A stretch of 64,000 bases of DNA from Corynebacterium lizhenjunii (GTDB lineage: Bacteria; Actinomycetota; Actinomycetes; Mycobacteriales; Mycobacteriaceae), in assembly GCF_011038655.2 (NCBI RefSeq), contig NZ_CP064954.1, forward strand, positions 2,294,001 to 2,358,000, given 5' to 3'. The position numbers and the translations under genes are program-made. The notes beneath the pieces were generated by a model. It did not search any database and was not told the origin of the DNA. It was given only the letters and a program-made list of their open reading frames with translations. Below are positions 1 to 64,000 of this stretch, piece after piece. How positions within the stretch are numbered: position 1 is the stretch's first letter; each line of letters starts with the position of its first letter.

Positions 1-32
1 CCGACTCCGTTTTCCCCACAGCCATTAGCTCA

Positions 33-539
33 ATGCTGGGGGTTGTACGTCTTGTGGTCATCATTATCGCGCTAGGCTCCCTGACAGCAGTCACCCTAGC
101 TCTAACGGCCCTGCTTACCCACTCGAGTATGGGAACAATCGTCGCAGATTTAGCGACCTATCAAGGACCGCTAGTGGGTGCCTTTGCCACCTTACTTACT
201 GCTTCCGTGGCTCTAGATGCCGTTGGCCAAAAGATGCGCGCCGACCATCGCGAGGAGTTCCTGGCCAAAATGAAGTGGGCCGTTGAGCTCACCTTACAGA
301 CTGGCAATCCAGACCACCAAGCACTAGGACTTCAACTAATTTCCAGCAGCATGCAACCGCCAACAAATCGGTATTCTGACAAGACTCTATACTATCCACT
401 CCGTTGGTTTACCCAGCAGATCACGCACGTGCTCCCTGCAAAACAGCCGGATTCCTCATCGCTGGATGACAAGGCACCCGCAGGCCCAGGCAACCTTGTA
501 GACTGTGAACAGGAACGCCACGAAAGTGAGGAACACTAA
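33..539 (+). CDS. small membrane protein of unknown function
   Basis: I do not recognise a family. The 168-residue product starts with a hydrophobic helix (about residues 3-28) and has a second apolar stretch near residues 40-62, so it is probably anchored in the membrane by two helices with a soluble, charged C-terminal part. The frame is open back to the left window edge, so the ATG chosen here may be internal and the gene may be 5'-partial. It shares its end with the next ORF, whose ATG starts one base after the stop, which suggests translational coupling. Confidence 0.55.
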   Translation: MLGVVRLVVIIIALGSLTAVTLALTALLTHSSMGTIVADLATYQGPLVGAFATLLTASVALDAVGQKMRADHREEFLAKMKWAVELTLQTGNPDHQALGLQLISSSMQPPTNRYSDKTLYYPLRWFTQQITHVLPAKQPDSSSLDDKAPAGPGNLVDCEQERHESEEH

Positions 540-713
540 ATGTCTTCCAAAAATGCGAACACGCAATGGGACCATCTCACCGAACAACAACTCCGCAACT
601 TAAGGGAAGCAGCGGAAGAAGCTGTCCGCGCCATCGAGGCAGCTTATCCATTTGATCCCAACAAAAAGCGCACGTGGAAGCAGGTTTTCGTCGACGCTTA
701 CCGCTCCGCATAA
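540..713 (+). CDS. small ORF coupled to the membrane protein, 57 aa
   Basis: The ATG follows directly on the TAA of the upstream gene, an arrangement typical of coupled genes. The product is soluble, mostly helical by composition (many Glu, Ala, Arg, Gln) and ends in a basic-aromatic segment (KKRTWKQVFVDAYRSA). No family is recognised. It may be a partner of the upstream membrane protein. Confidence rests on the junction and on codon use that continues unchanged. Confidence 0.45.
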   Translation: MSSKNANTQWDHLTEQQLRNLREAAEEAVRAIEAAYPFDPNKKRTWKQVFVDAYRSA

Positions 714-951
714 ACACCCACTACAACAGCTACTTCGGCGGCAATCCGGGTTATTGGCGGGCACCGCTCGGGGGACGGGCCAGGGCCCACTTAGGAGCGA
801 CCCCACTAAGAAGAGGATTGCCTAGGGGCGCCCGCCAGCGAGGGGAACGCCCTACCTAGGGGGAGGCGCCAGCCAACGAGGGGAACACCCTGCCTAGGGG
901 CGCCCGCCAGCGGGGGAGGCGCCGGCCAGCGGGAAGAAGAGGGGATCGGGG
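714..951. repeat. G+C-rich imperfect tandem repeats between convergent genes
   Basis: No gene is seen. From about 780 the sequence is a degenerate array built from the blocks CCTAGGGG, CGCCCGCCAGCG and GAGGGGAACGCC, repeated about three times. It lies between the end of the small ORF and the end of ackA, where a terminator would be expected. The blocks can form G+C-rich hairpins, but no U-tract follows. Confidence 0.5.
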
Positions 952-2172
952 CTAGTAGAGGCCCTCCGCGCGGGCTTGGGCAGCGACGGCCGCGGACTTT
1001 TGGGCGATGGCCAGCTCCTCGTTGGTGGGGACCACGAAGACCTTCACGGGCGAGTCCGCGGTAGAAATCATGCGGGGCTCCTTGGAGCGGACCAAGTTGG
1101 CCTCCTTGTCGAAGTGGATGCCGTACATGTCCAGGTTGTAGAGGGCGTCTTGGCGGACCTCGGTATCGTTTTCGCCGACGCCGGCGGTAAACGTAATCGC
1201 ATCCACACGGCCCAGGGCGATCATGTAGGAGCCAATGAATCGCCGCAGCTGGTGGATGTATATGTTGTAGGCCAGCCAGGCGTCTTGGTCTTGTTCCTCA
1301 ATGCGTTGGCGCAGCAGACGGAAGTCGTTGACTCCGGCGATGCCCTTGACACCGGATTGCTTGTTCAGCAGATTATCAATCTCATCAATCGACATGCCCG
1401 CCTGGCGGACCAGGTGGAAAATAATGCCCGGATCTATATCTCCGCAGCGCGTGCCCATGGCCAGGCCCGCCAAAGGGGTCAGGCCCATGGAGGTATCGAT
1501 AGGCCGGCCGTGGCGAATAGCAGCAGCTGAGGCACCATTGCCCAGGTGCAAGGTAATTTGGTTGACGGTGGCGGGGTCCTTGTCCAACAGCTTTGGCACC
1601 TGCTGGGACACGAACTCGTGGGACGTGCCGTGGAAACCATAGCGGCGCACATCGTACTGCGAGGCCACCTCGCTGTTAATGGCGTACAGCGCGGCAGCCG
1701 GCGGAATGTGATTAAAGAACGCGGTATCAAACACCGCCACGTGCGGAATATCCGGCAGCATGGCACGGGCCACCCGAATGCCGTCCAGGTTGGCGGGGTT
1801 GTGTAGCGGCGCGAGAGGGATCAGGTCCTCGATCATGGACTCGATTTCATCGACAATCAACTGCGGCTCGGAGAAGAGCTTGCCGCCGTGCACCACGCGG
1901 TGGCCAACGGCAATGACCTCAACATCGGTAGGCCCCACGTTGTGCTCGCCCATAATGGCAAAAGCACGCTCCAGACCGAAAGAATGCGTGGGGATTTCCA
2001 GCTCTTCGCGGTGTTCCTGCCCACCCACGGTGACACTGACAGCACCCATGGGCTCGCCCACTTGCTCCACCAGGCCGGAGACCAAGGGGGCATCGGTAGC
2101 CTCGCCAGCGGGGTCTACCAGCTGGAACTTCACAGAGGAAGAGCCAGAATTCAGCACCAATACATACGCCAT
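952..2172 (-). CDS. ackA: acetate kinase
   Basis: The 406-residue product is a full-length acetate kinase (ASKHA fold), which interconverts acetyl phosphate plus ADP and acetate plus ATP. The N-terminal phosphate loop is visible as [13 protein letters not shown]. The other family motifs are [35 protein letters not shown] and FTAGVGEN. The ATG overlaps the end of pta with no gap, so the two form the usual pta-ackA operon for acetate use and overflow, translated in that order. Positions 2085-2100 carry a degenerate copy of the dispersed GGGGGCATCGGCA motif, read as ATDAP. Confidence 0.97.
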
Positions 2173-3513
2173 TTACTTTGCTCCTGCCTGGATAGCGGTA
2201 ATTGCCACAGTATTGACGATGTCCGGGACGGTAGCGCCCCGCGACAAATCATTAATCGGCTTATTCAGCCCCTGCAAAATCGGCCCCACGGCTAGGGCGC
2301 CGGCGGTGCGCTGCGCGGTCTTGTAGGCAATGTTGCCGGCTTCCAGGTCGGGGAAGACGAACACGGTTGCCTGGCCGGCCACCGCAGATTCGGGGGCCTT
2401 CTTAGCGGCTACACCAGGGTCGCAGGCGGCATCGAACTGCAAGGGCCCATCCACCTTTAGATCGGGGTCCAGCGAGCGCGCGGCAGCCACCGCGGCCACC
2501 GCCCGGTCCACATCTGGCCCGGCCCCGGAGCTGCCCGTGGAGTAAGACAAAATAGCCACCCGTGGGTCTATACCAAATTGCGCGGCCGTGCGCGCGGAGA
2601 CCACGGCAATCTCCCCCAGTTGTTCTGCGGTGGGGTTGGGGTTGACGGCGCAGTCCCCAAACGCCCACAGGCGCCCGCGCATGACCATCAGGAAAATCGA
2701 GGACACCACCGAAGCCCCAGGCACCGTCTTAATAATCTGGAACGAAGGCTTGATGGTGTGCGCGGTGGTGTGCGCGGCGCCGGAGACCATGCCATCGGCT
2801 AGACCTTTGTGCACCATCATGGTGGCGAAGTAGGAAATATCCTCCATGGTCTCGCGCGCCTGCTCCAACGTGACCCCCTTGGACTTGCGCAGTTCCGCGA
2901 AGTCGGCCGCAAATTCTTCCAATAAGGGGGAGCTGCGGTGATCGATAATAGTGGCATCGGCAAGCTCAATGCCCAGCTCGGCAGCACGCCCGCGAGTGCG
3001 CTCGGGGTCTCCCAGGATAGTCAGCTTAGCTATGCCCTTGGCCAGCAGCTGCCCGGCGGCCAGCAAGATGCGGTCATCGTCGCCCTCCGGCAGCACAATG
3101 TGCGCGCCCGCGGCCTTGGCCTGCTGCAACAGCTGCGCCTCAAACACGGAGGCCGACATCACCGGTGCGATGGGCCCCTGCGGCGCAATGGCTGCCGATG
3201 CCCCCGCCACATCCGCCACCTTCACCGCCGTGGCCTGCAGTTCCTTGGCGTGGCGCAGCGCCAACTCCGCAGCCTGGCCCTGCCCAATAATCAACAGCGG
3301 CACCCCCAACGCCGCGGCCGCCAGGGCATCAAAGTGCACATCGCCCGTCCCACGCAGCAGACCCTGCAGAGACTCCCGCGACGCCACCACCTCCGGGATT
3401 GTCGACACCGTAATGTCCGTGACCTGCCCGGCACCCAGCTCCTTAGCCAGCGCCGGCAGGTCCAGCCCCTCAAATCCGCGGCCAGCAACGGTGACAAGCG
3501 CAGGATTAGCCAT
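2173..3513 (-). CDS. pta: phosphate acetyltransferase
   Basis: Pta exchanges CoA and phosphate on acetyl-CoA, making acetyl phosphate for AckA. The 446-residue form starts at the ATG at 3513 (MANPALV), chosen because GAAAGG lies at good distance upstream; a second ATG at 3531 has no ribosome site. After a poorly conserved N-terminal half-domain comes the catalytic domain from about residue 125: HIVLPEGDDDRIL, ELRKSKGVT, DGMVSGAAHTTAHTIKPSFQ, LWAFGDCAVNPNP, SYSTG and GATVPDIVNTVAITAIQAG near the end. This matches corynebacterial Pta closely. Two copies of the dispersed motif lie within the gene (2953 and 3193). Confidence 0.96.
   Translation of the reverse strand: MANPALVTVAGRGFEGLDLPALAKELGAGQVTDITVSTIPEVVASRESLQGLLRGTGDVHFDALAAAALGVPLLIIGQGQAAELALRHAKELQATAVKVADVAGASAAIAPQGPIAPVMSASVFEAQLLQQAKAAGAHIVLPEGDDDRILLAAGQLLAKGIAKLTILGDPERTRGRAAELGIELADATIIDHRSSPLLEEFAADFAELRKSKGVTLEQARETMEDISYFATMMVHKGLADGMVSGAAHTTAHTIKPSFQIIKTVPGASVVSSIFLMVMRGRLWAFGDCAVNPNPTAEQLGEIAVVSARTAAQFGIDPRVAILSYSTGSSGAGPDVDRAVAAVAAARSLDPDLKVDGPLQFDAACDPGVAAKKAPESAVAGQATVFVFPDLEAGNIAYKTAQRTAGALAVGPILQGLNKPINDLSRGATVPDIVNTVAITAIQAGAK
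3193..3205 (-). repeat. dispersed motif GGGGGCATCGGCA, copy in pta
   Basis: Exact 13-base match, reading GGGGGCATCGGCA on the minus strand, inside pta. Confidence 0.8.
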
Positions 3514-3712
3514 ATTCGCAGCCCTTTCCATCCTCTTCTGCTCGCACCCGCCCGCCAGTGACGCGCAGCACGCAGCATTTACATAGTGACCCAGCTATTC
3601 TACCGGCCCCCGCGCGCCTTTACCTACCGAATGCCGCGCCCCATAACGAGATATATCCCACGCCGGGGCGGCCGCGGTCAGGGTCGTACCGCCTGCCAGC
3701 CCGGCGCTCGCA

Positions 3713-3741
3713 TTGCTCCGGTGGTACCACATGCAGTACCA
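3713..3741 (+). promoter_or_regulatory. putative leaderless promoter of hicAB
   Basis: TTGCTC (3713-3718) and TACCAT (3736-3741) are 17 bases apart. The GTG of hicA begins 8 bases after the -10, where transcription would start, so a leaderless mRNA is likely. This also argues for GTG 3749 as the hicA start. Confidence 0.45.
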
Positions 3742-3748
3742 TACGGGT

Positions 3749-3901
3749 GTGGGAAAGAGTATTGGCACCATCGTCCGGGACCTGAGGCGTTCGCCGAAGA
3801 ATGTGCGGTTTGCCGATTTGGCAAAAGTCTGCGATCACTACTTTGAGCGTCGACCTTCCCAAAAGACCTCGCATCGCACCTACAAGAAGGAAACGGAGTA
3901 G
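3749..3901 (+). CDS. hicA: HicA-type toxin, C-terminally shortened
   Basis: The 50-residue product matches the first half of HicA mRNA-interferase toxins: SIGTIVRDLRRSPKNVRFADL is the conserved start, and SHRTYK contains the catalytic His region. Most HicA proteins continue with a hydrophobic strand and a GKAKPYQVRQV helix. Here the protein stops right after SHRTYKKETE and the antitoxin gene begins 5 bases later, so the second half of the double-stranded-RNA-binding-like fold is missing. The toxin is probably inactive or unusual. GTG was chosen from the promoter spacing; a TTG at 3713 and an ATG at 3731 are alternatives. Confidence 0.6.
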   Translation: MGKSIGTIVRDLRRSPKNVRFADLAKVCDHYFERRPSQKTSHRTYKKETE

Positions 3902-3906
3902 CCAAC

Positions 3907-4233
3907 ATGGATATTAACAAGTTCACCTATCAAGTCTCCTGGTCTGAAGAAGACCAAGAGTTCGTCGCAACCGTGGCCGAGTTCCCCTCCCTATCGTGGC
4001 TGGCCGCGGACAGGCAGCAAGCTGAACAAGGCCTACTTGACCTCGTAGCCGAGGTCGTGGAGGACATGGAGGCCTCCGGCGAAGACGTGCCCACCCCGTT
4101 GGGAAGCCGTAGCTATTCGGGGAAGTTCAACGTGCGCACGTCCCCGTCATTGCACCGAAAGTTGGCTATCCGTGCCGCGAGAGAGGGCATTTCCCTCAAT
4201 GCGTTGGTTAACCAACAACTCGCCGCCATCTAG
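3907..4233 (+). CDS. hicB: HicB-type antitoxin
   Basis: The 108-residue product has the HicB layout. A partially degraded RNase-H-like N-terminal domain (FTYQVSWSEEDQEFVATVAEFPSLS, with the DLVAEVVEDME helix) is followed by a C-terminal ribbon-helix-helix segment (SGKFNVRTSPSLHRKLAIRAAREGISLNALV) that would bind the operon promoter. It neutralises HicA and represses transcription in characterised systems. A GGAG at the end of hicA serves as the ribosome site. It is intact while its toxin is shortened, a common state for decaying modules in which the antitoxin persists as a regulator. Confidence 0.85.
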   Translation: MDINKFTYQVSWSEEDQEFVATVAEFPSLSWLAADRQQAEQGLLDLVAEVVEDMEASGEDVPTPLGSRSYSGKFNVRTSPSLHRKLAIRAAREGISLNALVNQQLAAI

Positions 4234-4263
4234 TCGATGAAGAACTGCCCCGCACCCGCCACG

Positions 4264-4269
4264 TAATAT
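4264..4269 (+). promoter_or_regulatory. -10 element TAATAT, leaderless start of the GNAT gene
   Basis: TAATAT ends 6 bases before the ATG at 4276 and no ribosome site lies between, so transcription probably begins at the start codon. No good -35 is seen. Confidence 0.4.
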
Positions 4270-4275
4270 GGCCCC

Positions 4276-4737
4276 ATGGAAACCACCATCACCACCGCCC
4301 CGATAGCCCACCTGAGCAGCATGGATGTCCATGACATTTACAAGCTGCGCGTGGAGGTCTTCGTCCACGAGCAACAGATCGCCTACGCTGAGATTGATTC
4401 CACCGACGCCCACCCGGACACCCGCCATCTGCTCGCCCGCGCCGCCGATGGCACCCTGCTGGGCACCTGCCGTATCTTCCCCACCACCGTCAACGGCGAG
4501 CCCGCCATGCAGTTCGGCCGCTTTGCCCTCCACCCTTGCGCCCGCGGCACCGGCGTTGCCCAACAGCTGATGTCCCACTCCCTGGACCTGTGCCAGCAAC
4601 AGCTTGCCGATGCCCCCGTCTACCTCAACGCCCAAGCCCCTCTGGCCACCTACTACGCTCAATACGGTTTCCAAATCTGCGGCCCCGAGTTCGACGAGGA
4701 AGGCCTCCCCCACATTCCCATGCTCCGGCGGGTGTAG
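4276..4737 (+). CDS. ElaA-type GNAT N-acetyltransferase
   Basis: The 153-residue product is a GNAT acyltransferase of the ElaA branch. YKLRVEVFVHEQQIAYAEIDSTD matches the ElaA signature (LRxxVFVVEQ..Y.EID), GTCRIFP is strand 4, and FGRFALHPCARGTGVAQQLM is the acetyl-CoA pyrophosphate loop (R/Q-x-x-G-x-G/A type). The substrate is unknown for the family. The gene stands alone between hicB and the broken reading frame. The motif copy at 4605 encodes LADAPVYLNAQ near the acceptor end of the fold. Confidence 0.85.
   Translation: METTITTAPIAHLSSMDVHDIYKLRVEVFVHEQQIAYAEIDSTDAHPDTRHLLARAADGTLLGTCRIFPTTVNGEPAMQFGRFALHPCARGTGVAQQLMSHSLDLCQQQLADAPVYLNAQAPLATYYAQYGFQICGPEFDEEGLPHIPMLRRV
4605..4617 (-). 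repeat. dispersed motif, copy in the GNAT gene
   Basis: TGCCGATGCCCCC on the plus strand, preceded by AGCT, so the longer form AGCTTGCCGATGCCCCC is intact. It reads LADAP in frame. Confidence 0.85.
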
Positions 4738-4756
4738 AGGGCTGCGGTTGCTGTCG

Positions 4757-5140
4757 CTACTCCGTCGCATATTCTAAAGGCGGCAAGTGGCTTTCTTCTA
4801 CAGCCGCCAGCACTCGCGATAGCAAGGGAAACACTTCAGAATCGCGAGCCCTTTGCCCCAACATGCTATTCACCTGAGTCTTCTTCATACTCTCAATAAT
4901 GAGGACATCCACAGGGCTTCGCGCAGCATCGAGGCGAAGCACCATCACGCCTCATAGTTTCATTTGAACTCTGCCGAAAATGGCCTGTGGCCCACGCCGG
5001 TCAATTACCAGCTCTCCCATCCATTCTGAATCATTAATAGCGACGGAGCGAAAGCGACCGCGACCCGCCTCCCATCCCGCTCGCTCGGGCGTAGCAGCCA
5101 CAGTACCGACAATTGAACCATCAGCGGATAAATTGAATCC
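4757..5140 (-). pseudogene. minus-strand reading frame broken by an in-frame TGA
   Basis: On the minus strand one frame runs from 5140 to 4757 with a single internal stop (TGA at 4952-4954). The upper part reads GFNLSADGSIVGTVAAT and continues with DSEWMGELVIDRRGPQAIFG. The lower part reads VMVLRLDAARSPVDVLIIES and ends LPPLEYATE. Both halves have protein-like composition, but the upper one has no start codon at its head and is bounded by TAG. I recognise no family. It may be the remains of a gene displaced when the AIPR region arrived, or chance. No other gene is seen in 4738-5237. Confidence 0.3.
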
Positions 5141-5237
5141 CTATGCAGACTGTCGACAGATTGATATAGTGGGACTTATACCCTAGTCCGGTTCAGCGAT
5201 AGAAAGAAAGGCGTGCTTAACAAAGCAACATTTGACC

Positions 5238-7022
5238 ATGAAGAACATAAAACTCAGCCCTGCAGACTCAGACAAGCTCGGCTTGGTACTATCTGGTGCC
5301 TTGAACGACTTCAAAGAGCAGTATCAAGTTGACGAACCCTTAGACACTACATTTGAGGCGTTCGTTAATCTATTGGCATGGTTCTCCCAGACTAATGAGG
5401 AGCCTGAAATACCCGAGTTCTATGGACATGGAGCAGAAAACGGAATTGATGGCGTCTTCTTCTTTGTCGATGACTCCCCAGCCGCCACAGCAGATGAATT
5501 CATCCATTTGACAAAGAGCAAAAAGAGGCAGCCTGAAGTCACGATAATCTTCACCCAAGCTAAATCAGAGACTTCCTGGAAGAAGGGAGGGATTACGACT
5601 TTCCATACAGGAATCGCGGATTGGCTATCCCCTTCGCCCAAAATGACATGGTCAGATTGGCACCACGAGAAGCGAGAGGTCCTAAAAGCAATCCTCAGCA
5701 ATGCCACCAATATTCGAGACGGAAAACCCAAGGTACAAGCAATCTTCGCAACTGCGACGCGAAATCCCCGCCCGGACGACATTGAAGGAGCTCGCAGCGT
5801 CCTTGAAGACATGCTCGAAAACTTCGACATGTTCGCCGAATGCAAAGCCACCCTATGGCAAGAAAAAGATCTGGTCAATCATTGGAACGGCCTATCGGCC
5901 CCAATAAAAGCAAATAGCCCCATCGTGGATAGCATGGATTTTGGCCCAATGCCCGGCATCGACACCGGCCACATCGTTCTCATTAAGGCAAAAGACTACG
6001 TCCATCGAATACTTTCGGACGACGAGGGAAATCTTCGTAAATCCATCTTCGACGAAAACGTCCGCGACTTTCTCGGCGAGGAAGAGGCTGTAAATTCAGA
6101 AATCGTAAAAACTCTCAACATGGACGAGAGTCAATCGCGATTCGGTATCCTTAATAATGGAATCACAATCATTTCACCAAATGCAGCAATCCAATCTCGA
6201 AACCTTCAATTGGAAAACTTCCAGATCGTCAACGGATGTCAAACGTCGAACGTACTCTGGGAAAAGCGCGAGCTAATCGGAGACGACGCAACACTAGTGC
6301 TTAAGGTTATCGTCTCCAGTGACGCTGACATTGTGGCTTCGATAGTTAAGTCCACCAATCGTCAATCTCAGGTTGACCCGACTCAGTTCATGGCTATATC
6401 TGAGTACTCGAAGAATATCGAACGGTACTTCATAGAGCGGACCCACACGGAGACCTCTCCAATGTATTTTTCCCGCCGGACGCAACAATACCGCGGAAAT
6501 CAAGACGCGATCGCCTACCGAACTTTTGACTTCAAGGCTCTCGGCCGGTGCACAGCCGCCCTATTCTTCACGCTGCCACACATCGCGAAACGCTACCCCA
6601 ATGAACTGTTCAAGGTCGTTGACGGTAAGGAAAAGAGAAGTTGGGCGGAGATGATCTTCCACCAAGATAACAGAGAGGAAATTTTCTACACTTCGGTCTT
6701 TTGTTACAACAAGTTGCACTCTTTCCTTCAAAATCAGGAGTTCAAGGAATACAATCCTGCAATCTACCACCTCATGGCCGGCATTCGACAATACGTGATC
6801 AAAAAGCCCGCGCAGCCGTCCAGTAAGGAGATCATAAAAGAATGTAAAGAGCTAGAGGAGTTTTGCAGAAATCTGGGGTCCAAAAACCGTAAGACAATGA
6901 ACTTGATTTGCCAAGCTCTAGGCGACATGGGAGAAATAAACAGTGATAAGCTCAAGAGCGATTCTCTGACCGGCCAATTTCTCGACAAAGTCAGAACAAT
7001 CCGCGAAGCCGCCCGGAGCTAG
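5238..7022 (+). CDS. AIPR family phage-defence protein
   Basis: The 594-residue product belongs to the AIPR (abortive infection phage resistance) family. The diagnostic block is SRFGILNNGITIISP followed by LENFQIVNGCQTSNVLWE, then VKSTNRQSQVDPTQFMAISEYSK and SRRTQQYRGN, at about residues 295-420. The family is linked to abortive phage defence; the mechanism is not established from this sequence. An N-terminal region (residues 1-240) with AKSETSWKKGG may be a nuclease-like module but no clear motif is seen. The ATG at 5238 is the simplest start; a TTG lies two codons upstream and no strong ribosome site is present. Codon use is clearly more A+T-rich than its neighbours and no dispersed-motif copy occurs in it, both signs of acquisition. 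Confidence 0.85.
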   Translation: MKNIKLSPADSDKLGLVLSGALNDFKEQYQVDEPLDTTFEAFVNLLAWFSQTNEEPEIPEFYGHGAENGIDGVFFFVDDSPAATADEFIHLTKSKKRQPEVTIIFTQAKSETSWKKGGITTFHTGIADWLSPSPKMTWSDWHHEKREVLKAILSNATNIRDGKPKVQAIFATATRNPRPDDIEGARSVLEDMLENFDMFAECKATLWQEKDLVNHWNGLSAPIKANSPIVDSMDFGPMPGIDTGHIVLIKAKDYVHRILSDDEGNLRKSIFDENVRDFLGEEEAVNSEIVKTLNMDESQSRFGILNNGITIISPNAAIQSRNLQLENFQIVNGCQTSNVLWEKRELIGDDATLVLKVIVSSDADIVASIVKSTNRQSQVDPTQFMAISEYSKNIERYFIERTHTETSPMYFSRRTQQYRGNQDAIAYRTFDFKALGRCTAALFFTLPHIAKRYPNELFKVVDGKEKRSWAEMIFHQDNREEIFYTSVFCYNKLHSFLQNQEFKEYNPAIYHLMAGIRQYVIKKPAQPSSKEIIKECKELEEFCRNLGSKNRKTMNLICQALGDMGEINSDKLKSDSLTGQFLDKVRTIREAARS

Positions 7023-7056
7023 ACTCCAGCAATTTCGCTCAACACCGAGTTCTCTC

Positions 7057-7102
7057 CCCCTGATCCTGAGTCACTAATTCATCTCGAGCTCAGGATAAGG
7101 GG
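7057..7102. terminator. long inverted repeat downstream of the AIPR gene
   Basis: CCCCTGATCCTGAG (7057-7070) pairs with CTCAGGATAAGGGG (7089-7102), 13 of 14 positions, with an 18-base loop. It stands between convergent AIPR and purT-like genes and could end transcription, but no U-tract follows on either side. It may instead be a border of the acquired segment. Confidence 0.4.
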
Positions 7103-7189
7103 AAGAGCTGCCGAGGTAAACGCTGCATTCTCCCTGGTCTTCAAGGATCCATAGGCCGGGCTAGCTTTTCGTGGTATCTCACACTGCTA

Positions 7190-8449
7190 CTACCCCTCAC
7201 CCCCGGTAAGTCGCACTTTCCCCGCCGCCAAGGCTGCCTTGTCCTGCGCCTCTGCGACAGTCTCGGCGGTAGTCACGACTAAGCCCCTGACACCCGCGCC
7301 AGACTCCCCAAATACCCTAAAGTCAGTTTCTGCATAGGCCAAGGCCTCAGCCAACCCCGACAAGGCCATCCCGTCCGAGGCTGTCCCTGACGTCGCAGCC
7401 GCCGACGAAGCACCTCCAAACAAGGCGCTCCCAGAGGACGCAACCGCACCCAAAGCGCCACCGTCCAAAACACCCCCATCCAAATCCGCTACAACAACCG
7501 CAGCCCCGGGCGAGGTCAGCGTAACGTCAATGGGATACCTCAGCGCGGCACGCGCGTGCAGTTGGTATTGACTCAATCGCTGCGTGTAGCTGGTCAGTAT
7601 TCCGGTATCCAGCGGCCGCGGGGTCACGGCGGAGAAATACACGTCATCGCCGGCCACAAATAGTTCCACACCGTATAGCCCCCGGCCACCTAGCTCGTTA
7701 GATATGCGCGCGGCTACGGACCGCGCGTTCTCCAGGGCGCGTTGGCTCATCTCTAGCGGCTGCCAGGCCTCTGCTAGTTTGCCGCCGGCGTGTTGGTGTC
7801 CTATGGGTTCACTAAACCAGGTGGCCAGTGCTCCGGTTGCGGGGTCGATGGAGCGCACTGCCAGCAGCGTCATCTCATAGTCAAAGTCCACGTACCGTTC
7901 CGCAACCACGGTCAGCTTGTCTTCGTTGGGGTGCTGTAGGCTGTGCCATGCTTTGCCGATGCCCCCTTCGTCCCGCACCAAATACTGCTCACCGTCTGCT
8001 GTGCCGCTGTTGCGTTTGACCATGCAGGGGTACCCCAGTTCCGCAACGGCGGCCTCCAATTCTTGCTCGCTGGAGGCGAATTGGTGCGCAGCGACTGGCA
8101 GGCCAAGGGATTCTGCGGCTCGGTACATTGCTTTGCGGTCGCGGGTGCATGCGCAGGCGTGGGCGCTGGGGATGACGGTAATGCCGCGTTCTTCGAGTCC
8201 GCGGAGAGCGGAGACGGAGACTCTGTCACTCATGGGGAGCACAATGTCCGGCTGGACTTCAATGCAGTGGTCCAGGACAGCGTGTTCATCGCACCCCGTA
8301 GCGGTGTACACGTCTACCCCGAGTCGGCGAAAAGCGATAACGAGCTCGTCGCCTAGTTCGTTGGGGCCCAGCAAGAGTACGCGCGGGGTGCGCGAGTGGC
8401 TTCCGCCGGCGGGATTGGTGTGCGGCGCGGCGGTGTGCTCAGTGGTCAT
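7190..8449 (-). CDS. PurT-like ATP-grasp formyltransferase homologue, altered active site
   Basis: The 419-residue product aligns with formate-dependent GAR transformylase PurT (purine synthesis): RVLLLGPNELGDELVIAFRRLG, then the ATP-grasp core with VDFDYEMTLLAVRSIDPATG, ARSVAARISNELGGRGLYGVELFVAGDDVYFS, PRPLDTG and SGLAEALAYAETDFRVF. Family-defining parts differ: the phosphate loop expected as KPVMSSSGKGQ is KRNSGTADGEQ, the GAR-contact PEIEAI is PMSDRV, PRPHDTG is PRPLDTG, and the C-terminal RR pair is lost. An Ala-Gly-Ser-rich insertion fills about residues 327-365. The ATG at 8449 has GGAGAG upstream. It could be a diverged paralogue with a new substrate or a decaying purT. Confidence 0.75.
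   Translation of the reverse strand: MTTEHTAAPHTNPAGGSHSRTPRVLLLGPNELGDELVIAFRRLGVDVYTATGCDEHAVLDHCIEVQPDIVLPMSDRVSVSALRGLEERGITVIPSAHACACTRDRKAMYRAAESLGLPVAAHQFASSEQELEAAVAELGYPCMVKRNSGTADGEQYLVRDEGGIGKAWHSLQHPNEDKLTVVAERYVDFDYEMTLLAVRSIDPATGALATWFSEPIGHQHAGGKLAEAWQPLEMSQRALENARSVAARISNELGGRGLYGVELFVAGDDVYFSAVTPRPLDTGILTSYTQRLSQYQLHARAALRYPIDVTLTSPGAAVVVADLDGGVLDGGALGAVASSGSALFGGASSAAATSGTASDGMALSGLAEALAYAETDFRVFGESGAGVRGLVVTTAETVAEAQDKAALAAGKVRLTGGEG
7954..7966 (-). repeat. dispersed motif, copy in the purT-like gene
   Basis: Exact 13-base copy read as EGGIGK, at the position where PurT proteins carry an ordinary helix (AEQLAQAW-like). Confidence 0.8.
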
Positions 8450-8561
8450 AGTGGGCTCTCCTTGACAGACGAATGGGACCATTATCCCATATGCTTGCCA
8501 GATTCCTTTCCCGCCGCTCGACGAGGGAGACCGCGCGGTTGCCTGAGGTAGGTGAAAAGGG

Positions 8562-8594
8562 ACAAAGACCGTGGGGAAGTCCCACGGTCTTTGT
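8562..8594. terminator. bidirectional hairpin terminator between surface protein and purT-like gene
   Basis: A perfect 14-bp stem ACAAAGACCGTGGG with partner 8581-8594 and a 5-base loop. It follows the stop of the minus-strand surface protein gene by about 60 bases, and the AAAG/CTTT ends give a short U-rich exit in both directions. Confidence 0.8.
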
Positions 8595-8653
8595 ATAAGG
8601 GGTCAGTTAACGGACTGTGCCGGAGCGCTATCCCCTAACTGTGACCAATAACC

Positions 8654-11600
8654 TTAGTTCTTGGTCTTGGAAGACCCTGCGGAGGAGCTGTTGCCCGGGG
8701 TGCAGGAGTCAATCAGCCATGCCAGGGCGAGCACACCAGCGGCCACCAGGGCAACGCTGCCGGCTACGCGGCCAGCATCCTGGCCGAACTTGCCCAGCTG
8801 AGCGTTGATGCCGTTGAGCGGGCTAGCAACGTCGGCATTGAAGATGCCCAGCTGACGCTGCAGCTGAACGTTAGCCTGTGCAAGTTGGTCGTTGACACGA
8901 GCAATCTGAGCACCCAGGCTGTCCTGCAGCGGCTGCAGACCCGGAATGTTTACCTGGCCAGCCAGGCCAACCGGAATCAGGAACAGCAGCGGCAGACCAA
9001 CAGCCAGACCAGCTGGCACGCAGCGGGCCAGGTCAACCTTGGCACCGGTGTTAGAGCTGTTGAAGCTGTTGTTGGAGGAACCACCATTGTTGATGATGGA
9101 GGAGCCACCAGCGTTGGAGGAACCGTTAGCCTTCTTCTCCACGGTGACAGTGGTCTTGACCTCGTCCTTGGAGCCGTCCGGGTAGGTCACCACAACGGTG
9201 ACATCCTTCTTACCAGGCGTGGTGGTATCCACAGGATCCTTGTACTCAATCTTGGTACCTTCAGGCAGGTCACCGATGTTCTCGATGTTGCCCTTCGGAT
9301 CCGGGGTACCGCCGACCTCAACCTTTTGGTCCTTGCCCTTCGGGTCGTACTTGTCAGCATCGGACTTGTCGGAACCGTTGTCGTCGCGGCCCTTCTCGTG
9401 GCCGGTGACAGGAACCTCAACCTCAACCTTGCCACCCGGCAGATCCGGATCCGTGATGGTCACGGTAATCGGACCATCAACATCGGTACCCGGGGTGACA
9501 ACGACGTGACCGTTCTCGTCAATCTCAACCGGAACGTCCTTGCCGTCCTCATCCTTAGCAGAGACCTTGGTGTCATCATCCTTGTTGGTGACAACAATAC
9601 CGGTGTCCTGCTTCTGGTCGGTCGGATTAACAGGCTTGACATTGTCAGTGTTGACGGAGGTCGGGTTCTTCTCAGAACCATTGTCGTCGCGGCCCTTCTC
9701 GTGGCCGGTGACAGGAACCTCAACCTCAACCTTGCCACCCGGCAGATCCGGATCCGTGATGGTCACGGTAATCGGACCATCAACATCGGTACCCGGGGTG
9801 ACAACGACGTGACCGTTCTCGTCAATCTCAACCGGAACGTCCTTGCCGTCCTCATCCTTAGCAGAGACCTTGGTGTCATCATCCTTGTTGGTGACAACAA
9901 TACCGGTGTCCTGCTTCTGGTCGGTCGGATTAACAGGCTTGACATTGTCAGTGTTGACGGAGGTCGGGTTCTTCTCCACGGTGATGGTGGTCGTGACCTC
10001 ATCCTTGGAGCCGTCCGGGTAGGTCACTACAACAGTGACGTCCTTCTCACCAGGCGTGGAGGTATCCACAGGATCCTTGTACTCAACCTTGGTACCTTCA
10101 GGCAGGTCACCGATGTTCTCGATGTTGTCCTTCGGATCCGGGGTCTCGCCAACCTTAACGGTCTGGTCCTTGCCCTTCGGGTCGTACTTATCGGAATCGT
10201 CCGGGGTAACGGTAACCGTGGTGTCCACGGTGTCCGTGGAGCCATCAGAGTAGGTCACCTTGACGGTCACCGGCTTCTCGCCAGGAGTAGAGGTATCCGG
10301 AGTGGTGACGTACTCGAACTTGGTGTGTTCCGGCAGATCCGAGACGTTAGAGATGTTCTTCTCCGGATCCGGAGTTTCATTCTTCTTAACGTCCTGGTTC
10401 TGGCCGGTCGGATCATTCTGGTCAGCCAGGGTCGGGTCCTCGACAACCGTTACGGTGGTCGTGACCTCATCCTTGGAGCCGTCCGGGTAGGTCACTACAA
10501 CAGTGACGTCCTTCTCACCAGGCGTGGAGGTATCCACAGGATCCTTGTACTCAACCTTGGTACCTTCAGGCAGGTCACCGATGTTCTCGATATTGCCCTT
10601 CGGATCCGGCTGATTGCCAACACTGACAGTCTGGTCCTTGCCCTTCGGATCAATCTGGTCAGCCCAAGACGTAACCGGAACCTCAACCTCAACCTTGCCA
10701 CCCGGCAGATCAGGATCCGAGATGGTCACGGTAATCAGGCCCTCAGTATCCTTACCAGGCTTGACGATGACCTTACCGTCCTCATCAATCCGGGCAGGAA
10801 CATCCTTGCCATTCTTATCCTTGGCAGTCACCTCGGTCTTATCGTCATTGTTCGTGACGACAATACCCGTATCCTGATCCTCACCATTCGGCTTCACAGG
10901 ATTCACATTCTCGGAGTTAACCTCGGTTGGGTTCTTCTCAACCTTCAGCTTCGCCTCGACCTCGTCCTTGGAGCCGTCTGGGTAGGTCACCACAACGGTG
11001 ACGTTCTGCTCACCAGGCTTAGAGGTATCCGGGGTTCCGCCCTTGTACTCAACCTTCGTACCCTCAGGCAGATTCAGATCATCGAAGTTCTCGATGTTCT
11101 TCTTCGGATCCGGAGTCTGGCCAACCTTGACAGTCTGATCCTGACCCTTCGGGTCATTCTTGTCAGCATCGGTCTTGTCGGAGTCGTTGTCGTCGCGGCC
11201 CTTCTCATGGCCGGTGACAGGAATCTCAAACTCAACCGAGCCACCAGGCAGGTCAGAGTCCTTGATGACCAGAGTGATCGGACCATCAACGTTTTCGCCC
11301 GGGGTGACGGAGATCTTTCCGGTCTCCTTGTCAACCGTTACCGGGACGGTGTTGCCGTCCTCATCGGTAGCGGTGTACTCAGTCGAAGGATCCGGGTTGT
11401 GAACGACGATACCGGTGTCCTGAGAATCGTTGGTCGGCTCAACAGGCTTAGGCTCGCCGCTCACGGTAGTTGGGGTGTCGGACGGATCCTTCGGATCGTG
11501 GCCGGACTTCTTCTCGTCCTCGTCGTTGACGCCGTCGTTGTCGTCGTCCTCGTCGAGAACATCCGGGATGCCATCGCCGTCGGTGTCGAGGTAGAAGACG

Positions 11601-14293
11601 GCGGTTGCTTCGTCATCCTCAGCGCCATCGTTGTAGGACACGACGACAGGGATCTCGACGATCTCCTCGCGAGCGCCATCCTTACCAGCAGGAGCAACGG
11701 TCACGGAGACCTTGCCGGTCTTCTCATCGACTGTGATCTCGTAGCCCTTAGGAACCTGGAAGCCTTCCTTCAGCTTGTAGGAGGCAACGCCGTCACCAGG
11801 CTTGTTCTCCTCGCCGCCTTCCTTTGGCTTGTAGACCACATCAGCGGTGGAAGTCTTGCCGGCAGGTGCCAGATAGCCCGGCTTGTCGGTGGTCTTCTCC
11901 TCGCCGCCCTGAGGGGTGTGGGTGAAGTTCTGACCTGGGTACTCAGGGTTGTAGTCAGCTGCTTCCTCGGACACAACGAAGGTTGCGTTCGCGGTACCCT
12001 TCTCACCGCCAGGCAGGGTCATCGTCACTGGAACGTTGAACGTTCCGGTGAATGGAGTTTCCTCATTAGTTACCGGATCCGTCATGGTTTCCGGAGCGAT
12101 GAAGGTAACCTCACCCGACTTCGGATCAACATTCACGGAGTAACCGAAGTCACGGACATCCTCACCGATCTTGTAACCGGAGATGTTGCCCTGACCGTCC
12201 TTAATTGGCTCAGCGCCTTCCGGCAAAGCCAGCTCAAAGGTGGTGCCTTCCGGAACCTTCTCCTTCTCCACCTCAGGGGTTTCGGTGTTGTCAACGCCCT
12301 GAACCGGGGACGTTGCAGTGCCGCCGGAGGTGACATCAACAGGATCGTAAACAGGAACCTTTGCCACCTGAGCGATGAAGTCATCGCTGGCAATCGGAAC
12401 AGTAGAACGCTGGCCATTGTCGGCAATCGGGTACAGCGTTGCCGTGAACACCGTAGACTTCTCGAGGTTCTTCGGAACAGTGATGGAGCACGATGGCAGC
12501 AGGCCCTTTTCATTAGGAACAACGTGCTTACAGGTGCTCTTGTCTGGATCCAGCTTCAGCGCTTCACCAGTAGCAACATCGGTAGCGGTCCATACCACGT
12601 CGTACTTGATATCGCCTAGGGCCGGGAATCCGCCACCCAGAGTGTCAACCTTGTCGCCAGGCTTAGCGAAGTTGGAAATCGAGTCATAGTCGACCACCTG
12701 GAAGATCGGCTCGCTCAAGGTGTGAACGAAGTCCACGTCGCGCCACCATGGGAAGTCTGCTGGAGAATAAGTGGTGGCTTCATGCAGAGTGTAGTTCTGC
12801 GGCATGAAGTGGCGCCTATCGCTCAGCTCGTGATTGGTGTACAAGTTCAAGAACGCTGTTCCCACGCGACCAGACCAGAACCCACCGCGCCACGGATCAA
12901 CCAGACCTGCACCCGGGACAGGACCCAAAGTGCCATCTTCCTGAACCGGGGTGACCATCATCCATTCCCAGTTAATGTGCTTGGACTGAGCATTGGTGGA
13001 GATAGTACCCAAACCTTGATGGAATCCGCCGGACGCAGGAGAAGACGCAACGTTGCCAGCGAAGTTTTCCTGATTCGGTGACGTCTGCTTTTCCGGAACG
13101 TTACCAGCCTGGTCCCACACATGGCCGTACGTACCGTTGAACTGAACCACGTACTTGCCGTCCTGGTCCGTGGTAGTCACCACAGATTCAGCAATCCACG
13201 GGGTAGGGCCACCATTGTTTTCACGAATCTGCTGCTTGATCCACTCCTGCAGCTTCTCTTCGTACTCGCCGGTCCAACCATCACCGCGGAGTTTCTTGCC
13301 ACCAAAAGCGGTGTTCTTGTTTTCTTCGTAGTACTTCTTGATCTGTCCCACAGCGTGGTCAGTCAGGTACGACGCAACGATCTTCTGTCCGCCAATTCCC
13401 CGGTCTTCCCTCTCACGGTAGGAAAGATTGTTCTTCCAACCGTTGACTGGCTTCGGGTGGGTAGGTCCGCCGAACTCCCAGTACACGCGGCCCGACAGCT
13501 GGCCCTGCCCATCGGTACGGCGCTTGTCGTCATTATTTACCCACTGGTCAGCGGGCTTGTGAAGAACAGGCTTTTCTTCCTGCTTGTACTTGGGGAAGAG
13601 GAACTGATCAGCGCCCGTGAGCTTCTCTCCACCCCAGTCAGCACCAATGGATTCATCGAGGGCGTAGTCCTGCGGCCCTTGGATGTTGAGGTAGCCCCAG
13701 CCGTAGTTGTACTTATCCTTCAGCTCATCAGGAATCTCTACCCAGATACGAACCTTTTCGCGCCAGGTCTCCGATCCGATATCAACGTTTGCACTGAAGA
13801 TACGCTGCTTACCCGCGAAATCGCGGAAGTTTTGCATTTTAATGTGGTAGTTGCCCTGAGCATCAGAGATCGCGTAGTAGATCGGCGACGTGGCAGGCTT
13901 ACTACCACCATGACCATCCACCCACTGGGCGAAAACCTTCACACCCGGAACACGAACGTCTGGTCCAGTGTTCTTTACGTAGCTACTGGAGGAGGTGCCA
14001 TCGTTACCACGCTCACCCCAGACTGTTCCGGAGACAGTGTTGCGATCGCCTTCCTTAGCAGGCGAGTAGATAGCTTCTTTACCGTCCACAGTAGTGATAT
14101 CGCCCTGCGCCTGCGGTGATGCAGAAGCGCCGAGGTCAAGGCCGGCATCCTGCGCGGAGGCCACCGCAGCAGTCTGCGGGGAGAGCACAGGATGCACGAA
14201 CGGTGCGACCAAAGACACCGACAGTGCGGCGGCCGCGATCGTGACACCGCGGCGACGACCAACCGCCGCGGGCTTTGCAAACTTCTTAGCCAT
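8654..14293 (-). CDS. giant repeat-containing surface protein with two-helix C-terminal anchor (paralogue A)
   Basis: The 1879-residue product starts with a signal peptide (RRRGVTIAAAALSVSLVAPF, cleavage near AVASAQ). A large N-terminal adhesin-like region (to about 650) is followed by many beta-sandwich repeats: Rib/alpha-like units with DPKGKDQTV, NIGDLPEGTKVEYKD and VVVTYPDGSKDEV, alternating with units containing QDTGIVV and DPDLPGGKVEVEVPVTGHEKG. A thrombospondin type-3-like calcium segment (DTDGDGIPDVLDEDDDNDG) lies near residue 905. There is no LPxTG. The end has two membrane helices around an 80-residue helical hairpin (ARCVPAGLAVGLPLLFLIP ... VALVAAGVLALAWLIDSC), nearly identical in paralogue B. 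The role is probably adhesion or S-layer-like coating. The long plus-strand frame opposite is a shadow. Confidence 0.9.
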   Translation of the reverse strand: MAKKFAKPAAVGRRRGVTIAAAALSVSLVAPFVHPVLSPQTAAVASAQDAGLDLGASASPQAQGDITTVDGKEAIYSPAKEGDRNTVSGTVWGERGNDGTSSSSYVKNTGPDVRVPGVKVFAQWVDGHGGSKPATSPIYYAISDAQGNYHIKMQNFRDFAGKQRIFSANVDIGSETWREKVRIWVEIPDELKDKYNYGWGYLNIQGPQDYALDESIGADWGGEKLTGADQFLFPKYKQEEKPVLHKPADQWVNNDDKRRTDGQGQLSGRVYWEFGGPTHPKPVNGWKNNLSYREREDRGIGGQKIVASYLTDHAVGQIKKYYEENKNTAFGGKKLRGDGWTGEYEEKLQEWIKQQIRENNGGPTPWIAESVVTTTDQDGKYVVQFNGTYGHVWDQAGNVPEKQTSPNQENFAGNVASSPASGGFHQGLGTISTNAQSKHINWEWMMVTPVQEDGTLGPVPGAGLVDPWRGGFWSGRVGTAFLNLYTNHELSDRRHFMPQNYTLHEATTYSPADFPWWRDVDFVHTLSEPIFQVVDYDSISNFAKPGDKVDTLGGGFPALGDIKYDVVWTATDVATGEALKLDPDKSTCKHVVPNEKGLLPSCSITVPKNLEKSTVFTATLYPIADNGQRSTVPIASDDFIAQVAKVPVYDPVDVTSGGTATSPVQGVDNTETPEVEKEKVPEGTTFELALPEGAEPIKDGQGNISGYKIGEDVRDFGYSVNVDPKSGEVTFIAPETMTDPVTNEETPFTGTFNVPVTMTLPGGEKGTANATFVVSEEAADYNPEYPGQNFTHTPQGGEEKTTDKPGYLAPAGKTSTADVVYKPKEGGEENKPGDGVASYKLKEGFQVPKGYEITVDEKTGKVSVTVAPAGKDGAREEIVEIPVVVSYNDGAEDDEATAVFYLDTDGDGIPDVLDEDDDNDGVNDEDEKKSGHDPKDPSDTPTTVSGEPKPVEPTNDSQDTGIVVHNPDPSTEYTATDEDGNTVPVTVDKETGKISVTPGENVDGPITLVIKDSDLPGGSVEFEIPVTGHEKGRDDNDSDKTDADKNDPKGQDQTVKVGQTPDPKKNIENFDDLNLPEGTKVEYKGGTPDTSKPGEQNVTVVVTYPDGSKDEVEAKLKVEKNPTEVNSENVNPVKPNGEDQDTGIVVTNNDDKTEVTAKDKNGKDVPARIDEDGKVIVKPGKDTEGLITVTISDPDLPGGKVEVEVPVTSWADQIDPKGKDQTVSVGNQPDPKGNIENIGDLPEGTKVEYKDPVDTSTPGEKDVTVVVTYPDGSKDEVTTTVTVVEDPTLADQNDPTGQNQDVKKNETPDPEKNISNVSDLPEHTKFEYVTTPDTSTPGEKPVTVKVTYSDGSTDTVDTTVTVTPDDSDKYDPKGKDQTVKVGETPDPKDNIENIGDLPEGTKVEYKDPVDTSTPGEKDVTVVVTYPDGSKDEVTTTITVEKNPTSVNTDNVKPVNPTDQKQDTGIVVTNKDDDTKVSAKDEDGKDVPVEIDENGHVVVTPGTDVDGPITVTITDPDLPGGKVEVEVPVTGHEKGRDDNGSEKNPTSVNTDNVKPVNPTDQKQDTGIVVTNKDDDTKVSAKDEDGKDVPVEIDENGHVVVTPGTDVDGPITVTITDPDLPGGKVEVEVPVTGHEKGRDDNGSDKSDADKYDPKGKDQKVEVGGTPDPKGNIENIGDLPEGTKIEYKDPVDTTTPGKKDVTVVVTYPDGSKDEVKTTVTVEKKANGSSNAGGSSIINNGGSSNNSFNSSNTGAKVDLARCVPAGLAVGLPLLFLIPVGLAGQVNIPGLQPLQDSLGAQIARVNDQLAQANVQLQRQLGIFNADVASPLNGINAQLGKFGQDAGRVAGSVALVAAGVLALAWLIDSCTPGNSSSAGSSKTKN
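9378..9976 (-). repeat. 303-bp near-perfect tandem duplication in surface protein A
   Basis: Positions 9378-9673 and 9681-9976 are identical by eye (offset 303 bases, 101 codons). Each encodes a unit from NPTSVNTDNVKPVNP to VTGHEKGRDDNG. Identity at the DNA level points to a recent duplication and makes unit gain or loss by recombination likely. Confidence 0.85.
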
Positions 14294-14745
14294 ACTGAAG
14301 AAGTCCTTTCATTTCGTGAATACGGAATAGCTCGAGCCCACTGACGCGCCAACAATGCTGGAAAACAGAAGCCCGTACGCTGTGGCCGAAGCTTACACCC
14401 ACGAGTAAGAAAACTCAGAAAGCTTGGACTTAGAACTCAGGTAAACATCAGGAAAATATGGCCAGAAATTTGGCGAGATTGCAATTGCACCTTAAGCAAA
14501 CCGTTTAGTGCAAATGGTTTGCAGCAAGGTTAATCGGTATTACGGTGCACTTATTCAGCCAACCGACACCACCAAAATTATTAGCCCATGCAACTGTCAC
14601 GTGCTCGATAATGCAAAATTGTGATGCTCGACTCACTCGCCCATCTAGGGGTACCCACCCGGGGGAAGCCGAGGAAAGAAGCAAGGGTGAGGCGAGGGGG
14701 CATCGGCAAACTTTGCAAAGAGCAAACTTGGCAGAAAACACCAAA
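14294..14745. other. intergenic region between the two surface protein genes
   Basis: No gene is seen. The first part (14294-14480) holds the leader and presumably the promoter of surface protein A on the minus strand, with GAAAGGAC just upstream of its ATG. It is A+T-rich compared with the flanks. The remainder holds a dispersed-motif copy (14696) fused to AAACTTTGCAAA (14708-14719), close to the RamB consensus of C. glutamicum. Confidence 0.5.
14696..14708 (+). repeat. dispersed motif, intergenic copy
   Basis: Exact GGGGGCATCGGCA, continuing AACTTTGC, in the gap between the two surface protein genes. Confidence 0.85.
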
Positions 14746-14772
14746 AAGGCCGCGGGCAAAACCCACGACCTT
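14746..14772 (-). terminator. terminator of surface protein B
   Basis: On the minus strand AAGGTCGTGGG pairs with CCCGCGGCCTT using two G-U pairs (11 bp, 5-base loop), followed by TTTTTGG. The wobble pairs and U-tract work only in the minus direction, just after the gene stop at 14787. Confidence 0.8.
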
Positions 14773-14786
14773 CCTAGTCGGTTACC

Positions 14787-17700
14787 TTAACGAGACGAGC
14801 CGTTAGAAGAACCCGTACCCGGAGTACAAGAGTCAATCAACCAACCCAAAGCCAGCAAACCAGCAGCAACCAGAGCCACGCCGCCGACCACACGGCCAGC
14901 ATCCTGACCGAACTTGCCCAGCTGAGCATTAATGCCGTTCACCTGGTTAGCCAGAGCCGGGTTGTAGAGACCTAGCTGACGCTGCAACTGAACATTAGCC
15001 TTAGCGATCTGGTCGTTGATGCGGTTGATCTCCGTGCCAAGCTGAGCCTTCATCGGCTCCAGACCAGGCACGTTCACCTGACCAGCCAAGCCAACCGGAA
15101 TCAGCAGCAACAGCGGCAGGCCAACAGCCAGACCAGCCGGGATACAGCGGGCCAGGTCAACGTTGCCGGAGTTGGAGCTCAGACCATCCAAGATGGCGGA
15201 GCCGTTGTTGTTCGACGAAGCCCCGTTGTTGTTGGAGGAACCGTCGTTGTTCGAGGAAGCACCGTTGTTGTTCGAGGAACCGTTGCCGTTCGAGGAACCA
15301 CCGGTAGAAGGCTCTTTGATGGTTACCTTAACGGTGTCGATGACGTTGCCATCCTTATCGGTGACAGTCACAACAATCTCGTCGCCAGGCTTAGCATTCT
15401 CATTCGGAGTGACAGTGATGGTGCCGTCCTCACCGAGAGTTGCGGTGCCCGGACCCTCAACGGAGACGGTCTCCCCACCGGTCAGCTTGCCACCAGTGTT
15501 CGGGACCTTCACTTCCTTACCCGGGGTGGTGGAAGCGTCATCCCACTTGGGGTTCTCGGCGATGGTGACCGTAACGGTGTCGATGACGTTGCCATCCTTA
15601 TCGGTGACGGTCACAACAATCTCGTCGCCCGGCTTCGCGTCCTCGTTCGGGGTGACGGTAATGGTGCCGTCCTCACCCAGAGTTGCGGTGCCCGGACCCT
15701 CAACGGAGACGGTCTCCCCACCGGTCAGCTCACCACCAGTGTTCGGGACCTTCACTTCCTTACCCGGGGTGGTAGAAGCATCATCCCAAGCCGGGGACTC
15801 AGCAGCAGACGGAGCCTCATCGATGGTCACCTCGACCTTGTCGATCTCCTTGCCATCCTTGTCCTTAACGGTCACAACGATCTTGTCGCCCGGCTTAGCA
15901 TTCTCATTCGGGGTGACGGTAATGGTGCCGTCCTCACCCAGAGTTGCGGTGCCCGGACCGGAGACCTCAATGGTCTCATCGCCAGAAACTGCGCCGCCAG
16001 TGTTCGGCAGCTTGACCTCGGTGCCCGGGGTGGTGGAATCATCATCCCAAGCCGGGGACTCAGCAGCAGACGGAGCCTCATCGATGGTCACCTCGACCTT
16101 GTCGATCTCCTTGCCATCCTTGTCCTTAACGGTCACAACGATCTCGTCGCCCGGCTTTGCATCCTCGTTCGGGGTGACGGTAATGGTGCCGTCCTCACCG
16201 AGAGTTGCGGTGCCCGGACCGGAGACCTCAATGGTCTCATCGCCAGAAACTGCGCCGCCAGTGTTCGGCAGCTTGACCTCGGTGCCCGGGGTGGTGGAAT
16301 CATCATCCCAAGCCGGGGACTCAGCAGCAGACGGAGCCTCATCGATGGTCACCTCGACCTTGTCGATCTCCTTGCCATCCTTGTCCTTAACGGTCACAAC
16401 GATCTTGTCGCCCGGCTTTGCATCCTCGTTCGGGGTGACGGTAATGGTGCCGTCCTCACCCAGAGTTGCGGTGCCCGGACCGGAGACCTCAATGGTCTCA
16501 TCGCCAGAAACTGCGCCGCCAGTGTTCGGCAGCTTGACCTCGGTGCCCGGGGTGGTGGAATCATCATCCCAGTTCGGCTGCTCAGTGACGTTTACCTTAG
16601 CCGTGACCGTGTCCTCAGAACCGTCCGGATAGGTCACAACCACGGTGACGTTCTGCTCGCCCGGCTCATCAGTCTTCGGAGCCTCGAAATACTCAGCCTT
16701 GGTGCCTTCCGGAAGCTCGCCAAAGTCAACGATGTTGTCCCTGGCATCCGGGGTCTCACCGACCTTAACGGTCTGATCCTTAGGCTGCGGATCATAACGG
16801 TCAGCGTCGCTCTGGCCATCCTCTGTCAGCTTGAAGGAAGCAACAGCGTCGACCGTGCTGGTGATCTCGCGCTGCTGACCAGTGGCAGGGTCATTGATGG
16901 CCTTGCCGTTGGCATCAACAAGCTTCTCGGTGTAGGTGACCTTCAGCGGGACGTCAATGATGTCATCCTTCTTGCCCTTGGGGTTAGTCAGGGTGACAAC
17001 ACCGGTCTCCGGGTCCACGGAAGCACCCTCGGGAGCACCTTCACCTAACTCAAAGCGTGCTTCGACATTTTCCGGAAGCTCAACGGCAGTGGTGGATACC
17101 TCAATAGAACCGTCGCGCTTCTTCTCGGCCGTCTTCTGCTCGAAGGTCGGTTCCTCAGAGGAAGCGCCGTCCTTGCCGGTCTCCGTCTCAGCGTACTTCG
17201 GCTCCGGGTAGCGCTTGATGATCATGGAGTCGGAGCTGACTGCGTTATCGCCTGCATACAGAATTGCGGTGACAACATCGCCATCGTTGAGTGGGTAAGT
17301 TTCCTGATCCAGCTCTAGCGTGCAATCCTTGGCCTGGTTCAGGGACGTCAAGTTGTCGCAAGTCTTGATCGGGTTGTTCAGATCACCGTTGACAACCCAC
17401 ACAATCTTGTTCTGCAGCGGAGACAAGGTCACGCCCTCGAGCGCGATCTCTGCGGTATCACCGATGAAGGCCGGGGTGTCCGTGGTGTTGTACTTGAGGA
17501 TGTCCAAGTCAACCTGGGTGTTAGGCACCACAGCAAAGTTCTTGTTGTAGGTGTTGCCAAAGCCGCCCTTAGCAGGAGCGGTCTGCGGTGCCCAAGTGTT
17601 GTGGCTGGTGTTGCCAAAGACCGGGTTTACCCACGAGTTGTAGGAGTGGACGGTCTTACCCTCCGGATCCTGGACAAACATGTAGAAGCCGCGGTCGGTG

Positions 17701-18893
17701 TTGATCAGGCGACCCAGGGAACCTTCAGGAACGCGGACGGTGTAGCGACCTTCAGCATCCGTGTAGGCGTAACGGGTGTAGGCAATGTACTCCGGGTGAT
17801 CCGTGAGCAACCGCTTAGCTGCAGCCGCCTGCTCAGCCTTATCCAGGTTTGCCACCTGAGCTTCGTAGGCAGAGTAGCCTTCCGCAGTCAGCTGGGAGAC
17901 GACCACGCGGTAGCCAGCAGCTGCGGGGTCCTTGGAGTTGTTGTTAGGGCCAGTAGCACTATTGGCATAGTCACCAGCACCGGTTTCCAGCCACACGCGA
18001 CCGGAGATGGACTGCTTGTCAGCTTCAGTAAAGCCAATCAGGCCGGCAGGACCCGACAGCGGTCCAACTTCGTCTTCTTCCCACTCGGACTCAGGACGGG
18101 TCATGTAATCGCCCGGCTTTTCACTGAGCAAGACACCAACCTTTTGCATGTTGGCGCCGATCAGCGGGAACTGCCCCAGGTTAGAGCCAGTAACGGAGTT
18201 AACCCAGGAACCTGGGTAGAAGCCACCGTTTTGGCGCAGCATGGTCACCGTGTTGCCAGAATTAGGATCCTCGTAATCCTGGATCCACAGACGGTAGTAC
18301 TGGCCCGAAGTTGCGCGGTAGACATGTTCCTTGCCCTTAAGGTCGGTCCAGCCGCGGCCGACAACCTTACCCCCTTCATCCGTGGCAATTTCACCGTCGA
18401 TGTCATAGCGAAGATCGAAGGCGAAGTCACCGCCGCGGATGTTGTCACCGTTGACATCAACTGTTGACTGGGTCTTCGTGGAGTAGACCGGAGAAACCGC
18501 ACCGTCAGTGTCCATCCACTGCATGTAGACCACAGTGCCGTCCGGAACCGGGATATTTCCGGAAGCAAAGGATTGCGGGTTGCCCTCACGGTTAGCTACC
18601 AGCGCAACACCCGAAAGAGTCTGTGCAGCGTTGGTGGCGTCCGTAGCACTATCAATACGGCCATTGGCTACAGCGTCAGCCTCGATGACACGAACGCCCT
18701 GAGACGCAGCCGGAGTGGCGGCATCGTTAGCAGCAGCGGCATCGTCAGCAGTCTGGGCCAAGGCGGCAGCAGACAGGGACGGAGCGACGACCGGCTGCAC
18801 GAAAGGTGTAACCAGCGCCATGGACAGAGCCGCAGCTGCAATGGTGGTGCCGCGACGGCGACCAGCTGCAGACTTAGCAGTCCGATTAATCAT
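14787..18893 (-). CDS. repeat-containing surface protein with two-helix C-terminal anchor (paralogue B)
   Basis: The 1368-residue product parallels surface protein A: signal peptide (RRRGTTIAAAALSMALVTPF, then AAALAQ), an adhesin-like N-terminal region to about 640, one Rib-like unit (DPQPKDQTVKVGETPDARDN), then five tandem units of about 75-87 residues with TTPGTEVKLPNTGG, GPGTATLGEDGTITVTPNE and DKIVVTVKDKDG. A Ser-Asn-Gly-rich spacer precedes the same two-helix anchor as paralogue A (ARCIPAGLAVGLPLLLLIP ... LLALGWLIDSC). No LPxTG is present. The ATG has GAGAGGAC upstream. Both genes run in the same direction with separate promoters and terminators, so they arose by duplication and diverged in the repeat type they carry. 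Confidence 0.9.
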   Translation of the reverse strand: MINRTAKSAAGRRRGTTIAAAALSMALVTPFVQPVVAPSLSAAALAQTADDAAAANDAATPAASQGVRVIEADAVANGRIDSATDATNAAQTLSGVALVANREGNPQSFASGNIPVPDGTVVYMQWMDTDGAVSPVYSTKTQSTVDVNGDNIRGGDFAFDLRYDIDGEIATDEGGKVVGRGWTDLKGKEHVYRATSGQYYRLWIQDYEDPNSGNTVTMLRQNGGFYPGSWVNSVTGSNLGQFPLIGANMQKVGVLLSEKPGDYMTRPESEWEEDEVGPLSGPAGLIGFTEADKQSISGRVWLETGAGDYANSATGPNNNSKDPAAAGYRVVVSQLTAEGYSAYEAQVANLDKAEQAAAAKRLLTDHPEYIAYTRYAYTDAEGRYTVRVPEGSLGRLINTDRGFYMFVQDPEGKTVHSYNSWVNPVFGNTSHNTWAPQTAPAKGGFGNTYNKNFAVVPNTQVDLDILKYNTTDTPAFIGDTAEIALEGVTLSPLQNKIVWVVNGDLNNPIKTCDNLTSLNQAKDCTLELDQETYPLNDGDVVTAILYAGDNAVSSDSMIIKRYPEPKYAETETGKDGASSEEPTFEQKTAEKKRDGSIEVSTTAVELPENVEARFELGEGAPEGASVDPETGVVTLTNPKGKKDDIIDVPLKVTYTEKLVDANGKAINDPATGQQREITSTVDAVASFKLTEDGQSDADRYDPQPKDQTVKVGETPDARDNIVDFGELPEGTKAEYFEAPKTDEPGEQNVTVVVTYPDGSEDTVTAKVNVTEQPNWDDDSTTPGTEVKLPNTGGAVSGDETIEVSGPGTATLGEDGTITVTPNEDAKPGDKIVVTVKDKDGKEIDKVEVTIDEAPSAAESPAWDDDSTTPGTEVKLPNTGGAVSGDETIEVSGPGTATLGEDGTITVTPNEDAKPGDEIVVTVKDKDGKEIDKVEVTIDEAPSAAESPAWDDDSTTPGTEVKLPNTGGAVSGDETIEVSGPGTATLGEDGTITVTPNENAKPGDKIVVTVKDKDGKEIDKVEVTIDEAPSAAESPAWDDASTTPGKEVKVPNTGGELTGGETVSVEGPGTATLGEDGTITVTPNEDAKPGDEIVVTVTDKDGNVIDTVTVTIAENPKWDDASTTPGKEVKVPNTGGKLTGGETVSVEGPGTATLGEDGTITVTPNENAKPGDEIVVTVTDKDGNVIDTVKVTIKEPSTGGSSNGNGSSNNNGASSNNDGSSNNNGASSNNNGSAILDGLSSNSGNVDLARCIPAGLAVGLPLLLLIPVGLAGQVNVPGLEPMKAQLGTEINRINDQIAKANVQLQRQLGLYNPALANQVNGINAQLGKFGQDAGRVVGGVALVAAGLLALGWLIDSCTPGTGSSNGSSR
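15791..16573 (-). repeat. three 261-bp tandem units in surface protein B
   Basis: The block starting CCGGGGACTC recurs at 15791, 16052 and 16313, exactly 261 bases (87 codons) apart, with only scattered base changes. Two more diverged units follow on the C-terminal side (15310-15790). Confidence 0.85.
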
Positions 18894-19235
18894 TCCTAAG
18901 ATGTCCTCTCAACTTGCAGGAGTTCTATTGGTTCTGGCGTGCCGGGCGGCGATGGATCACTGCCGAGCATGCCCGAACACTTGACAACCACGTTACAGGA
19001 ATGACTAAACAAATGAGAATTTTCTAAGAGTGCATACAGGCAATAATCAGATAGTTCACCGCTAATAGGACCTAAGCCGCTGGTCGAGGCAGTTTTTTAG
19101 GGCGATCGTGAATCTTGACACACCTGCACTTGTAAACCCTTTTCAGGTCTACTCAAATAGGCAAACAAGTCCGTACGGACACTCAGGCAAAATACTGCAT
19201 GTCCAGCAGTTATATATACTTCTCACCCAACAGAA
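18894..19235. promoter_or_regulatory. upstream region of surface protein B, with a 12-bp palindrome
   Basis: No gene is seen in this A+T-richer stretch, which must hold the promoter of surface protein B on the minus strand. GTCCGTACGGAC at 19169-19180 is a perfect palindrome and a possible operator, about 280 bases upstream of the start codon. Confidence 0.4.
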
Positions 19236-19266
19236 AAGGTCCAGCGCACCAATCGCACTGGACCTT
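19236..19266 (-). terminator. terminator of purA
   Basis: AAGGTCCAG pairs with CTGGACCTT around an inner TGCG stem. On the minus strand it is followed by TTTTCTG, 20 bases after the purA stop. Confidence 0.85.
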
Positions 19267-19285
19267 AAGGAGTTGCTAAGAAGAG

Positions 19286-20581
19286 CTAGGCGTCGCCCTC
19301 CAAGACGTCATGCCGGACAATCGTCTGATCCCGGCCCGGACCAACACCAATGTAGGAAATACGGCAGCCAGACAGCTCCTCCAAACGCAGAACATAGTCC
19401 TGCGCAAGCTGCGGCAACTCCTCAAAGGTGGTGCAGCCCGTAATGTCCTCCTCCCACGCCGGCATGGTCTCATAAATCGGCGTCGCGTGGTGGAACTCGG
19501 ACTGCGTCAGCGGCATCTCATCATGGCGCACACCGTCGACGTCATAGGCCACACAAATAGGAATCTCCCCAATACCTGTCAGCACATCCAGCTTGGTCAG
19601 GAAATAATCCGTAAAGCCATTCACGCGCGTGGCATAGCGCGCCACCACCGCGTCATACCAGCCACAACGGCGCTTGCGGCCAGTGTTCACGCCAATCTCC
19701 CCGCCGGTAGTCTGCAGGTACTCGCCCCATTTATCATCCAGCTCCGTGGGGAACGGCCCCGCACCCACGCGGGTGGTATAAGCCTTGATGATGCCCAGGG
19801 CGTGCGTAATGCGCGTAGGCCCAATGCCAGAGCCTACCGATGCCCCACCAGCCGAAGGGTTCGATGAGGTCACGAAGGGGTACGTGCCATGGTCCACGTC
19901 CAACATGGTGGCCTGGCCGCCCTCCATCAGCACATGCTTGCCGGCATCCAGGGCATTATTAAGCTCCAAAGTGGCATCAATGACCATCGGCCGCAACCGG
20001 TCCGCATACCCCAAGAAGTACTGCACCATCCGCTCGACCTCTATGGCCCTGCGGTTGTACATCTTGACCAACATCTGGTTCTTAATATCCAGCGCAGAGG
20101 TGATCTTCTGGCGCAAAATCGACTCATCAAACACATCCTGCACCCGGATGCCAATACGCGCCACCTTATCCGCATACGTCGGACCAATCCCGCGCCCCGT
20201 GGTACCAATAGCGCGCTTGCCCAAGAAACGCTCCTGCACCCGGTCCAGCGTCTGATGGTACGGCGCCACCAAGTGCGCATTAGCAGAAATTTTCAACCGC
20301 GAAGCATCCGCCCCACGCGCCTGCAAACCATCAATCTCCTCAAACAAGGCCTCCAGATTAATCACCGTACCGTTGCCCAGCACCGGCACCGCATTCTCCG
20401 ACAAAATGCCCGCAGGCAGAAGCTTCAACTCATACTTCTGCCCACCAACCACCACAGTGTGGCCAGCATTATTACCACCATTGGGCTTGACCACGTAATC
20501 CACGCGCCCGCCCAAAATGTCCGTGGCCTTGCCCTTACCTTCATCGCCCCACTGGGCACCGACAATCACAATAGCTGCCAT
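19286..20581 (-). CDS. purA: adenylosuccinate synthetase
   Basis: PurA joins IMP and aspartate using GTP, the first committed step to AMP. The 431-residue length is normal. Motifs in order: [15 protein letters not shown] (GTP loop with catalytic Asp), [11 protein letters not shown] (catalytic His), [36 protein letters not shown] and [13 protein letters not shown], then [10 protein letters not shown] for guanine contact. The ATG follows a short A+T-rich gap. It is a single-gene unit with its own terminator. Confidence 0.97.
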
Positions 20582-20703
20582 CGGTTCAAGTCACTTCCTC
20601 AAGTCTGAAGTCAAATACCCATTCACAATACCCGTCCACAGCCTCCCACCCACAGGAAACACCGCCACAACGGCGCAGAAACTTCAGCAAAGGGTGAGGT
20701 GGC

Positions 20704-20716
20704 GGGGGCATCGGCA
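20704..20716 (+). repeat. dispersed motif at the gltS stop codon
   Basis: The full form GGGGGCATCGGCAAGCT runs to 20720, and its CTAA end supplies the TAG stop of gltS (20719-20721). Confidence 0.85.
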
Positions 20717-20718
20717 AG

Positions 20719-21939
20719 CTAAGCAAAGTTCAAAAAGCCCAAGATAATAAACAAATTGGTGAAGTCAATAAACATCCCGCCCACAATCGGCACCACAAAA
20801 AACGCCAACGGCGAAGGCCTAAACTTCGCCGTCACCGACTCCATATTCGCCATACCATTAGGCGTAGCGCCCATACCAAAACCCACCTGGCCAGCCGTGA
20901 GCACCGCGGCATCATAATTGCTACCCATCACGCGGAACGTAACAAAATACCCCCACAGAGCCATCAGCACCACCTGGCCCACCAGCAGCACCAACAAAGG
21001 CACCGCCAGCTCCGCAAGCTCCCACAGGCGCACATTCATCAACGCCATAGCCAAGAAGATATTCAGGCCCACGTTGCCCACAATCTCCACCTCCTGCGTG
21101 GGCACCAACTCCTGATACTCCGGCTGCTCATACTTATCATTGAGGTAGCGAAACGCGATAGCCACCAACATGGTGCCCAAATACAGCGGGAAAGCAGCCT
21201 TATCCGTAAACGACGACACCCAGGCATTCAAGGCATCCGTGATGAAAGAGCCAATGAACATGGCCAACAGAATCATCACAAACGCGTGCAGAATCCGGTC
21301 CTGGCGCAGGCGACGCTGGGAATGGGCCAAGATGGAGGCGTCGATGTGGACCTCCTCACTGGCCTGGTGGTGCAGGTTGCGCTTAAGAATGAGCCGGTTA
21401 GCCAGCGGGCCGCCCATAAGAGAACCGGCCACCAAGCCAAACGTAGCGGCAGTGTAAGCCACCGTTTGCGCGCCAGTGACGCCGAAATCCTCCACCAACG
21501 GGGCAATAGCACCCGAGACCCCGTGGCCGCCCGTCATCGACACCGAACCCGTCATCAGAGCCAAATCCTTACTCACGCCCACCAACGGGGCCAACAAAAC
21601 CGCGACCAGGTCCTGGAAGAAACACAACACCGTAGACAGAATTAGGAAGACCATTACCTTCGGGCCGGCAGCCTTGAGCACCTTAAACGACGCCCCATAG
21701 CCGACGGAGGTAAAGAACATGACCATGAAGAAACTCTGCAAAGTGACGTCGAACTGGACATCCAGAACCTCCGTCTGGCGCAGGGCGAGATTGATGAGGG
21801 CAAACAGAAAACCGCCAATCACCGGCGAAGGGATGGCGAAGCGCTCGAAGAAACGCACGCGGCGGCGAAGCCACGCGCCGGTAAGCAGGACGACCACCGC
21901 AAAGCCGGCGGACTGGATAAGATTGAGCTCTAGAGTCAC
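20719..21939 (-). CDS. gltS: sodium/glutamate symporter GltS
   Basis: The 406-residue membrane protein is a GltS-type Na+-coupled glutamate importer. It has about ten helices and the two inverted family motifs: SVSMTGGHGVSGAIAP in the first half and GFGMGATPNGMANM in the second, which form the opposed re-entrant loops. The GTG at 21939 (VTLELNLIQSAG) is chosen because AGGA sits upstream and the hydrophobic core begins at once; a start at 21999 would add an unrelated His-Gln-Thr-rich leader. It is divergent from the next gene. Its stop codon falls inside a dispersed-motif copy. Confidence 0.92.
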   Translation of the reverse strand: MTLELNLIQSAGFAVVVLLTGAWLRRRVRFFERFAIPSPVIGGFLFALINLALRQTEVLDVQFDVTLQSFFMVMFFTSVGYGASFKVLKAAGPKVMVFLILSTVLCFFQDLVAVLLAPLVGVSKDLALMTGSVSMTGGHGVSGAIAPLVEDFGVTGAQTVAYTAATFGLVAGSLMGGPLANRLILKRNLHHQASEEVHIDASILAHSQRRLRQDRILHAFVMILLAMFIGSFITDALNAWVSSFTDKAAFPLYLGTMLVAIAFRYLNDKYEQPEYQELVPTQEVEIVGNVGLNIFLAMALMNVRLWELAELAVPLLVLLVGQVVLMALWGYFVTFRVMGSNYDAAVLTAGQVGFGMGATPNGMANMESVTAKFRPSPLAFFVVPIVGGMFIDFTNLFIILGFLNFA

Positions 21940-22034
21940 GGGAGGGGTCCTTGTCTGATGGGGTGATGTCTGGTGGGGTGATTGCCGGGCGCTGTGCAAA
22001 AGCGCTTCATTTAATCACACCTAGCGGCGGGCGG

Positions 22035-22040
22035 TACAGT
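22035..22040 (+). promoter_or_regulatory. -10 element TACAGT, leaderless start
   Basis: TACAGT lies 7 bases before the ATG at 22048, with no ribosome site between, so the mRNA is probably leaderless. Confidence 0.4.
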
Positions 22041-22047
22041 GACGGGC

Positions 22048-22959
22048 ATGAAGTACCTTGTGCTGCGGTGTGGTTCCGCATGGGCGCCGAGTAGTGAAAT
22101 GTTGGCCAAGTTGGGCTCGGTGCAGATGCACGAGGTGGGGGCGGTACCCAGCCGGCAAGAGCTGCGAGTACTCGATGCCGCCGCCCGGGAAATCCTGCCT
22201 GTTGACCCCACGCCGTCGCTGGATGAAATTGCCGCGCGCCCGGACGTGGCGCACTTGGGGGCGCCGGGGTTTGCCCCGCAGCCGGTGCCGGAGCCGTTGC
22301 GCGTGGTGATCTGCGGCAACGATGCCGCCCTCTCCGCCGTACTCACCCGCGCCATGCGGGCAGATTACCTGTGGGTGGAGTTCGCATTTGTGCCCTCCGG
22401 CGAGTCTACTGCGGCACAGAACTGGGGGCTTCCTACCGATGCCGCCGAGGCCTGGGCGTTAGCCGTCGCAGGCCAGGTGCGCCCTGCCCCACTGATTCGC
22501 AACGATGCCGGCCAAGCCGTCGCAGGCTCCGCCACCATCACGCAGTGGGAAGACGAAGCCGGCCACACCGGCGAAATCACCGGCGAAGTAATCGTAGACT
22601 CCACCGTCCTCTTGCGCCACGGTAAAGGCTCTGGCGCCCCTAGCGTCCGCAGCGGCGAGCCTACGTACGGCGCCAAATTGGTGCCCATGCTTGACGCCCC
22701 CGGGATAGTAGCCGCCCGCGCTACCGGCCCGATATTCGGCACTCCCCCGCCACCGCGCGGACTGCGTGCCAAACTCCAGGCCCGCATGCGCCCAGTGCGG
22801 CCGGGTGCGCTTGACGATGCCTCGGTGCTCACCGGGCGAGCCGTCCAAGCCGGCGGGCCAGCGCTGCGCGTCGTGGTCGATGGCGTCTCCAGCAAGCGCG
22901 CCGTCAAGCGGGTGACCTTCTACCGGCATCTACGGGACTTACAAGTCGTGCGGCCATAG
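22048..22959 (+). CDS. conserved-looking protein of unknown function, about 303 aa
   Basis: I do not recognise a family with certainty. The product is soluble with alternating strands and helices: an N-terminal domain (KYLVLRCGSAWAPSSEMLAKLG), then PEPLRVVICGNDAALSAVLTRAMRADYLWVEFAFVP, which is reminiscent of the start of diacylglycerol/lipid-kinase folds (VxxxGGDGT), although the GGDG motif is absent. The C-terminal third carries LRVVVDGVSSKRAVKRVTFYRHLRDLQVV, like the final strands of that fold. The TAG stop is part of the first unit of the following tandem array. Start chosen from the leaderless promoter. Confidence 0.7.
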   Translation: MKYLVLRCGSAWAPSSEMLAKLGSVQMHEVGAVPSRQELRVLDAAAREILPVDPTPSLDEIAARPDVAHLGAPGFAPQPVPEPLRVVICGNDAALSAVLTRAMRADYLWVEFAFVPSGESTAAQNWGLPTDAAEAWALAVAGQVRPAPLIRNDAGQAVAGSATITQWEDEAGHTGEITGEVIVDSTVLLRHGKGSGAPSVRSGEPTYGAKLVPMLDAPGIVAARATGPIFGTPPPPRGLRAKLQARMRPVRPGALDDASVLTGRAVQAGGPALRVVVDGVSSKRAVKRVTFYRHLRDLQVVRP

Positions 22960-23166
22960 CCCGCCACCGCACGACATAGCCCGCCGCCCGGTCATAGCCC
23001 GCCACCGCGCGGTCATTCCCTGCGCCGCCCGGTCATAGCCCGCCACCGCACGACATAGCCTGCTGCCGCGCGGTCGTAGCCCGCCACCGCACGACATAGC
23101 CCGCTGCCGCCCGGTCATAGCCCGCCACCGCACGACATAGCCTGCTGCCGCGCGGTCGTAGCCTTG
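22955..23166. repeat. tandem array, about ten 20-21-bp units
   Basis: Units alternate between CATAGCCCGCCACCGCACGA and variants such as CATAGCCTGCTGCCGCGCGG. The first unit provides the stop codon of the upstream gene. The rest of the 380-base gap up to 23338 holds the promoter elements of the HNH gene and no other gene. Confidence 0.85.
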
Positions 23167-23223
23167 ATGGGGACGTTATGTCACCAATTTTGCTCTATAT
23201 TTAATGGGCCTGCTGCGCGAAAG

Positions 23224-23284
23224 TTATCCACAGGTCCGTGACGAAATGCCTACTCTAGTGTGCAACCAGGCTAAGTTATCCACA
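23224..23284 (+). promoter_or_regulatory. two DnaA-box-like sites upstream of DUF222-HNH gene 1
   Basis: TTATCCACA, the consensus DnaA box, occurs at 23224-23232 and 23276-23284, both followed by GG. Relative to the start codon at 23339 they begin at -115 and -63. The 56-kb paralogue has a similar pair. Confidence 0.6.
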
Positions 23285-23301
23285 GGTTGGGAAAACTCTC
23301 C

Positions 23302-23331
23302 TTGCGGGCCTTGACACCACGCGTTTAGCGT
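23302..23331 (+). promoter_or_regulatory. promoter of DUF222-HNH gene 1, leaderless
   Basis: TTGCGG (23302-23307), an 18-base spacer and TAGCGT (23326-23331), 7 bases before the ATG. The same TAGCGT stands before the paralogue at 56 kb. Confidence 0.5.
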
Positions 23332-23338
23332 AAGCGGC

Positions 23339-24592
23339 ATGAACCTCGATACTTTCCTTGCCGCACACGGCACCGCGATAGACCACCTCGCGCTAGCCGC
23401 AGGGTGCAGCGCTGCGGACCTTGCTGCCCGCGGCGCCTCCCCGCAGGCAGCAAGCCACATCGAGCACCTCTACGGCGTCTACTACACCGGCACCAGTTTT
23501 ACCGGACGACGCAGGCGCTCGATTACCGCAGCCCGCACCCAAGGCCACGGCCTGTTCGAGCTGATGCTGATCGAAGACTACGTCGCTAAAGTCGGCACCA
23601 CCAAGCGCGAACAGCGCAGCTGGCTACTACGCGAAGAACTCTGCGCAACCCCTTCGGCCAAGATTGACAAGGTTGCCAAGAAACGCTTAGCCACCTGGCG
23701 TAAACCACGCGCCCAACCGCAACCTAAAGCCACCTTAACCCGGCATGCCAACGGCAACGCCACACTGACTATCACTGGTAGGGACGTGGAGTTTACAGAG
23801 GTCTTTAACAGCATCGACCAAAACAGCCCCGACCAGAGCTTCCTCGACCTAACCCGCGGCAAAGGCGGGCTGTCCCAGACCCACTACCACGCCCAGGTGG
23901 TAGTCCAACTCGATGACTTCGCCGCCTTGCACGGGCGCGCCCAGGCCGCAGCCTGCACCGCCGCCAACGAAAGCGCTGGCGCCACCAGCGAAAGCACCGG
24001 CGCTCCTGGCGCTGTTAGAAGCGTCCATGCAAACGCCACAGATGCGGCCGGTGTTGATGCCTTCCCCGGCGCTGGCGAAGGCGCTTGCGCTCCCGGCGCT
24101 GATGTCGGCGCCGATGCTGGCGCGGGTGGTTATGCGGCGGAGGGTAATCCTTCGGATGCTGATGTTATCGTGCGCGCGACCAACGGGGTGCGTATGAGTG
24201 GCGCGGAGCTGCTTCAGCGGGTCTTTCTCGACCGTGGGATGATAGCCCTTGTCAGCCGCGAGCATGGCCCGTTGGACTTGTACCGCTTTGAGCGCTTTGC
24301 TTCTGATAAGCAGCGTGCCTTGTTAGCCGCTGAGGGTCCGGGCTGTAATTGGCTGCACTGTAATGTCGCGTTTGATAAGTGCCAGATTCACCACCTGACC
24401 CCGTGGGTTGCTGGTGGGCAGACGAACATCAGGAATTTGGCGGTGTTGTGTGAATACCACAATGGAGTCAATGAGGACAGTCCTCCCGGTGGGATCCCGC
24501 AAAGTCGCGGGCGGATGGTGCGCGTTAAAGGCCGGGTGGCTTGGCAAGGCCCCGGCGGCGGGCCACCGGTACCCACCAGCCCCACCAACTAA
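23339..24592 (+). CDS. DUF222/HNH endonuclease-domain protein (paralogue 1)
   Basis: The 417-residue product has an N-terminal DUF222-like helical region and a C-terminal HNH nuclease domain, as in the actinobacterial 13E12-type proteins. The HNH core is CNWLHCNVAFDKCQIHHLTPWVAGGQTNIRNLAVLCEYHN, with the Zn-ligand Cys pairs and the HH catalytic pair, followed by PPGGIPQSRGRM. An Ala-Gly-Thr-rich insertion at about residues 203-275 is absent from paralogue 2. The cellular role of these nucleases is unknown; they are often repeated within genomes. It shares upstream DnaA-box pairs and the -10 sequence with paralogue 2 (56088). Confidence 0.85.
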   Translation: MNLDTFLAAHGTAIDHLALAAGCSAADLAARGASPQAASHIEHLYGVYYTGTSFTGRRRRSITAARTQGHGLFELMLIEDYVAKVGTTKREQRSWLLREELCATPSAKIDKVAKKRLATWRKPRAQPQPKATLTRHANGNATLTITGRDVEFTEVFNSIDQNSPDQSFLDLTRGKGGLSQTHYHAQVVVQLDDFAALHGRAQAAACTAANESAGATSESTGAPGAVRSVHANATDAAGVDAFPGAGEGACAPGADVGADAGAGGYAAEGNPSDADVIVRATNGVRMSGAELLQRVFLDRGMIALVSREHGPLDLYRFERFASDKQRALLAAEGPGCNWLHCNVAFDKCQIHHLTPWVAGGQTNIRNLAVLCEYHNGVNEDSPPGGIPQSRGRMVRVKGRVAWQGPGGGPPVPTSPTN

Positions 24593-24802
24593 CCCGCCCC
24601 GCACACAGCGCAGGCGCCCAGGAAGCGCAACAGCCCCACGGCAACCAGAAATGGACCGCCGGAGGGGCTACAAGCGCGGCGGCTATGAGGCGGTAGCAGG
24701 GCCCGCAGGTGGGGCGGGGAGACGGTGAGGCGGTCTGGCCGGAGGCGGTGAGGCGGGGAGACGGAGAGTCGGTCTGGAGGGAGGCGGAGGGGCATCGGCA
24801 GA
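24593..24802. repeat. G-rich imperfect repeats between convergent genes
   Basis: Blocks such as GAGGCGGTCTGG and GGCGGGGAGACGG repeat two or three times, ending in a GGGGCATCGGCA copy (24789-24800). The CTAG next to that copy gives the stop of the following minus-strand gene. No gene is seen. Confidence 0.5.
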
Positions 24803-26122
24803 CTAGCGGAGATCGCGGGGCAACTCCGGCGGGTAAGCCGGGTGCTTGGACGTCGGGGCCAAGGCGGCGACGGCGGACTCGCGGGACATCCCGCACACCA
24901 TGAGCAAATCGACCACGATGGAGCGGGTCTGAGCCAAGATGGCATACGCAGACAGCAGATGATCCTCCTCGACAACCGACATCTGCGCGCGGGCACCCAC
25001 CACGCGCAGGCGGGCGACCAGCTCCGGAATCTCCTCCGCCTCAGAAAGGCGCTTGGCCTTCGCAGAGCGGGAATACATTTGGGACAGGGTGTGGCAGACA
25101 TCGGCAAGCTCCTCGATGAGCTCCAACTGCGTGGCCGACACGTGGTCACGGTCCTCCACCAACACCAGTGCCCTGCGCGCCAACACACGCACGCCGCGTA
25201 CCGCATTATCCACCGGGGCCAGAGTTCGCTCCAGAGAACGAATACTGCGCATAGAACCCCACAACAGCGGATTGACCTGCGCGGTCTCCTTGCCGGACTT
25301 CGCCGCAGCCAGCAGTGCATTGATATCAGCCTGGGAGCCGCGCACAGCCTCGCGGGCGTCGCGGATAACCTGGGGATCGCGCTCGCGGAGGCCGGAGGCG
25401 ACATCGGAAAGCACGGACGAAGCCAGGCCCAGGACCTTAGAAATCTCGCGGCGGCCGGCAGAAAGCGGCGAAGACGGGATGAGCGCAATCATGCCAATAC
25501 CAATAACCGCGCCGATAATCGCGTCCAACGCACGGCTGAGGCCGCCCATCTCCGCCGGGGGCAGGATGGTAGAAATCAAGATGGCGCCGATGGTGATTTG
25601 GTTGCTGACCAGCTGGGAACTAGTCATAAAAGAGGAAATCAGCAGCGACAGCCCGATGATGATGGTCATGTGGATGGCGCCGGTGCCCAGGGTATCGACT
25701 AAAAAGGTGCCCACTACCACTCCGACGATGCCCCCGAGCGAAAGCTCCAGCGCCCTCTGCAGGCGGTCACTGCCGCTGAGGCCCAAAATGATGACCACGG
25801 ACATTGGCGCAAAGAAGGGCTGGGCGTGGCCGAAGATCTCATGCGCGACGTAAAAGGCCAGGCCGGCACCGAGGGTGGCCTGCAGAATGTAGACCAGCCG
25901 GGAGCGCACGCGGCCGAGGCGGGCCTTGAGGGACTTGTCCACGTGACGGAGTTGCTCCGCGGTGGTCATGCGCACCCGCGCGGTGGCCGTGGTGGCGGCC
26001 GGGTGGGTGGCTCGGGCGTTGTCGGCGGGGTTGGGTTGCTGGGCAGAGCCGGGAGCCGGGGCAGGAACTGAGGCGGCATCGGCAGGACGGGCTGCGGGGT
26101 CGGGGATGGGATTGTGGGTCAT
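24803..26122 (-). CDS. FUSC-family membrane protein (putative efflux)
   Basis: The 439-residue product begins with an Ala-Pro-rich cytoplasmic tail (residues 1-45), followed by about six membrane helices (residues 75-205: LVYILQATLGAGLAFYVAHEIF, PFFAPMSVVIIL, LELSLGGIVGVVVGTFLV, MTIIIGLSLLISSF, IGAVIGIGMIALIP). A long soluble helical region follows. This is half of the fusaric-acid-resistance (FUSC) arrangement, a family linked to aromatic-acid efflux; the substrate here is unknown. The ATG at 26122 has GGGAGG upstream. The TAG stop lies beside a dispersed-motif copy, and two more copies fall in the gene (25100 as LADV, 26076 as PADAA). Confidence 0.75.
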   Translation of the reverse strand: MTHNPIPDPAARPADAASVPAPAPGSAQQPNPADNARATHPAATTATARVRMTTAEQLRHVDKSLKARLGRVRSRLVYILQATLGAGLAFYVAHEIFGHAQPFFAPMSVVIILGLSGSDRLQRALELSLGGIVGVVVGTFLVDTLGTGAIHMTIIIGLSLLISSFMTSSQLVSNQITIGAILISTILPPAEMGGLSRALDAIIGAVIGIGMIALIPSSPLSAGRREISKVLGLASSVLSDVASGLRERDPQVIRDAREAVRGSQADINALLAAAKSGKETAQVNPLLWGSMRSIRSLERTLAPVDNAVRGVRVLARRALVLVEDRDHVSATQLELIEELADVCHTLSQMYSRSAKAKRLSEAEEIPELVARLRVVGARAQMSVVEEDHLLSAYAILAQTRSIVVDLLMVCGMSRESAVAALAPTSKHPAYPPELPRDLR

Positions 26123-26155
26123 GATGCCTCCCAACATATCGCAAGACAAGAAGAA

Positions 26156-26181
26156 GCCCGCCCGGGGGTAAACGGGCGGGC
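26156..26181 (-). terminator. terminator of fba
   Basis: GCCCGCCCG pairs with CGGGCGGGC across an 8-base loop. On the minus strand TTCTTCTTG follows. It stands about 170 bases beyond the fba stop and just before the FUSC gene; the gap 26182-26350 is G+C-rich with short GCAGCGACG-type repeats and no gene. Confidence 0.7.
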
Positions 26182-26350
26182 GGGGTGTCGCGCGAGTCCG
26201 GGGCGCGGGGCTAGGCGGAGCCGGCAGCGGCGGGGGCGGTGCCAGCAGCGACGCGCGCAGGGGGCGGGGGCGGAGCCGGCAGCGACGTGCGCGGAGAGCA
26301 GTGCCCGGAGCGCGCCAGGAGCGCGCCAGTCACAAACGCGGCGGTGCGGA

Positions 26351-27385
26351 CTACTTGGAGACGGACTTGCCCACGGAGTGGAGGTCCTGGCAGGCCTCGA
26401 CGACGCGCTCGGACATGCCCTGCTCGGCCTTCTTCAGGTAAGAGCGCGGATCGTAGACCTTCTTGTTGCCCACTTCGCCATCGATCTTGAACACACCGTC
26501 GTAGTTAGCGAACATGTGGCGGGCGATGGGGTTGGTGAAGGCGTACTGAGTGTCGGTGTCGACGTTCATCTTGATAACGCCGTAGGACAGAGCCTGCTCG
26601 ATCTTATCCTTCTCCGAGCCGGAGCCCCCGTGGAAGACGAAGTCGAAGGGCTTGGAGCCGGCGTCCAGGCCCAGCTTGGCGATGGCCGCCTTCTGGCCCT
26701 CATCCAGCACCTCCGGGCGCAGCTTCACGTTGCCCGGCTTGTACACGCCGTGGACGTTGCCGAAGGTAGCGGCCAGCAGGTAGCGGCCCTTCTCCCCTAC
26801 GCCCAGGGCGTCGACGGTCTTTTCAAAGTCCTCCACGGAGGTGTAGAGGTTAGCGCCAGCCTTGGCTTCCACGCCATCCTCCTCGCCGCCGACGACGCCG
26901 ATTTCAACCTCCAGGATGATGTTGGCCTTGCGGGCCTTCTCCAGCAGCTCCTGGGCGATCTGCAGGTTCTCATCGATGTGGATGGCGGAGCCATCCCACA
27001 TGTGCGACTGGAACAGCGGCAGCTCGCCGCGGTCCACGCGCTCCTGGGAAATGGCGATGAGCGGACGAACGTACTCGTCGAGGACTTCCTTCTGGCAGTG
27101 GTCCGTGTGCAGCGCGACGTTGATGCCGTAATGCTTGGCGGCCTCGTGTGCAAACGCGGCCAGGGCCTGGGCGCCAGCGACCTTGTTCTTCACCGACAGG
27201 CCAGAGCCGAACTCCGCGCCGCCAGTGGAGAACTGGATGATGCCGTCTGATTCGGCCTCGGCAAAGCCGCGCAGGGCGGCGTTGATGGTCTCGGAGGAGG
27301 TGCAGTTGATAGCCGGGAATGCGAAACCACCAGCCTTGGCGGTGTCAAGCATCTGGTTGTAGACCTCAGGGGTTGCGATAGGCAT
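26351..27385 (-). CDS. fba: class II fructose-bisphosphate aldolase
   Basis: The 344-residue, Zn-dependent aldolase cleaves fructose 1,6-bisphosphate to the triose phosphates in glycolysis and runs in reverse in gluconeogenesis. Motifs: INCTSSETINAALRGFAEAES, HTDHCQKEVLDEYV (catalytic Asp and Zn His), DGSAIHIDENLQI, EVEIGVVGGEEDGV, LAATFGNVHGVYKPGN, FHGGSGSEKD and MNVDTDTQYAF. Length and motifs are those of class IIA. The ATG has AAGGATGG upstream. Single-gene unit. Confidence 0.97.
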   Translation of the reverse strand: MPIATPEVYNQMLDTAKAGGFAFPAINCTSSETINAALRGFAEAESDGIIQFSTGGAEFGSGLSVKNKVAGAQALAAFAHEAAKHYGINVALHTDHCQKEVLDEYVRPLIAISQERVDRGELPLFQSHMWDGSAIHIDENLQIAQELLEKARKANIILEVEIGVVGGEEDGVEAKAGANLYTSVEDFEKTVDALGVGEKGRYLLAATFGNVHGVYKPGNVKLRPEVLDEGQKAAIAKLGLDAGSKPFDFVFHGGSGSEKDKIEQALSYGVIKMNVDTDTQYAFTNPIARHMFANYDGVFKIDGEVGNKKVYDPRSYLKKAEQGMSERVVEACQDLHSVGKSVSK

Positions 27386-27789
27386 GGAACCATCCTTGTA
27401 AATCGGGCCTTGAGACGGGCCGGGTCACGTACGTCTACTAGTATGCCCCGGCCCTCCCGGCCATGTCGAGGTTATTTCTGTGACGTTGCTTGTATTCGCG
27501 GCCTGTATTCGCGCCCGAACGGGCACCGGGAGCCGTGCTCACGCACGCGCGGCACGGCGAGCAAGCGGGCAACGCAGCGGACTGGAGCGCGGCGAGCACG
27601 CGCGGCACGGCGAGCAAGTGGGCGGGGTGGCGGGCACGCGGCCCGACAGGCAAGCCGGGAGCGCGGCGGCGCGGCGAGCACGCGCTGCACGGCGAGAACG
27701 GCGGCTCGGCGGCGGACAACGCGCGGCGCGCCGGTCAGGCGGGTGGGGCGGCTCAGCGCTCACCTCTAAGTGGTACCATAATCCTGTAC
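27386..27789. other. gap with G+C-rich direct repeats, no gene
   Basis: From about 27530 to 27750 the sequence repeats GCACGGCGAGCA-type blocks (GCGCGGCACGGCGAGCAAG, GCGGCGAGCACGCG) in imperfect form. It resembles the arrays at 28382 and 42957 in style but not in unit. The fba promoter must lie near 27400-27480. Confidence 0.4.
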
Positions 27790-27815
27790 TACTATTTCGT
27801 GTGAAGATACTTCAC
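27790..27815 (+). promoter_or_regulatory. promoter and palindromic operator of yefM-yoeB
   Basis: A -10-like TACTAT (27790-27795) is followed by a perfect 6+6 palindrome, GTGAAG-ATA-CTTCAC (27801-27815), 18 bases before the antitoxin ATG. Type II antitoxins repress their own promoters through such sites, so this is the likely autoregulatory operator. Confidence 0.6.
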
Positions 27816-27832
27816 GTAGAGAGGTCCCGAAC

Positions 27833-28093
27833 ATGTCCATCAGCGCAAGCCAGGCCCGCAAGACCCTATACCCACTCATCGAACGCGTCAACGAGGACCA
27901 GGACGCCATCGAGATCGTCTCCCGCAAAGGCAACGTCGTCCTCATGCCGGCCGACGAGTACGCCGCGTGGCAAGAGACGGCGTACCTATTCCGTTCGCCC
28001 ACCAACGCTCGCCGCCTCCTCGACGCCTATGACCGCGCCCTCGCAGGGAAGACCCACGTGCACGAGCTCGACCGCTCCGACGAGGACTGCTAA
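27833..28093 (+). CDS. yefM: YefM-type antitoxin
   Basis: The 86-residue product has the Phd/YefM fold: SISASQARKTLYPLIERVNEDQDAIEIVSRKGNVVLMPADEYAAWQET is the dimerising, DNA-binding N-terminal domain. The C-terminal part (LLDAYDRALAGKTHVHEL) would bind and silence the YoeB toxin. AGAGAGG lies upstream of the ATG. The toxin GTG begins directly after its TAA. Confidence 0.9.
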   Translation: MSISASQARKTLYPLIERVNEDQDAIEIVSRKGNVVLMPADEYAAWQETAYLFRSPTNARRLLDAYDRALAGKTHVHELDRSDEDC

Positions 28094-28348
28094 GTGCGCC
28101 TGGTCTGGGACGAGTCTGCATGGGAGGACTACAAGTACTGGCAAACGGCCGACCGGAAGGTCCTCAAGCGCATTAATTCGCTCATCGACGCATGTATGAG
28201 GGATCCTTTCTCCGGAATCGGCAAGCCCAAACAACTCAAATACGGAGCACAGGGGTCCTGGTCACGGCGAATCACAACCGAACACAGGCTCGTCTACCTC
28301 GTCAACGGCGAAGACCTCGTGATCCTGCAGGCCCGCTACCACTACTGA
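28094..28348 (+). CDS. yoeB: YoeB-type mRNA interferase toxin
   Basis: The 84-residue protein is a full YoeB/Txe toxin of the RelE superfamily, which cleaves mRNA in the ribosomal A site. Family features are W(D)ESAWEDYKYWQ at the start, INSLIDACMRDPFSGIGKPKQLKY in the middle and WSRRITTEHRLVYLV with the C-terminal RYHY, which includes the catalytic Glu/Arg/His/Tyr residues. GTG start, no gap to yefM. The GIGKPK here is family-conserved and is not a dispersed-motif copy. Confidence 0.92.
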   Translation: MRLVWDESAWEDYKYWQTADRKVLKRINSLIDACMRDPFSGIGKPKQLKYGAQGSWSRRITTEHRLVYLVNGEDLVILQARYHY

Positions 28349-28381
28349 TCCACGGAGCAGGTCGGGCGGGTGAAGCGACCA

Positions 28382-28612
28382 GGCGCGCGGGTGGAGCGGG
28401 GCGCGCAGGACGGGAGTGCGGCGTGCCCCGGCCAGGCGCGCGGGTGGAGCGGGGCGCGCAGGACGGGAGTGCGGCGTGCCCCGGCCAGACGCGCGGGTAG
28501 AGCGGCCCGGCGCGCGGGTGGAGCGGGGCGCGCAGGACGGGAGTGCGGCGTGCCCCGGCCAGACGCGCGGGTAGAGCGGCCCGGCGCGCAGGAGGAGCGG
28601 GGCGGAAGGGAG
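28382..28612. repeat. 53-bp tandem repeat array
   Basis: Three near-identical 53-base units start at 28382, 28435 and 28509, each containing GGCGCGCGGGTGGAGCG and CAGGACGGGAGTGCGGC. A 21-base spacer unit (AGACGCGCGGGTAGAGCGGCC) precedes the third and recurs after it. No coding sense is seen. A one-mismatch dispersed-motif copy follows at the GH76 stop. Confidence 0.85.
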
Positions 28613-28627
28613 CGGGGCATCGGGAAG

Positions 28628-29824
28628 CTAGGTAGCGGGGGCGTCGTGGCGGAAGACGCGGGCGACGGCCTCCAGCAACATCCAGCCGGAAAGCTGCACA
28701 GACAGGTCGCGCTCGTCGACGCGCACCAGGCCCACGCGCTCCGACAAGGACGTGGAGCCGAAGCCATAGTTGTGCGGGAGGCGGGCATCGGCAGTCCAGT
28801 CGGTGCCGAAAATCGGCAGGCCGTCGACCTCCAGGCGGTGCTCCCACGCGGCCTCGGCAGAGGCAGCGACCAGGCGTGCGGCGAGCTTCTTGGTGGCCCG
28901 ATTGGCGGGGGAATCGCCGGGGAGGCGCACGGCGACATCGGCAAGATAGCGCACCAGAATACCCTTGAACAGGCCACCATCACCGTCGCCAGTGCGCGCG
29001 TTGAGCACCCCCGCGGGCGTGGCTTGGTGCGAGGCCACCGCCTGCACCAGCCCGCGGATGCGGGTGACGAAACGCATCATCTCCTCCACCCGCTCAGCCT
29101 CGTAGACCGACTCAATATCCTCTAGCTTGCCGATGCCCGCCCGCTCCCGCAACGCCAGCACAATCTCCAGGCACGCACCCAGCACCACCCCCTGGCAGTA
29201 GGGGTGAATGTGGCGCACAATCTCAGGGCCATCCATGCGCATGCGGATGCCATCCATGATGAGGCCGCGGTCGTCGACAAGGTTGTCATAAATCCAGTCC
29301 ACCACTTGGCAGGCCTGCTCGATTTTGCCCATGCGCGCCATCATGATGGCGCCCGGACCGTTAGAGGGGACGTTGAGGAAGGTCTCGCCCTCGCGCCACG
29401 GCAGGACGCCAAGGTGGGGGTCCAGGCCGGAAATGATATTGCTTTGCAGCGCGGGCAGTCGCTTGTGGGGTTTAAGGGATTTCAGCTCCCCGGCACGCGC
29501 CATGGCGAGGGCGAGCCACGCCTTGTCATCGTAATAGCGGTTCTTTGCCAGCGGGCCCAGATTGCGCAGGCGAATACCCGTGACCGTGTCCGCGATACGA
29601 CGGCGGCGAATCTTGGTGTTATTGCGCCAGGCGGCGTCCACCAAACAATCCAAGTAGTGCGCCTGCCACCAATAGTGCCAGTGCACAAAGACCTTTTCTT
29701 TAGCCGTTGGGGGCCACGACACCACAGCCAAATTGGTGCGCGGCAGCCCCCACAAACGCGCAGCGTGCCGCTCGTTAATCGCGGTCTCTGCTAGGTCGGC
29801 GCGGTGCGCCCACTTTTCTATCAC
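28628..29824 (-). CDS. GH76-like glycoside hydrolase, apparently cytoplasmic
   Basis: The 398-residue product resembles glycoside hydrolase family 76 (endo-alpha-1,6-mannanases, (alpha/alpha)6 barrel): HYWWQAHYLDCLVDA, NRYYDDKAWLALAM with the paired Asp expected for catalysis, and later MDGIRMRMDGPEIVRHIHPYCQGVVLGA and GDGDGGLFKGILVRYLADVAV. No signal peptide or membrane helix is present, unlike exported mannanases, so it may act on cytoplasmic or precursor mannan (lipomannan or lipoarabinomannan turnover is inference). Its TAG stop lies in a near-copy of the dispersed motif, and another copy encodes AGIGKLED (29127). Confidence 0.75.
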   Translation of the reverse strand: MIEKWAHRADLAETAINERHAARLWGLPRTNLAVVSWPPTAKEKVFVHWHYWWQAHYLDCLVDAAWRNNTKIRRRRIADTVTGIRLRNLGPLAKNRYYDDKAWLALAMARAGELKSLKPHKRLPALQSNIISGLDPHLGVLPWREGETFLNVPSNGPGAIMMARMGKIEQACQVVDWIYDNLVDDRGLIMDGIRMRMDGPEIVRHIHPYCQGVVLGACLEIVLALRERAGIGKLEDIESVYEAERVEEMMRFVTRIRGLVQAVASHQATPAGVLNARTGDGDGGLFKGILVRYLADVAVRLPGDSPANRATKKLAARLVAASAEAAWEHRLEVDGLPIFGTDWTADARLPHNYGFGSTSLSERVGLVRVDERDLSVQLSGWMLLEAVARVFRHDAPAT

Positions 29825-29902
29825 AATTATCGCTCCACAGGGCCTAAACCATTAGCGTTAGCTGTCACGCGGCAGCCAACAGGCCATATTCTATAACGCC
29901 GC

Positions 29903-30778
29903 CTACCACGCGCGGGACAAATCTGCGTGCTGCCGGATCCAGGCGTGCATGGCAATACCCGCCGCCACCCCAGCATTAATCGAACGCGTGGAGCCAAACT
30001 GCGCGATGGAGCACGTCATCACCGCGCCTTGTTGAGCTTGCTCGCTCACGCCGGGGCCTTCCTGGCCAAAAAGGAGCAGACAGTCCTGCGGCAGCTGGGC
30101 GGTCTCTAGCGGCACGCTGCCCGGGGTGTTGTCGATGGCCACCACCGTCAGCCCCTGAGTGTGGGCCCATTCGAGCAGCTGCTCCACTGTGTCGTGGTGC
30201 AGCAAGTGCTGGTAGCGGTCCGTGACCATTGCGCCACGGCGGTTCCAGCGGCGCCGGCCCACAATGTGGACGGTGTTCACCGCGAACGCATTCGCCGTGC
30301 GCACCACCGTGCCGATATTAGAGTCGTTCTCAAAATTCTCAATCGCGATGTGCAGGCTATGGCGGCGGGTATCAATGTCGGCGACGACAGCTTCGCGCTT
30401 CCAATACCGGTAGGCGTCGACGACGTTGCGGGTGTCGCCGTGCTCGAGCAGCTCCGGGTCGAAGTGCTCGCCCTGCGGCCACGGTTGCGGGTGCGGGCCC
30501 ACTCCGTGGCGGCCTTCCATCCACTCGGTCGGCCCGCGGTGTTCTTCGGCGGAACCCACCGCGCCCGCAGCAGAAGGCGGCGCGACGACAACACCGGCAG
30601 CCGAAAGTGCCTTCACTGAAGGCCCCTGCGCCGCAGCGCTGCCAACCGCGTTGGGTTGTGCCGAAGAAGGCGCACCTGCAACGGGGGTTGATTCGGAGCC
30701 CTGCGACTCAGGTGCGGGAGCGGGAGAAGGATCGGGTGGGGTGGCGGGGGCATCGGCAGGCTGGGCGGAATTAGGCAA
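29903..30778 (-). CDS. TrmH/SpoU-family RNA 2'-O-methyltransferase
   Basis: The C-terminal 190 residues are a SPOUT methyltransferase: IAIENFENDSNIGTVVRTANAFAVNTVHIVGRRRWNRRGAMVTDRYQ, then LLLFGQEGPGVSEQAQ and IAQFGSTRSINAGVAAGIAMHAWIRQH (motifs 1-3, knot and S-adenosylmethionine site). The RNA target is not evident. The N-terminal 90 residues are a Pro-Ala-Ser-rich tail beginning with QPADAPATPPDPSP, which encodes a dispersed-motif copy. The start is uncertain: TTG at 30778 overlaps the pyrE stop and has GGAGG 10 bases upstream; a GTG at 30616 is the other option. Confidence 0.85.
   Translation of the reverse strand: MPNSAQPADAPATPPDPSPAPAPESQGSESTPVAGAPSSAQPNAVGSAAAQGPSVKALSAAGVVVAPPSAAGAVGSAEEHRGPTEWMEGRHGVGPHPQPWPQGEHFDPELLEHGDTRNVVDAYRYWKREAVVADIDTRRHSLHIAIENFENDSNIGTVVRTANAFAVNTVHIVGRRRWNRRGAMVTDRYQHLLHHDTVEQLLEWAHTQGLTVVAIDNTPGSVPLETAQLPQDCLLLFGQEGPGVSEQAQQGAVMTCSIAQFGSTRSINAGVAAGIAMHAWIRQHADLSRAW
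30746..30758 (+). repeat. dispersed motif at the head of the methyltransferase gene
   Basis: Exact core with the extended form GCGGGGGCATCGGCAGGCT, just inside the 5' end of the coding region and 13 bases from the pyrE stop. Confidence 0.8.
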
Positions 30779-31325
30779 GGCCCAAGTCCTCCAGGCCCAG
30801 CAGGTAGCGGTACTCCAGGCCCTCGGCGGCAATGACGTCGGCTGCGCCGGTAGCGCGATCGACCACCGTGGCCACGCCGACCACGTGGGCGCCGGCCTCG
30901 CGCAACGCCGCCACCGCAGTCAACGGGGAATTGCCGGTGGTGGTGGTGTCCTCCACGACCAGGACCTTCTTGCCCACCACGTCAGCGCCCTCGATACGGC
31001 GCTGCATGCCGTGCTTCTTGGCCTCTTTGCGCACCACGAATGCGTCAATCGGACGGCCGTCCGCGTGCATGATGGCCGTAGCCACCGGATCCGCGCCCAG
31101 AGTCAAACCGCCCACAGCGTCAAAATCCCAGTCCGCAGTGGCCTCGCGCAGCAGCGCACCGATAAGCCGCGATGCCTCATGCTGCAGCGTCGCGCGGCGC
31201 AAATCAACGTAGTAGTCCGCCTCCTTGCCCGAAGACAACGTGACCTTGCCGTGGACTACCGCCAATTCCTTGACCAGTTGTGCCAAACGCTCGCGCTGTT
31301 GGGTGGACGGTGCTTGATTGTTCAT
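30771..31325 (-). CDS. pyrE: orotate phosphoribosyltransferase
   Basis: PyrE couples orotate to PRPP, giving OMP in pyrimidine synthesis. The 184-residue length is normal. KVTLSSGKEADYYVDLRRATL is the substrate-binding start, IGALLREATADWDFDAVGGLTLGADPVATA the central helix-strand, and KKVLVVEDTTTTGNSPLTAV the PRPP motif. AGAGGAAC precedes the ATG. It probably forms an operon with the downstream methyltransferase, whose start overlaps its stop. Confidence 0.95.
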   Translation of the reverse strand: MNNQAPSTQQRERLAQLVKELAVVHGKVTLSSGKEADYYVDLRRATLQHEASRLIGALLREATADWDFDAVGGLTLGADPVATAIMHADGRPIDAFVVRKEAKKHGMQRRIEGADVVGKKVLVVEDTTTTGNSPLTAVAALREAGAHVVGVATVVDRATGAADVIAAEGLEYRYLLGLEDLGLA

Positions 31326-31444
31326 GGGTTCCTCTCCAAGTTGGGGTTCTCATAGATTACTGCGTCGGGCGGCCGGGCCCGGGGTTCGGCGCGGTGCGAC
31401 GCGAAGGCGGCAAGGGCCGGCCAGCGCGGGACGGGGCGGGGCGG

Positions 31445-32689
31445 CTAGGCGCCGTCGTCAAAGAGCGACGAGCCGCCATCCAGGCGGCGGCGCATGCGCG
31501 GGGTATCGCCGTCAATGTGGGGGCGCTCGGTGCCGTCTGCGATGGCATCGACTTCGTCTGCGCCCAGTGCATGCTGCGCCATAGTGCCGTGGACCTCCGC
31601 GCCGGTGCGTGAAGGCAACTGAACGGGCTCGTCAGGACGCTGGACGGGCGGGTGCACAAACTCGTCCTGCGGCGGTCCCACCAATGTCGGCCCCTGTGCC
31701 AGGGCAGCCGCCTGTGGCTCAATGGCGCGGGTGGGATCCCCTGCGCTGGGATCAAACCCCTGCGCCGCAGCGGAGCGTGGAGGGAGGACCCGGGCGGTAT
31801 CGGCAAGCAAAGCCAACGGAGCCTGCATCGCATCCCAGTCGAGGGTGCGGGCCTGCTTGGTCATCTGCGCGAGAACCCACTCGGATTCCATCCACACCGC
31901 CGTGACCACTGCGGGCATGGCGTCGAGCGCGCTGCGCACCCGCGGGTCCACCAGGCGCTCGACCACCGGCACGTGCGTGGAATAGATGTGGAAATCGGCG
32001 ACGTCGAAGGCCGGGACCAGGTCGTCGCCGGACTCCACATCCAGGGCGCCCTCGCGGCGGAAGTCCACCACCACGTCCGATGCCGCCCCCGTGCGCATAG
32101 CCATCACCGCTACACTGCCGATGTCCATCAGCAGCATCTCATGGCCCAGCACTTGACCTGCGACGATGTCGCGGGGTTCCGCGCCGGCGGCGGCTGCACC
32201 GCGGGTGAACTCATCGACTAAATAGGGGTCCTGCTTGTGAAACTCATAGCCGCGGTGTTGCGCCCACTCGCGGCGCTCACGCAATACCGCGCCCGGCAAA
32301 GAAGAGCGCAAAGTGCGTCGGCTGGGCAAAAGCCCAGAGCCCGGCTGCAGCTTTGGTACCGGGCCGGTTGCGTTCGAAGGTTCCTGTACTGAGTCTAGTT
32401 CAGGTTGCGACGCCGGTCGCGGTTTGTGGTCGGACTCAGGCGTGGGCTCCAGATCCTGGTCGGCGGTGGGAACTGAGCCAGATGGCAAAACGGAGTCGGC
32501 GGCAAGCGCTGGTTCCACGAATGGAGCCGAGTCCGGGGCGGAGCCAGCAACGGAGGCGGGGTCCGGGTCGGAGTCAGCAGCGGGAGCGGGGTTGGGGTCG
32601 GCGGGGGCATCGGCAAGCTTGGCAAGATGCAGCAGATAGAAACCAGCGGCGCCGATGGCCAGGGCAAGCAGGATGAGGAGGTAAGCCAT
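31445..32689 (-). CDS. single-pass membrane protein with Asp/Pro-rich linker
   Basis: The 414-residue product starts with one membrane helix (AYLLILLALAIGAAGFYLLHLAK) followed at once by LADAPADPNPAP (dispersed-motif copy) and about 100 residues rich in Asp, Pro, Ser and Ala. A soluble domain (residues 125-300) contains REWAQHRGYEFHKQDPYLVDEF, RDIVAGQVLGHEMLLMDIG, VVVDFRREG and FHIYSTHVPVVERLVDPRV. Its layout suggests a DUF3137-like cytoplasmic domain, but I cannot name the family. The start 32689 abuts the rhodanese-like gene, so the two are cotranscribed. Confidence 0.75.
   Translation of the reverse strand: MAYLLILLALAIGAAGFYLLHLAKLADAPADPNPAPAADSDPDPASVAGSAPDSAPFVEPALAADSVLPSGSVPTADQDLEPTPESDHKPRPASQPELDSVQEPSNATGPVPKLQPGSGLLPSRRTLRSSLPGAVLRERREWAQHRGYEFHKQDPYLVDEFTRGAAAAGAEPRDIVAGQVLGHEMLLMDIGSVAVMAMRTGAASDVVVDFRREGALDVESGDDLVPAFDVADFHIYSTHVPVVERLVDPRVRSALDAMPAVVTAVWMESEWVLAQMTKQARTLDWDAMQAPLALLADTARVLPPRSAAAQGFDPSAGDPTRAIEPQAAALAQGPTLVGPPQDEFVHPPVQRPDEPVQLPSRTGAEVHGTMAQHALGADEVDAIADGTERPHIDGDTPRMRRRLDGGSSLFDDGA
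32603..32615 (+). repeat. dispersed motif encoding LADAP after the membrane helix
   Basis: Full form GGGGGCATCGGCAAGCTT, placed exactly where the membrane helix ends and the disordered linker begins. Confidence 0.85.
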
Positions 32690-32690
32690 G

Positions 32691-33527
32691 CTAGTCGCCG
32701 CGCTCGACGGGGTTGCGCGGGTCCGCCGACCACTGCGACCAGCCGCCCACAAAGTGGCGCGGAACCGGCAAGCCGGCCCACTCCAATGCGGCAATGGCCA
32801 AGGCAGAATGGTTGCCGGAGCCGGAGTAAATGATGGCGCTTTCCAGCTGGGCGGCGGTGATACCGGCCTCGGCGACCAGGTCGCGGACCTGCTCCGGGGA
32901 CTTCCACGTATGGTCCGGATTGTGCAAGTGACGCTCCGGCAGATTGACCGCGCCCGGAATGTGGCCGGCCTTCAAGTCCAGATTCTCGCGGCGGCCGGCG
33001 AAGCGGTTAGGCTCACGGGTATCGATGAGGAGGCCGGTGTGGGCTTTGACATCGGCAAGCGTGGCCGTGGGCATGGAACCCGGGCGGACCTCCATGTCCG
33101 CGCCGACAGAAATGTTGCCCGGGCCCGTCAGGGTGGGCAGGCCCTGCTTGCGCCAATTGGCCAGGCCGCCATCGACAATGCGGACATCCTCCACACCCGC
33201 CCAGCGCAGAATCCACCAAGCGCGACCGGCGAAGAGACCACGCTGCTCGTCGTAGACCACCACCGGGCGATCGCGACGCAAACCCCAGCGCTTGAACCAC
33301 AACGCCAGCTTGTCCGGGTCCGGCAACGGATTGCGGCCTGCCTGCGAGCCGGGGAGGCCGGCGAGAGCGCCCGCGGCATCGCAAAACTGCGCCGTAGGGA
33401 TGTGCAGGGAAGAAAACTGGTTGAAAGCCGCGCCCTCCTGCGGCTCCCACAGCGACGCCAGCACCGTAAAGCGCGCGCCCTGATGAATGTCCTCATGCAA
33501 CTGCCGTGGAGAAACCAAAATGCTCAT
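32691..33527 (-). CDS. tandem rhodanese-like protein, active-site Cys replaced by Ser
   Basis: The 278-residue product has two rhodanese modules, as in thiosulfate or 3-mercaptopyruvate sulfurtransferases: N-terminal FTVLASLWEPQEG to YDEQRGLFAGRAWWILRWAG, and C-terminal LIDTREPNRFAGRRENLDLKAGHIPGAVNLP. The catalytic loop of the second module, usually CGSGVTA, reads YSGSGNHSA, so Ser stands where the persulfide Cys should be. Sulfur transfer by the classical mechanism is therefore doubtful. The start at 33527 has TAAGAT 7 bases upstream, consistent with a leaderless mRNA; an ATG 9 bases earlier is possible. Confidence 0.85.
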   Translation of the reverse strand: MSILVSPRQLHEDIHQGARFTVLASLWEPQEGAAFNQFSSLHIPTAQFCDAAGALAGLPGSQAGRNPLPDPDKLALWFKRWGLRRDRPVVVYDEQRGLFAGRAWWILRWAGVEDVRIVDGGLANWRKQGLPTLTGPGNISVGADMEVRPGSMPTATLADVKAHTGLLIDTREPNRFAGRRENLDLKAGHIPGAVNLPERHLHNPDHTWKSPEQVRDLVAEAGITAAQLESAIIYSGSGNHSALAIAALEWAGLPVPRHFVGGWSQWSADPRNPVERGD

Positions 33528-33606
33528 GCCCCTCATCTTAAGGGCATGAGCACGTTTCCGATGGTTGGGCGCGGGGTGGGCCGCAGCTAGTTCCGCGTTA
33601 ATCCCC

Positions 33607-33660
33607 GCTAGTCATGCTAGTCGCGTTAGTTGCGTTAGCCGCGCTAGCCGAGTTAGTCGC
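33607..33660. repeat. 9-bp tandem repeat spanning the clpB stop
   Basis: Six units of the type GCTAGTCGC or GTTAGTCGC run from 33607 to 33660. The TAA stop of clpB (33653-33655) is inside the array. Confidence 0.75.
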
Positions 33661-36376
33661 GCACGGGACGCAAGACCAGACCGTCCGCCGCGCGGGTGGC
33701 GGGGGCAGGCTCGGCAGCGGCCTCGGCGGGAACGGAGGCAGCAGCGGGGCCTGCCGGGGCGGAGTCGGCAGCGGTCCCGGCGGAAGCGGAGTCGGCCGGG
33801 GCGGGGGCATCGGCAGACTGGGCAGCGGTGCTGGCGGGGGCATCGGCAGACTGGGCAGCAACGTCCACGGCAACGCGATCGCCATCCACAATTTCCCCGG
33901 CGAGCAGGGCCTTAGCCAGGCTGTCGCCGATGGCCTGCTGAATCAGGCGGCGCAGCGGGCGGGCGCCATAGGCCGGATCGTAGCCGCGCTGGGCCAGCCA
34001 CGCCTTGGCCTCCGGGCTGACCTCCAGGCGCAGGCGGCGCGAGGCCAGGCGGCGGGAAAGGGCGTCGAGCTGAATGTCCACAATGCCCTGCAGCAACTCC
34101 TGGGACAGCGGCTCGAAGACCACCACATCATCCAGGCGGTTGATGAACTCCGGCTTGAAGGCGTGGCGCACGGCCTCCATGACCTCCTCGCGCGTGCCGC
34201 CCGCACCCAAATTGGAGGTAAGGATGATGACGGTGTTGCGGAAGTCCACGGTACGGCCCTGACCATCGGTCAGGCGTCCCTCATCCAAGACTTGCAACAG
34301 CACGTCGAAGACGTCCGGGTGGGCCTTTTCAACCTCATCGAAGAGCACCAGCGAATAGGGGCGGCGGCGCACGGCCTCCGTGAGCTGGCCGCCGGCATCG
34401 TAGCCGACGTACCCCGGAGGGGCACCGACCAGGCGGGCAACCGAGTGCTTCTCACCGAACTCCGACATGTCGATGCGCACCATGGCAGAGTCATCGTCGA
34501 AGAGGAACTCCGCCAGCGCCTTCGCCAGCTCCGTCTTGCCCACGCCCGTGGGGCCGAGGAAGAGGAAGGAGCCCGTCGGGCGGTTGGGATCCGCAACGCC
34601 GGCGCGGGCGCGGCGCACGGCATCCGATACCGCCACCACGGCGTCCTTCTGGCCCACCACGCGGCGGCCCAGCTCAGCCTCCATCTCCAGCAACTTCTGG
34701 GTTTCTGCCTGGAGCATCTTGCCTGCCGGGATACCCGTCCACGCGGACACGACCTCCGCGATGGTATCCGGCGTGACCTCCTCCACCAGCATGGTGTTGC
34801 GCTGCTTATCGGCGGCCTCTTCGGCCTGGCTGAGTTCCTTTTCCAGCGGCGGGATTTGGCCGTAGTTGATCTCAGAAGCCTTGGCCAGGTCGCCGTCGCG
34901 TTCGGCTATTTCTGCCTGGCGGCGCAGGTTCTCGAGCTGTTCCTTGATCCGCTGGACGTCATCGATGGACTTCTTCTCATTGGCCCACCGGGCTTTGAGT
35001 TCGCCCAGCTTCTCGCGCTCGTCTGCTAGCTCCTGGCGCAGTTTGTCCAGGCGCTCCTGGGAGGCGGCGTCGCTTTCCTTCTGCAGGGCGAGCTCCTCGA
35101 TTTCCATGCGGCGGACTATGCGCTCGAGTTCATCGATCTCCTGCGGGGAGGAGTCAATTTCCATGCGCAGGCGGGAGCCGGCCTCATCTACCAGGTCAAT
35201 GGCCTTGTCTGGCAAGAAGCGGTTGGTGATGTAGCGGTTAGACAGCTCTGCGGCCGCCACCAGGGCGGAGTCCTGGATGCGGATACCGTGGTGGACCTCG
35301 TAGCGTTCCTTAAGGCCGCGCAGGATACCCACCGTGTCCTCCACACTGGGTTCTGCCGCGAAGACCTGCTGGAAGCGGCGCTCCAGAGCGGCGTCCTTTT
35401 CAATGTACTTGCGGTATTCATCCAGGGTGGTCGCTCCCACCAGGCGCAGCTCGCCGCGGGCCAGCATGGGCTTAATCATGTTGCCTGCGTCCATGGAGCC
35501 CTCACCGGTGGCGCCGGCGCCGACAATAGTATGCAGCTCATCAATGAAGGTGATGATTTGACCGTCGGATCCCTTAATCTCATCCAACACAGCCTTGAGG
35601 CGTTCTTCGAATTCGCCGCGGAACTTCGCACCAGCCACCATGGCGCCCAGGTCCAGGCTGATGAGCGTCTTACCCTTCAGGGATTCCGGGACGTCACCTG
35701 CCACAATACGCCGGGCCAGACCCTCCACGATGGCCGTCTTACCCACGCCCGGCTCGCCGATAAGCACCGGATTATTCTTGGTGCGTCGCGAAAGCACCTG
35801 CACCACGCGGCGAATTTCCTGGTCACGCCCGATAACCGGGTCAATCTTGCCCTCCCGGGCGCGCGCCGTTAAGTCCGTGGCGTATTTCTCTAGGGCCTGG
35901 AATTGGTCTTCCGGGTTCTCGCTGGTCACCTTAGCGGCCCCGCGCACGGAGGGGAAAGCGCCCTTGATCACGTCGTACGTTGCGCCGCGGCTCGTTAGCA
36001 GTTGGGCGGCGTCGGTCTTGGAGCCTGCAATCGCAGCGAGCAGAACCTCCGTGGATACGTATTCATCTCCCAGCTCCCCCGCCAGCTCCTGGGCACGGGT
36101 GAGGACGTTAAGCGCGTCGCGGTTAAATTGCGGGTTGGCCATGCCCGTGCCTTCGGCGGTGGGGTAGCCGTCGACTAGTTCGCCGGCCTCACGGGCCACC
36201 GTGGCTGGGTCTACACCCGTCGCGCGCAGCACCGGTACCGCGATACCGTCTTCTTGCAAAAGAATCGCCTGCAGCAGGTGGGCCGGGCGAATATCCGGGT
36301 TGCCCTTTGCCGATGCCTGCTGCATGGCGGACTGCAAAGCTTCCTGAGTCTTAGTGGTGGGGTTAAAGGCGTTCAT
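33653..36376 (-). CDS. clpB: ClpB disaggregase with motif-built C-terminal tail
   Basis: ClpB is the hexameric AAA+ chaperone that resolves aggregates with DnaK. The 907-residue product has the N domain ([19 protein letters not shown]), AAA-1 Walker [16 protein letters not shown] and Walker [19 protein letters not shown], the coiled-coil middle domain (residues 410-530), AAA-2 Walker [16 protein letters not shown] with Walker [15 protein letters not shown], and the sensor-2 [10 protein letters not shown]. After the usual end comes an extra tail of about 65 Ala-Pro-Ser-rich residues starting [19 protein letters not shown], encoded by two exact motif copies. The ATG at 36376 has AAGGAGAA upstream. 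Heat-shock control sites lie above it. Confidence 0.97.
33803..33815 (+). repeat. dispersed motif, second copy in the clpB tail
   Basis: Identical in the extended form GCGGGGGCATCGGCAGACTG to the copy at 33836; reads SADAP. Confidence 0.85.
33836..33848 (+). repeat. dispersed motif, first copy in the clpB tail
   Basis: Exact core; 33 bases (11 codons) from its neighbour, so the pair looks like a tandem duplication of a motif-bearing segment. Confidence 0.85.
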
Positions 36377-36449
36377 GGTTCTCCTTGTGTGTTTTCTGTG
36401 TTTGTTTCCGTACGTGGGCTCTACCCACTGTAGGTGTTTCACTGCCCAC

Positions 36450-36476
36450 AACGCACCCAAAGTTGAGTCTATTCCG
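36450..36476 (-). promoter_or_regulatory. SigH-type promoter of clpB
   Basis: On the minus strand GGAAT, 18 bases, then GTT: the SigH consensus GGAA-N18-21-GTT. The transcript would start about 65 bases before the clpB ATG. Confidence 0.7.
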
Positions 36477-36482
36477 CTCAAG
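36462..36482. promoter_or_regulatory. HAIR (HspR) operator 1 of clpB
   Basis: GTTGAGT-N7-GCTCAAG, close to the HAIR consensus CTTGAGT-N7-ACTCAAG. It covers the -35 element of the SigH promoter. Confidence 0.8.
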
Positions 36483-36491
36483 GTAAAATTT

Positions 36492-36512
36492 CTTGAGCCC
36501 AGCCCGCTCAAC
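36492..36512. promoter_or_regulatory. HAIR (HspR) operator 2 of clpB
   Basis: CTTGAGC-N7-GCTCAAC, upstream of the -35. A dispersed-motif copy starts 2 bases after it. Confidence 0.8.
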
Positions 36513-36513
36513 T

Positions 36514-36526
36514 TGCCGATGCCCCC
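36514..36526 (-). repeat. dispersed motif beside a HAIR box
   Basis: Exact TGCCGATGCCCCC on the plus strand. A second, 12-base copy stands at 36561-36572. Confidence 0.85.
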
Positions 36527-36677
36527 TACCGGATTGCCTAGCCTGCCTACACACCCAGCCTGCCGATGCCCCTCCCCCATCCTGCTGGCATGAATACCTC
36601 AGCCCCGCACGCACTGGTTCACGACTCGGCAAGACTCAAATCTGCCACCCCCTTCGGGGCCGGCTGGCTATAAGGCC

Positions 36678-36705
36678 TTGCAAGAGTTGGGCAAGCTGCT
36701 AAACT
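36678..36705 (+). promoter_or_regulatory. convergent promoter-like element, copy 1
   Basis: TTGCAA, 16 bases, TAAACT on the plus strand, pointing into the 3' end of the peptide gene. The pair is identical at 37133-37160. It could drive an antisense RNA. Confidence 0.4.
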
Positions 36706-36756
36706 CGGGACTAACAGTCGGATTACGGCAACGCAATCGGACTGGGAAAACAACGA

Positions 36757-36782
36757 AACCAGCCAACTGCCATTGACTGGTT
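36757..36782 (-). terminator. terminator of small peptide gene 1
   Basis: AACCAGTCAA pairs with TTGGCTGGTT (one wobble) around a 6-base loop on the minus strand, followed by TCGTTGTTTT. Confidence 0.75.
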
Positions 36783-36791
36783 CCGTCGGGC

Positions 36792-36956
36792 CTAAAGGCC
36801 TCCGTGAAGTATTTCGTTGATTAGCTTCACGGTTTCGGTCGCTAATTTCAGGACCCCGTTTGCCACATTGAGAATGTTATCCCACGTGGCAGCGGGGTTT
36901 TGGTTTTCACGACCGGGTGTGCGCTTGGATTTGCGACTCAAAGAGTGCTTACCCAT
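36792..36956 (-). CDS. small cationic-amphipathic peptide 1 (54 aa)
   Basis: The product begins MGKHSLSRKSKRTPGRENQN, a basic, flexible head, and continues as an amphipathic helix (WDNILNVANGVLKLATETVK, ending INEILHGGL). GGGAGGT stands 6 bases before the ATG; an extended -10 (TGCTAGGAT, near 37090) is the best promoter. There is no signal peptide. No family is recognised. Peptide 2 shares about three quarters of its residues. Size, charge and helix suit a membrane-active peptide: leaderless bacteriocin, type I toxin or a corynebacterial porin-like peptide are the options. I cannot choose between them from sequence. Confidence 0.65.
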   Translation of the reverse strand: MGKHSLSRKSKRTPGRENQNPAATWDNILNVANGVLKLATETVKLINEILHGGL

Positions 36957-37132
36957 TGTGCACCTCCCTAAATCAGTAGGGTTTTCCGCTCGCCCAACAG
37001 GCGCACAGAAAGCCCACGCAGACGCGCGGGCCTGCCGCGCACTGACGAGGAAGCCACATCCCCCGAAGGGATTTTCGTGGACCACCTCACATCCTAGCAA
37101 GCACCGACCCGCCAAGGAATAGACATAAGCCG

Positions 37133-37160
37133 TTGCAAGGGTTGGGCAAGCTGCTAAACT
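37133..37160 (+). promoter_or_regulatory. convergent promoter-like element, copy 2
   Basis: Same TTGCAA-N16-TAAACT as at 36678. An RNA from here would run against peptide gene 2 and could end at the strong plus-strand terminator at 37531. Confidence 0.4.
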
Positions 37161-37211
37161 CGGGACTAACAGTCGGATTACGGCAACGCAATCGGACTGG
37201 GAAAACAACGA

Positions 37212-37237
37212 AACCAGCCAACTGCCATTGACTGGTT
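37212..37237 (-). terminator. terminator of small peptide gene 2
   Basis: Identical to the hairpin after gene 1, with the same U-rich tail. Confidence 0.75.
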
Positions 37238-37246
37238 CCGTCGGGC

Positions 37247-37507
37247 CTAAAGGCCTCCGTGAAGTACGAGGTTAATCAACTTCACGAGTTCGGCCGTGAG
37301 TTTCACAACCCCGTTCGCCAAGTCCAGGATGTTATCCCACTTGGCGGCGGGGTTTTGGTTTTCACGACCGGGTGTGCGCTTGGATGTGCGGCTCAAAGAG
37401 TGCTTACCCATTGTGCACCTCCCGTGACGAGGGCCGCCAACCGCAGATTTTGCATCTCGCCCCACTGTGGGATACAATCGGCAGTGACCTGATGAGACTC
37501 TTCCCAT
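37247..37507 (-). CDS. small cationic-amphipathic peptide 2 (54 or 86 aa)
   Basis: Two starts are possible in one frame. The ATG at 37411 gives a 54-residue peptide parallel to peptide 1 (MGKHSLSRTSKRTPGRENQN, then WDNILDLANGVVKLTAELVK and LINLVLHGGL) with GGGAGGT before it. The ATG at 37507 adds 32 residues (MGRVSSGHCRLYPTVGRDAK and so on) and has an unusually perfect ribosome site, GAAAGGAGGTGA. Peptide 1 has no equivalent of the extension, so the short form is the conserved one; the long leader may be a translational activator or a real pro-region. The gene is a tandem duplicate of peptide 1. Confidence 0.65.
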   Translation of the reverse strand: MGRVSSGHCRLYPTVGRDAKSAVGGPRHGRCTMGKHSLSRTSKRTPGRENQNPAAKWDNILDLANGVVKLTAELVKLINLVLHGGL

Positions 37508-37530
37508 AGGTCACCTCCTTTCTAAAGAGA

Positions 37531-37563
37531 CCGCCCCTCCTCGTGAGGGGCGGTTTCTTTTTT
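37531..37563 (+). terminator. strong hairpin terminator, plus orientation
   Basis: CCGCCCCTC pairs perfectly with GAGGGGCGG around CTCGT, followed by TTTCTTTTTT on the plus strand. It lies upstream of peptide gene 2 on its own strand, so it fits best as the end of a plus-strand RNA antisense to that gene. On the minus strand it would be a leader hairpin next to the ribosome site. Confidence 0.75.
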
Positions 37564-37591
37564 CTGCAGCACTCCGCCTGGGGATTGTTGG

Positions 37592-37680
37592 CCTAATGGT
37601 GGCCTAATGGGGCCTAATGGTCGGAATGTGTTGGTGGGGGTTATGGGCCTAATGGTCAAAATGTGTTGGTGGGGGTTATG
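37592..37680. repeat. direct repeats GGCCTAATGGT and ATGTGTTGGTGGGGGTTATG
   Basis: GGCCTAATGG occurs three to four times, and the 20-base block ATGTGTTGGTGGGGGTTATG twice, about 40 bases apart, between the peptide locus and the next gene. They may be operators. Confidence 0.6.
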
Positions 37681-37710
37681 CGCCTGGAACCCCGGCCTAG
37701 CCGAGCGGCC

Positions 37711-37716
37711 TATACT
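37711..37716 (+). promoter_or_regulatory. -10 element TATACT, leaderless start
   Basis: TATACT ends 8 bases before the ATG at 37725. No ribosome site lies between. Confidence 0.5.
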
Positions 37717-37724
37717 TGGACCCC

Positions 37725-38939
37725 ATGACTGCGAAGCGCCCAGCACCCGAAACCTGCGACTACGCGGCAGTCGCCCACGCGCTGCGTACCCACGCAGAGG
37801 ACTACCGGCGGGAAGTCCATGAGCAACTCTTCGCGCAAATTCTGCCCGCACGTGACCTGTTTCCAATGTCGGCGGCCAGCGCGCATCAGGAGTTGGTACC
37901 GGCACTAGCGTGGTATTTCGAACAGTGCGCAGCGAACGCGCCGGTAGCGCACACCGAGCAGCACCTGGCTGACTTGGCGAGGGAGCATCGCCGCCACGGC
38001 TTCCCACCACAGGTGTACACCACTTTTGTCGAATGCCTGGTATCCGGACTGGACACGCTGGAACTCAAGCCTGCCGATGCCACCGCAGCCGCCGCCCGCC
38101 TCCACCACCTGGCCCGCGTGATGGCAGATGCTGCGGAAGCTGCGGACCTGGCGGGAACTGCCCCCGCACACCGGCTGCATGTGGTAGGGGTGCGCAGGCC
38201 GAATAGACAGGTGGGCATCGTCAAGCTCAGCGCAGGGCTGCCCACCCAGTTCGCCCCGGGGCAATTCTTTGCGGTGACCACCCGCCACCTGCCGGGGACG
38301 TGGCGGGAGCTTTACGCGGCCGCGCCACCGACGGCGGCAGGCGAGCTGGAGTTTCATATCCACGCCACGGGGCCGGCGTCGCAGCTGTTGCGAGCAGCGC
38401 GCGTGGGCGATGAATGGACGGTGGGTAGCCCGCGCGGCGAGTTCGCCCAGGGGCTGCATCAGCACAGCTCAGCCGATGGTGTTTACCCCGTCCTGCTGTG
38501 TTTTGGCACCGGCTGGGCCCCGGCGCGGGCGTGGCTGCTGGGCCTGGTCGATGCCGCCGTCGCGGCCGGGCAGGCGCCGGATATTGAGGCATCGGTGTAC
38601 GTGGTCGCGCCGAGCCCGGGGCACCATTATGACGTGGTGGTGCAGGAGAATCTGGCCGCGCTCAACCCGGATATGCGCATGTATTTGCTGGTAGATTCCG
38701 CGATGGACCCGCAATTGCTGGGCGCGGAGCCCCCGGTGGTGGAAATGGATTTTGAGGTCAGCGCGGACCCGGTGAGCCTGATGCTCGAACGCGAGACCAC
38801 CCGCGGCAACCGTTTTATCCTGTGCGGGCCGAGCCAGCGGGTGGCGCAGGCGCAGGCGCAGCTTCTGGCCGCCGGGGTGGATGCCGTGGATATTGAGGCG
38901 CATCCCTTTGACCGTGCGGGGTTGTGGGAGTTGAACTAG
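37725..38939 (+). CDS. flavohemoprotein-like protein (globin + FAD/NAD reductase)
   Basis: The 404-residue product has an N-terminal globin (ALRTHAEDYRREVHEQLFAQILPARDLFP; proximal His probably in LAREHRRHGFPPQVYTTFVECL) and a C-terminal ferredoxin-reductase-like unit. QFAPGQFFAVTTRHLPGTWRELY is the FAD strand, with R and Y of the RxYS motif kept but Ser replaced by Ala; VGDEWTVGSPRGEF and LLCFGTGWAPARAWL follow, and RFILCGPSQRVAQAQAQLLAAGV is the NAD end. Flavohemoproteins detoxify nitric oxide. The changed flavin motif and several shortened loops leave the activity open. A motif-like copy encodes VGIVKL (38211). Confidence 0.8.
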   Translation: MTAKRPAPETCDYAAVAHALRTHAEDYRREVHEQLFAQILPARDLFPMSAASAHQELVPALAWYFEQCAANAPVAHTEQHLADLAREHRRHGFPPQVYTTFVECLVSGLDTLELKPADATAAAARLHHLARVMADAAEAADLAGTAPAHRLHVVGVRRPNRQVGIVKLSAGLPTQFAPGQFFAVTTRHLPGTWRELYAAAPPTAAGELEFHIHATGPASQLLRAARVGDEWTVGSPRGEFAQGLHQHSSADGVYPVLLCFGTGWAPARAWLLGLVDAAVAAGQAPDIEASVYVVAPSPGHHYDVVVQENLAALNPDMRMYLLVDSAMDPQLLGAEPPVVEMDFEVSADPVSLMLERETTRGNRFILCGPSQRVAQAQAQLLAAGVDAVDIEAHPFDRAGLWELN

Positions 38940-39015
38940 GCGCGGCGTCGCGCCCGGCGGGCTAGAGCGCGCGCGGCGGGATCGGGACCCAGGCGCGAGC
39001 GCGAGGCAGACGCGC

Positions 39016-39822
39016 CTAGCCCAGCACGGGCAGTTGCTTGCGCACGGCGGCCACGCGCTCGATGTCCAGGTCGGCGTAGATAATTTCCTCGCCGTAGCCG
39101 GCCTCAGTTAGACGTCGGCCGGTGGGGTCAACCACGACAGAATGTCCAATCCCCGTCGGCCCCGAATCCTGCCCTGCCTGCTCTTGACCGCCGGGGCGCG
39201 CCTGGCCGGCGGCAACGAGGTAGCTGGTGGAATCTAGCGCCCGCGCCGCGGACAGCAGGCGCCACTGCTCGAGCTTGCCGGGGCCATCGGCCCAGCTAAA
39301 GGGCACCACAATCACCTTCGCGCCCGCGCGGGCAAGCTCGCGGAATTGTTCCGGGAAGCGAATGTCGTAGCAGGTGGCCACGCCGATGGTCACACCGTCG
39401 ACATCAAAGGTGCACAGCTGGGTGCCAGGCTTGACGGTGTCAGACTCGCGGTAGGAAAAGGCATCATAAGTATGGATTTTGTCGTAGCCGGTGTGCAGGT
39501 CAGGGCCGGTAATCAGGGCGGTGTTGTAGACCCGATTGATGGTTTTGCCGTCGCGTTCGATGGTATCGGCGGGGCGGAATGTCCCGGCCACGACTGTCAC
39601 GCCCAGGCGGGTGGCTTCCGCGCGCAAAGCGCTTGCATAAGAGCCTTCTAAGTTTTCTGCTTGGGTATCCAGGCGTCCGGTGCCGAAGGCTTGGGAGGCT
39701 GCCTCGGGCAAAACTACCAGGCGGGCGCCATTTTCTGCCGCAGCACGGATGCGCTCCAGGCAGGCTTGCATGTTGTCTTTGGTACTACCAGTTGCTAAGA
39801 ATTGCACAGCTGCGATCTTCAT
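39016..39822 (-). CDS. nitrilase-family carbon-nitrogen hydrolase
   Basis: The 268-residue cytoplasmic protein carries the Glu-Lys-Cys triad of the nitrilase superfamily: VVLPEAASQAF (Glu), GYDKIHTYDAFSYRES (Lys) and IGVATCYDIRFPEQFRELARAGAKVIVVPFSWA (Cys). It is of the Nit/omega-amidase size, so it may hydrolyse amides of dicarboxylic acids or repair deaminated glutathione; the substrate is not certain. TACATT 9 bases before its ATG is a plausible -10, sharing a divergent gap with the next gene. Confidence 0.88.
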   Translation of the reverse strand: MKIAAVQFLATGSTKDNMQACLERIRAAAENGARLVVLPEAASQAFGTGRLDTQAENLEGSYASALRAEATRLGVTVVAGTFRPADTIERDGKTINRVYNTALITGPDLHTGYDKIHTYDAFSYRESDTVKPGTQLCTFDVDGVTIGVATCYDIRFPEQFRELARAGAKVIVVPFSWADGPGKLEQWRLLSAARALDSTSYLVAAGQARPGGQEQAGQDSGPTGIGHSVVVDPTGRRLTEAGYGEEIIYADLDIERVAAVRKQLPVLG

Positions 39823-39852
39823 AATTGCCCAATGTAGTGTGCAACGCGGCAG

Positions 39853-39861
39853 TTATCCACA
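39853..39861 (+). promoter_or_regulatory. DnaA-box-like TTATCCACA in a divergent promoter
   Basis: It begins 63 bases before the ATG at 39916, the same spacing as the proximal box of DUF222-HNH gene 1. The preceding TAGTGTGCAAC is also shared with that promoter (about 23256). Confidence 0.55.
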
Positions 39862-39915
39862 GGCCCGCCGTGCCCGCCCTTGCCGCCGCGTGCGCCGAGT
39901 GCCACGATGGGCGCC

Positions 39916-40221
39916 ATGAATTCGATTAGCTTTAGCCATCTCGCCCCCGCGCTGCTGCGCCAGGCCCGCAACCGCCGCGTGCCAGACCCTGCCGCTTCTC
40001 CCCCGTTGCTTGCCGATGCCCCTCGCACCCACCGCACCCTGCACACCATCCTGTCCACGTGGTCTGCTCAGCTTGCCGATGCCGACTCCCAACTCCACGC
40101 TCACCATCACCGCCTGGAGGCCCTGGTGCATACCATCGTCGCTGAAGACGCCGCGCTTGCGCGGGCGTTGGATGCGAACTTAGACGGTTCATCGACGCCG
40201 GTGGCTGGGATTCGGCCATGA
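39916..40221 (+). CDS. small helical partner of the DUF1023 protein, 101 aa
   Basis: The product is His- and Ala-rich and helical (ISFSHLAPALLRQARNRR, LHTILSTWSAQL, HHHRLEALVHTIVAEDAALARALD), possibly a WXG100-like helical hairpin. Its stop overlaps the start of the next gene by 4 bases (ATGA), so the two are translated together. Two dispersed-motif copies fall in it (40012 read LADAPRTH; 40075 read LADADSQ). No family is certain. Confidence 0.6.
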   Translation: MNSISFSHLAPALLRQARNRRVPDPAASPPLLADAPRTHRTLHTILSTWSAQLADADSQLHAHHHRLEALVHTIVAEDAALARALDANLDGSSTPVAGIRP

Positions 40222-41423
40222 TCCGGGCTGGGGTGGACCCGGGGCCCGGTACCGGCGTGGGCGCGGCTGCTTCCCTGCGTGGTGCGGCGGCACAACTGCG
40301 CTTAGCCGCCGGGGACCTGGAGGAGTTTATCGGCGACAGCCATCGGCTGTGGGTCAGGCTTTTCGCCGACTTGGAAGGACCAGCTGCCACAGCTGGGCGA
40401 GCAGCGCTAGAAGACACAGCGGGAAGGATGGGAAGCACCGCGGGAAGCATTGCTGCGGCGGCGGAAGTCCTGGAACGCTACGCGGTCCTTTATGCGCAAC
40501 TGCACCGGGCCGCGGCGCTGGGCCAGGTCTCTGCAATTGCGGAAACCCTGGCCACCGTAGGCGCAGCAGTGGATTGGATGTGCGCGCGCGAGCTGGTACT
40601 GCTGTGCACGCCAATTCCACCGCCGCCGCCACAACGGCTGGAGGACTTCGATGACTTGCCGCTGGCGAGCATCGACGCCATTCAACGCGCTACCGCCCCT
40701 CCAGACATTCGCTTGTTTCTCGAAGCCAACCCAGACCTCATCGTCCTGGAAGCCAGCCCGGGGAGGTTGGTGGCGGTGGTGGATGGGGGCATCGGCAAGC
40801 TAGGGCACAGTGGGACGGCACCGGCAACGGTGACGACTTTTGTGCCCGGGGTGGGATCGAGTGAGGCGTCGAATTGGAACGGGCAGATTGAGCGCGCGCG
40901 GAAGCTGGCGCAGGCCACGGGCGGGCCAGCGGTGGCCTGGATGGGATACACCGCGCCGAGCAGCGTGCCGCGCGCCATTCAGACCGCGCCGGCAGAGGCC
41001 GGCGGGGCTGAGCTCGCGCGGTTTCAAGCCGCGATGCGCAGGCGGTGGCCGAACACTCGGCAAATTGTGGTCGGGTATTCCTATGGTTCCGTGGTGGCCG
41101 GGCACGCGGCAAGCCGGGGTATGCGGGCCGATGATGTGGTGCTGGTGGGATCACCCGGCGCCGGGGTGACCAATGCGCGAGCGTTTGGCGGGCGGGTGTG
41201 GACGGCGACCAACCGCGGGGACCCCATCGCGCTGGTGCCCGGCGCGCGCGGTGGGCCGCATGGGCCGGACCCGCGAAGTCGCAGCTTCGGCGCGCGTTCC
41301 GCACCGGGAGCGGGCAGGCGACCGGGCGACCACGGCTCTTATTGGCAGGACGCGGCGTTTGTGGACGCGGTGGGTTCCATAGCTCGAGGCCGCTGCGTGC
41401 CCGGGGACCGCGGGCCGGTGTAG
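40218..41423 (+). CDS. DUF1023-type alpha/beta hydrolase with helical N-terminal domain
   Basis: The 401-residue product has an Ala-rich helical N-terminal domain (residues 10-125, WXG/ESX-like) and an alpha/beta-hydrolase domain like the actinobacterial DUF1023 proteins: FLEANPDLIVLEASPGRLVAVV, VTTFVPGVGSSEASNW, WMGYTAPSSVP and VVGYSYGSVVAGHAAS, whose Ser is the likely nucleophile. DDVVLVGSPGAGV, TNRGDPIALVPG and the later DHGSYW could supply Asp and His. The substrate is unknown. A motif copy at 40785 encodes DGGIGKLGHSG, an insertion in the loop before the VTTFVPG strand. Confidence 0.8.
   Translation: MIRAGVDPGPGTGVGAAASLRGAAAQLRLAAGDLEEFIGDSHRLWVRLFADLEGPAATAGRAALEDTAGRMGSTAGSIAAAAEVLERYAVLYAQLHRAAALGQVSAIAETLATVGAAVDWMCARELVLLCTPIPPPPPQRLEDFDDLPLASIDAIQRATAPPDIRLFLEANPDLIVLEASPGRLVAVVDGGIGKLGHSGTAPATVTTFVPGVGSSEASNWNGQIERARKLAQATGGPAVAWMGYTAPSSVPRAIQTAPAEAGGAELARFQAAMRRRWPNTRQIVVGYSYGSVVAGHAASRGMRADDVVLVGSPGAGVTNARAFGGRVWTATNRGDPIALVPGARGGPHGPDPRSRSFGARSAPGAGRRPGDHGSYWQDAAFVDAVGSIARGRCVPGDRGPV
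40785..40797 (+). repeat. dispersed motif, copy in the DUF1023 gene
   Basis: The longest clean copy, GGGGGCATCGGCAAGCTAGG, read in frame as GGIGKLG. Confidence 0.85.
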
Positions 41424-41522
41424 GTTTCATGTGCGAGCGGGCTGCTCATGGGCTTTCAGGCAAAGGCGGGTGGACGGCTAGCTTGCTGGATCGGACGGCG
41501 GGCAGAGCCAGCGGGCGTACGG

Positions 41523-42776
41523 CTAGCTTGCAGGTGCAGACGGCGGGGTGACCGGATCGTGGACAATGTCGCGAAGCGCCCGGGAGGCAAAGACTACGGC
41601 AAGGCTTGCGACGCCCAACGCTACGGCAAGCAATATGGTGATGCGCCAGCCCACATGATCCAACAACACACCAGCTAAGCCGGCGCCGAGGATAGGAGTC
41701 AGGCCGATGATTAACCCGAAGGCGGCGCCCACCCGGCCTTGGAGGTTATCCGGGGTGGCGATCATCTGGCTGGAGCCCAATACGGCGTTGCTGGCGATTG
41801 TCGGCAGGGTCCATACTGCAAGTAGGGCGCCAACGACCATCCAATGGTCCATGATGCTCAGGCATGACATGACCACTGTGTTGACCGTGGCAGCCAGGAT
41901 AAGGATCCGGTGGCTTGAGAGTGCTTTGCGTAGTCGCCCCGAAATAAGACCGCCGCCCACCATGCCAACTGAGAAACACGCGAAGACTGCGCCCACATGC
42001 CATGTAGGTTGGTCTGAATCCAAGATATTGAGCTCAACGGCGTTAATCACCAAAAAAGAACTCAGCCCGTCGAGTGTCCACAGCGCTAATATCGCGCGTA
42101 TGCCGGGGTGGCGGGCTACCCACCGCAGTCCAGCGGTGCTGCGCTCCCAGAACTGCTTCAACGTATTGGCCACCCCGGGGGCTGCGTCATCGCTAGCCTC
42201 CGCTTCTAAGTCACCATGGATAAAGCGCGCGCCGATAGCGACGATGGCAAAGCCCAGGATGTCCACCACAAAGGGCAGCGCCCGCAACGCGGTAAAAAGG
42301 AATACCGATAACGGCGCGGCGGCGATCTGGATGATTGAATCGCGGGTTTCGTTGAGCGATAGGGCCTCGTTGAGCTCGCGATCATCGACAATGAACGGCA
42401 GGATGGCATTGGTGAGGTTGCCAAAGATTCCCCCGATGGCGCCGTACCCTACGGCCACTGCCACCAGCGCCACGAAACCCATGCGGTCCGCGAGCAAAAG
42501 CCCAACGGTGAGGACGGAAAGCACTATGCGGCACAGTGCATTGATAACCATCAGGCGACGCTTGGGGTAAAAGTCAACCACCCATGAGCCGCCAAGCATC
42601 GCGACAAAGCGCGCCAGGGCCATCAGCGCGGCAACGAAGCCGGTCTGCTTCACATCATTGGTCACAGAGTAGGCCAGCAGCGTCATCGCCGCGAACACAA
42701 TCTGCCGGGCAATCTCCCCCGACATGTCCGCCACAAACCAGCTGCGGTAACTGGGGTTGGTTCTAAATAGTGCCAA
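41523..42776 (-). CDS. MFS exporter (drug-efflux-like, DHA3 type)
   Basis: The 417-residue product has twelve predicted membrane helices and the layout of the MefA/DHA3 branch: short N-terminus (ALFRTNPSYRSWFVADMSGEIARQIVFAAMTLLAY), VVDFYPKRRLMVINALCRIVLSVL in place of motif A, LSLNETRDSIIQIAAAPLSVFLF, and the later IATPDNLQGRVGAAFGLIIGLTPILGAGLAGVLLDHVGWR. Substrates could be macrolides or peptides, but cannot be told. The TAG stop falls in a 29-base block (CGGCTAGCTTGCAGG...) that occurs again about 36 bases downstream. Confidence 0.85.
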   Translation of the reverse strand: MALFRTNPSYRSWFVADMSGEIARQIVFAAMTLLAYSVTNDVKQTGFVAALMALARFVAMLGGSWVVDFYPKRRLMVINALCRIVLSVLTVGLLLADRMGFVALVAVAVGYGAIGGIFGNLTNAILPFIVDDRELNEALSLNETRDSIIQIAAAPLSVFLFTALRALPFVVDILGFAIVAIGARFIHGDLEAEASDDAAPGVANTLKQFWERSTAGLRWVARHPGIRAILALWTLDGLSSFLVINAVELNILDSDQPTWHVGAVFACFSVGMVGGGLISGRLRKALSSHRILILAATVNTVVMSCLSIMDHWMVVGALLAVWTLPTIASNAVLGSSQMIATPDNLQGRVGAAFGLIIGLTPILGAGLAGVLLDHVGWRITILLAVALGVASLAVVFASRALRDIVHDPVTPPSAPAS

Positions 42777-42956
42777 CGTGTTTGAGCTTTCTCTCAGGGC
42801 TCTTTCCGGGGCTGAACTCTAGATTCGCTCACTCTACCGGAATTGCGAACCACGATAGGGCGGGGTGCTGAAGACAGGATATGGGGATGATACCAGATAT
42901 AGAGCACCCCAAAAGCTAGAACTGAGGGGGTGACGAACGACAGAGTCAGCTAGCGC
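42777..42956. other. gap upstream of the MFS gene, no gene seen
   Basis: It holds the MFS promoter on the minus strand (GAAAGAGCC-type ribosome site near 42795). Nothing else is recognised. Confidence 0.4.
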
Positions 42957-43064
42957 GCAGCGCAAGCAGACGTGCAGCGCAAGCAGGCGTGCAGCGCAAG
43001 CAGGCGCGCAGCGCAAGCAAGCACGCAACACAAGACGGCGCGCAGCGCAAGTAAGCGCGCAGCC
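42957..43064. repeat. 17-bp tandem array, six units
   Basis: Units of the form GCAGCGCAAGCAGGCGT run from 42957 to 43058, with part of a seventh. It stands just beyond the end of hspR, in the gap between convergently transcribed or terminated units. Confidence 0.85.
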
Positions 43065-43116
43065 GCGCGGGGTGGTGGGGCACCCCGCGGGTTCGCGAGA
43101 TCGCGGCGAAAGCGCG

Positions 43117-43533
43117 TTAGCGCTCGCGCTGGCGGCGCGGCTTCCACATCACCACCGAGGTCGAGCGCGGGACGTGGACCAGCTCGCCGCCGCGAGCACT
43201 GCGCGCGGCCTGAGCATTTTGGGCAGCTTGGGCGAGATCACGGCGCAGTTGGTGGACTTCTTCGAGCAGGGCATCGCGCTCGGCGGCGAGCTGGTCGCGC
43301 TGCTCGCGCAGCTGGATAATTGCCTTGATGCCAGCTAGGTTGACGCCCTCGTCTTGGGAGAGCTCCTGAATTTTGCGCAAGGTCGCAATGTCGCGCTCCG
43401 AATAACGGCGCCCGCCGCCGGAGGTGCGTGCGGGGGTGACCAGGCCCAGGCGGTCATAGGTGCGCAGGGTCTGCGCGTGCATGCCAGAGAGCTCCGCGGC
43501 GACGGAAATGACGTACATCTTGGAGTTATTCAT
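43117..43533 (-). CDS. hspR: HspR heat-shock repressor
   Basis: The 138-residue MerR-family repressor binds HAIR sites with DnaK as corepressor. Its winged-helix start is YVISVAAELSGMHAQTLRTYDRLGLVTPARTSGGGRRYSERDIATLRKIQ, followed by a coiled coil (INLAGIK-type helix, LREQRDQLAAERDALLEEVHQLRRDL). It follows dnaJ by 9 bases. Predicted targets in this window are the HAIR boxes above dnaK and clpB, so the operon represses itself. Confidence 0.95.
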   Translation of the reverse strand: MNNSKMYVISVAAELSGMHAQTLRTYDRLGLVTPARTSGGGRRYSERDIATLRKIQELSQDEGVNLAGIKAIIQLREQRDQLAAERDALLEEVHQLRRDLAQAAQNAQAARSARGGELVHVPRSTSVVMWKPRRQRER

Positions 43534-43542
43534 GCTTGCCTC

Positions 43543-44730
43543 CTACTGGTTTCGCGCCCCGGCCCAGCCGGCGCGGGGGCTAAAGCCGGATTCCTTCTCC
43601 GCTTGCGCATAGGTGCGCAGGGCACTCATCGCACCGGCGTCCAGGCGCTCGGGTACGGTGACCTGCACTGTTACCAGCAGGTCGCCCGTGGTGCCGCCGC
43701 GCTTGCCGATGCCCCTTCCACGCACCCTTAGCGTCCGCCCGTCAGGGGTTCCAGGTTGGATTTTCAGCCGTACTGGCTGGTCCAGGGTGGGCACAGTGAT
43801 GGTGTCGCCGAGGGCAAGTTCGGCAAAGGATACAGGGACGGTCAGCAACAAGTCATTGCCGTCGCGCTCAAAGAGCGGATCGGGTTTAACGGTGACGGAG
43901 ACGAAGAGGTCGCCAGCGGGGGTGCCGTTGGGCCCGGCTTCGCCTTGGCCGGCAAGGCGAACCTTTTGGCCGTCTTCGACACCGGCGGGGATGCGCACGG
44001 TAATCGAGCGGGTGCGGTGCACGGTGCCGGTGGCGGAGCACTCTGGACAGGGGTCGGTAATTTTGTGCCCGGTGCCGTCGCAGTCGCTGCACGGTGCAGA
44101 AAAGCCGAAAGCGCCGCGGTTTTTACTGGTAAAACCGGAGCCGTTACAAGTTCCACATGTGCTGGGTGTGCCGGAGGTGGAGCCTGAGCCGTGGCAAGCG
44201 GTGCATGGGGCGTTGCCGCTTAGTTGGAGCGGGAGCGTGGTTCCTTTCGCCGCTTCGCGGAATTCCAGGGTGACGTCCGTTTCGACGTCTGCCCCCCGCG
44301 ACGGCCGAGCTGCGTGGCCACTACCAGCGCCGCGGTTGAAAACGCCACCGAAGATATCCCCAAGACCACTGCCTTGAGCCGCTCCTCCAGCGGCGCCGAG
44401 AATGTCGGAGAGGTCGAAGTCCCGCGCGCCGCGCCCCGACGCCCGAAACCCGCCGGGAAAGCCGGCGCCTCCTGCCCCAAAGCCGCCGCGCGCAATCATG
44501 GCTTTGAATTCGTCGTATTCTTTGCGGTCTTGCGGATCCCCGAGGACTTCGTAGGCTTCCGCCACGCGCTTAAAGCGGTCCAGTTTGGCTGGATCATCCG
44601 GGTGGGTATCTGGGTGGTTATCGCGCGCTAGCTTGCGGTAGGCGCGTTTAATCTCATCTGCGGACGCTTTTTGGGAGACCCCCAGGTCCGCGTAATAGTC
44701 CTTTTCAGCCCATTCAGGTTTTGCACTCAC
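43543..44730 (-). CDS. dnaJ: DnaJ co-chaperone
   Basis: The 395-residue protein has a J domain ([37 protein letters not shown], with the HPD signature), a Gly-Phe-rich linker with [14 protein letters not shown], four zinc-finger motifs ([32 protein letters not shown]) and the C-terminal substrate domain. It stimulates DnaK ATPase and delivers clients. GTG start, with GGGGGAGAT upstream. A terminator-like hairpin and its own A+T-rich leader separate it from grpE, so dnaJ-hspR may also be transcribed alone. A motif copy encodes RGIGKRGG (43703). Confidence 0.97.
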
Positions 44731-44737
44731 TGGGCAT

Positions 44738-44805
44738 CTCCCCCTTTCAGTGGAGTATCGGGAAAACTTTATGGCTAACTAAAATAAATTTATTCTAAAA
44801 AGTAT
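44738..44805 (-). promoter_or_regulatory. A+T-rich leader and possible internal promoter of dnaJ-hspR
   Basis: Between the grpE-dnaJ hairpin and the dnaJ start the sequence turns A+T-rich, with a 12-base palindrome AATAAATTTATT (44784-44795) and a -10-like GATACT near 44755 on the minus strand. Confidence 0.4.
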
Positions 44806-44837
44806 GGCGCCGGGAGGCTCAGGGCCCGCCCGGCGCC
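44806..44837 (-). terminator. hairpin between grpE and dnaJ
   Basis: GGCGCCGGG pairs perfectly with CCCGGCGCC around a 14-base loop; on the minus strand ACTTTTTAG follows. It would attenuate transcription from dnaK into dnaJ-hspR. Confidence 0.6.
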
Positions 44838-44844
44838 GCTAACG

Positions 44845-44883
44845 GAGTTGACCGTCAGAGTCGACCGTAAGAGTCGACTGTCA
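44845..44883. repeat. three 13-bp tandem repeats after grpE
   Basis: GAGTTGACCGTCA, GAGTCGACCGTAA and GAGTCGACTGTCA in direct succession, between the grpE stop and the hairpin. They could be a protein-binding array. Confidence 0.8.
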
Positions 44884-44902
44884 GAACCAACCGCCGGGTG
44901 GG

Positions 44903-45718
44903 CTACTGCTCGCTCGGGGTTTCGACGCTGGCAGCAGGTGCATCAGCGATAATGACCATCGCGGTGCGGATGAGCTTGTCACCCACGCGGTAGCCACGGC
45001 GCAAGATGGTGCCCAGCACCTGTTCGCCGCCGGAGGAGAGATCCTGGACGGCCTCGTGAATCTCCGGGTCGAAGGCGTCGCCCTCATCGCCGAAAGACTC
45101 CACATTCTGGCCACGCAAGATGGCGCTCAACTTATCCGCAATGGCCTTGAGTGGGCCCTCATCAAGGTCGCCGTGCTGGCGGGCTAGTTCCAAGTCATCG
45201 AGGATGGGCAGGAACTCGCCCAGTACCTTAGCCTTTGCAGTTTCCACCACTGCCTGGCGCTCGCGTTCAGTACGGCGGCGGTAGTTGGTGTATTCCGCAT
45301 TGAGGCGTTGGAGGTCCTCGGTGCGCTCGGCAAGCTGTGCCTGCAGCGCGGCGATAGCGTCGGCCTCGGCGGCGTCAGCTTCGCCTGTCTCAGCCGCGTC
45401 ACTAGCAGCGTCAGCCCCAGCGACGGTGGCGTCGCTAGCGGCGTCGGCAGCGGCGTCAGCCGCTGCGCCGGTAGCAGAGTCAGGGAACTCGGCGTCGGCC
45501 AGGGCGGCCTCGAGGTCGGCCTCCAAGGTGGGGTCAAGCTCGGGCTCAGAAGGAGCTCCAGTGCCGGGCTCGGCGCCAGGAACCTCGGCGCCGGGAGCCT
45601 CGGCACCGGAAGCGGCATCGGCAGCTTCGGCAGCAGAAGCAGCGGCTTCGGCCTGCTCCGGGGAGGTAGCCTCCGGGTCTGTGTTATCCGGGTGGCCCGG
45701 ATCCTGCGGGGTAGTCAT
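44903..45718 (-). CDS. grpE: GrpE nucleotide exchange factor with long Ala/Asp-rich head
   Basis: GrpE releases ADP from DnaK. The C-terminal 150 residues are standard: [31 protein letters not shown] is the long helix, [15 protein letters not shown] the core, and [11 protein letters not shown] the end of the beta domain. The first 110 residues are low complexity (Ala, Asp, Glu, Gly, Pro), much longer than in relatives, and contain LADAE and AADAASGA, both dispersed-motif reads. It follows dnaK by 5 bases. Confidence 0.96.
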
Positions 45719-45723
45719 GGAGA

Positions 45724-47586
<1,863 letters not shown>

Positions 47587-47643
47587 AATGTTCTCCTTTG
47601 TTGTCTGGGATTCGTGTTTTTGTTCAGCCACCCTTGCGGCGGC

Positions 47644-47664
47644 CTTGACTGTAGGTGACTCAAC
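47644..47664. promoter_or_regulatory. HAIR operator 1 of dnaK
   Basis: CTTGACT-N7-ACTCAAC, in the leader about 58 bases before the ATG. Confidence 0.8.
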
Positions 47665-47718
47665 TTCCGCCGAGCACGTTGGCCACTCTAACAGAAGTCC
47701 GCGCCGCAGTTCCACAAA

Positions 47719-47739
47719 CCTGAGCGCGTGCCACTCAAC
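47719..47739. promoter_or_regulatory. HAIR operator 2 of dnaK
   Basis: CCTGAGC-N7-ACTCAAC, just downstream of the SigH -10, across the predicted start of transcription. Confidence 0.75.
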
Positions 47740-47743
47740 CCTT

Positions 47744-47772
47744 ATAACGGCACTCCTTCCAAAGTTGTTCCC
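47744..47772 (-). promoter_or_regulatory. SigH-type promoter of dnaK
   Basis: On the minus strand GGGAAC, then CGTTAT, with 18 bases between GGAAC and GTT, the same spacing as at clpB. Confidence 0.75.
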
Positions 47773-47784
47773 GGTACGCTCAAC
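47764..47784. promoter_or_regulatory. HAIR operator 3 of dnaK (weaker)
   Basis: GTTGTTC-N7-GCTCAAC; the left arm is degenerate. It covers the -35 of the SigH promoter. The motif copy at 47793 follows closely, as at clpB. Confidence 0.6.
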
Positions 47785-47792
47785 TTTTTGCT

Positions 47793-47805
47793 TGCCGATG
47801 CCCCC
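47793..47805 (-). repeat. dispersed motif, intergenic copy above dnaK
   Basis: Exact TGCCGATGCCCCC, 8 bases beyond the third HAIR box. Confidence 0.85.
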
Positions 47806-47869
47806 TTACCCCCATCCCCGCAGGTCATAGGCCCGAAAATTTTTCTGCCGGAAGTGGTGGAAAAGGTGA

Positions 47870-47951
47870 AAACCTGCGGGAGGGGGAAGGGGTGGGCTGG
47901 AGGCGAAAACCTGCGGGAGGGGGAAGGGGTGGGCTGGAGGGGGCATCGGCA
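47870..47951. repeat. 38-bp duplication ending in a dispersed-motif copy
   Basis: GAAAACCTGCGGGAGGGGG and GGGTGGGCTGGAGG recur as a block at about 47868 and 47905. The second block runs straight into an exact GGGGGCATCGGCA at 47939-47951. Next to it GGAGCGGCCGACGGCAAACT is also doubled (47978-48012). Confidence 0.75.
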
Positions 47952-48061
47952 GACTAGGGCGGGACGGCGGCAAACTTGGAGCGGCCGACGGCAAACTAGG
48001 AGCGGCCGACGGCGCGGCCCAAGGGGACCGAAGGCGCAGCGCGGGGCGAGGAAGAGGCATA

Positions 48062-48090
48062 TTGACGCGGGGGCGCAAACGGGATATTTT
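48062..48090 (+). promoter_or_regulatory. promoter-like sequence in the dnaK-putA gap
   Basis: TTGACG, 17 bases, TATTTT on the plus strand, about 440 bases before putA. The long leader it implies would cover a 38-codon ORF (48195-48311). Confidence 0.45.
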
Positions 48091-48194
48091 TTAAGCGGCC
48101 TAAAGGTAATACGGAACACGTTTCCGCAGCAGGATAACTCAAGTAACCTGGGCCGTACCGGAACACGAACGCACAGGAAAGGGCACCCGCCGCG

Positions 48195-48311
48195 ATGAAT
48201 GCCGCAACGCATATGGCAACGCATATGGCTGAAGCGACACTCGCGCGCACCCGCCGCCAAGGCGACCGACCCCCGGTAAACCAGTACCTACAAGGGCGCA
48301 CGCACCCGTGA
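48195..48311 (+). CDS. possible 38-residue leader ORF
   Basis: ATG to TGA, reading MNAATHMATHMAEATLARTR and ending GRTHP. GGAAAGG lies 17 bases upstream, too far for a normal ribosome site. It is included only because it follows the promoter at 48062 and the 945-base gap otherwise has no gene. It may be chance. Confidence 0.15.
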   Translation: MNAATHMATHMAEATLARTRRQGDRPPVNQYLQGRTHP

Positions 48312-48532
48312 GGCCCCCTCAAGTGCAGCCACTGCCCCGCCGCTAACGCGGCGCGCGGCAGAGCCAACTCTTACTGTCCCAATGCCCCAAACCACCACGG
48401 CCTGGCACGCCAGCCAGCAGCGTGGTGCACGTTATGGAGCTTTGAAAACCATTCCAAGCGCTTGACCGGCAACCGGGTACCGGAACGGGAACCGACACCG
48501 GGCGGCGCAACACTGTAGAGGTACGAACACCA

Positions 48533-51500
48533 ATGACTGAACCCGCATACACCCGTCTGCCAGAATCCGACGACATGGACGCCATTGTTGAAGCCGCCGT
48601 AGAGCGCGCCCACAAGTGGCTCGCCGCCAGCGACGGCGAACAAGACAAAGGCACCGAGCAGCTAGCGGACCTGCTGCGCGACGAAGACGGCGTGAAGTTC
48701 ACCATGGACTTCGTCGACCGCGTCATGCGCCCCGAAGACAACACCGTGGCCGCCAACGCCCTGCGTGTAGTCACCCAAGAATTTGATCCCTCCTTCCTGG
48801 GCCTTATCAACGGCACCCTGGTGGGCCTGGGCGGCTTTGTGGGCCCCATCCTGCCCAACCTGGTCATGCCGCTAGCCCGCCTGCGCATGCGCCAGATGGT
48901 GGGACACTTGGTGCTCGACGCGGAATCCGACTCGCTAAACAAACTGCTGGACAAGGCAGCAGAATCCGGCGAGCACCTCAACCTCAACCTGCTGGGCGAG
49001 GCCGTGCTGGGCGAAGACGAGGCCCGCTCGCGCGCACAGCGCACCCTGGACCTGATCAAGAACCCGCGCGTGACATATGTGTCCGTGAAGGCCTCCTCCA
49101 TGGTGGCGCAGCTCAACCACTGGGACATCGACGGCTCCGTGGAGCGCCTGAAGGAGCGCCTGCGCCCGCTGTACGAAGAAGCAGTCTCGCGCTCCCCGCA
49201 CGTGTTCATCAACCTGGACATGGAGGAATACCACGACCTCCACCTGACCATTCGCCTATTCAAGGAACTGCTGTCCGAACCGGCATTTAAGAACCTGGAA
49301 GCTGGCATTGTGCTGCAGGCCTACCTGCCGGATACGTTTGAGGCTTTGCAGGAGCTGGCGGAGTTTGGTGTGCAGCGCGTGGCAGAAGGCGGCGCGCCGA
49401 TCAAGATCCGTATTGTCAAGGGCGCGAACCTTTCCATGGAGCACGTCCAGGGCGAAATCCACGGCTGGCCGGTGGCCACCTACACCGACAAGCAAGAAGT
49501 AGACGCCAACTACTACCGCCTGCTGGACTTCATTGTGCGCGAGGAGTACGCCGACGCCGTGCGCATTGGTGTAGCCACCCACAACCTGTTTACCGCCGCC
49601 ACCGCCTACGAGCTGGCTAATAAGCGCGGCGTGGTGCGCATGCTGGACTCGGAGATGCTCCAGGGCATGTCGCCGGCCCAGCAGGCAGCCGTGCGCCAGG
49701 TCTACGAGGGCCGCCAGATCCTCTACACCCCCGTGGTGCACAAGGAAGACTTTGACGTGGCTGTGTCCTACCTGGTGCGCCGCCTGGAGGAGAACTCGGC
49801 GACGCAGAACTTCCTCTACGCGCTGTTTGCGCCGGAGGAAAAGGACGCGCTGAACGACAATCTGACCCCGATTGAGCAGCAGGAGCGCGTCTACCGCCGG
49901 GCGGTGGAGCGCCGCTGGGAGACCTTCGCTGGCCCCAACCGCACCCAGGACCGCGCCGCTGAGTCTGAAGCCGGCGAAGGCCGCCAGGCGCCGAAGACCG
50001 GGCGTTTTAGCAACGAGCCGGATACCGACCCGGCGCTGGCCGCCAACCGCGCCTGGGGCCTGGCTGCACTGGCTAAGGACCCGGGCCACCACGGCATCGA
50101 CGAGGTCACCGACCCGGCCGAGGTAGAAACCGCCGTGGCCAAGGCCAAGTCCCTGGCCGCCGACTGGGCCGCCAAGTCCGGTGACGAGCGCGCCCAGGTG
50201 CTCGAGACCGTGGCCGACAAGCTGGCAGATAACCGCGACCGCCTGATCAACGTCGCCGCCTATGAGGCGAATAAGACCATTGACCAGACCGACCCGGAAA
50301 TCTCCGAGGCCATCGACTTTGCCACCTACTACGCAGCCTCCGCCCGCCTGCTGGATGAAGCCCGCTCCGTGTTCACCCCGCACGAGGTCACCGTGGTGAC
50401 CCCGCCGTGGAACTTCCCCATCGCCATCCCGGTCGGCGGCATGCTCTCCGCTTTGGCGGCTGGCTCCACCGTGATTATCAAGCCCGCCCCGCAGGTGGTG
50501 CACTGCGCCAAGCTGGCTGTAGAGTGCATCCATCTTGCCCTGGAGGAGCACGGCCTGGACCGCGACCTGGTGCAGCTGGTGCTTACCGATGAAGGCGAAG
50601 CCGGCAAGGCCCTGATCTCCCACCCGGATGTCGATGCCGTGATCCTCACGGGTGCTTCCGACACCGGCGCGCTGTTCCGCTCCTGGCGTCCGGAGATGAA
50701 CCTCATGGCGGAGACCTCCGGTAAGAACGCCATGATCATCACTCCGGCCGCTGACCCGGACCTGGCCATTGCGGACCTGTACCACTCCGCCTTTGCTCAC
50801 TCCGGCCAGAAGTGTTCTGCGTCCTCCCTGGTCATCTTCGTGGGTGCGGCTGGCACCTCTGACCGTTTGCGCAATCAGCTTCTCGATGCCGTCAAGACCC
50901 TCAAGGTTGGCCCCGGCTACGACATCACCACCACCATGAACGGCCTGGCAGAGGCCCCTGGCGAGAAGCTGCTGCGCGGCCTGACCACCCTGGAGCCGGG
51001 CGAGAAGTGGCTGCTCAAGCCGGAAAAGCTCAACGAGGAGGGCACCCTGTGGTCCCCGGGCATCCGCGATGGTGTCAAGCCCGGCTCCTGGTACCACCTC
51101 AACGAGTGCTTCGGCCCCGTGCTGGGCATCATGCACGCCGAGACCCTGGAGCAGGCCGTGGCCTGGCAAAACTCCACCGGTTACGGCCTGACCGGCGGCA
51201 TCCACTCCCTCGACGACGCTGAGATCGAGTACTGGATCGACAACGTGGAGGTGGGCAACGCCTACGTCAACCGCGGTATCACCGGCGCGATTGTGCAGCG
51301 CCAGTCCTTCGGCGGCTGGAAGAAGTCCGTCATGGGCCCGGGCGCCAAGGCCGGCGGGCCTAACTACGTGGCCCAGATGGGCACGTGGTCTGAAGGCGAG
51401 CTCAAGCCGCGCAACGTTGACATCCAGGCTGCCACGGCCAAGAAGCTGCGGGGTCTGAGTGAGCGCCTGCGCGATGCCATCAGCGAAGAGGACATCGCCT

Positions 51501-52009
51501 GGCTGTGGCGCGCCGCTGAGCTAGACCAGCTGGCCTGGCAGGAAGAGTTCGGCCGCGAGCATGACCGCACCGGCCTGGTCTCCGAGGCCAACATCTTCCG
51601 CTACCGCCCGCTGCTGGACAAGCTGCGCATCCGCATCGGCGAAGGCTACGCCCTGCGCGACATCGCCCGCCAGGAACTGGCCGCCGCCATTACCGGCACC
51701 GCAGTGGAGTTCTCCGCCCCGGCTGGCATCGCTGAAGAGCTGAGCAAGCACGGCTTTAACGTCCGCACCCTGGACGCGGAGGCTTTTGCCCGCGAGCTCT
51801 CCCGCGCGGCTTCCTCGCGCGTGCGCGCCCTGGGTGCCGTTGAAGACGAAGCCCGCCTGGCTGCCGTGGAGTCCAACTCCGTCATCCTGGACCAGCCCGT
51901 GCTTGCCGATGGCCGCCGCGAACTGCTGCCCTACCTGCTAGAGCAGGCAGTGTCCATCACCATGCACCGCTTCGGCATCATTCGCTCCGTCGCCGGCATC
52001 GAGCGCTAA
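48533..52009 (+). CDS. putA: bifunctional proline dehydrogenase / P5C dehydrogenase
   Basis: PutA oxidises proline to glutamate in two steps. The 1158-residue product has the FAD-dependent proline dehydrogenase barrel (TLDLIKNPRVTYVSVKASSM, then IKIRIVKGANLSMEH, ATHNLFTAATAYELA and YTPVVHKEDFDVAVSYLVRRL) and the NAD aldehyde dehydrogenase domain: TPPWNFPIAIPVGGM, IIKPAPQ, ILTGASDTGALFRSW, AETSGKNAM (catalytic Glu) and SGQKCSASS (catalytic Cys). No N-terminal ribbon-helix-helix domain is present, so it does not repress its own gene. A C-terminal region of about 170 residues follows, as in other long PutA forms. Chosen ATG has only a weak ribosome site (GAGG). Confidence 0.96.
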   Translation: MTEPAYTRLPESDDMDAIVEAAVERAHKWLAASDGEQDKGTEQLADLLRDEDGVKFTMDFVDRVMRPEDNTVAANALRVVTQEFDPSFLGLINGTLVGLGGFVGPILPNLVMPLARLRMRQMVGHLVLDAESDSLNKLLDKAAESGEHLNLNLLGEAVLGEDEARSRAQRTLDLIKNPRVTYVSVKASSMVAQLNHWDIDGSVERLKERLRPLYEEAVSRSPHVFINLDMEEYHDLHLTIRLFKELLSEPAFKNLEAGIVLQAYLPDTFEALQELAEFGVQRVAEGGAPIKIRIVKGANLSMEHVQGEIHGWPVATYTDKQEVDANYYRLLDFIVREEYADAVRIGVATHNLFTAATAYELANKRGVVRMLDSEMLQGMSPAQQAAVRQVYEGRQILYTPVVHKEDFDVAVSYLVRRLEENSATQNFLYALFAPEEKDALNDNLTPIEQQERVYRRAVERRWETFAGPNRTQDRAAESEAGEGRQAPKTGRFSNEPDTDPALAANRAWGLAALAKDPGHHGIDEVTDPAEVETAVAKAKSLAADWAAKSGDERAQVLETVADKLADNRDRLINVAAYEANKTIDQTDPEISEAIDFATYYAASARLLDEARSVFTPHEVTVVTPPWNFPIAIPVGGMLSALAAGSTVIIKPAPQVVHCAKLAVECIHLALEEHGLDRDLVQLVLTDEGEAGKALISHPDVDAVILTGASDTGALFRSWRPEMNLMAETSGKNAMIITPAADPDLAIADLYHSAFAHSGQKCSASSLVIFVGAAGTSDRLRNQLLDAVKTLKVGPGYDITTTMNGLAEAPGEKLLRGLTTLEPGEKWLLKPEKLNEEGTLWSPGIRDGVKPGSWYHLNECFGPVLGIMHAETLEQAVAWQNSTGYGLTGGIHSLDDAEIEYWIDNVEVGNAYVNRGITGAIVQRQSFGGWKKSVMGPGAKAGGPNYVAQMGTWSEGELKPRNVDIQAATAKKLRGLSERLRDAISEEDIAWLWRAAELDQLAWQEEFGREHDRTGLVSEANIFRYRPLLDKLRIRIGEGYALRDIARQELAAAITGTAVEFSAPAGIAEELSKHGFNVRTLDAEAFARELSRAASSRVRALGAVEDEARLAAVESNSVILDQPVLADGRRELLPYLLEQAVSITMHRFGIIRSVAGIER

Positions 52010-52020
52010 GCCCTAGCGCC

Positions 52021-52044
52021 CCGGCCGGGTTTCCGCCCGGTCGG
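52021..52044 (+). terminator. hairpin after putA
   Basis: CCGGCCGGG pairs with CCCGGTCGG (one wobble) around a 6-base loop, 12 bases after the putA stop. No U-tract follows. The next 100 bases repeat GGCCTTGCCGGGTWTCTGG. Confidence 0.45.
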
Positions 52045-52149
52045 GTTACTGGCCTTGCCGGGTATCTGGCCTTGCCGGGTTTCTGGCCCGGCCAAACCCC
52101 AGCCCCGCCACCCTCCGCGCCCCGGCCCGCGGGTGTTTACCCCGGGGGA

Positions 52150-53334
52150 CTACTCCTGCCCAACCGCCGCGAATGCTTCCCCGCCGGCAATTTGTGCTGC
52201 CGCACCGCCAACCGCCCCAGTCATCGAAAACAAGGCGACGATCTCGGTTCTGTTTTCATCCCGTCCAGCATCGTATTGACTGCCCCACGCAACCACAGTG
52301 CTCGCAGTGAACGCTATCTGGTTCGCGACCAAACACAGCATCATAACGGCCACGAACACAAGGGTATCCCCCGTATGCTGCATTGCAACACCCACGAGCA
52401 TGACGTTTGCCATGCCAAGAAAAGTGGCCAGCACCAGGACTATCCGGCCGGGTAGTCCTGAGAGCGAGAACTGGTAGCGGCGAACCAGGCTTCCCGAGGA
52501 AGCATTGACCGCAATTCCAGCGATAGAGGAAAACGCCAGCAACCAAGCTGCCCAAGCCCCGGCATCACTGACCACATACGGAACCATTGCTGGGCCGATT
52601 CCTACGACACCGAACGTAGTCAAAAGCAGCCACCACCTCCCCCACTCGCGCCGGGACAAAACGTTGAAAAACGGCAACGCACTGCAGCCCGATGAGCGAA
52701 CAGAGTCATAAGTGCGAACTGCACCAGAGGCGGGAACCCCCGCAGTGGATGGCAAAGCAACTGTAAAGACACTACACATGCCGTACGCAGCTACTCCTAC
52801 TACGGCAAGCGCAATGCTGACATTAACCGGCAAGGCTACAAGAACCCCAACCGCCAACGCGCCGAGGAAAACAGCCGACAGAGTTGCGGTGCGAAGCTTG
52901 GACTTAAAGCCTAGGAGCTCGTCCTTGGCCATTAGCGCCGGTGGCAGCGCACCGCGCAACGGCGAGACCAACCTACCGAGGAAAAATATCAACGCTATCG
53001 GGAGCGAAGAGCCGGGGACGCTAAAGTCCCCCACGCCAAGCAGCCCGTGGGCAAAACCAAGATAGACATAGCCGAGTACCTGGAGAGCTTGTATGAGACG
53101 GAGAGTCTTAACAATACTCACTCGATCAGCCAGCCGCGCCAGCAATACAGACGCAAACACCCCGGCCAGAGCGCTAATACCCACAACACGCATAGCCGTA
53201 CTCGCGTCCAGGGCGGGACTATCCCCGATCAGAAATCCAATACTACCCACGAACAGCGATGTCGCAAAAGCATCCACTACGACGATAACCGCTATCAAGG
53301 CGGGGTACCCGACCATAAAGTTTCGAGCAGTCAT
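52150..53334 (-). CDS. MFS transporter of unknown substrate
   Basis: The 394-residue product has twelve predicted helices. FASVLLARLADRVSIVKTLRLIQALQVLGYVY resembles MFS motif A (G-x-x-x-D-R). Later parts include FFLGRLVSPLRGALPPALMAKDEL and the second-half helices up to TGAVGGAAAQIAGGEAF. Codon use is less G+C-rich than around it and it has no dispersed-motif copy, so it may be a later arrival. It ends convergently with putA. The gap 53335-53541 holds its A+T-rich promoter. Confidence 0.8.
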   Translation of the reverse strand: MTARNFMVGYPALIAVIVVVDAFATSLFVGSIGFLIGDSPALDASTAMRVVGISALAGVFASVLLARLADRVSIVKTLRLIQALQVLGYVYLGFAHGLLGVGDFSVPGSSLPIALIFFLGRLVSPLRGALPPALMAKDELLGFKSKLRTATLSAVFLGALAVGVLVALPVNVSIALAVVGVAAYGMCSVFTVALPSTAGVPASGAVRTYDSVRSSGCSALPFFNVLSRREWGRWWLLLTTFGVVGIGPAMVPYVVSDAGAWAAWLLAFSSIAGIAVNASSGSLVRRYQFSLSGLPGRIVLVLATFLGMANVMLVGVAMQHTGDTLVFVAVMMLCLVANQIAFTASTVVAWGSQYDAGRDENRTEIVALFSMTGAVGGAAAQIAGGEAFAAVGQE

Positions 53335-53530
53335 GCCGTATCCTGCGGCTCATCCGTGTGAAGTACTCGGATCCAAATCATAGTTTTATTTACAATATAA
53401 GGTATCGTACATGCCGAAGATCTCACCCACAATTCCCACACCCAACAGACCCGCGCCCCACCCCTTCCACGCCGGAAATCTCAATAAGAAGATCCCGGTG
53501 CGCTAAAGCTGAAGCCGCCGGTTTATGGCA

Positions 53531-53536
53531 TAGTAT
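53531..53536 (+). promoter_or_regulatory. -10 element TAGTAT, leaderless GTG start
   Basis: TAGTAT ends 5 bases before the GTG at 53542, so transcription probably starts at the codon. Confidence 0.45.
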
Positions 53537-53541
53537 TCGAC

Positions 53542-55119
53542 GTGATTTCGAATACGCCTAAAACCGCGAACGCGAACCGCAAAGAAGCGGTAGCGCAAGA
53601 GTCGCGTACCAACTCCGCGGACTTCCAACGCAAGTCCCGCGCCAGCCTCAACCAGCCGATTGTCGCGCAGGATAAGGAAGGCATTGGCTCCGGTGTCGCC
53701 GGCTCCGTCAACCGCGACCACAAGTCCGCCATCCTCGCCCAAGACTCGCGCACCATGGCCACAGTCGCGGCACGCTTCATCCTCATCGTCGTTGCCCTCG
53801 GCATCGCCGGCTACCTGCTGCGCTTCATCTGGACCGGCCTGCTGCCCGTCCTCCTTGCCCTGCTAATGACCACCGCCCTCTACCCCGTCACCGCCTGGAT
53901 CCGCACCCGCCTGCGCTTCCCCGCCGCACTGGCCGCGGTAAGCACCCTGCTGGTGTTCTTCGGCGTCATCGGCGGCATCTTTACCGCCATGGCCCCTACC
54001 GTGCGCCGACAGGGAGCAGAACTGATAAGCCAGGCCGAAGGGGGCATCGCCCAGCTAGGCGGCATGCTGGACCAACTGCCCATCGACATCGAGGGCGACC
54101 AGGTCCAAAACGCCCTGCAGGACCTGACCAATGTGGTTAAGGGCCAGGCCTCCAACATCGCCACCGGCGTGATGACGGGCGTTTCCACCGCGTCGTCCAT
54201 CATCGTGTGCGTGGTCATCATGTTCTTCCTGTCCTTCTTCTTTATCAAGGAAGGCGAACGCTTCCTGCCGTGGCTGCGCAAGTACACCGGCGCGACGGCT
54301 GGCTGGCACATCACCGAGCTGTGCAACCGCATTTGGAAGACCCTGTCCGGCTTCATTCAAGCGCAAGCGGCGGTGGCTATGGTCGACGCCGTGTTTATTG
54401 GTCTAGGCCTGTGGGTGCTGCAGGTGCCGCTGGCGTTTGTGATTGCGGTGATTACTTTCTTTGGCGGCTTCATCCCGATTATCGGTGCGGTGGTTGCCGG
54501 CGCACTGGCCGTGATTATCGCCTTGGTTTCCAAGGGGCTGACTACCGCGCTGCTGGCGTTGCTGGTGGTCATCGCCGTGCAGCAGCTGGAAAGCAACGTG
54601 CTGCAGCCGATATTGCAGTCCAAGGCCATGGGCCTGCACGCCACCGTGGTGCTGCTGTCTGTGACCGTGGGTTCGGCGCTGGCGGGCATTATTGGCGCGT
54701 TCCTGGCTGTGCCGGTGGCGGCGACCATTAGCGTGGTACTGCGCTACGGTGCGCTGACTACGGCCCTGCGCGCCGGCGAAGTGGACCCCTACACCGCGGA
54801 GATTATTACCGGCGCCCCCAAGGCCAGCCGCCGGGACCGCAAGGCTGATAAGGAATCCGACTTTGCCGATGAAGCCGCCCGCACCCTCCGCGAAGGCGCC
54901 ACCGACGTTGCGGAGCTGGACCCCAACTCCCCGCGCGGCAAGATTCGCGAGCTCTACATCGCCATGTCCCCGAAGCACTGGCAGGCCCCTGAGCCTCCTG
55001 CAGAGTCTGCCGATGCCGGGCCTGCCGATGCCGCCGCAGCCGCCGCCGGGCCTGCTGGTGCCGGGTCCGCCGGGCCTGCTGGTGCCGCCGGTGCCGAGGG
55101 ATCCGACGCTGCCCGCTAA
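53542..55119 (+). CDS. AI-2E family permease
   Basis: The 525-residue product is of the AI-2 exporter-like superfamily (UPF0118). A soluble N-terminal part of about 70 residues precedes the helices: ATVAARFILIVVALGIAGYLLRFIWTGLLPVLLALLMTTALYPV, then GVIGGIFTAMAP, SIIVCVVIMFFLSFFFIKEGERFLPWL, VAMVDAVFIGLGLWVL, FFGGFIPIIGAVVAGALAVIIAL and QQLESNVLQPIL. The family includes transporters for AI-2 and ions; the substrate here is unknown. The C-terminal tail (residues 470-525) is Ala-Gly-Pro-rich and carries two motif-like copies (55009, 55023). A variant encodes EGGIAQLGG (54040). Confidence 0.85.
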   Translation: MISNTPKTANANRKEAVAQESRTNSADFQRKSRASLNQPIVAQDKEGIGSGVAGSVNRDHKSAILAQDSRTMATVAARFILIVVALGIAGYLLRFIWTGLLPVLLALLMTTALYPVTAWIRTRLRFPAALAAVSTLLVFFGVIGGIFTAMAPTVRRQGAELISQAEGGIAQLGGMLDQLPIDIEGDQVQNALQDLTNVVKGQASNIATGVMTGVSTASSIIVCVVIMFFLSFFFIKEGERFLPWLRKYTGATAGWHITELCNRIWKTLSGFIQAQAAVAMVDAVFIGLGLWVLQVPLAFVIAVITFFGGFIPIIGAVVAGALAVIIALVSKGLTTALLALLVVIAVQQLESNVLQPILQSKAMGLHATVVLLSVTVGSALAGIIGAFLAVPVAATISVVLRYGALTTALRAGEVDPYTAEIITGAPKASRRDRKADKESDFADEAARTLREGATDVAELDPNSPRGKIRELYIAMSPKHWQAPEPPAESADAGPADAAAAAAGPAGAGSAGPAGAAGAEGSDAAR

Positions 55120-55739
55120 GCGCGGGTGCTCGGGGTGGGGGTGATGAAGCCGGAGCGCACGCAGGCTTCTAGGAGCTCGCGCGCGGCTCGGCTCAAGGCG
55201 CCGTCCCAGGCGCCCACGGAGGACTCATTGGCGGGGTCGGAGACTTGTTTAAGCAGTGTCACCGGCACGTCAAAGCGCTGACATACGGCGGCAATGGCAT
55301 AGCCCTCCATATCGCACAGGCCCCAGTCGCGCGCTAGGCGAGTGCGCGTGGCGGTATCGGAGACAAACATGTCGCCGGTGGCCAGGCTATGCGTGGGGTG
55401 GTCTCCGCTGGTGGGCAACATGATGGTTCGCGGTAGTAGGTAGCGTTCGATGTCGGAGAGCACTTGCAGGTGAAAGTCGTGCTTGGTCACGCGCTCGATT
55501 TCAAAGACACCATCGAGCCCATCGTGTAGGCCCCCAGCCGTGCCCAGGTTAACCACCCGCTGCGGCAGGGTGTTCTGCGCGCGGGCGGTGCTGAGGTATT
55601 CCGTTAGTGTTATAGCCGCCGGCAGCGTGCCGATGCCTGTTATTAGCCGCCTGGCCCCCTCCGGCAGGCCGGCGACCTCGGCGTCTACGGCGGCGACGAA
55701 TAGGATGTCCGGGTCTGCTTGGTAGCTGGGTATGCTCAC
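55116..55739 (-). CDS. MTA/SAH-type nucleosidase
   Basis: The 207-residue product is of the nucleoside phosphorylase/hydrolase fold: ILFVAAVDAEVAGLPEG at the start, LITGIGTLPAAITLTEYL, RVVNLGTAGGLHDGL, LATGDMFVSDTATRT, LCDMEGYAIAAVCQRFDVPVTLLKQVSDPANE, with the Met-Glu and Ser-Asp residues that bind ribose and purine in methylthioadenosine nucleosidases. It may recycle methylthioadenosine or S-adenosylhomocysteine. GTG at 55739 is preceded by AAAGGAG. Its end overlaps the end of the permease by 4 bases. Confidence 0.85.
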   Translation of the reverse strand: MSIPSYQADPDILFVAAVDAEVAGLPEGARRLITGIGTLPAAITLTEYLSTARAQNTLPQRVVNLGTAGGLHDGLDGVFEIERVTKHDFHLQVLSDIERYLLPRTIMLPTSGDHPTHSLATGDMFVSDTATRTRLARDWGLCDMEGYAIAAVCQRFDVPVTLLKQVSDPANESSVGAWDGALSRAARELLEACVRSGFITPTPSTRA

Positions 55740-55977
55740 GTGCGGCTCCTTTGCTGTGGTGTGTATGGGTGCATTATAGGGCTGCCATAGGACATGCCCC
55801 AGCTTGCCGATGCCGCCACCCCTCCCGGTTTCCAAGCCCTGCCGCCTAGCTAAGCCCCGCCGCGCGGTTCAGTTCCTGCCCTGCCAGTTCCTGCCCTGTC
55901 AGTTCCTGCGCTGTCAAAAAGGGTGCGCCACAATAGTAGTGCGGGGCCCACACTGTCAAGGGTGCAGATTCTTTGCC
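55740..55977. repeat. gap with a motif copy and a 15-bp triple repeat
   Basis: No gene is seen. AGCTTGCCGATGCCGCC (55801-55817) is a one-mismatch motif copy. CAGTTCCTGCCCTGC and two near-identical 15-base units follow at 55870-55914. Confidence 0.6.
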
Positions 55978-56024
55978 TGTGGATAACTCCCAAAATCCGT
56001 CCCAAACTCTCGAAGTTATCCACA
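55978..56024. promoter_or_regulatory. two DnaA-box-like sites upstream of DUF222-HNH gene 2
   Basis: TGTGGATAA (55978-55986) and TTATCCACA (56016-56024) face each other 38 bases apart. They begin 110 and 72 bases before the ATG. Confidence 0.6.
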
Positions 56025-56050
56025 GATTTGGCCAATTCCAGAAAAACCTC

Positions 56051-56079
56051 TTGAAAGCCTTACGCAACCCACCTAGCGT
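56051..56079 (+). promoter_or_regulatory. promoter of DUF222-HNH gene 2, leaderless
   Basis: TTGAAA, 17 bases, TAGCGT, then 8 bases to the ATG. The same -10 as gene 1. Confidence 0.6.
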
Positions 56080-56087
56080 CTGAGGGT

Positions 56088-57164
56088 ATGAACAGCAATA
56101 CAACCATTGACGCCTTCCTTGCAGGCCTAGGCCCTGCCATGGACTACCTCAGACTCGCAGCCGGGCTTAGCGCTGCCGAGCTAGAGGCACGCGGGGTATC
56201 ACCTAAGACGGCTGCCGACATAGAACGCCTTTGCACGATGTATTTCGGGCAAACCACTTTTACCCGCCGGCAACGCCGGGCCATAGCCGGAGCACTCGCC
56301 CACGGCCACGGACTAGCCGAATTAGTACTCATTGAAGACGAAGTCGCCAAAGTCGCCGCCAAACTAGGCCAAGCTAAGCGCTGGGAGCTGCGCGAAAAAC
56401 TTTGCCGCACCCCTTCCAGTGAGATTGAATCCGCCTCACGGACAATCCGCAGGCCCTGGCGCACTAAGCCAAAACCACCAGACGACAAGATCACCATTAG
56501 GCGCCACGCTAATGGCAAAGCCACCGTCTCGCTTACCGGCCCGGATGCACAAGTCACCGAGTTTGCTGCCTGCCTCAACCCAGAAGACCCTGCAGGCAGC
56601 CTGCGCGAAGTATTGGACGGCAACGCCGCAATCCCGCGGATACTGTACCTGCCGCTGATTACCTTCCGCGTGGAGGACTACTGTGAGCTGCTCGGCCGGC
56701 TCAAAGCGGCCGGGGATAACCCCACCGATGCCGATATTGTGGTGCGCGCCAGCAACGGAGTGCGGCTTACCGGCGCAGACCTAGCCGAGCGGTTGATTAC
56801 TGACCGGGGGCTTATTGCTGCGGTAAGCCGGGAGCACGGGCCAGTGGACTTATACCGCTTCCAACGCTTTGCTAGTGCCAAGCAGCGTGCGATGTTAGCT
56901 GCCGAAAGCCCGGAGTGCTCCTGGTTAGGATGCACGGTGCCTTTTGATAAGTGCCAGATCCACCACCTGCACGCTTGGGCAGATGGCGGGGACACCAACG
57001 TGTCTAACATGACCCCGCTGTGCCCGCATCACAACGGAGCTAATGAGGACAATCCGCCCGGTGGTATCCCGCAGCACCGCGGGCGCATGGACCGCCTAGG
57101 TGGCCAGATTGCTTGGCTGCCACCCGGCGGCGGAGACCCGGTATTTACCAGCCCCACCACCTAA
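56088..57164 (+). CDS. DUF222/HNH endonuclease-domain protein (paralogue 2)
   Basis: The 358-residue paralogue of the 23-kb protein shows the same order: FLAGLGPAMDYLRLAAGLSAAELEARGVSP, TFTRRQRRAIAGALAHGHGLAELVLIEDEVAKV, then ADIVVRASNGVRLTGADLAERLITDRGLIAAVSREHGPVDLYRFQRF, and the HNH domain CSWLGCTVPFDKCQIHHLHAWADGGDTNVSNMTPLCPHHN. It lacks the Ala-Gly-rich insertion of paralogue 1. Both keep all HNH metal and catalytic residues, so both look active. The shared upstream design points to common control. Confidence 0.85.
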   Translation: MNSNTTIDAFLAGLGPAMDYLRLAAGLSAAELEARGVSPKTAADIERLCTMYFGQTTFTRRQRRAIAGALAHGHGLAELVLIEDEVAKVAAKLGQAKRWELREKLCRTPSSEIESASRTIRRPWRTKPKPPDDKITIRRHANGKATVSLTGPDAQVTEFAACLNPEDPAGSLREVLDGNAAIPRILYLPLITFRVEDYCELLGRLKAAGDNPTDADIVVRASNGVRLTGADLAERLITDRGLIAAVSREHGPVDLYRFQRFASAKQRAMLAAESPECSWLGCTVPFDKCQIHHLHAWADGGDTNVSNMTPLCPHHNGANEDNPPGGIPQHRGRMDRLGGQIAWLPPGGGDPVFTSPTT

Positions 57165-57292
57165 GTCCCCAGCACGGCACTGGTCGGCAGCAGCACCCGG
57201 GCCAGGCAGGCCACACAAGCCACCGGCAGACTGCGCGTCAGCGAAGCACGCCCACCAGACGCGAGCGGCACCGGCAAATGCTGCAAACAAAT

Positions 57293-57332
57293 AGCCCCAC
57301 GGCGCCCACAAAAAGGGCAGGCCGTAGGGGCT
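57293..57332 (-). terminator. terminator of cysHDN
   Basis: AGCCCCACGGC pairs with GCCGTAGGGGCT (one bulge) with an inner GCCC/GGGC stem. On the minus strand ATTTGTTTG follows. It is about 55 bases after the cysN stop. Confidence 0.7.
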
Positions 57333-57386
57333 AGAGGCGCGGGGTAGGTGCAACCAAAGCCGCGACGCGGCGCGCGGGCGGAGGAA

Positions 57387-58667
57387 TTAGCGCAGGCGCT
57401 GGCCCACAAAGCCCGCCGCCAGGGTGTTGCCCGTGCCCGGATCGATGAGCAAGAAATTACCCACCGCGCCGCGGGCGGCGTAGTCCTCGACGGGAAGTTC
57501 CAGCTGGGTTTGGATAGTCACGTGGGCGATCTCATTGAGCGTGGCCTTCTCCGGCGCCAGCGTATCCGCCACGCCGTCCAAGTCGAGGATGCGGTCCACG
57601 CTAGTAATACGCGCCTTGACCTGCGCGGAACCATAGCGCAGCGTCAACACCGCGCCCGGGACCAAGTCCTTTTCCGTAAGTACTACCGCAGTGGCGGCGA
57701 ACTCGCGGCTTTCGGCCGGGCGGTCGCTACCGGCAATCAGGTCGCCGCGCGCCAAGTCAATGTCATCTGCCAAGCGCAAGACGATGGAGTCACCGACGGT
57801 AGCGGGGGCATCGGCAAGCTCACCATCAGAGGTATCAATGTGCTCCACGGTGGAGGTGCGCCCGCCGGGCAAGGTGACGGTATCGCCCACCGCCACCCGG
57901 CCGGCCTTCACGCGGCCGGCGTACCCGCGATAGTCAGAGGCGTGCTCGCGGATAACGTACTGCACCGGGAAACGGAAGTCCAGGTCCTCCGCGCGGCCGC
58001 CGCTCACCGGCGTGGTTTCCAGGACCTCCAGTACCGTGGGGCCGGTGTACCACTCCATATTGGTGGAACGCTCCACCACGTTATCGCCCTTGAGCGCGGA
58101 GATGGGCACCACCGTGGTATCAGTGATCTCCAGGCGGGTGGCAATACGCTGGAACTCCGCCTCAATCTCGCGGAAGACCGACTCCTGGTAATTGACCAGG
58201 TCAATCTTGTTTACCGCCAAAATCACGTGGCGCACGCCCAGCAGTGCCGCAACGTTCAAGTGCCGGCGGGTTTGCTCGACAACGCCGTGGCGGGCATCGA
58301 TAAGCAGCACCACCACCTGGGAGGTAGACATGCCTGTCACGGTGTTGCGGGTGTACTGGACGTGGCCGGGAGTATCAGCAAGAATGAACGTGCGCTTGTC
58401 AGTGGCGAAGTAGCGGTACGCAACGTCGATGGTGATTCCCTGCTCGCGCTCCGCGCGCAAGCCATCCACCAGCAGCGACAAGTCCATGCCGTCGAAACCG
58501 CGGTCCGTCGAGGAACGCTCCATCGACTCCACCTGGTCCGCCAGCACCGACTTGGTGTCGTAGAGCAGGCGGCCCACGAAGGTGGACTTGCCGTCATCAA
58601 CAGAGCCCGCCGTGCACAGGCGGAGAGTCTCGCGCTCCTTCAAGGCGCCAATGTGTGCGGTAGTCAT
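57387..58667 (-). CDS. cysN: sulfate adenylyltransferase subunit 1 (GTPase)
   Basis: CysN is the GTPase that drives ATP sulfurylase (CysDN), making APS from sulfate. The 426-residue product has GSVDDGKSTFVGRLLYD (G1), DTPGHVQYTRN (G3) and VNKIDLV (G4), then the elongation-factor-like beta barrels. It lacks a fused CysC (APS kinase) domain. Its ATG overlaps the cysD stop (ATGA). A motif copy at 57804 encodes ELADAPATVGDS between the two barrel strands. Confidence 0.95.
   Translation of the reverse strand: MTTAHIGALKERETLRLCTAGSVDDGKSTFVGRLLYDTKSVLADQVESMERSSTDRGFDGMDLSLLVDGLRAEREQGITIDVAYRYFATDKRTFILADTPGHVQYTRNTVTGMSTSQVVVLLIDARHGVVEQTRRHLNVAALLGVRHVILAVNKIDLVNYQESVFREIEAEFQRIATRLEITDTTVVPISALKGDNVVERSTNMEWYTGPTVLEVLETTPVSGGRAEDLDFRFPVQYVIREHASDYRGYAGRVKAGRVAVGDTVTLPGGRTSTVEHIDTSDGELADAPATVGDSIVLRLADDIDLARGDLIAGSDRPAESREFAATAVVLTEKDLVPGAVLTLRYGSAQVKARITSVDRILDLDGVADTLAPEKATLNEIAHVTIQTQLELPVEDYAARGAVGNFLLIDPGTGNTLAAGFVGQRLR
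57804..57816 (+). repeat. dispersed motif, copy in cysN
   Basis: GGGGGCATCGGCAAGCT in full; read LADAP on the coding strand. Confidence 0.85.
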
Positions 58668-59563
58668 CAGAAGTAGCCTTCCTTCTTGCGGTCTTCCATG
58701 GCGGACTCAGAGAGCTTGTCATCAGCGCGGGTAGCGCCACGCTCCGACAAGGTGGAGATAGAGATTTCCGCGAGGACCTCATCCGGGGTGCGCGCGGTGG
58801 ACTCCACGGCGCCGGTGCAGCTCATATCGCCCACCGTGCGGTAGCGCACCGTCTTGACCTCCAGCTCTTCATCCTCGCGGGGCCCGCCCCACTGCCCCGC
58901 GGCCAGCCACATGCCGCCGCGGTTGAACACCTCGCGCTGGTGCGAATAGTAAATGGAAGGAAGCTCCAGCTTGCGCGCGCCGATGTATTCCCAAATATCG
59001 GATTCCGTCCAGTTGGAGATGGGGAACACGCGCACGTTCTCGCCGGCCATCTTGTTGCCGTTGTAGAGATCCCACAGCTCCGGGCGCTGGCGGCGCGGGT
59101 CCCAGCCGCCAAAGGAGTCGCGGATGGAGAAGATGCGCTCCTTGGCGCGGGCGCGCTCCTCGTCGCGGCGGGCGCCGCCGAGTACTGCGTCATAACCGCG
59201 CTCGGCGATGGTCTCTACCAGCGGCACGGACTGCAGCGGGTTGCGGGTGCCATCGGGGCGTTCTTGTAGCGCGCCGCGGTCGATCCAGTCCTGGACGTGG
59301 GCCACGTGCAGGCGGGCGCCGGAGTTACGCACCAGGCGGTCGCGGAATTCGATTACCTCCGGGAAGTTGTGCCCGGTATCAACGTGGATGAGTTCAAAAG
59401 GCACGGTGGCCGGGGCGAACGCCCGCCGGGCCAGCTCGAAGACGACAACGGAGTCCTTGCCGCCGGAAAACAGTAGGCCTACCTTATCGAATTGGCCGGC
59501 TACTTCGCGCAGAATGTGAATGGACTCATTTTCTAAGTCCTTCAGGTGTGGGGAGAAAGTCAT
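58667..59563 (-). CDS. cysD: sulfate adenylyltransferase subunit 2
   Basis: CysD carries the adenylyl transfer site of ATP sulfurylase. The 298-residue product has the PP-loop VGLLFSGGKDSVVVFELARRAF, IHVDTGHNFPEVIEFRDR, GGARRDEERARAKERIFS and FPISNWTESDIWEYI, with the C-terminal end ATRADDKLSESAMEDRKKEGYF typical of CysD. It overlaps cysN by one codon region. The gap to cysH is 82 bases. Confidence 0.96.
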   Translation of the reverse strand: MTFSPHLKDLENESIHILREVAGQFDKVGLLFSGGKDSVVVFELARRAFAPATVPFELIHVDTGHNFPEVIEFRDRLVRNSGARLHVAHVQDWIDRGALQERPDGTRNPLQSVPLVETIAERGYDAVLGGARRDEERARAKERIFSIRDSFGGWDPRRQRPELWDLYNGNKMAGENVRVFPISNWTESDIWEYIGARKLELPSIYYSHQREVFNRGGMWLAAGQWGGPREDEELEVKTVRYRTVGDMSCTGAVESTARTPDEVLAEISISTLSERGATRADDKLSESAMEDRKKEGYF

Positions 59564-59645
59564 GGTGTGTGTGGTGTCCTATTCGGGTGGTTACCTCTAC
59601 AGGTGGCTGCCAGCGTACAAGTGGCTGCCAGCGCGGGCGGGCCGC

Positions 59646-60431
59646 CTATTCGTGTAGTCCGCACTCGGTTTTGCCGTCGGCAAAAACGCGGCCGGCGCGG
59701 GCGTCTTCTCCATCGCCCACTGGGAAAGTCAGTGGGGCGCAGCCGATAGAGCGGTAGCCCTGCAGGGTCAGGGGGTGAATAATCAGATCATGTTCCGCAA
59801 TGTAGCGGTCTGTCTGGTCTAAGTCCCAGGTGATCAGCGGAGAAATCTTCAGCCGACCAGTGCGGTCCAGGCTTAGCGCCGGTGCGGTGGCGCGGTGGGC
59901 GGAGTCCGCCCTGCGCAGGCCGGTGACCCAACCGACGTAAGGGTCCATAGCCATATTCAGCGGTTCGACCTTGCGCATGCGGTTATACGCGGCGGTGTCA
60001 GTGGCATAAAGCCGCGGGCCATAGACCTGGTCTTGTTCTTCGGGGCTAAGCAGCGGCAGGACGCGCACCAGGGACAGGTCTGGGTAGCGAGCGGCGACGG
60101 CATCGGCAGTCTCGAGCGTTTCTGGAAAGTGGAAGCCCGTGTCAATAAACAGCAGGTCAGCGTCTAGTCCCGCGCGGTGGGACAGCTCCGCCAGCACGGT
60201 GTTTTCCATGGACATGGTCACGGCCAGACGGCCGGGCGCGTGCTCGGCGGCCCAGGCGATGATGTCCTCGGCGCTGGCGTCATAAAGGCGCTGCGCCCAG
60301 TCCTCGACCAGCTGGGCGTTGCGCGCAGCGGTCTCCGCCGGCAGCGGCGCGGTGTCCCGGGTGCCCTCCGGGCTTATGGCCGGGTCGCGGTAGTGCTTGC
60401 CAGCGCCAAGCAGATTCAGTGGTTCCGTCAT
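59646..60431 (-). CDS. cysH: CysH-type (P)APS reductase without iron-sulfur ligands
   Basis: CysH reduces APS or PAPS to sulfite. The 261-residue product has VTMSMENTVLAELSHRAGLDADLLFIDTGFHFPETLETAD, the MRKVEPLNMAMDPYVGWVTGLRRADSAHRA block and the catalytic C-terminal ECGLHE. APS reductases of actinobacteria usually carry CC before LRKVEPL and CxxC in GCAPC; here these read YNRMRKVEPL and GCAPLT, so the [4Fe-4S] ligands are absent. No APS kinase is visible nearby to make PAPS. It heads the cysHDN unit, divergent from the Fpr-like gene across a McbR site. Confidence 0.9.
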   Translation of the reverse strand: MTEPLNLLGAGKHYRDPAISPEGTRDTAPLPAETAARNAQLVEDWAQRLYDASAEDIIAWAAEHAPGRLAVTMSMENTVLAELSHRAGLDADLLFIDTGFHFPETLETADAVAARYPDLSLVRVLPLLSPEEQDQVYGPRLYATDTAAYNRMRKVEPLNMAMDPYVGWVTGLRRADSAHRATAPALSLDRTGRLKISPLITWDLDQTDRYIAEHDLIIHPLTLQGYRSIGCAPLTFPVGDGEDARAGRVFADGKTECGLHE

Positions 60432-60563
60432 ACCTTAACACTCTAGGGTCACCGGCCCGGGAGTCCCGCAGCGCTGGCAGACGCGCGCGGGCTTTAGGGG
60501 GCGCACGCTCGAAATCTAGCGTGAATATAAATTGCCACGAACGGAATGAGCGGTCTATATTTT

Positions 60564-60579
60564 TAGACAAGCTAGTCTA
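60564..60579. promoter_or_regulatory. McbR-type operator
   Basis: TAGAC-N6-GTCTA, exactly the binding pattern of the methionine/cysteine repressor McbR of C. glutamicum, in the divergent cysH / Fpr-like promoter gap. It implies repression when sulfur amino acids are ample. Confidence 0.8.
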
Positions 60580-60605
60580 CAAATTCCGGACGAAGGAGGT
60601 CCTCC

Positions 60606-61064
60606 ATGCGTAATCCGCAGCGCATAGCCATCATCGGCGAAGGTCCCGCGGCGTTGTCTGCCGCTGAGAATCTACTCCGCGCCGGCATGTGCGTAGACCT
60701 CATCTCCGCCCGGACTGCACCGTTCGGTCTACTTCGCCGTTTTGCGGGGCTGTCTGGGGTGCTCGCGGAGGCCGTGGCGGGGGCAGCGGACGGTCCTGCC
60801 CACTGCGCCGCAGGCATGGTCCCCCGCCTGCGCCTGATTGGCAACGTCCGCGTGGGCTCCGGCCCGGACGCAGACATCACCCACCGCGAGCTGCACCAGC
60901 TGGCCAGCCGCGGCGACCGCGAGCTCATCATCCTCGAGCTCAAGGCCCGCGGCGTTGCTGTGACCACCTGGGAGGGCCTGTGCGCCCCCGCACAGCTTGC
61001 CGATGCCCCCGAAGACTGGGCAACCGTCATCTCCCGCGCCCAGCTGGCACCGGTGTGCTTCTAA
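60606..61064 (+). CDS. truncated ferredoxin-NADP reductase-like flavoprotein (Fpr-like), 152 aa
   Basis: The product matches only parts of FprA/Fpr2-type reductases: RIAIIGEGPAALSAAENLLRAGMCVDLISARTAPFGLLR is the FAD dinucleotide fold with the APFG loop, and RLRLIGNVRVG plus DITHRELHQL resemble the middle. The bulk of the FAD and NADP domains, about two thirds of the usual 450 residues, is missing. AAGGAGG precedes the ATG, and the frame is intact, so it may be expressed as a small protein. In C. glutamicum a full fpr2 heads the sulfate-reduction cluster with cysI; here neither cysI nor a full fpr2 is seen. A motif copy encodes LADAP (60998). Confidence 0.65.
   Translation: MRNPQRIAIIGEGPAALSAAENLLRAGMCVDLISARTAPFGLLRRFAGLSGVLAEAVAGAADGPAHCAAGMVPRLRLIGNVRVGSGPDADITHRELHQLASRGDRELIILELKARGVAVTTWEGLCAPAQLADAPEDWATVISRAQLAPVCF
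60998..61010 (-). repeat. dispersed motif, copy in the Fpr-like gene
   Basis: AGCTTGCCGATGCCCCC in full, read QLADAPED near the C terminus. Confidence 0.85.
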
Positions 61065-61129
61065 ACGCCACGAGCGCAGCACAGGCAGGCAGGTTTACCT
61101 AAGTCGCGGGGTGGCGACGTGCGAGCTAA

Positions 61130-61156
61130 AGTGAATTTTTCACGTTTTTATTCACT
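61130..61156. promoter_or_regulatory. inverted repeats upstream of the ABC exporter operon
   Basis: AGTGAA (61130-61135) and TTCACT (61151-61156) are inverted, and GTGAATTTTTCAC lies inside. AGGTTTACCT stands at 61091-61100. This gap holds the operon promoter and probably an operator of a one-component regulator. Confidence 0.45.
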
Positions 61157-61172
61157 AAATTAAGGCCTGTTT

Positions 61173-63002
61173 GTGGACTTATTCAGAATCCTCACCGCGC
61201 GCTCGAAGCCCTATGCCGGATTCGTCATCGCGGTGCTCATTTTGCAGACCCTCTCTGCCGCTGCCACGCTGTACTTGCCGTCGCTGAACGCCAAAATCAT
61301 CGACCGCGGCGTAGCACAGGTGGACATCGACTACATCTGGCGTACCGGGGCCATCATGCTGGCGGTGGCATTTGTGCAGGTAATTACCGCCGTAGCGGCC
61401 GTATGGTTTGGCTCGCGCACCGCCATGGGCGTGGGCCGGGACCTGCGCGGCGCCGTCTTTCGCCGCGTGACGCGCTTTAGCGCCGAGGACCTGGGCCACT
61501 TTGGCACGCCCACACTGATTACTCGCGCTACTAACGACGTCCAGCAAGTCCAGATGGTCTACATGATGATGCTCAACTTCATGGTCACCGCGCCGATTAT
61601 GTCCATCGGTGGCATCATTATGGCCCTGCAGGAAGACCCCGGCATGTCGTGGCTGGTGGCAGTATCGGTGACGGTACTGCTAGCGGCGATCTCAGCGATC
61701 ATCGTCAAGCTCATGCCGCTCTTTCGGGCCTGGCAGGAGAAGCTAGACGCGATGAATGGCACCCTGCGGGAGCAAATTACCGGCATCCGCGTGGTGCGCG
61801 CTTTTGTGCGCGAGGAGCATGAGACGCGCCGTTTTGAGGACGCCAACCAGGACATCACCCAGCTCTCGCTGCGGGTGGGCCAGCTATTTGTGCTGCTCTT
61901 TCCCATCATTACCGTAATTTTGAATGTGGCCACCGGCGCGGTGCTGTGGTTTGGCGGGCACCGCGTGGAAGATGGGCTGGTAGAAGTCGGCTCGCTGACC
62001 GCGTTTTTGCAGTACCTGCTGCAGATTCTGGCCGCGGTGATGATGGGCACCTTCATGGCCATGATGCTTCCGCGTGCAATTATTTGCGCCCGGCGCATCA
62101 CCGAGGTCCTAGAACACACTCCTTCTATCCCGGAGGTCGCCGGGCCGGGCGAGTCGCCGCTGACAAGCCAGACTGGCCAAGCAGGGCAAGCTGGACAAGC
62201 AGGCCAAGCAGGCCAGACTGGTCAAGCTGAACAACCGGCGCACACCAGCCAGGCGGACCAGCCGCGCGGCGACGTCGAATTCCGCGACGTCACCTTCACC
62301 TACGCCGGCGCCGAAGCCCCGGTGCTGCACAACATTAGCTTCCACGCCCGCCCGGGACAGACTACCGCGATTATCGGCGCCACCGGTTCCGGCAAAACCA
62401 CGCTGGTCTCGCTTATCCCCCGGCTCTACCTGCCAACGGCCGGCCAGGTGCTGCTCGGCGGGGAGGATACGGCAAAGCTGGAGCGAGGGGGCATCGTCAA
62501 ACTGGTAAGCATGGTGCCGCAGAAACCGTACCTTTTTAGCGGAACCGTGGCCTCCAACCTGCGGCTAGGCCGCCCCGAAGCCACTGACACCGAACTCTGG
62601 GACGCCCTGCGCGTGGCCCAGGCTGAGTTTGTCACCGACCTGGACATGCCCATTTCCCAGGGCGGCACCAACGTCTCCGGCGGGCAACGCCAGCGCCTGT
62701 CTATCGCCCGGATGCTCGTCGCCCGCCCGGCGGTGTACCTTTTCGATGATTCCTTCTCCGCCCTCGACGTGGTCACCGACGCCAAGGTGCGCGCCGCTTT
62801 CGCCGCGGACCTGCGCACCCGCCAGCCGGAGGCCACCACGATTATCGTGGCGCAGCGCATCAGTTCCATTGAGCACGCCGACCAAATCCTGGTGCTCGAC
62901 GCCGGCGAGATTGTCGCCCGCGGCACCCACGCGCAGCTGCTGGAGACCTCGGAAACCTACCGCGAAATTTATGCCTCGCAAACCACCCAGGAGGTGAAGT
63001 AA
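61173..63002 (+). CDS. ABC exporter half-transporter 1
   Basis: The 609-residue protein fuses six membrane helices (residues 15-310) with an ATPase domain: GATGSGKTTLVSLIPRLY (Walker A), MVPQKPYLFSGTVASNL (Q loop), NVSGGQRQRLSIARMLVARPAVYLFDDSFSALD (signature and Walker B; Asp in place of the catalytic Glu) and IIVAQRISSIEHAD (Gln in place of the switch His). These changes are usual in the degenerate half of heterodimeric exporters. A linker of Gln-Ala-Gly repeats (residues 330-365) joins the domains. GTG start. The next gene overlaps its stop by one base. Confidence 0.9.
   Translation: MDLFRILTARSKPYAGFVIAVLILQTLSAAATLYLPSLNAKIIDRGVAQVDIDYIWRTGAIMLAVAFVQVITAVAAVWFGSRTAMGVGRDLRGAVFRRVTRFSAEDLGHFGTPTLITRATNDVQQVQMVYMMMLNFMVTAPIMSIGGIIMALQEDPGMSWLVAVSVTVLLAAISAIIVKLMPLFRAWQEKLDAMNGTLREQITGIRVVRAFVREEHETRRFEDANQDITQLSLRVGQLFVLLFPIITVILNVATGAVLWFGGHRVEDGLVEVGSLTAFLQYLLQILAAVMMGTFMAMMLPRAIICARRITEVLEHTPSIPEVAGPGESPLTSQTGQAGQAGQAGQAGQTGQAEQPAHTSQADQPRGDVEFRDVTFTYAGAEAPVLHNISFHARPGQTTAIIGATGSGKTTLVSLIPRLYLPTAGQVLLGGEDTAKLERGGIVKLVSMVPQKPYLFSGTVASNLRLGRPEATDTELWDALRVAQAEFVTDLDMPISQGGTNVSGGQRQRLSIARMLVARPAVYLFDDSFSALDVVTDAKVRAAFAADLRTRQPEATTIIVAQRISSIEHADQILVLDAGEIVARGTHAQLLETSETYREIYASQTTQEVK
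62161..62240 (+). repeat. 9-12-bp tandem repeats coding the Gln-Ala-Gly linker
   Basis: Variants of CAAGCAGGC and CAGACTGGC repeat about seven times, giving GQAGQAGQAGQAGQTGQ between membrane and ATPase domains. Confidence 0.75.
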
Positions 63003-64000
63003 TGGCTGAACACAACCTCACCGAAGCCGAAATCCAGCAGCTCGAAGAGGCCACCGCCGGCGATGACTGGTCCGGCTCCGCCCCACGCCAGGCCAAAGCC
63101 TTCTGGCCTTCGGCCGCCCGCTTGCTGGGCCTGCTGGCACCGTTTAAAGCCACCCTGTGGGCGATTGCGGCGATGAACCTGTTCAGCGTGTTGCTGGCGG
63201 TGTACGCGCCGAAGGTCATGGGCCGGGCCACGGACGTGATTTTTTCTGGCGTGATCTCCAAGAACCTTCCCGCGGGAATTACCGCCCAGCAAGCCGTCGA
63301 CGGCCTGCGCGCCGCAGGGCAGCACCGCTTTGCGGACATGGCCGCTGCGATGGAGCTACACCCCGGCTTCGGTATTGATTTTGAGCGCCTAGCACGCCTG
63401 ATTGCCGTGGTCATTGCCATGTACGTGGTCTCTGCGCTATTCCAGTGGTGGCAGGGTTACCTGCTCAACGCGATTGTCATGCGCGCGGTCTTTGACCTGC
63501 GCCAGCGCATAGAGGCCAAGGTGCATTCTCTACCGCTGAGTTATTTTGACACCAATTCGCGCGGGGATTTGCTTTCGCGCACCACCAACGACGCCGATAA
63601 TATTCAGACCGCCCTGCAGCAGGCCGTGTCGCAGATTTTGTACAACGTGCTGATGGTGGCCGGCATTACCGTGATGATGTTTAGCGTCTCCTGGCAGCTG
63701 GCGTTGGTTGCGCTGCTGGCGCTGCCGCTGACTGCGCTGGTGGTGGGCGTGATTGGCTCGCGTTCCCAGAAGCAGTTCACCCAGCAGTGGAAGTCCACCG
63801 GTTTGCTCAATGGCCAGGTGGAGGAGTCTTTTTCTGGCCATAACCTGGCGGTAATCTTCGGGCGCATGGACGCGATGACGGCCCAATTCGACGAGCATAA
63901 TGAGCAGCTTTTCCGCTCTGCGTCGCTGGCGCAGTTCCTGGCGGGCATCATGATGCCGATTATGCAGTTCGTTTCTTATCTGTCGTATGTGGTTATTGCG
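63002..64000 (+). CDS. ABC exporter half-transporter 2 (cut by window end)
   Basis: The visible 333 residues are the N-terminal membrane domain of an ABC exporter: LLGLLAPFKATLWAIAAMNLFSVLLAVYAPKVMGRATDVIF, a helical loop, then LIAVVIAMYVVSALFQWWQGYLLNAIVMRAVFDLRQRIEAKVHSLPLSYFDTNSRGDLLSRTTNDADNIQTALQQ, which is the classic intracellular-loop signature. AGGAGG precedes its ATG, which overlaps the stop of half-transporter 1. It should hold the consensus ATPase site of the pair. The ATPase domain lies beyond the window. Confidence 0.9.
   Translation, partial: MAEHNLTEAEIQQLEEATAGDDWSGSAPRQAKAFWPSAARLLGLLAPFKATLWAIAAMNLFSVLLAVYAPKVMGRATDVIFSGVISKNLPAGITAQQAVDGLRAAGQHRFADMAAAMELHPGFGIDFERLARLIAVVIAMYVVSALFQWWQGYLLNAIVMRAVFDLRQRIEAKVHSLPLSYFDTNSRGDLLSRTTNDADNIQTALQQAVSQILYNVLMVAGITVMMFSVSWQLALVALLALPLTALVVGVIGSRSQKQFTQQWKSTGLLNGQVEESFSGHNLAVIFGRMDAMTAQFDEHNEQLFRSASLAQFLAGIMMPIMQFVSYLSYVVIA

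Follow-up and report, generated by a model that had tools for sequence, protein, structure and literature searches.

The 64-kb stretch of Corynebacterium lizhenjunii DNA analysed here (the window) is crowded with copies of a short repeat, and the question that it raises is what could have placed this word so often, on both strands, inside genes and between them. The exact 13-mer GGGGGCATCGGCA occurs 15 times (9 plus, 6 minus; all positions given in a preliminary description of the window are exact) and not once in 100 shuffles, and its 8-mer core CATCGGCA, estimated there at about forty copies, numbers 41 (20 plus, 21 minus) versus 3.67 +/- 1.97 in shuffles.

Copy number and architecture of the repeat

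The 13-mer is found on the plus strand outside called genes at 14696..14708, 20704..20716, 30746..30758, 40785..40797 and 47939..47951, and also at 32603..32615, 33803..33815 (in tandem with the copy at 33836..33848) and 57804..57816; on the minus strand it is found outside called genes at 36514..36526 and 47793..47805, and also at 3193..3205, 4605..4617, 7954..7966 and 60998..61010. Further copies of the 8-mer core lie on the plus strand at 2955..2962, 24793..24800 (outside called genes), 25099..25106, 26077..26084, 28786..28793, 28936..28943, 33050..33057, 45616..45623, 45828..45835 and 45957..45964 (both in dnaK) and 60101..60108, and on the minus strand at 29128..29135, 32116..32123, 36308..36315, 38072..38079, 43704..43711 (in dnaJ), 47364..47371 (in dnaK), 51904..51911, 54864..54871, 55008..55015, 55023..55030 and 55628..55635, with four more minus-strand copies outside called genes (36561..36568, 40011..40018, 40074..40081 and 55805..55812). 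Nothing in the window reached the gathering score in Rfam, and ARAGORN predicted no tRNA there.

The whole 2.61-Mb genome contains 326 copies of the 13-mer and none of its reversed control, and 990 copies of the 10-mer GGCATCGGCA versus 10 of its control, so that the copy number is in the range of hundreds to thousands foreseen in the preliminary description and far from background. A chance origin is ruled out by the shuffles in the window and by the reversed control in the genome. The near balance of strands seen with the 8-mer in the window is found with the 13-mer genome-wide (166 plus, 160 minus). The long consensus proposed earlier was correct and can be extended: copies outside called genes have approximately 14 mostly-G positions 5' of the core and AGCTNGG after it, about 35 bases being common to them.

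The wider motif is C[A/G]TCG-NN-AAGC, a bipartite 5-2-4 word with a gap of strictly 2 bp. In genome G000, 127 sites have a spacer of 2, versus 1 to 14 at each of six other spacers tried, and in G083 there are 10 sites of the form CATCG..AAGC at spacer 2 versus 0 to 3 at other spacers. Lists of spaced words compiled de novo from G202, G012 and G036 are topped by forms of this motif; no spaced words of this kind were found de novo in 60 to 80 kb of G014, G010, G207, G083 and G065 with a floor of 7 copies. A third form of the motif hinted at in G207 was not supported by this search. Other repeats or GC-rich words came up de novo in G033, G039 and G187. The 13-mer is one species' local dialect of the genus-wide motif.

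Dialects and competence genes in Corynebacterium

With a threshold of at least 200 copies, chosen in this analysis, CGTCGNNAAGC is present in 104 of 151 Corynebacterium genomes and CATCGNNAAGC in 10, both words in 1, either in 113 and neither in 38. In most sampled species the copies, in species-specific spellings, number from several hundred to far above one thousand, and 246 genomes of other Mycobacteriales are near background, with a maximum of about 2.1-fold over control (both sets were tallied from tables by eye, the Corynebacterium set twice; L268, which is all N, is left out of the counts). Counts of the pattern that covers both dialects reach 1669 in C. lactis, 1150 in C. tapiri and 694 in C. 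phoceense.

Homologous sites swap spelling between species, and the swap is synonymous in the main reading frame. The site homologous to 25099..25106 is CATCGGAAAGC in G197 and ATCGGAAAGC in G202, that of 28936..28943 is CGTCGGCAAG in G051, and the core at 29128..29135 is found in G006 and in G164 as well; the stretch of G164 used lies mostly on the wrong side of pta and can be aligned over 8 kb only. When CATCG..AAGC of A-dialect species was compared with G-dialect species, the homologous site read CGTCG..AAGC in 93 cases and CATCG..AAGC in 27, versus 406 and 1375, respectively, for CATCG outside the motif (Fisher P 6e-34, the counts being of species pairs that are not independent). As for the motif-free sites in relatives that the preliminary description named as support, most homologous sites either lack the word or have the other dialect, and several window sites outside called genes are not alignable to relatives. 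In a tree of three genes (HolA, TadA and ComEC, of which two are tied to competence, with G197 omitted from HolA and ComEC because of a masked or broken stretch), the A dialect is split, G006 and G164 being sister to the G-dialect genome G004 with a support of 100. The two spellings behave as dialects of one motif.

The host genome has comEA-comEC and tad operons, and the com/tad-type uptake genes that the preliminary description had suggested looking for are encoded as ComEA, ComEC, TadA and further tad genes. ComEC and TadA were each found in 30 of 30 genomes and a TadE-like DECH pilin in 150 of 151, motif-poor species included, and therefore the presence of the machinery fails to predict the motif. 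No alignment column of eight com/tad proteins fully separates the dialects, and near-separating columns are found one each in TadC, in ComEA and in the control HolA, whose column no com/tad column surpasses (in a comparison that omits the masked or broken ComEA, ComEC and HolA of G197, the ComEA of G043 and G037 with their poor frames, and the tad locus of G084, and in which the tad contig of G072 ends early). Among the top-ranked matches of literature searches, none described Corynebacterium as naturally transformable.

A probable uptake sequence and alternative readings

The repeat is probably a DNA uptake sequence, a self tag of a Corynebacterium competence system. Copy number, dialects, core enrichment and the lack of polarity support this reading, which was already offered in the preliminary description, and from them we infer uptake, a receptor and drive. 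It is a better fit than Chi- or KOPS-like, regulatory, codon-bias or mobile-element readings; the mobile micro-element and the nucleoid-protein site, the alternatives named earlier, fit less well. Points that count against it are the com and tad genes of motif-poor species, the absence of a com/tad alignment column that fully separates the dialects, the 38 genomes below the threshold for both words, the slight excess of gaps at motif sites and the raised count of CTT-NNT-GAT in G000.

With core genes defined by a tblastn match in the syntenic stretches of at least 7 of 10 relatives, the window has 28 sites in 32.8 kb of core and 1 in 17.3 kb of non-core genes, where 14.8 would be expected (P 6e-6), and three secondary contigs (a 20-kb stretch of each) have none, where 23.8 would be expected. 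The depletion that the preliminary description foresaw for islands is seen in non-core genes of the window and in these three contigs. The reported absence from variable genes also held: the large ORFs at 8654-14293 and at 14787-18893 are free of sites, as are 5238-7022, 23339-24592 (an HNH match) and 41523-42734, and the list of positions has none in 52150-53334.

In the proposed mechanism, a DNA receptor at the cell surface would favour duplexes containing C[A/G]TCG-NN-AAGC, the DNA would be drawn in by a retracting Tad-type pilus and then by ComEA and ComEC, and homologous recombination would join it to the chromosome. Tags would build up on both strands of shared (core) DNA because tagged fragments would be taken up more often, and would stay rare in plasmid-like or newly gained DNA. 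A shift in receptor preference at one base (G or A at the second position) would lead to the rewriting of old tags over time, and so to dialects.

An unlikely alternative, though the likeliest of the rivals, is that a chromosomal protein peculiar to the genus (a factor of the nucleoid, of repair or of segregation) binds the motif at about a thousand non-polar sites, and that changes in its specificity would have produced the dialects. A strict bipartite word with a one-base switch is typical of a DNA-binding protein, and the balance of strands and the failure of competence genes to predict the motif would also suit one. However, sites do not favour DNA outside called genes, either in G202 and G012 or in G000 (0.51 sites per kb outside versus 0.54 inside, by a home-made gene caller that makes about 78% of G000 coding, so that some outside sites may be in uncalled or start-trimmed genes); sites are rare in plasmid-like contigs and non-core genes; and each dialect switch would presumably need selection at every rewritten site.

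Insertion of copies by a non-autonomous mobile micro-element is very improbable. The bases shared among copies outside called genes would agree with it, as would the gapped alignment at 12 of the 25 sites of the window that can be aligned with G197 and a gap rate of 7.4% at motif sites (35/470) versus 5.0% at random 11-mers (2001/39982), but the excess is small, gap lengths at window sites vary among relatives, the repeat is non-palindromic and without fixed ends, and homologous copies change dialect by substitution. Even less credence is given to a replication-oriented signal (a Chi, KOPS or AIMS-type word). High copy number, non-palindromic form and core enrichment would speak for it, but the sites have no replichore polarity: in a 504-kb sample the right arm has 48 plus and 59 minus sites and the left arm 81 and 79, as expected from the earlier remark that this is not a polar FtsK-type guide, and the first 1.538 Mb contains 100 of the 166 forward 13-mers versus 97.9 expected if even, which contradicts a polar signal in this genome.

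In coding DNA, most copies share a single antisense frame (143 of 210 for CATCGGCA, 65 of 95 for CATCG..AAGC), with a peptide read-out of xADA or LxDA. Nevertheless, a conserved protein motif with codon bias, a possible undoing of the idea in the preliminary description, has next to no probability and is contradicted by codon words in G000, where CTT-NNC-GAT is seen 94 times versus 9.0 expected (10.5-fold) and CTT-NNC-GAC is at 0.8-fold (7.5-fold in G012), with CTT-NNG-GAT and CTC-NNC-GAT at about 1-fold, as well as by the 57 of 267 copies outside called genes at equal density and the 67 of 210 coding copies in other frames. In G000 CTT-NNT-GAT, a codon word with one mismatch, is likewise in excess (19 versus 4.8).

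Relation to known uptake systems and implications

Uptake signal sequences of Pasteurellaceae have a short core with skewed flanks and lie mostly in coding DNA on both strands, all of which is true of the Corynebacterium word; their core sequence is unrelated to it and, unlike theirs, the Corynebacterium flank is G-rich on one side (G000). Neisseria has inverted, terminator-like pairs of its DNA uptake sequence, unlike Corynebacterium, where 16 of 24 close pairs (under 100 bp) are tandem, and inverted-pair terminators were accordingly rejected. Even spacing of sites was also rejected, the spacing being near random and slightly clustered (CV 1.05). To our knowledge, self tags for DNA uptake have so far been described from two unrelated bacterial groups only.

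According to the available portions of two sources, Neisseria uptake sequences are enriched in the core genome and absent from recently acquired genes (PMC2397512) and have dialects (PMC3630211). The Corynebacterium repeat resembles that of Neisseriaceae, which is read by the minor pilin ComP, in its many copies, few-base dialects, core enrichment and absence from acquired genes, and differs in its word, which is unrelated and bipartite with any two bases allowed at the centre, and in its actinobacterial host with a Tad pilus, for which we infer the receptor and uptake. Competence genes of Micrococcus luteus include actinobacterial TadA ATPases and comEA/comEC, and the available portion of that account mentions no sequence preference (PMC6667448); genes of these types are also encoded in the genome studied here.

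On balance, we lean towards a genus-wide, sequence-specific uptake on a Tad pilus, the first in an actinobacterium, in which the receptor would have flipped one-base dialects several times, rewriting hundreds of tags each time and setting barriers to gene exchange between neighbouring species. If true, this would be a third group with uptake tags, in a distant phylum, indicating that the trait evolved independently, and corynebacteria, frequent inhabitants of skin and nose, would exchange core genes by transformation. Repeated dialect switches within one genus would offer a setting for identifying the receptor and for testing drive versus selection as the cause of tag spread, and the motif may serve as a practical transformation tag for species that are hard to transform.

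A spaced motif in two dialects

The 15 exact copies of a 13-mer listed for the window in the preliminary description are all correctly placed, and its estimate of about forty copies of the 8-mer CATCGGCA agrees with the 41 counted (3.67 in shuffled sequence). The genome-wide count that it called for gives 326 exact 13-mers (166 forward, 160 reverse) in the single 2,607,882-base contig of the C. lizhenjunii genome (G000), of which the window spans bases 2,294,001-2,358,000, and none of the reversed word that served as background control. Among 150 relatives, the sole near match is G006 with 54 copies, all others having 0-6; the closest to G000 by Pta is G197 (81%), and DnaJ places its nearest named genomes in Corynebacterium. 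In a G000 sample (245 sites), G-rich DNA lies before the 8-mer core and AGCT-like DNA after it, a pattern that is clearer at the 57 sites outside called genes.

De novo word counts in relatives yielded variants of a single bipartite word, CATCG-NN-AAGC, and a search for spaced word pairs ranked motif forms first in G202, G012 and G036, and found no motif form in G014, G010, G207 or G083. The spacer is strict: 127 G000 sites have a spacer of 2, versus 1-14 at spacers 0, 1 and 3-6, and 78 G202 sites have a spacer of 2, versus 1-5 at others. Its bases are mostly GC in G000 (91 of 127) and variable in G202.

With a threshold of at least 200 copies, chosen in this analysis, the A dialect (CATCG..AAGC; CATCGNNAAGC) is present in 10 of 151 Corynebacterium genomes: G202 (1337 copies), G210 (1184), G170 (1080), G203 (1063), G006 (1021), G164 (974), G153 (736), G000 (680), G197 (625) and G072 (213). 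The G dialect (CGTCG..AAGC; CGTCGNNAAGC) is present in 104, with a maximum of 1891 copies and a reversed control of roughly 20-110. Both dialects reach the threshold only in G202 (352 CGTCG copies); the CGTCG form occurs 28, 26 and 35 times in the A-dialect genomes G000, G203 and G153. Either dialect is found in 113 of the 151 genomes and neither in 38, of which seven show weak or borderline enrichment (101-134 copies of CGTCG in six, and 159 of CATCG versus 10 control in G083). With both dialects summed, counts in 15 named genomes are 1669 in C. lactis, 1271 in Corynebacterium sp. J010B-136, 1253 in C. propinquum, 1243 in Corynebacterium sp. HS2168-gen11, 1162 in C. silvaticum, 1150 in C. tapiri, 1004 in C. 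pseudodiphtheriticum, 942 in C. pelargi, 694 in C. phoceense, 380 in C. ulceribovis, 323 in C. pseudokroppenstedtii, 320 in C. parakroppenstedtii, 161 in C. otitidis (control 69), 107 in C. jeikeium (control 119) and 75 in C. phocae (control 41). In 246 genomes of the same order outside Corynebacterium, the motif matches its control or stays close to it, reaching no more than about 2.1-fold. In some motif-poor species (G080, G071, G065), CGTCGNNAAGC falls below the reversed control (8 versus 61 in G080), hinting at motif avoidance.

Other repeated words were noted. G036 (L160-L162) has AAATGGTGAG, with 9 copies in 60 kb, a number that did not rise when another 100 kb from elsewhere was counted; G012 (L163-L165) has AGCCGGGTGA, with 11 copies in 60 kb and likewise no more in another 100 kb, and CCGGGTGAGGA, with 9 copies, similar to AAATGGTGAG. 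A 20-kb stretch of G004 (L170) is dense in repeated words (ACTGAGCCGAC 44 times, CGACCAACCCG 23 times) and is perhaps a long repetitive gene. CTGTGGATAACT occurs 5 times in several places in the window; TGTGGATAACT, which resembles a DnaA-box-type word, is also over-represented in G083 (7 in 80 kb); and the inverted-repeat word TAGAC-6-GTCTA scores 8 in 60 kb of G065 (L219-L221) when the two strands are counted together, or about 4 sites.

Codon usage and homologous sites

Coding copies are mostly antisense and in one frame, CTT-NNC-GAY (Leu-x-Asp; 65 of 95 full motifs in G000). CTT-NNC-GAT was observed 94 times in G000 versus 9.0 expected from codon use, CTT-NNC-GAC at 0.8-fold of expectation and the one-mismatch CTT-NNT-GAT at 4.0-fold. 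The opposite holds in G012 (GAC 7.5-fold, GAT 0.7-fold); the values in G036 are 4.3-fold and 1.9-fold. This GAT/GAC contrast, opposite in G000 and G012, rules out codon bias as the cause of the copies, and the dialect difference is therefore synonymous in the main frame.

Species differ at homologous sites through substitutions, which also change the dialect. In syntenic DNA alignments of eight A species and three G species (species pairs, which are not independent), 470 A-dialect sites correspond in G species to 93 CGTCG..AAGC, 27 CATCG..AAGC, 315 neither and 35 gapped. The 349 reverse comparisons give 93 CATCG, 3 CGTCG, 223 neither and 30 gapped, and 1321 A-versus-A comparisons give 390 CATCG, 9 CGTCG, 814 neither and 108 gapped. 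Because CATCG outside the motif in the same alignments mostly stays CATCG (1375 times, versus 406 CGTCG), as does the look-alike CATCG..GAGC (21 versus 4), the dialect difference is a property of the motif. Motif sites are not unusually conserved, either spelling being found at 120 of 470 versus 25 of 57 for CATCG..GAGC, a total that leaves out gapped cases. Of the 470 comparisons at motif sites, 35 are gapped, a slightly higher rate than that of random 11-mers (2001 of 39982), and insertion may have occurred at some window sites, since 12 of the 25 (among 41) that align with G197 are gapped and 13 ungapped.

A tree built from HolA, TadA and ComEC joins the A-dialect pair G006/G164 to G-dialect G004 as its sister (support 100), and keeps that pair separate from G000/G197, from G202, from G203 and from G153/G170/G210. 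Thus, there seems to have been more than one dialect change within Corynebacterium, although support is weak at several of the deeper nodes and two of the genes used act in competence.

Chromosomal placement

As the preliminary description held, the motif is not polar with respect to the replichores (sampled right arm 48/59, left arm 81/79); site spacing is near random (CV 1.05). Its rarity in non-core DNA is borne out: the window genes with matches in at least 7 of 10 relatives (core) carry 28 sites over 32.8 kb, and the remaining genes 1 in 17.3 kb. Three 20-kb stretches of secondary contigs (29, 44.5 and 23.7 kb; called plasmid-like by size alone) of G-dialect genomes have no motifs versus 23.8 expected at chromosomal density, although the reversed control is also 0 there and two of the three contigs have a G+C of 0.53-0.54, so that background is possibly lower. 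Densities per kb outside and inside called genes are 0.51 and 0.54 in G000, 0.46 and 0.41 in G036, 0.39 and 0.72 in G202, and 0.13 and 0.40 in G012; the similar or lower density outside genes disfavours a regulatory site. The main rival explanation, under which the motif would be some other type of binding site on the chromosome, is considered unlikely.

Competence genes and a candidate uptake tag

The G000 genome encodes ComEA (HHH_3 and SLBB domains), ComEC (Competence domain), a com-neighbour presumed from the usual gene order to be HolA, TadA (T2SSE), two T2SSF proteins, a small pilin-like protein (DUF4244; Flp match below cut-off), a protein labelled TadE by place and alignment alone, without a Pfam match, and a TadE/G-like protein (PF13400) adjoining a helicase with a MrfA-type domain. 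In the com operon region of G197 (L227), the ComEA, ComEC and HolA frames are short and masked bases are present. Every species tested, or almost every one, has the com/tad genes, whether motif-rich or motif-poor, and the motif is therefore set by something beyond their mere presence; no residue in these proteins tracked dialect convincingly.

Among the matches listed from the open-licence literature, none describes a motif of this type, or natural transformation, in Corynebacterium. PMC7811141 reports strong uptake preference in two families. The motif is like the DNA uptake sequences (DUS) of Neisseria, as described in PMC2397512 and PMC3630211, in copy number, presence on both strands, richness in core DNA, dialects at homologous sites and accompanying competence genes. 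Given this resemblance in the sequence features tested, it is a candidate member of the DUS class, and in Corynebacterium it most likely serves as a DNA uptake tag.
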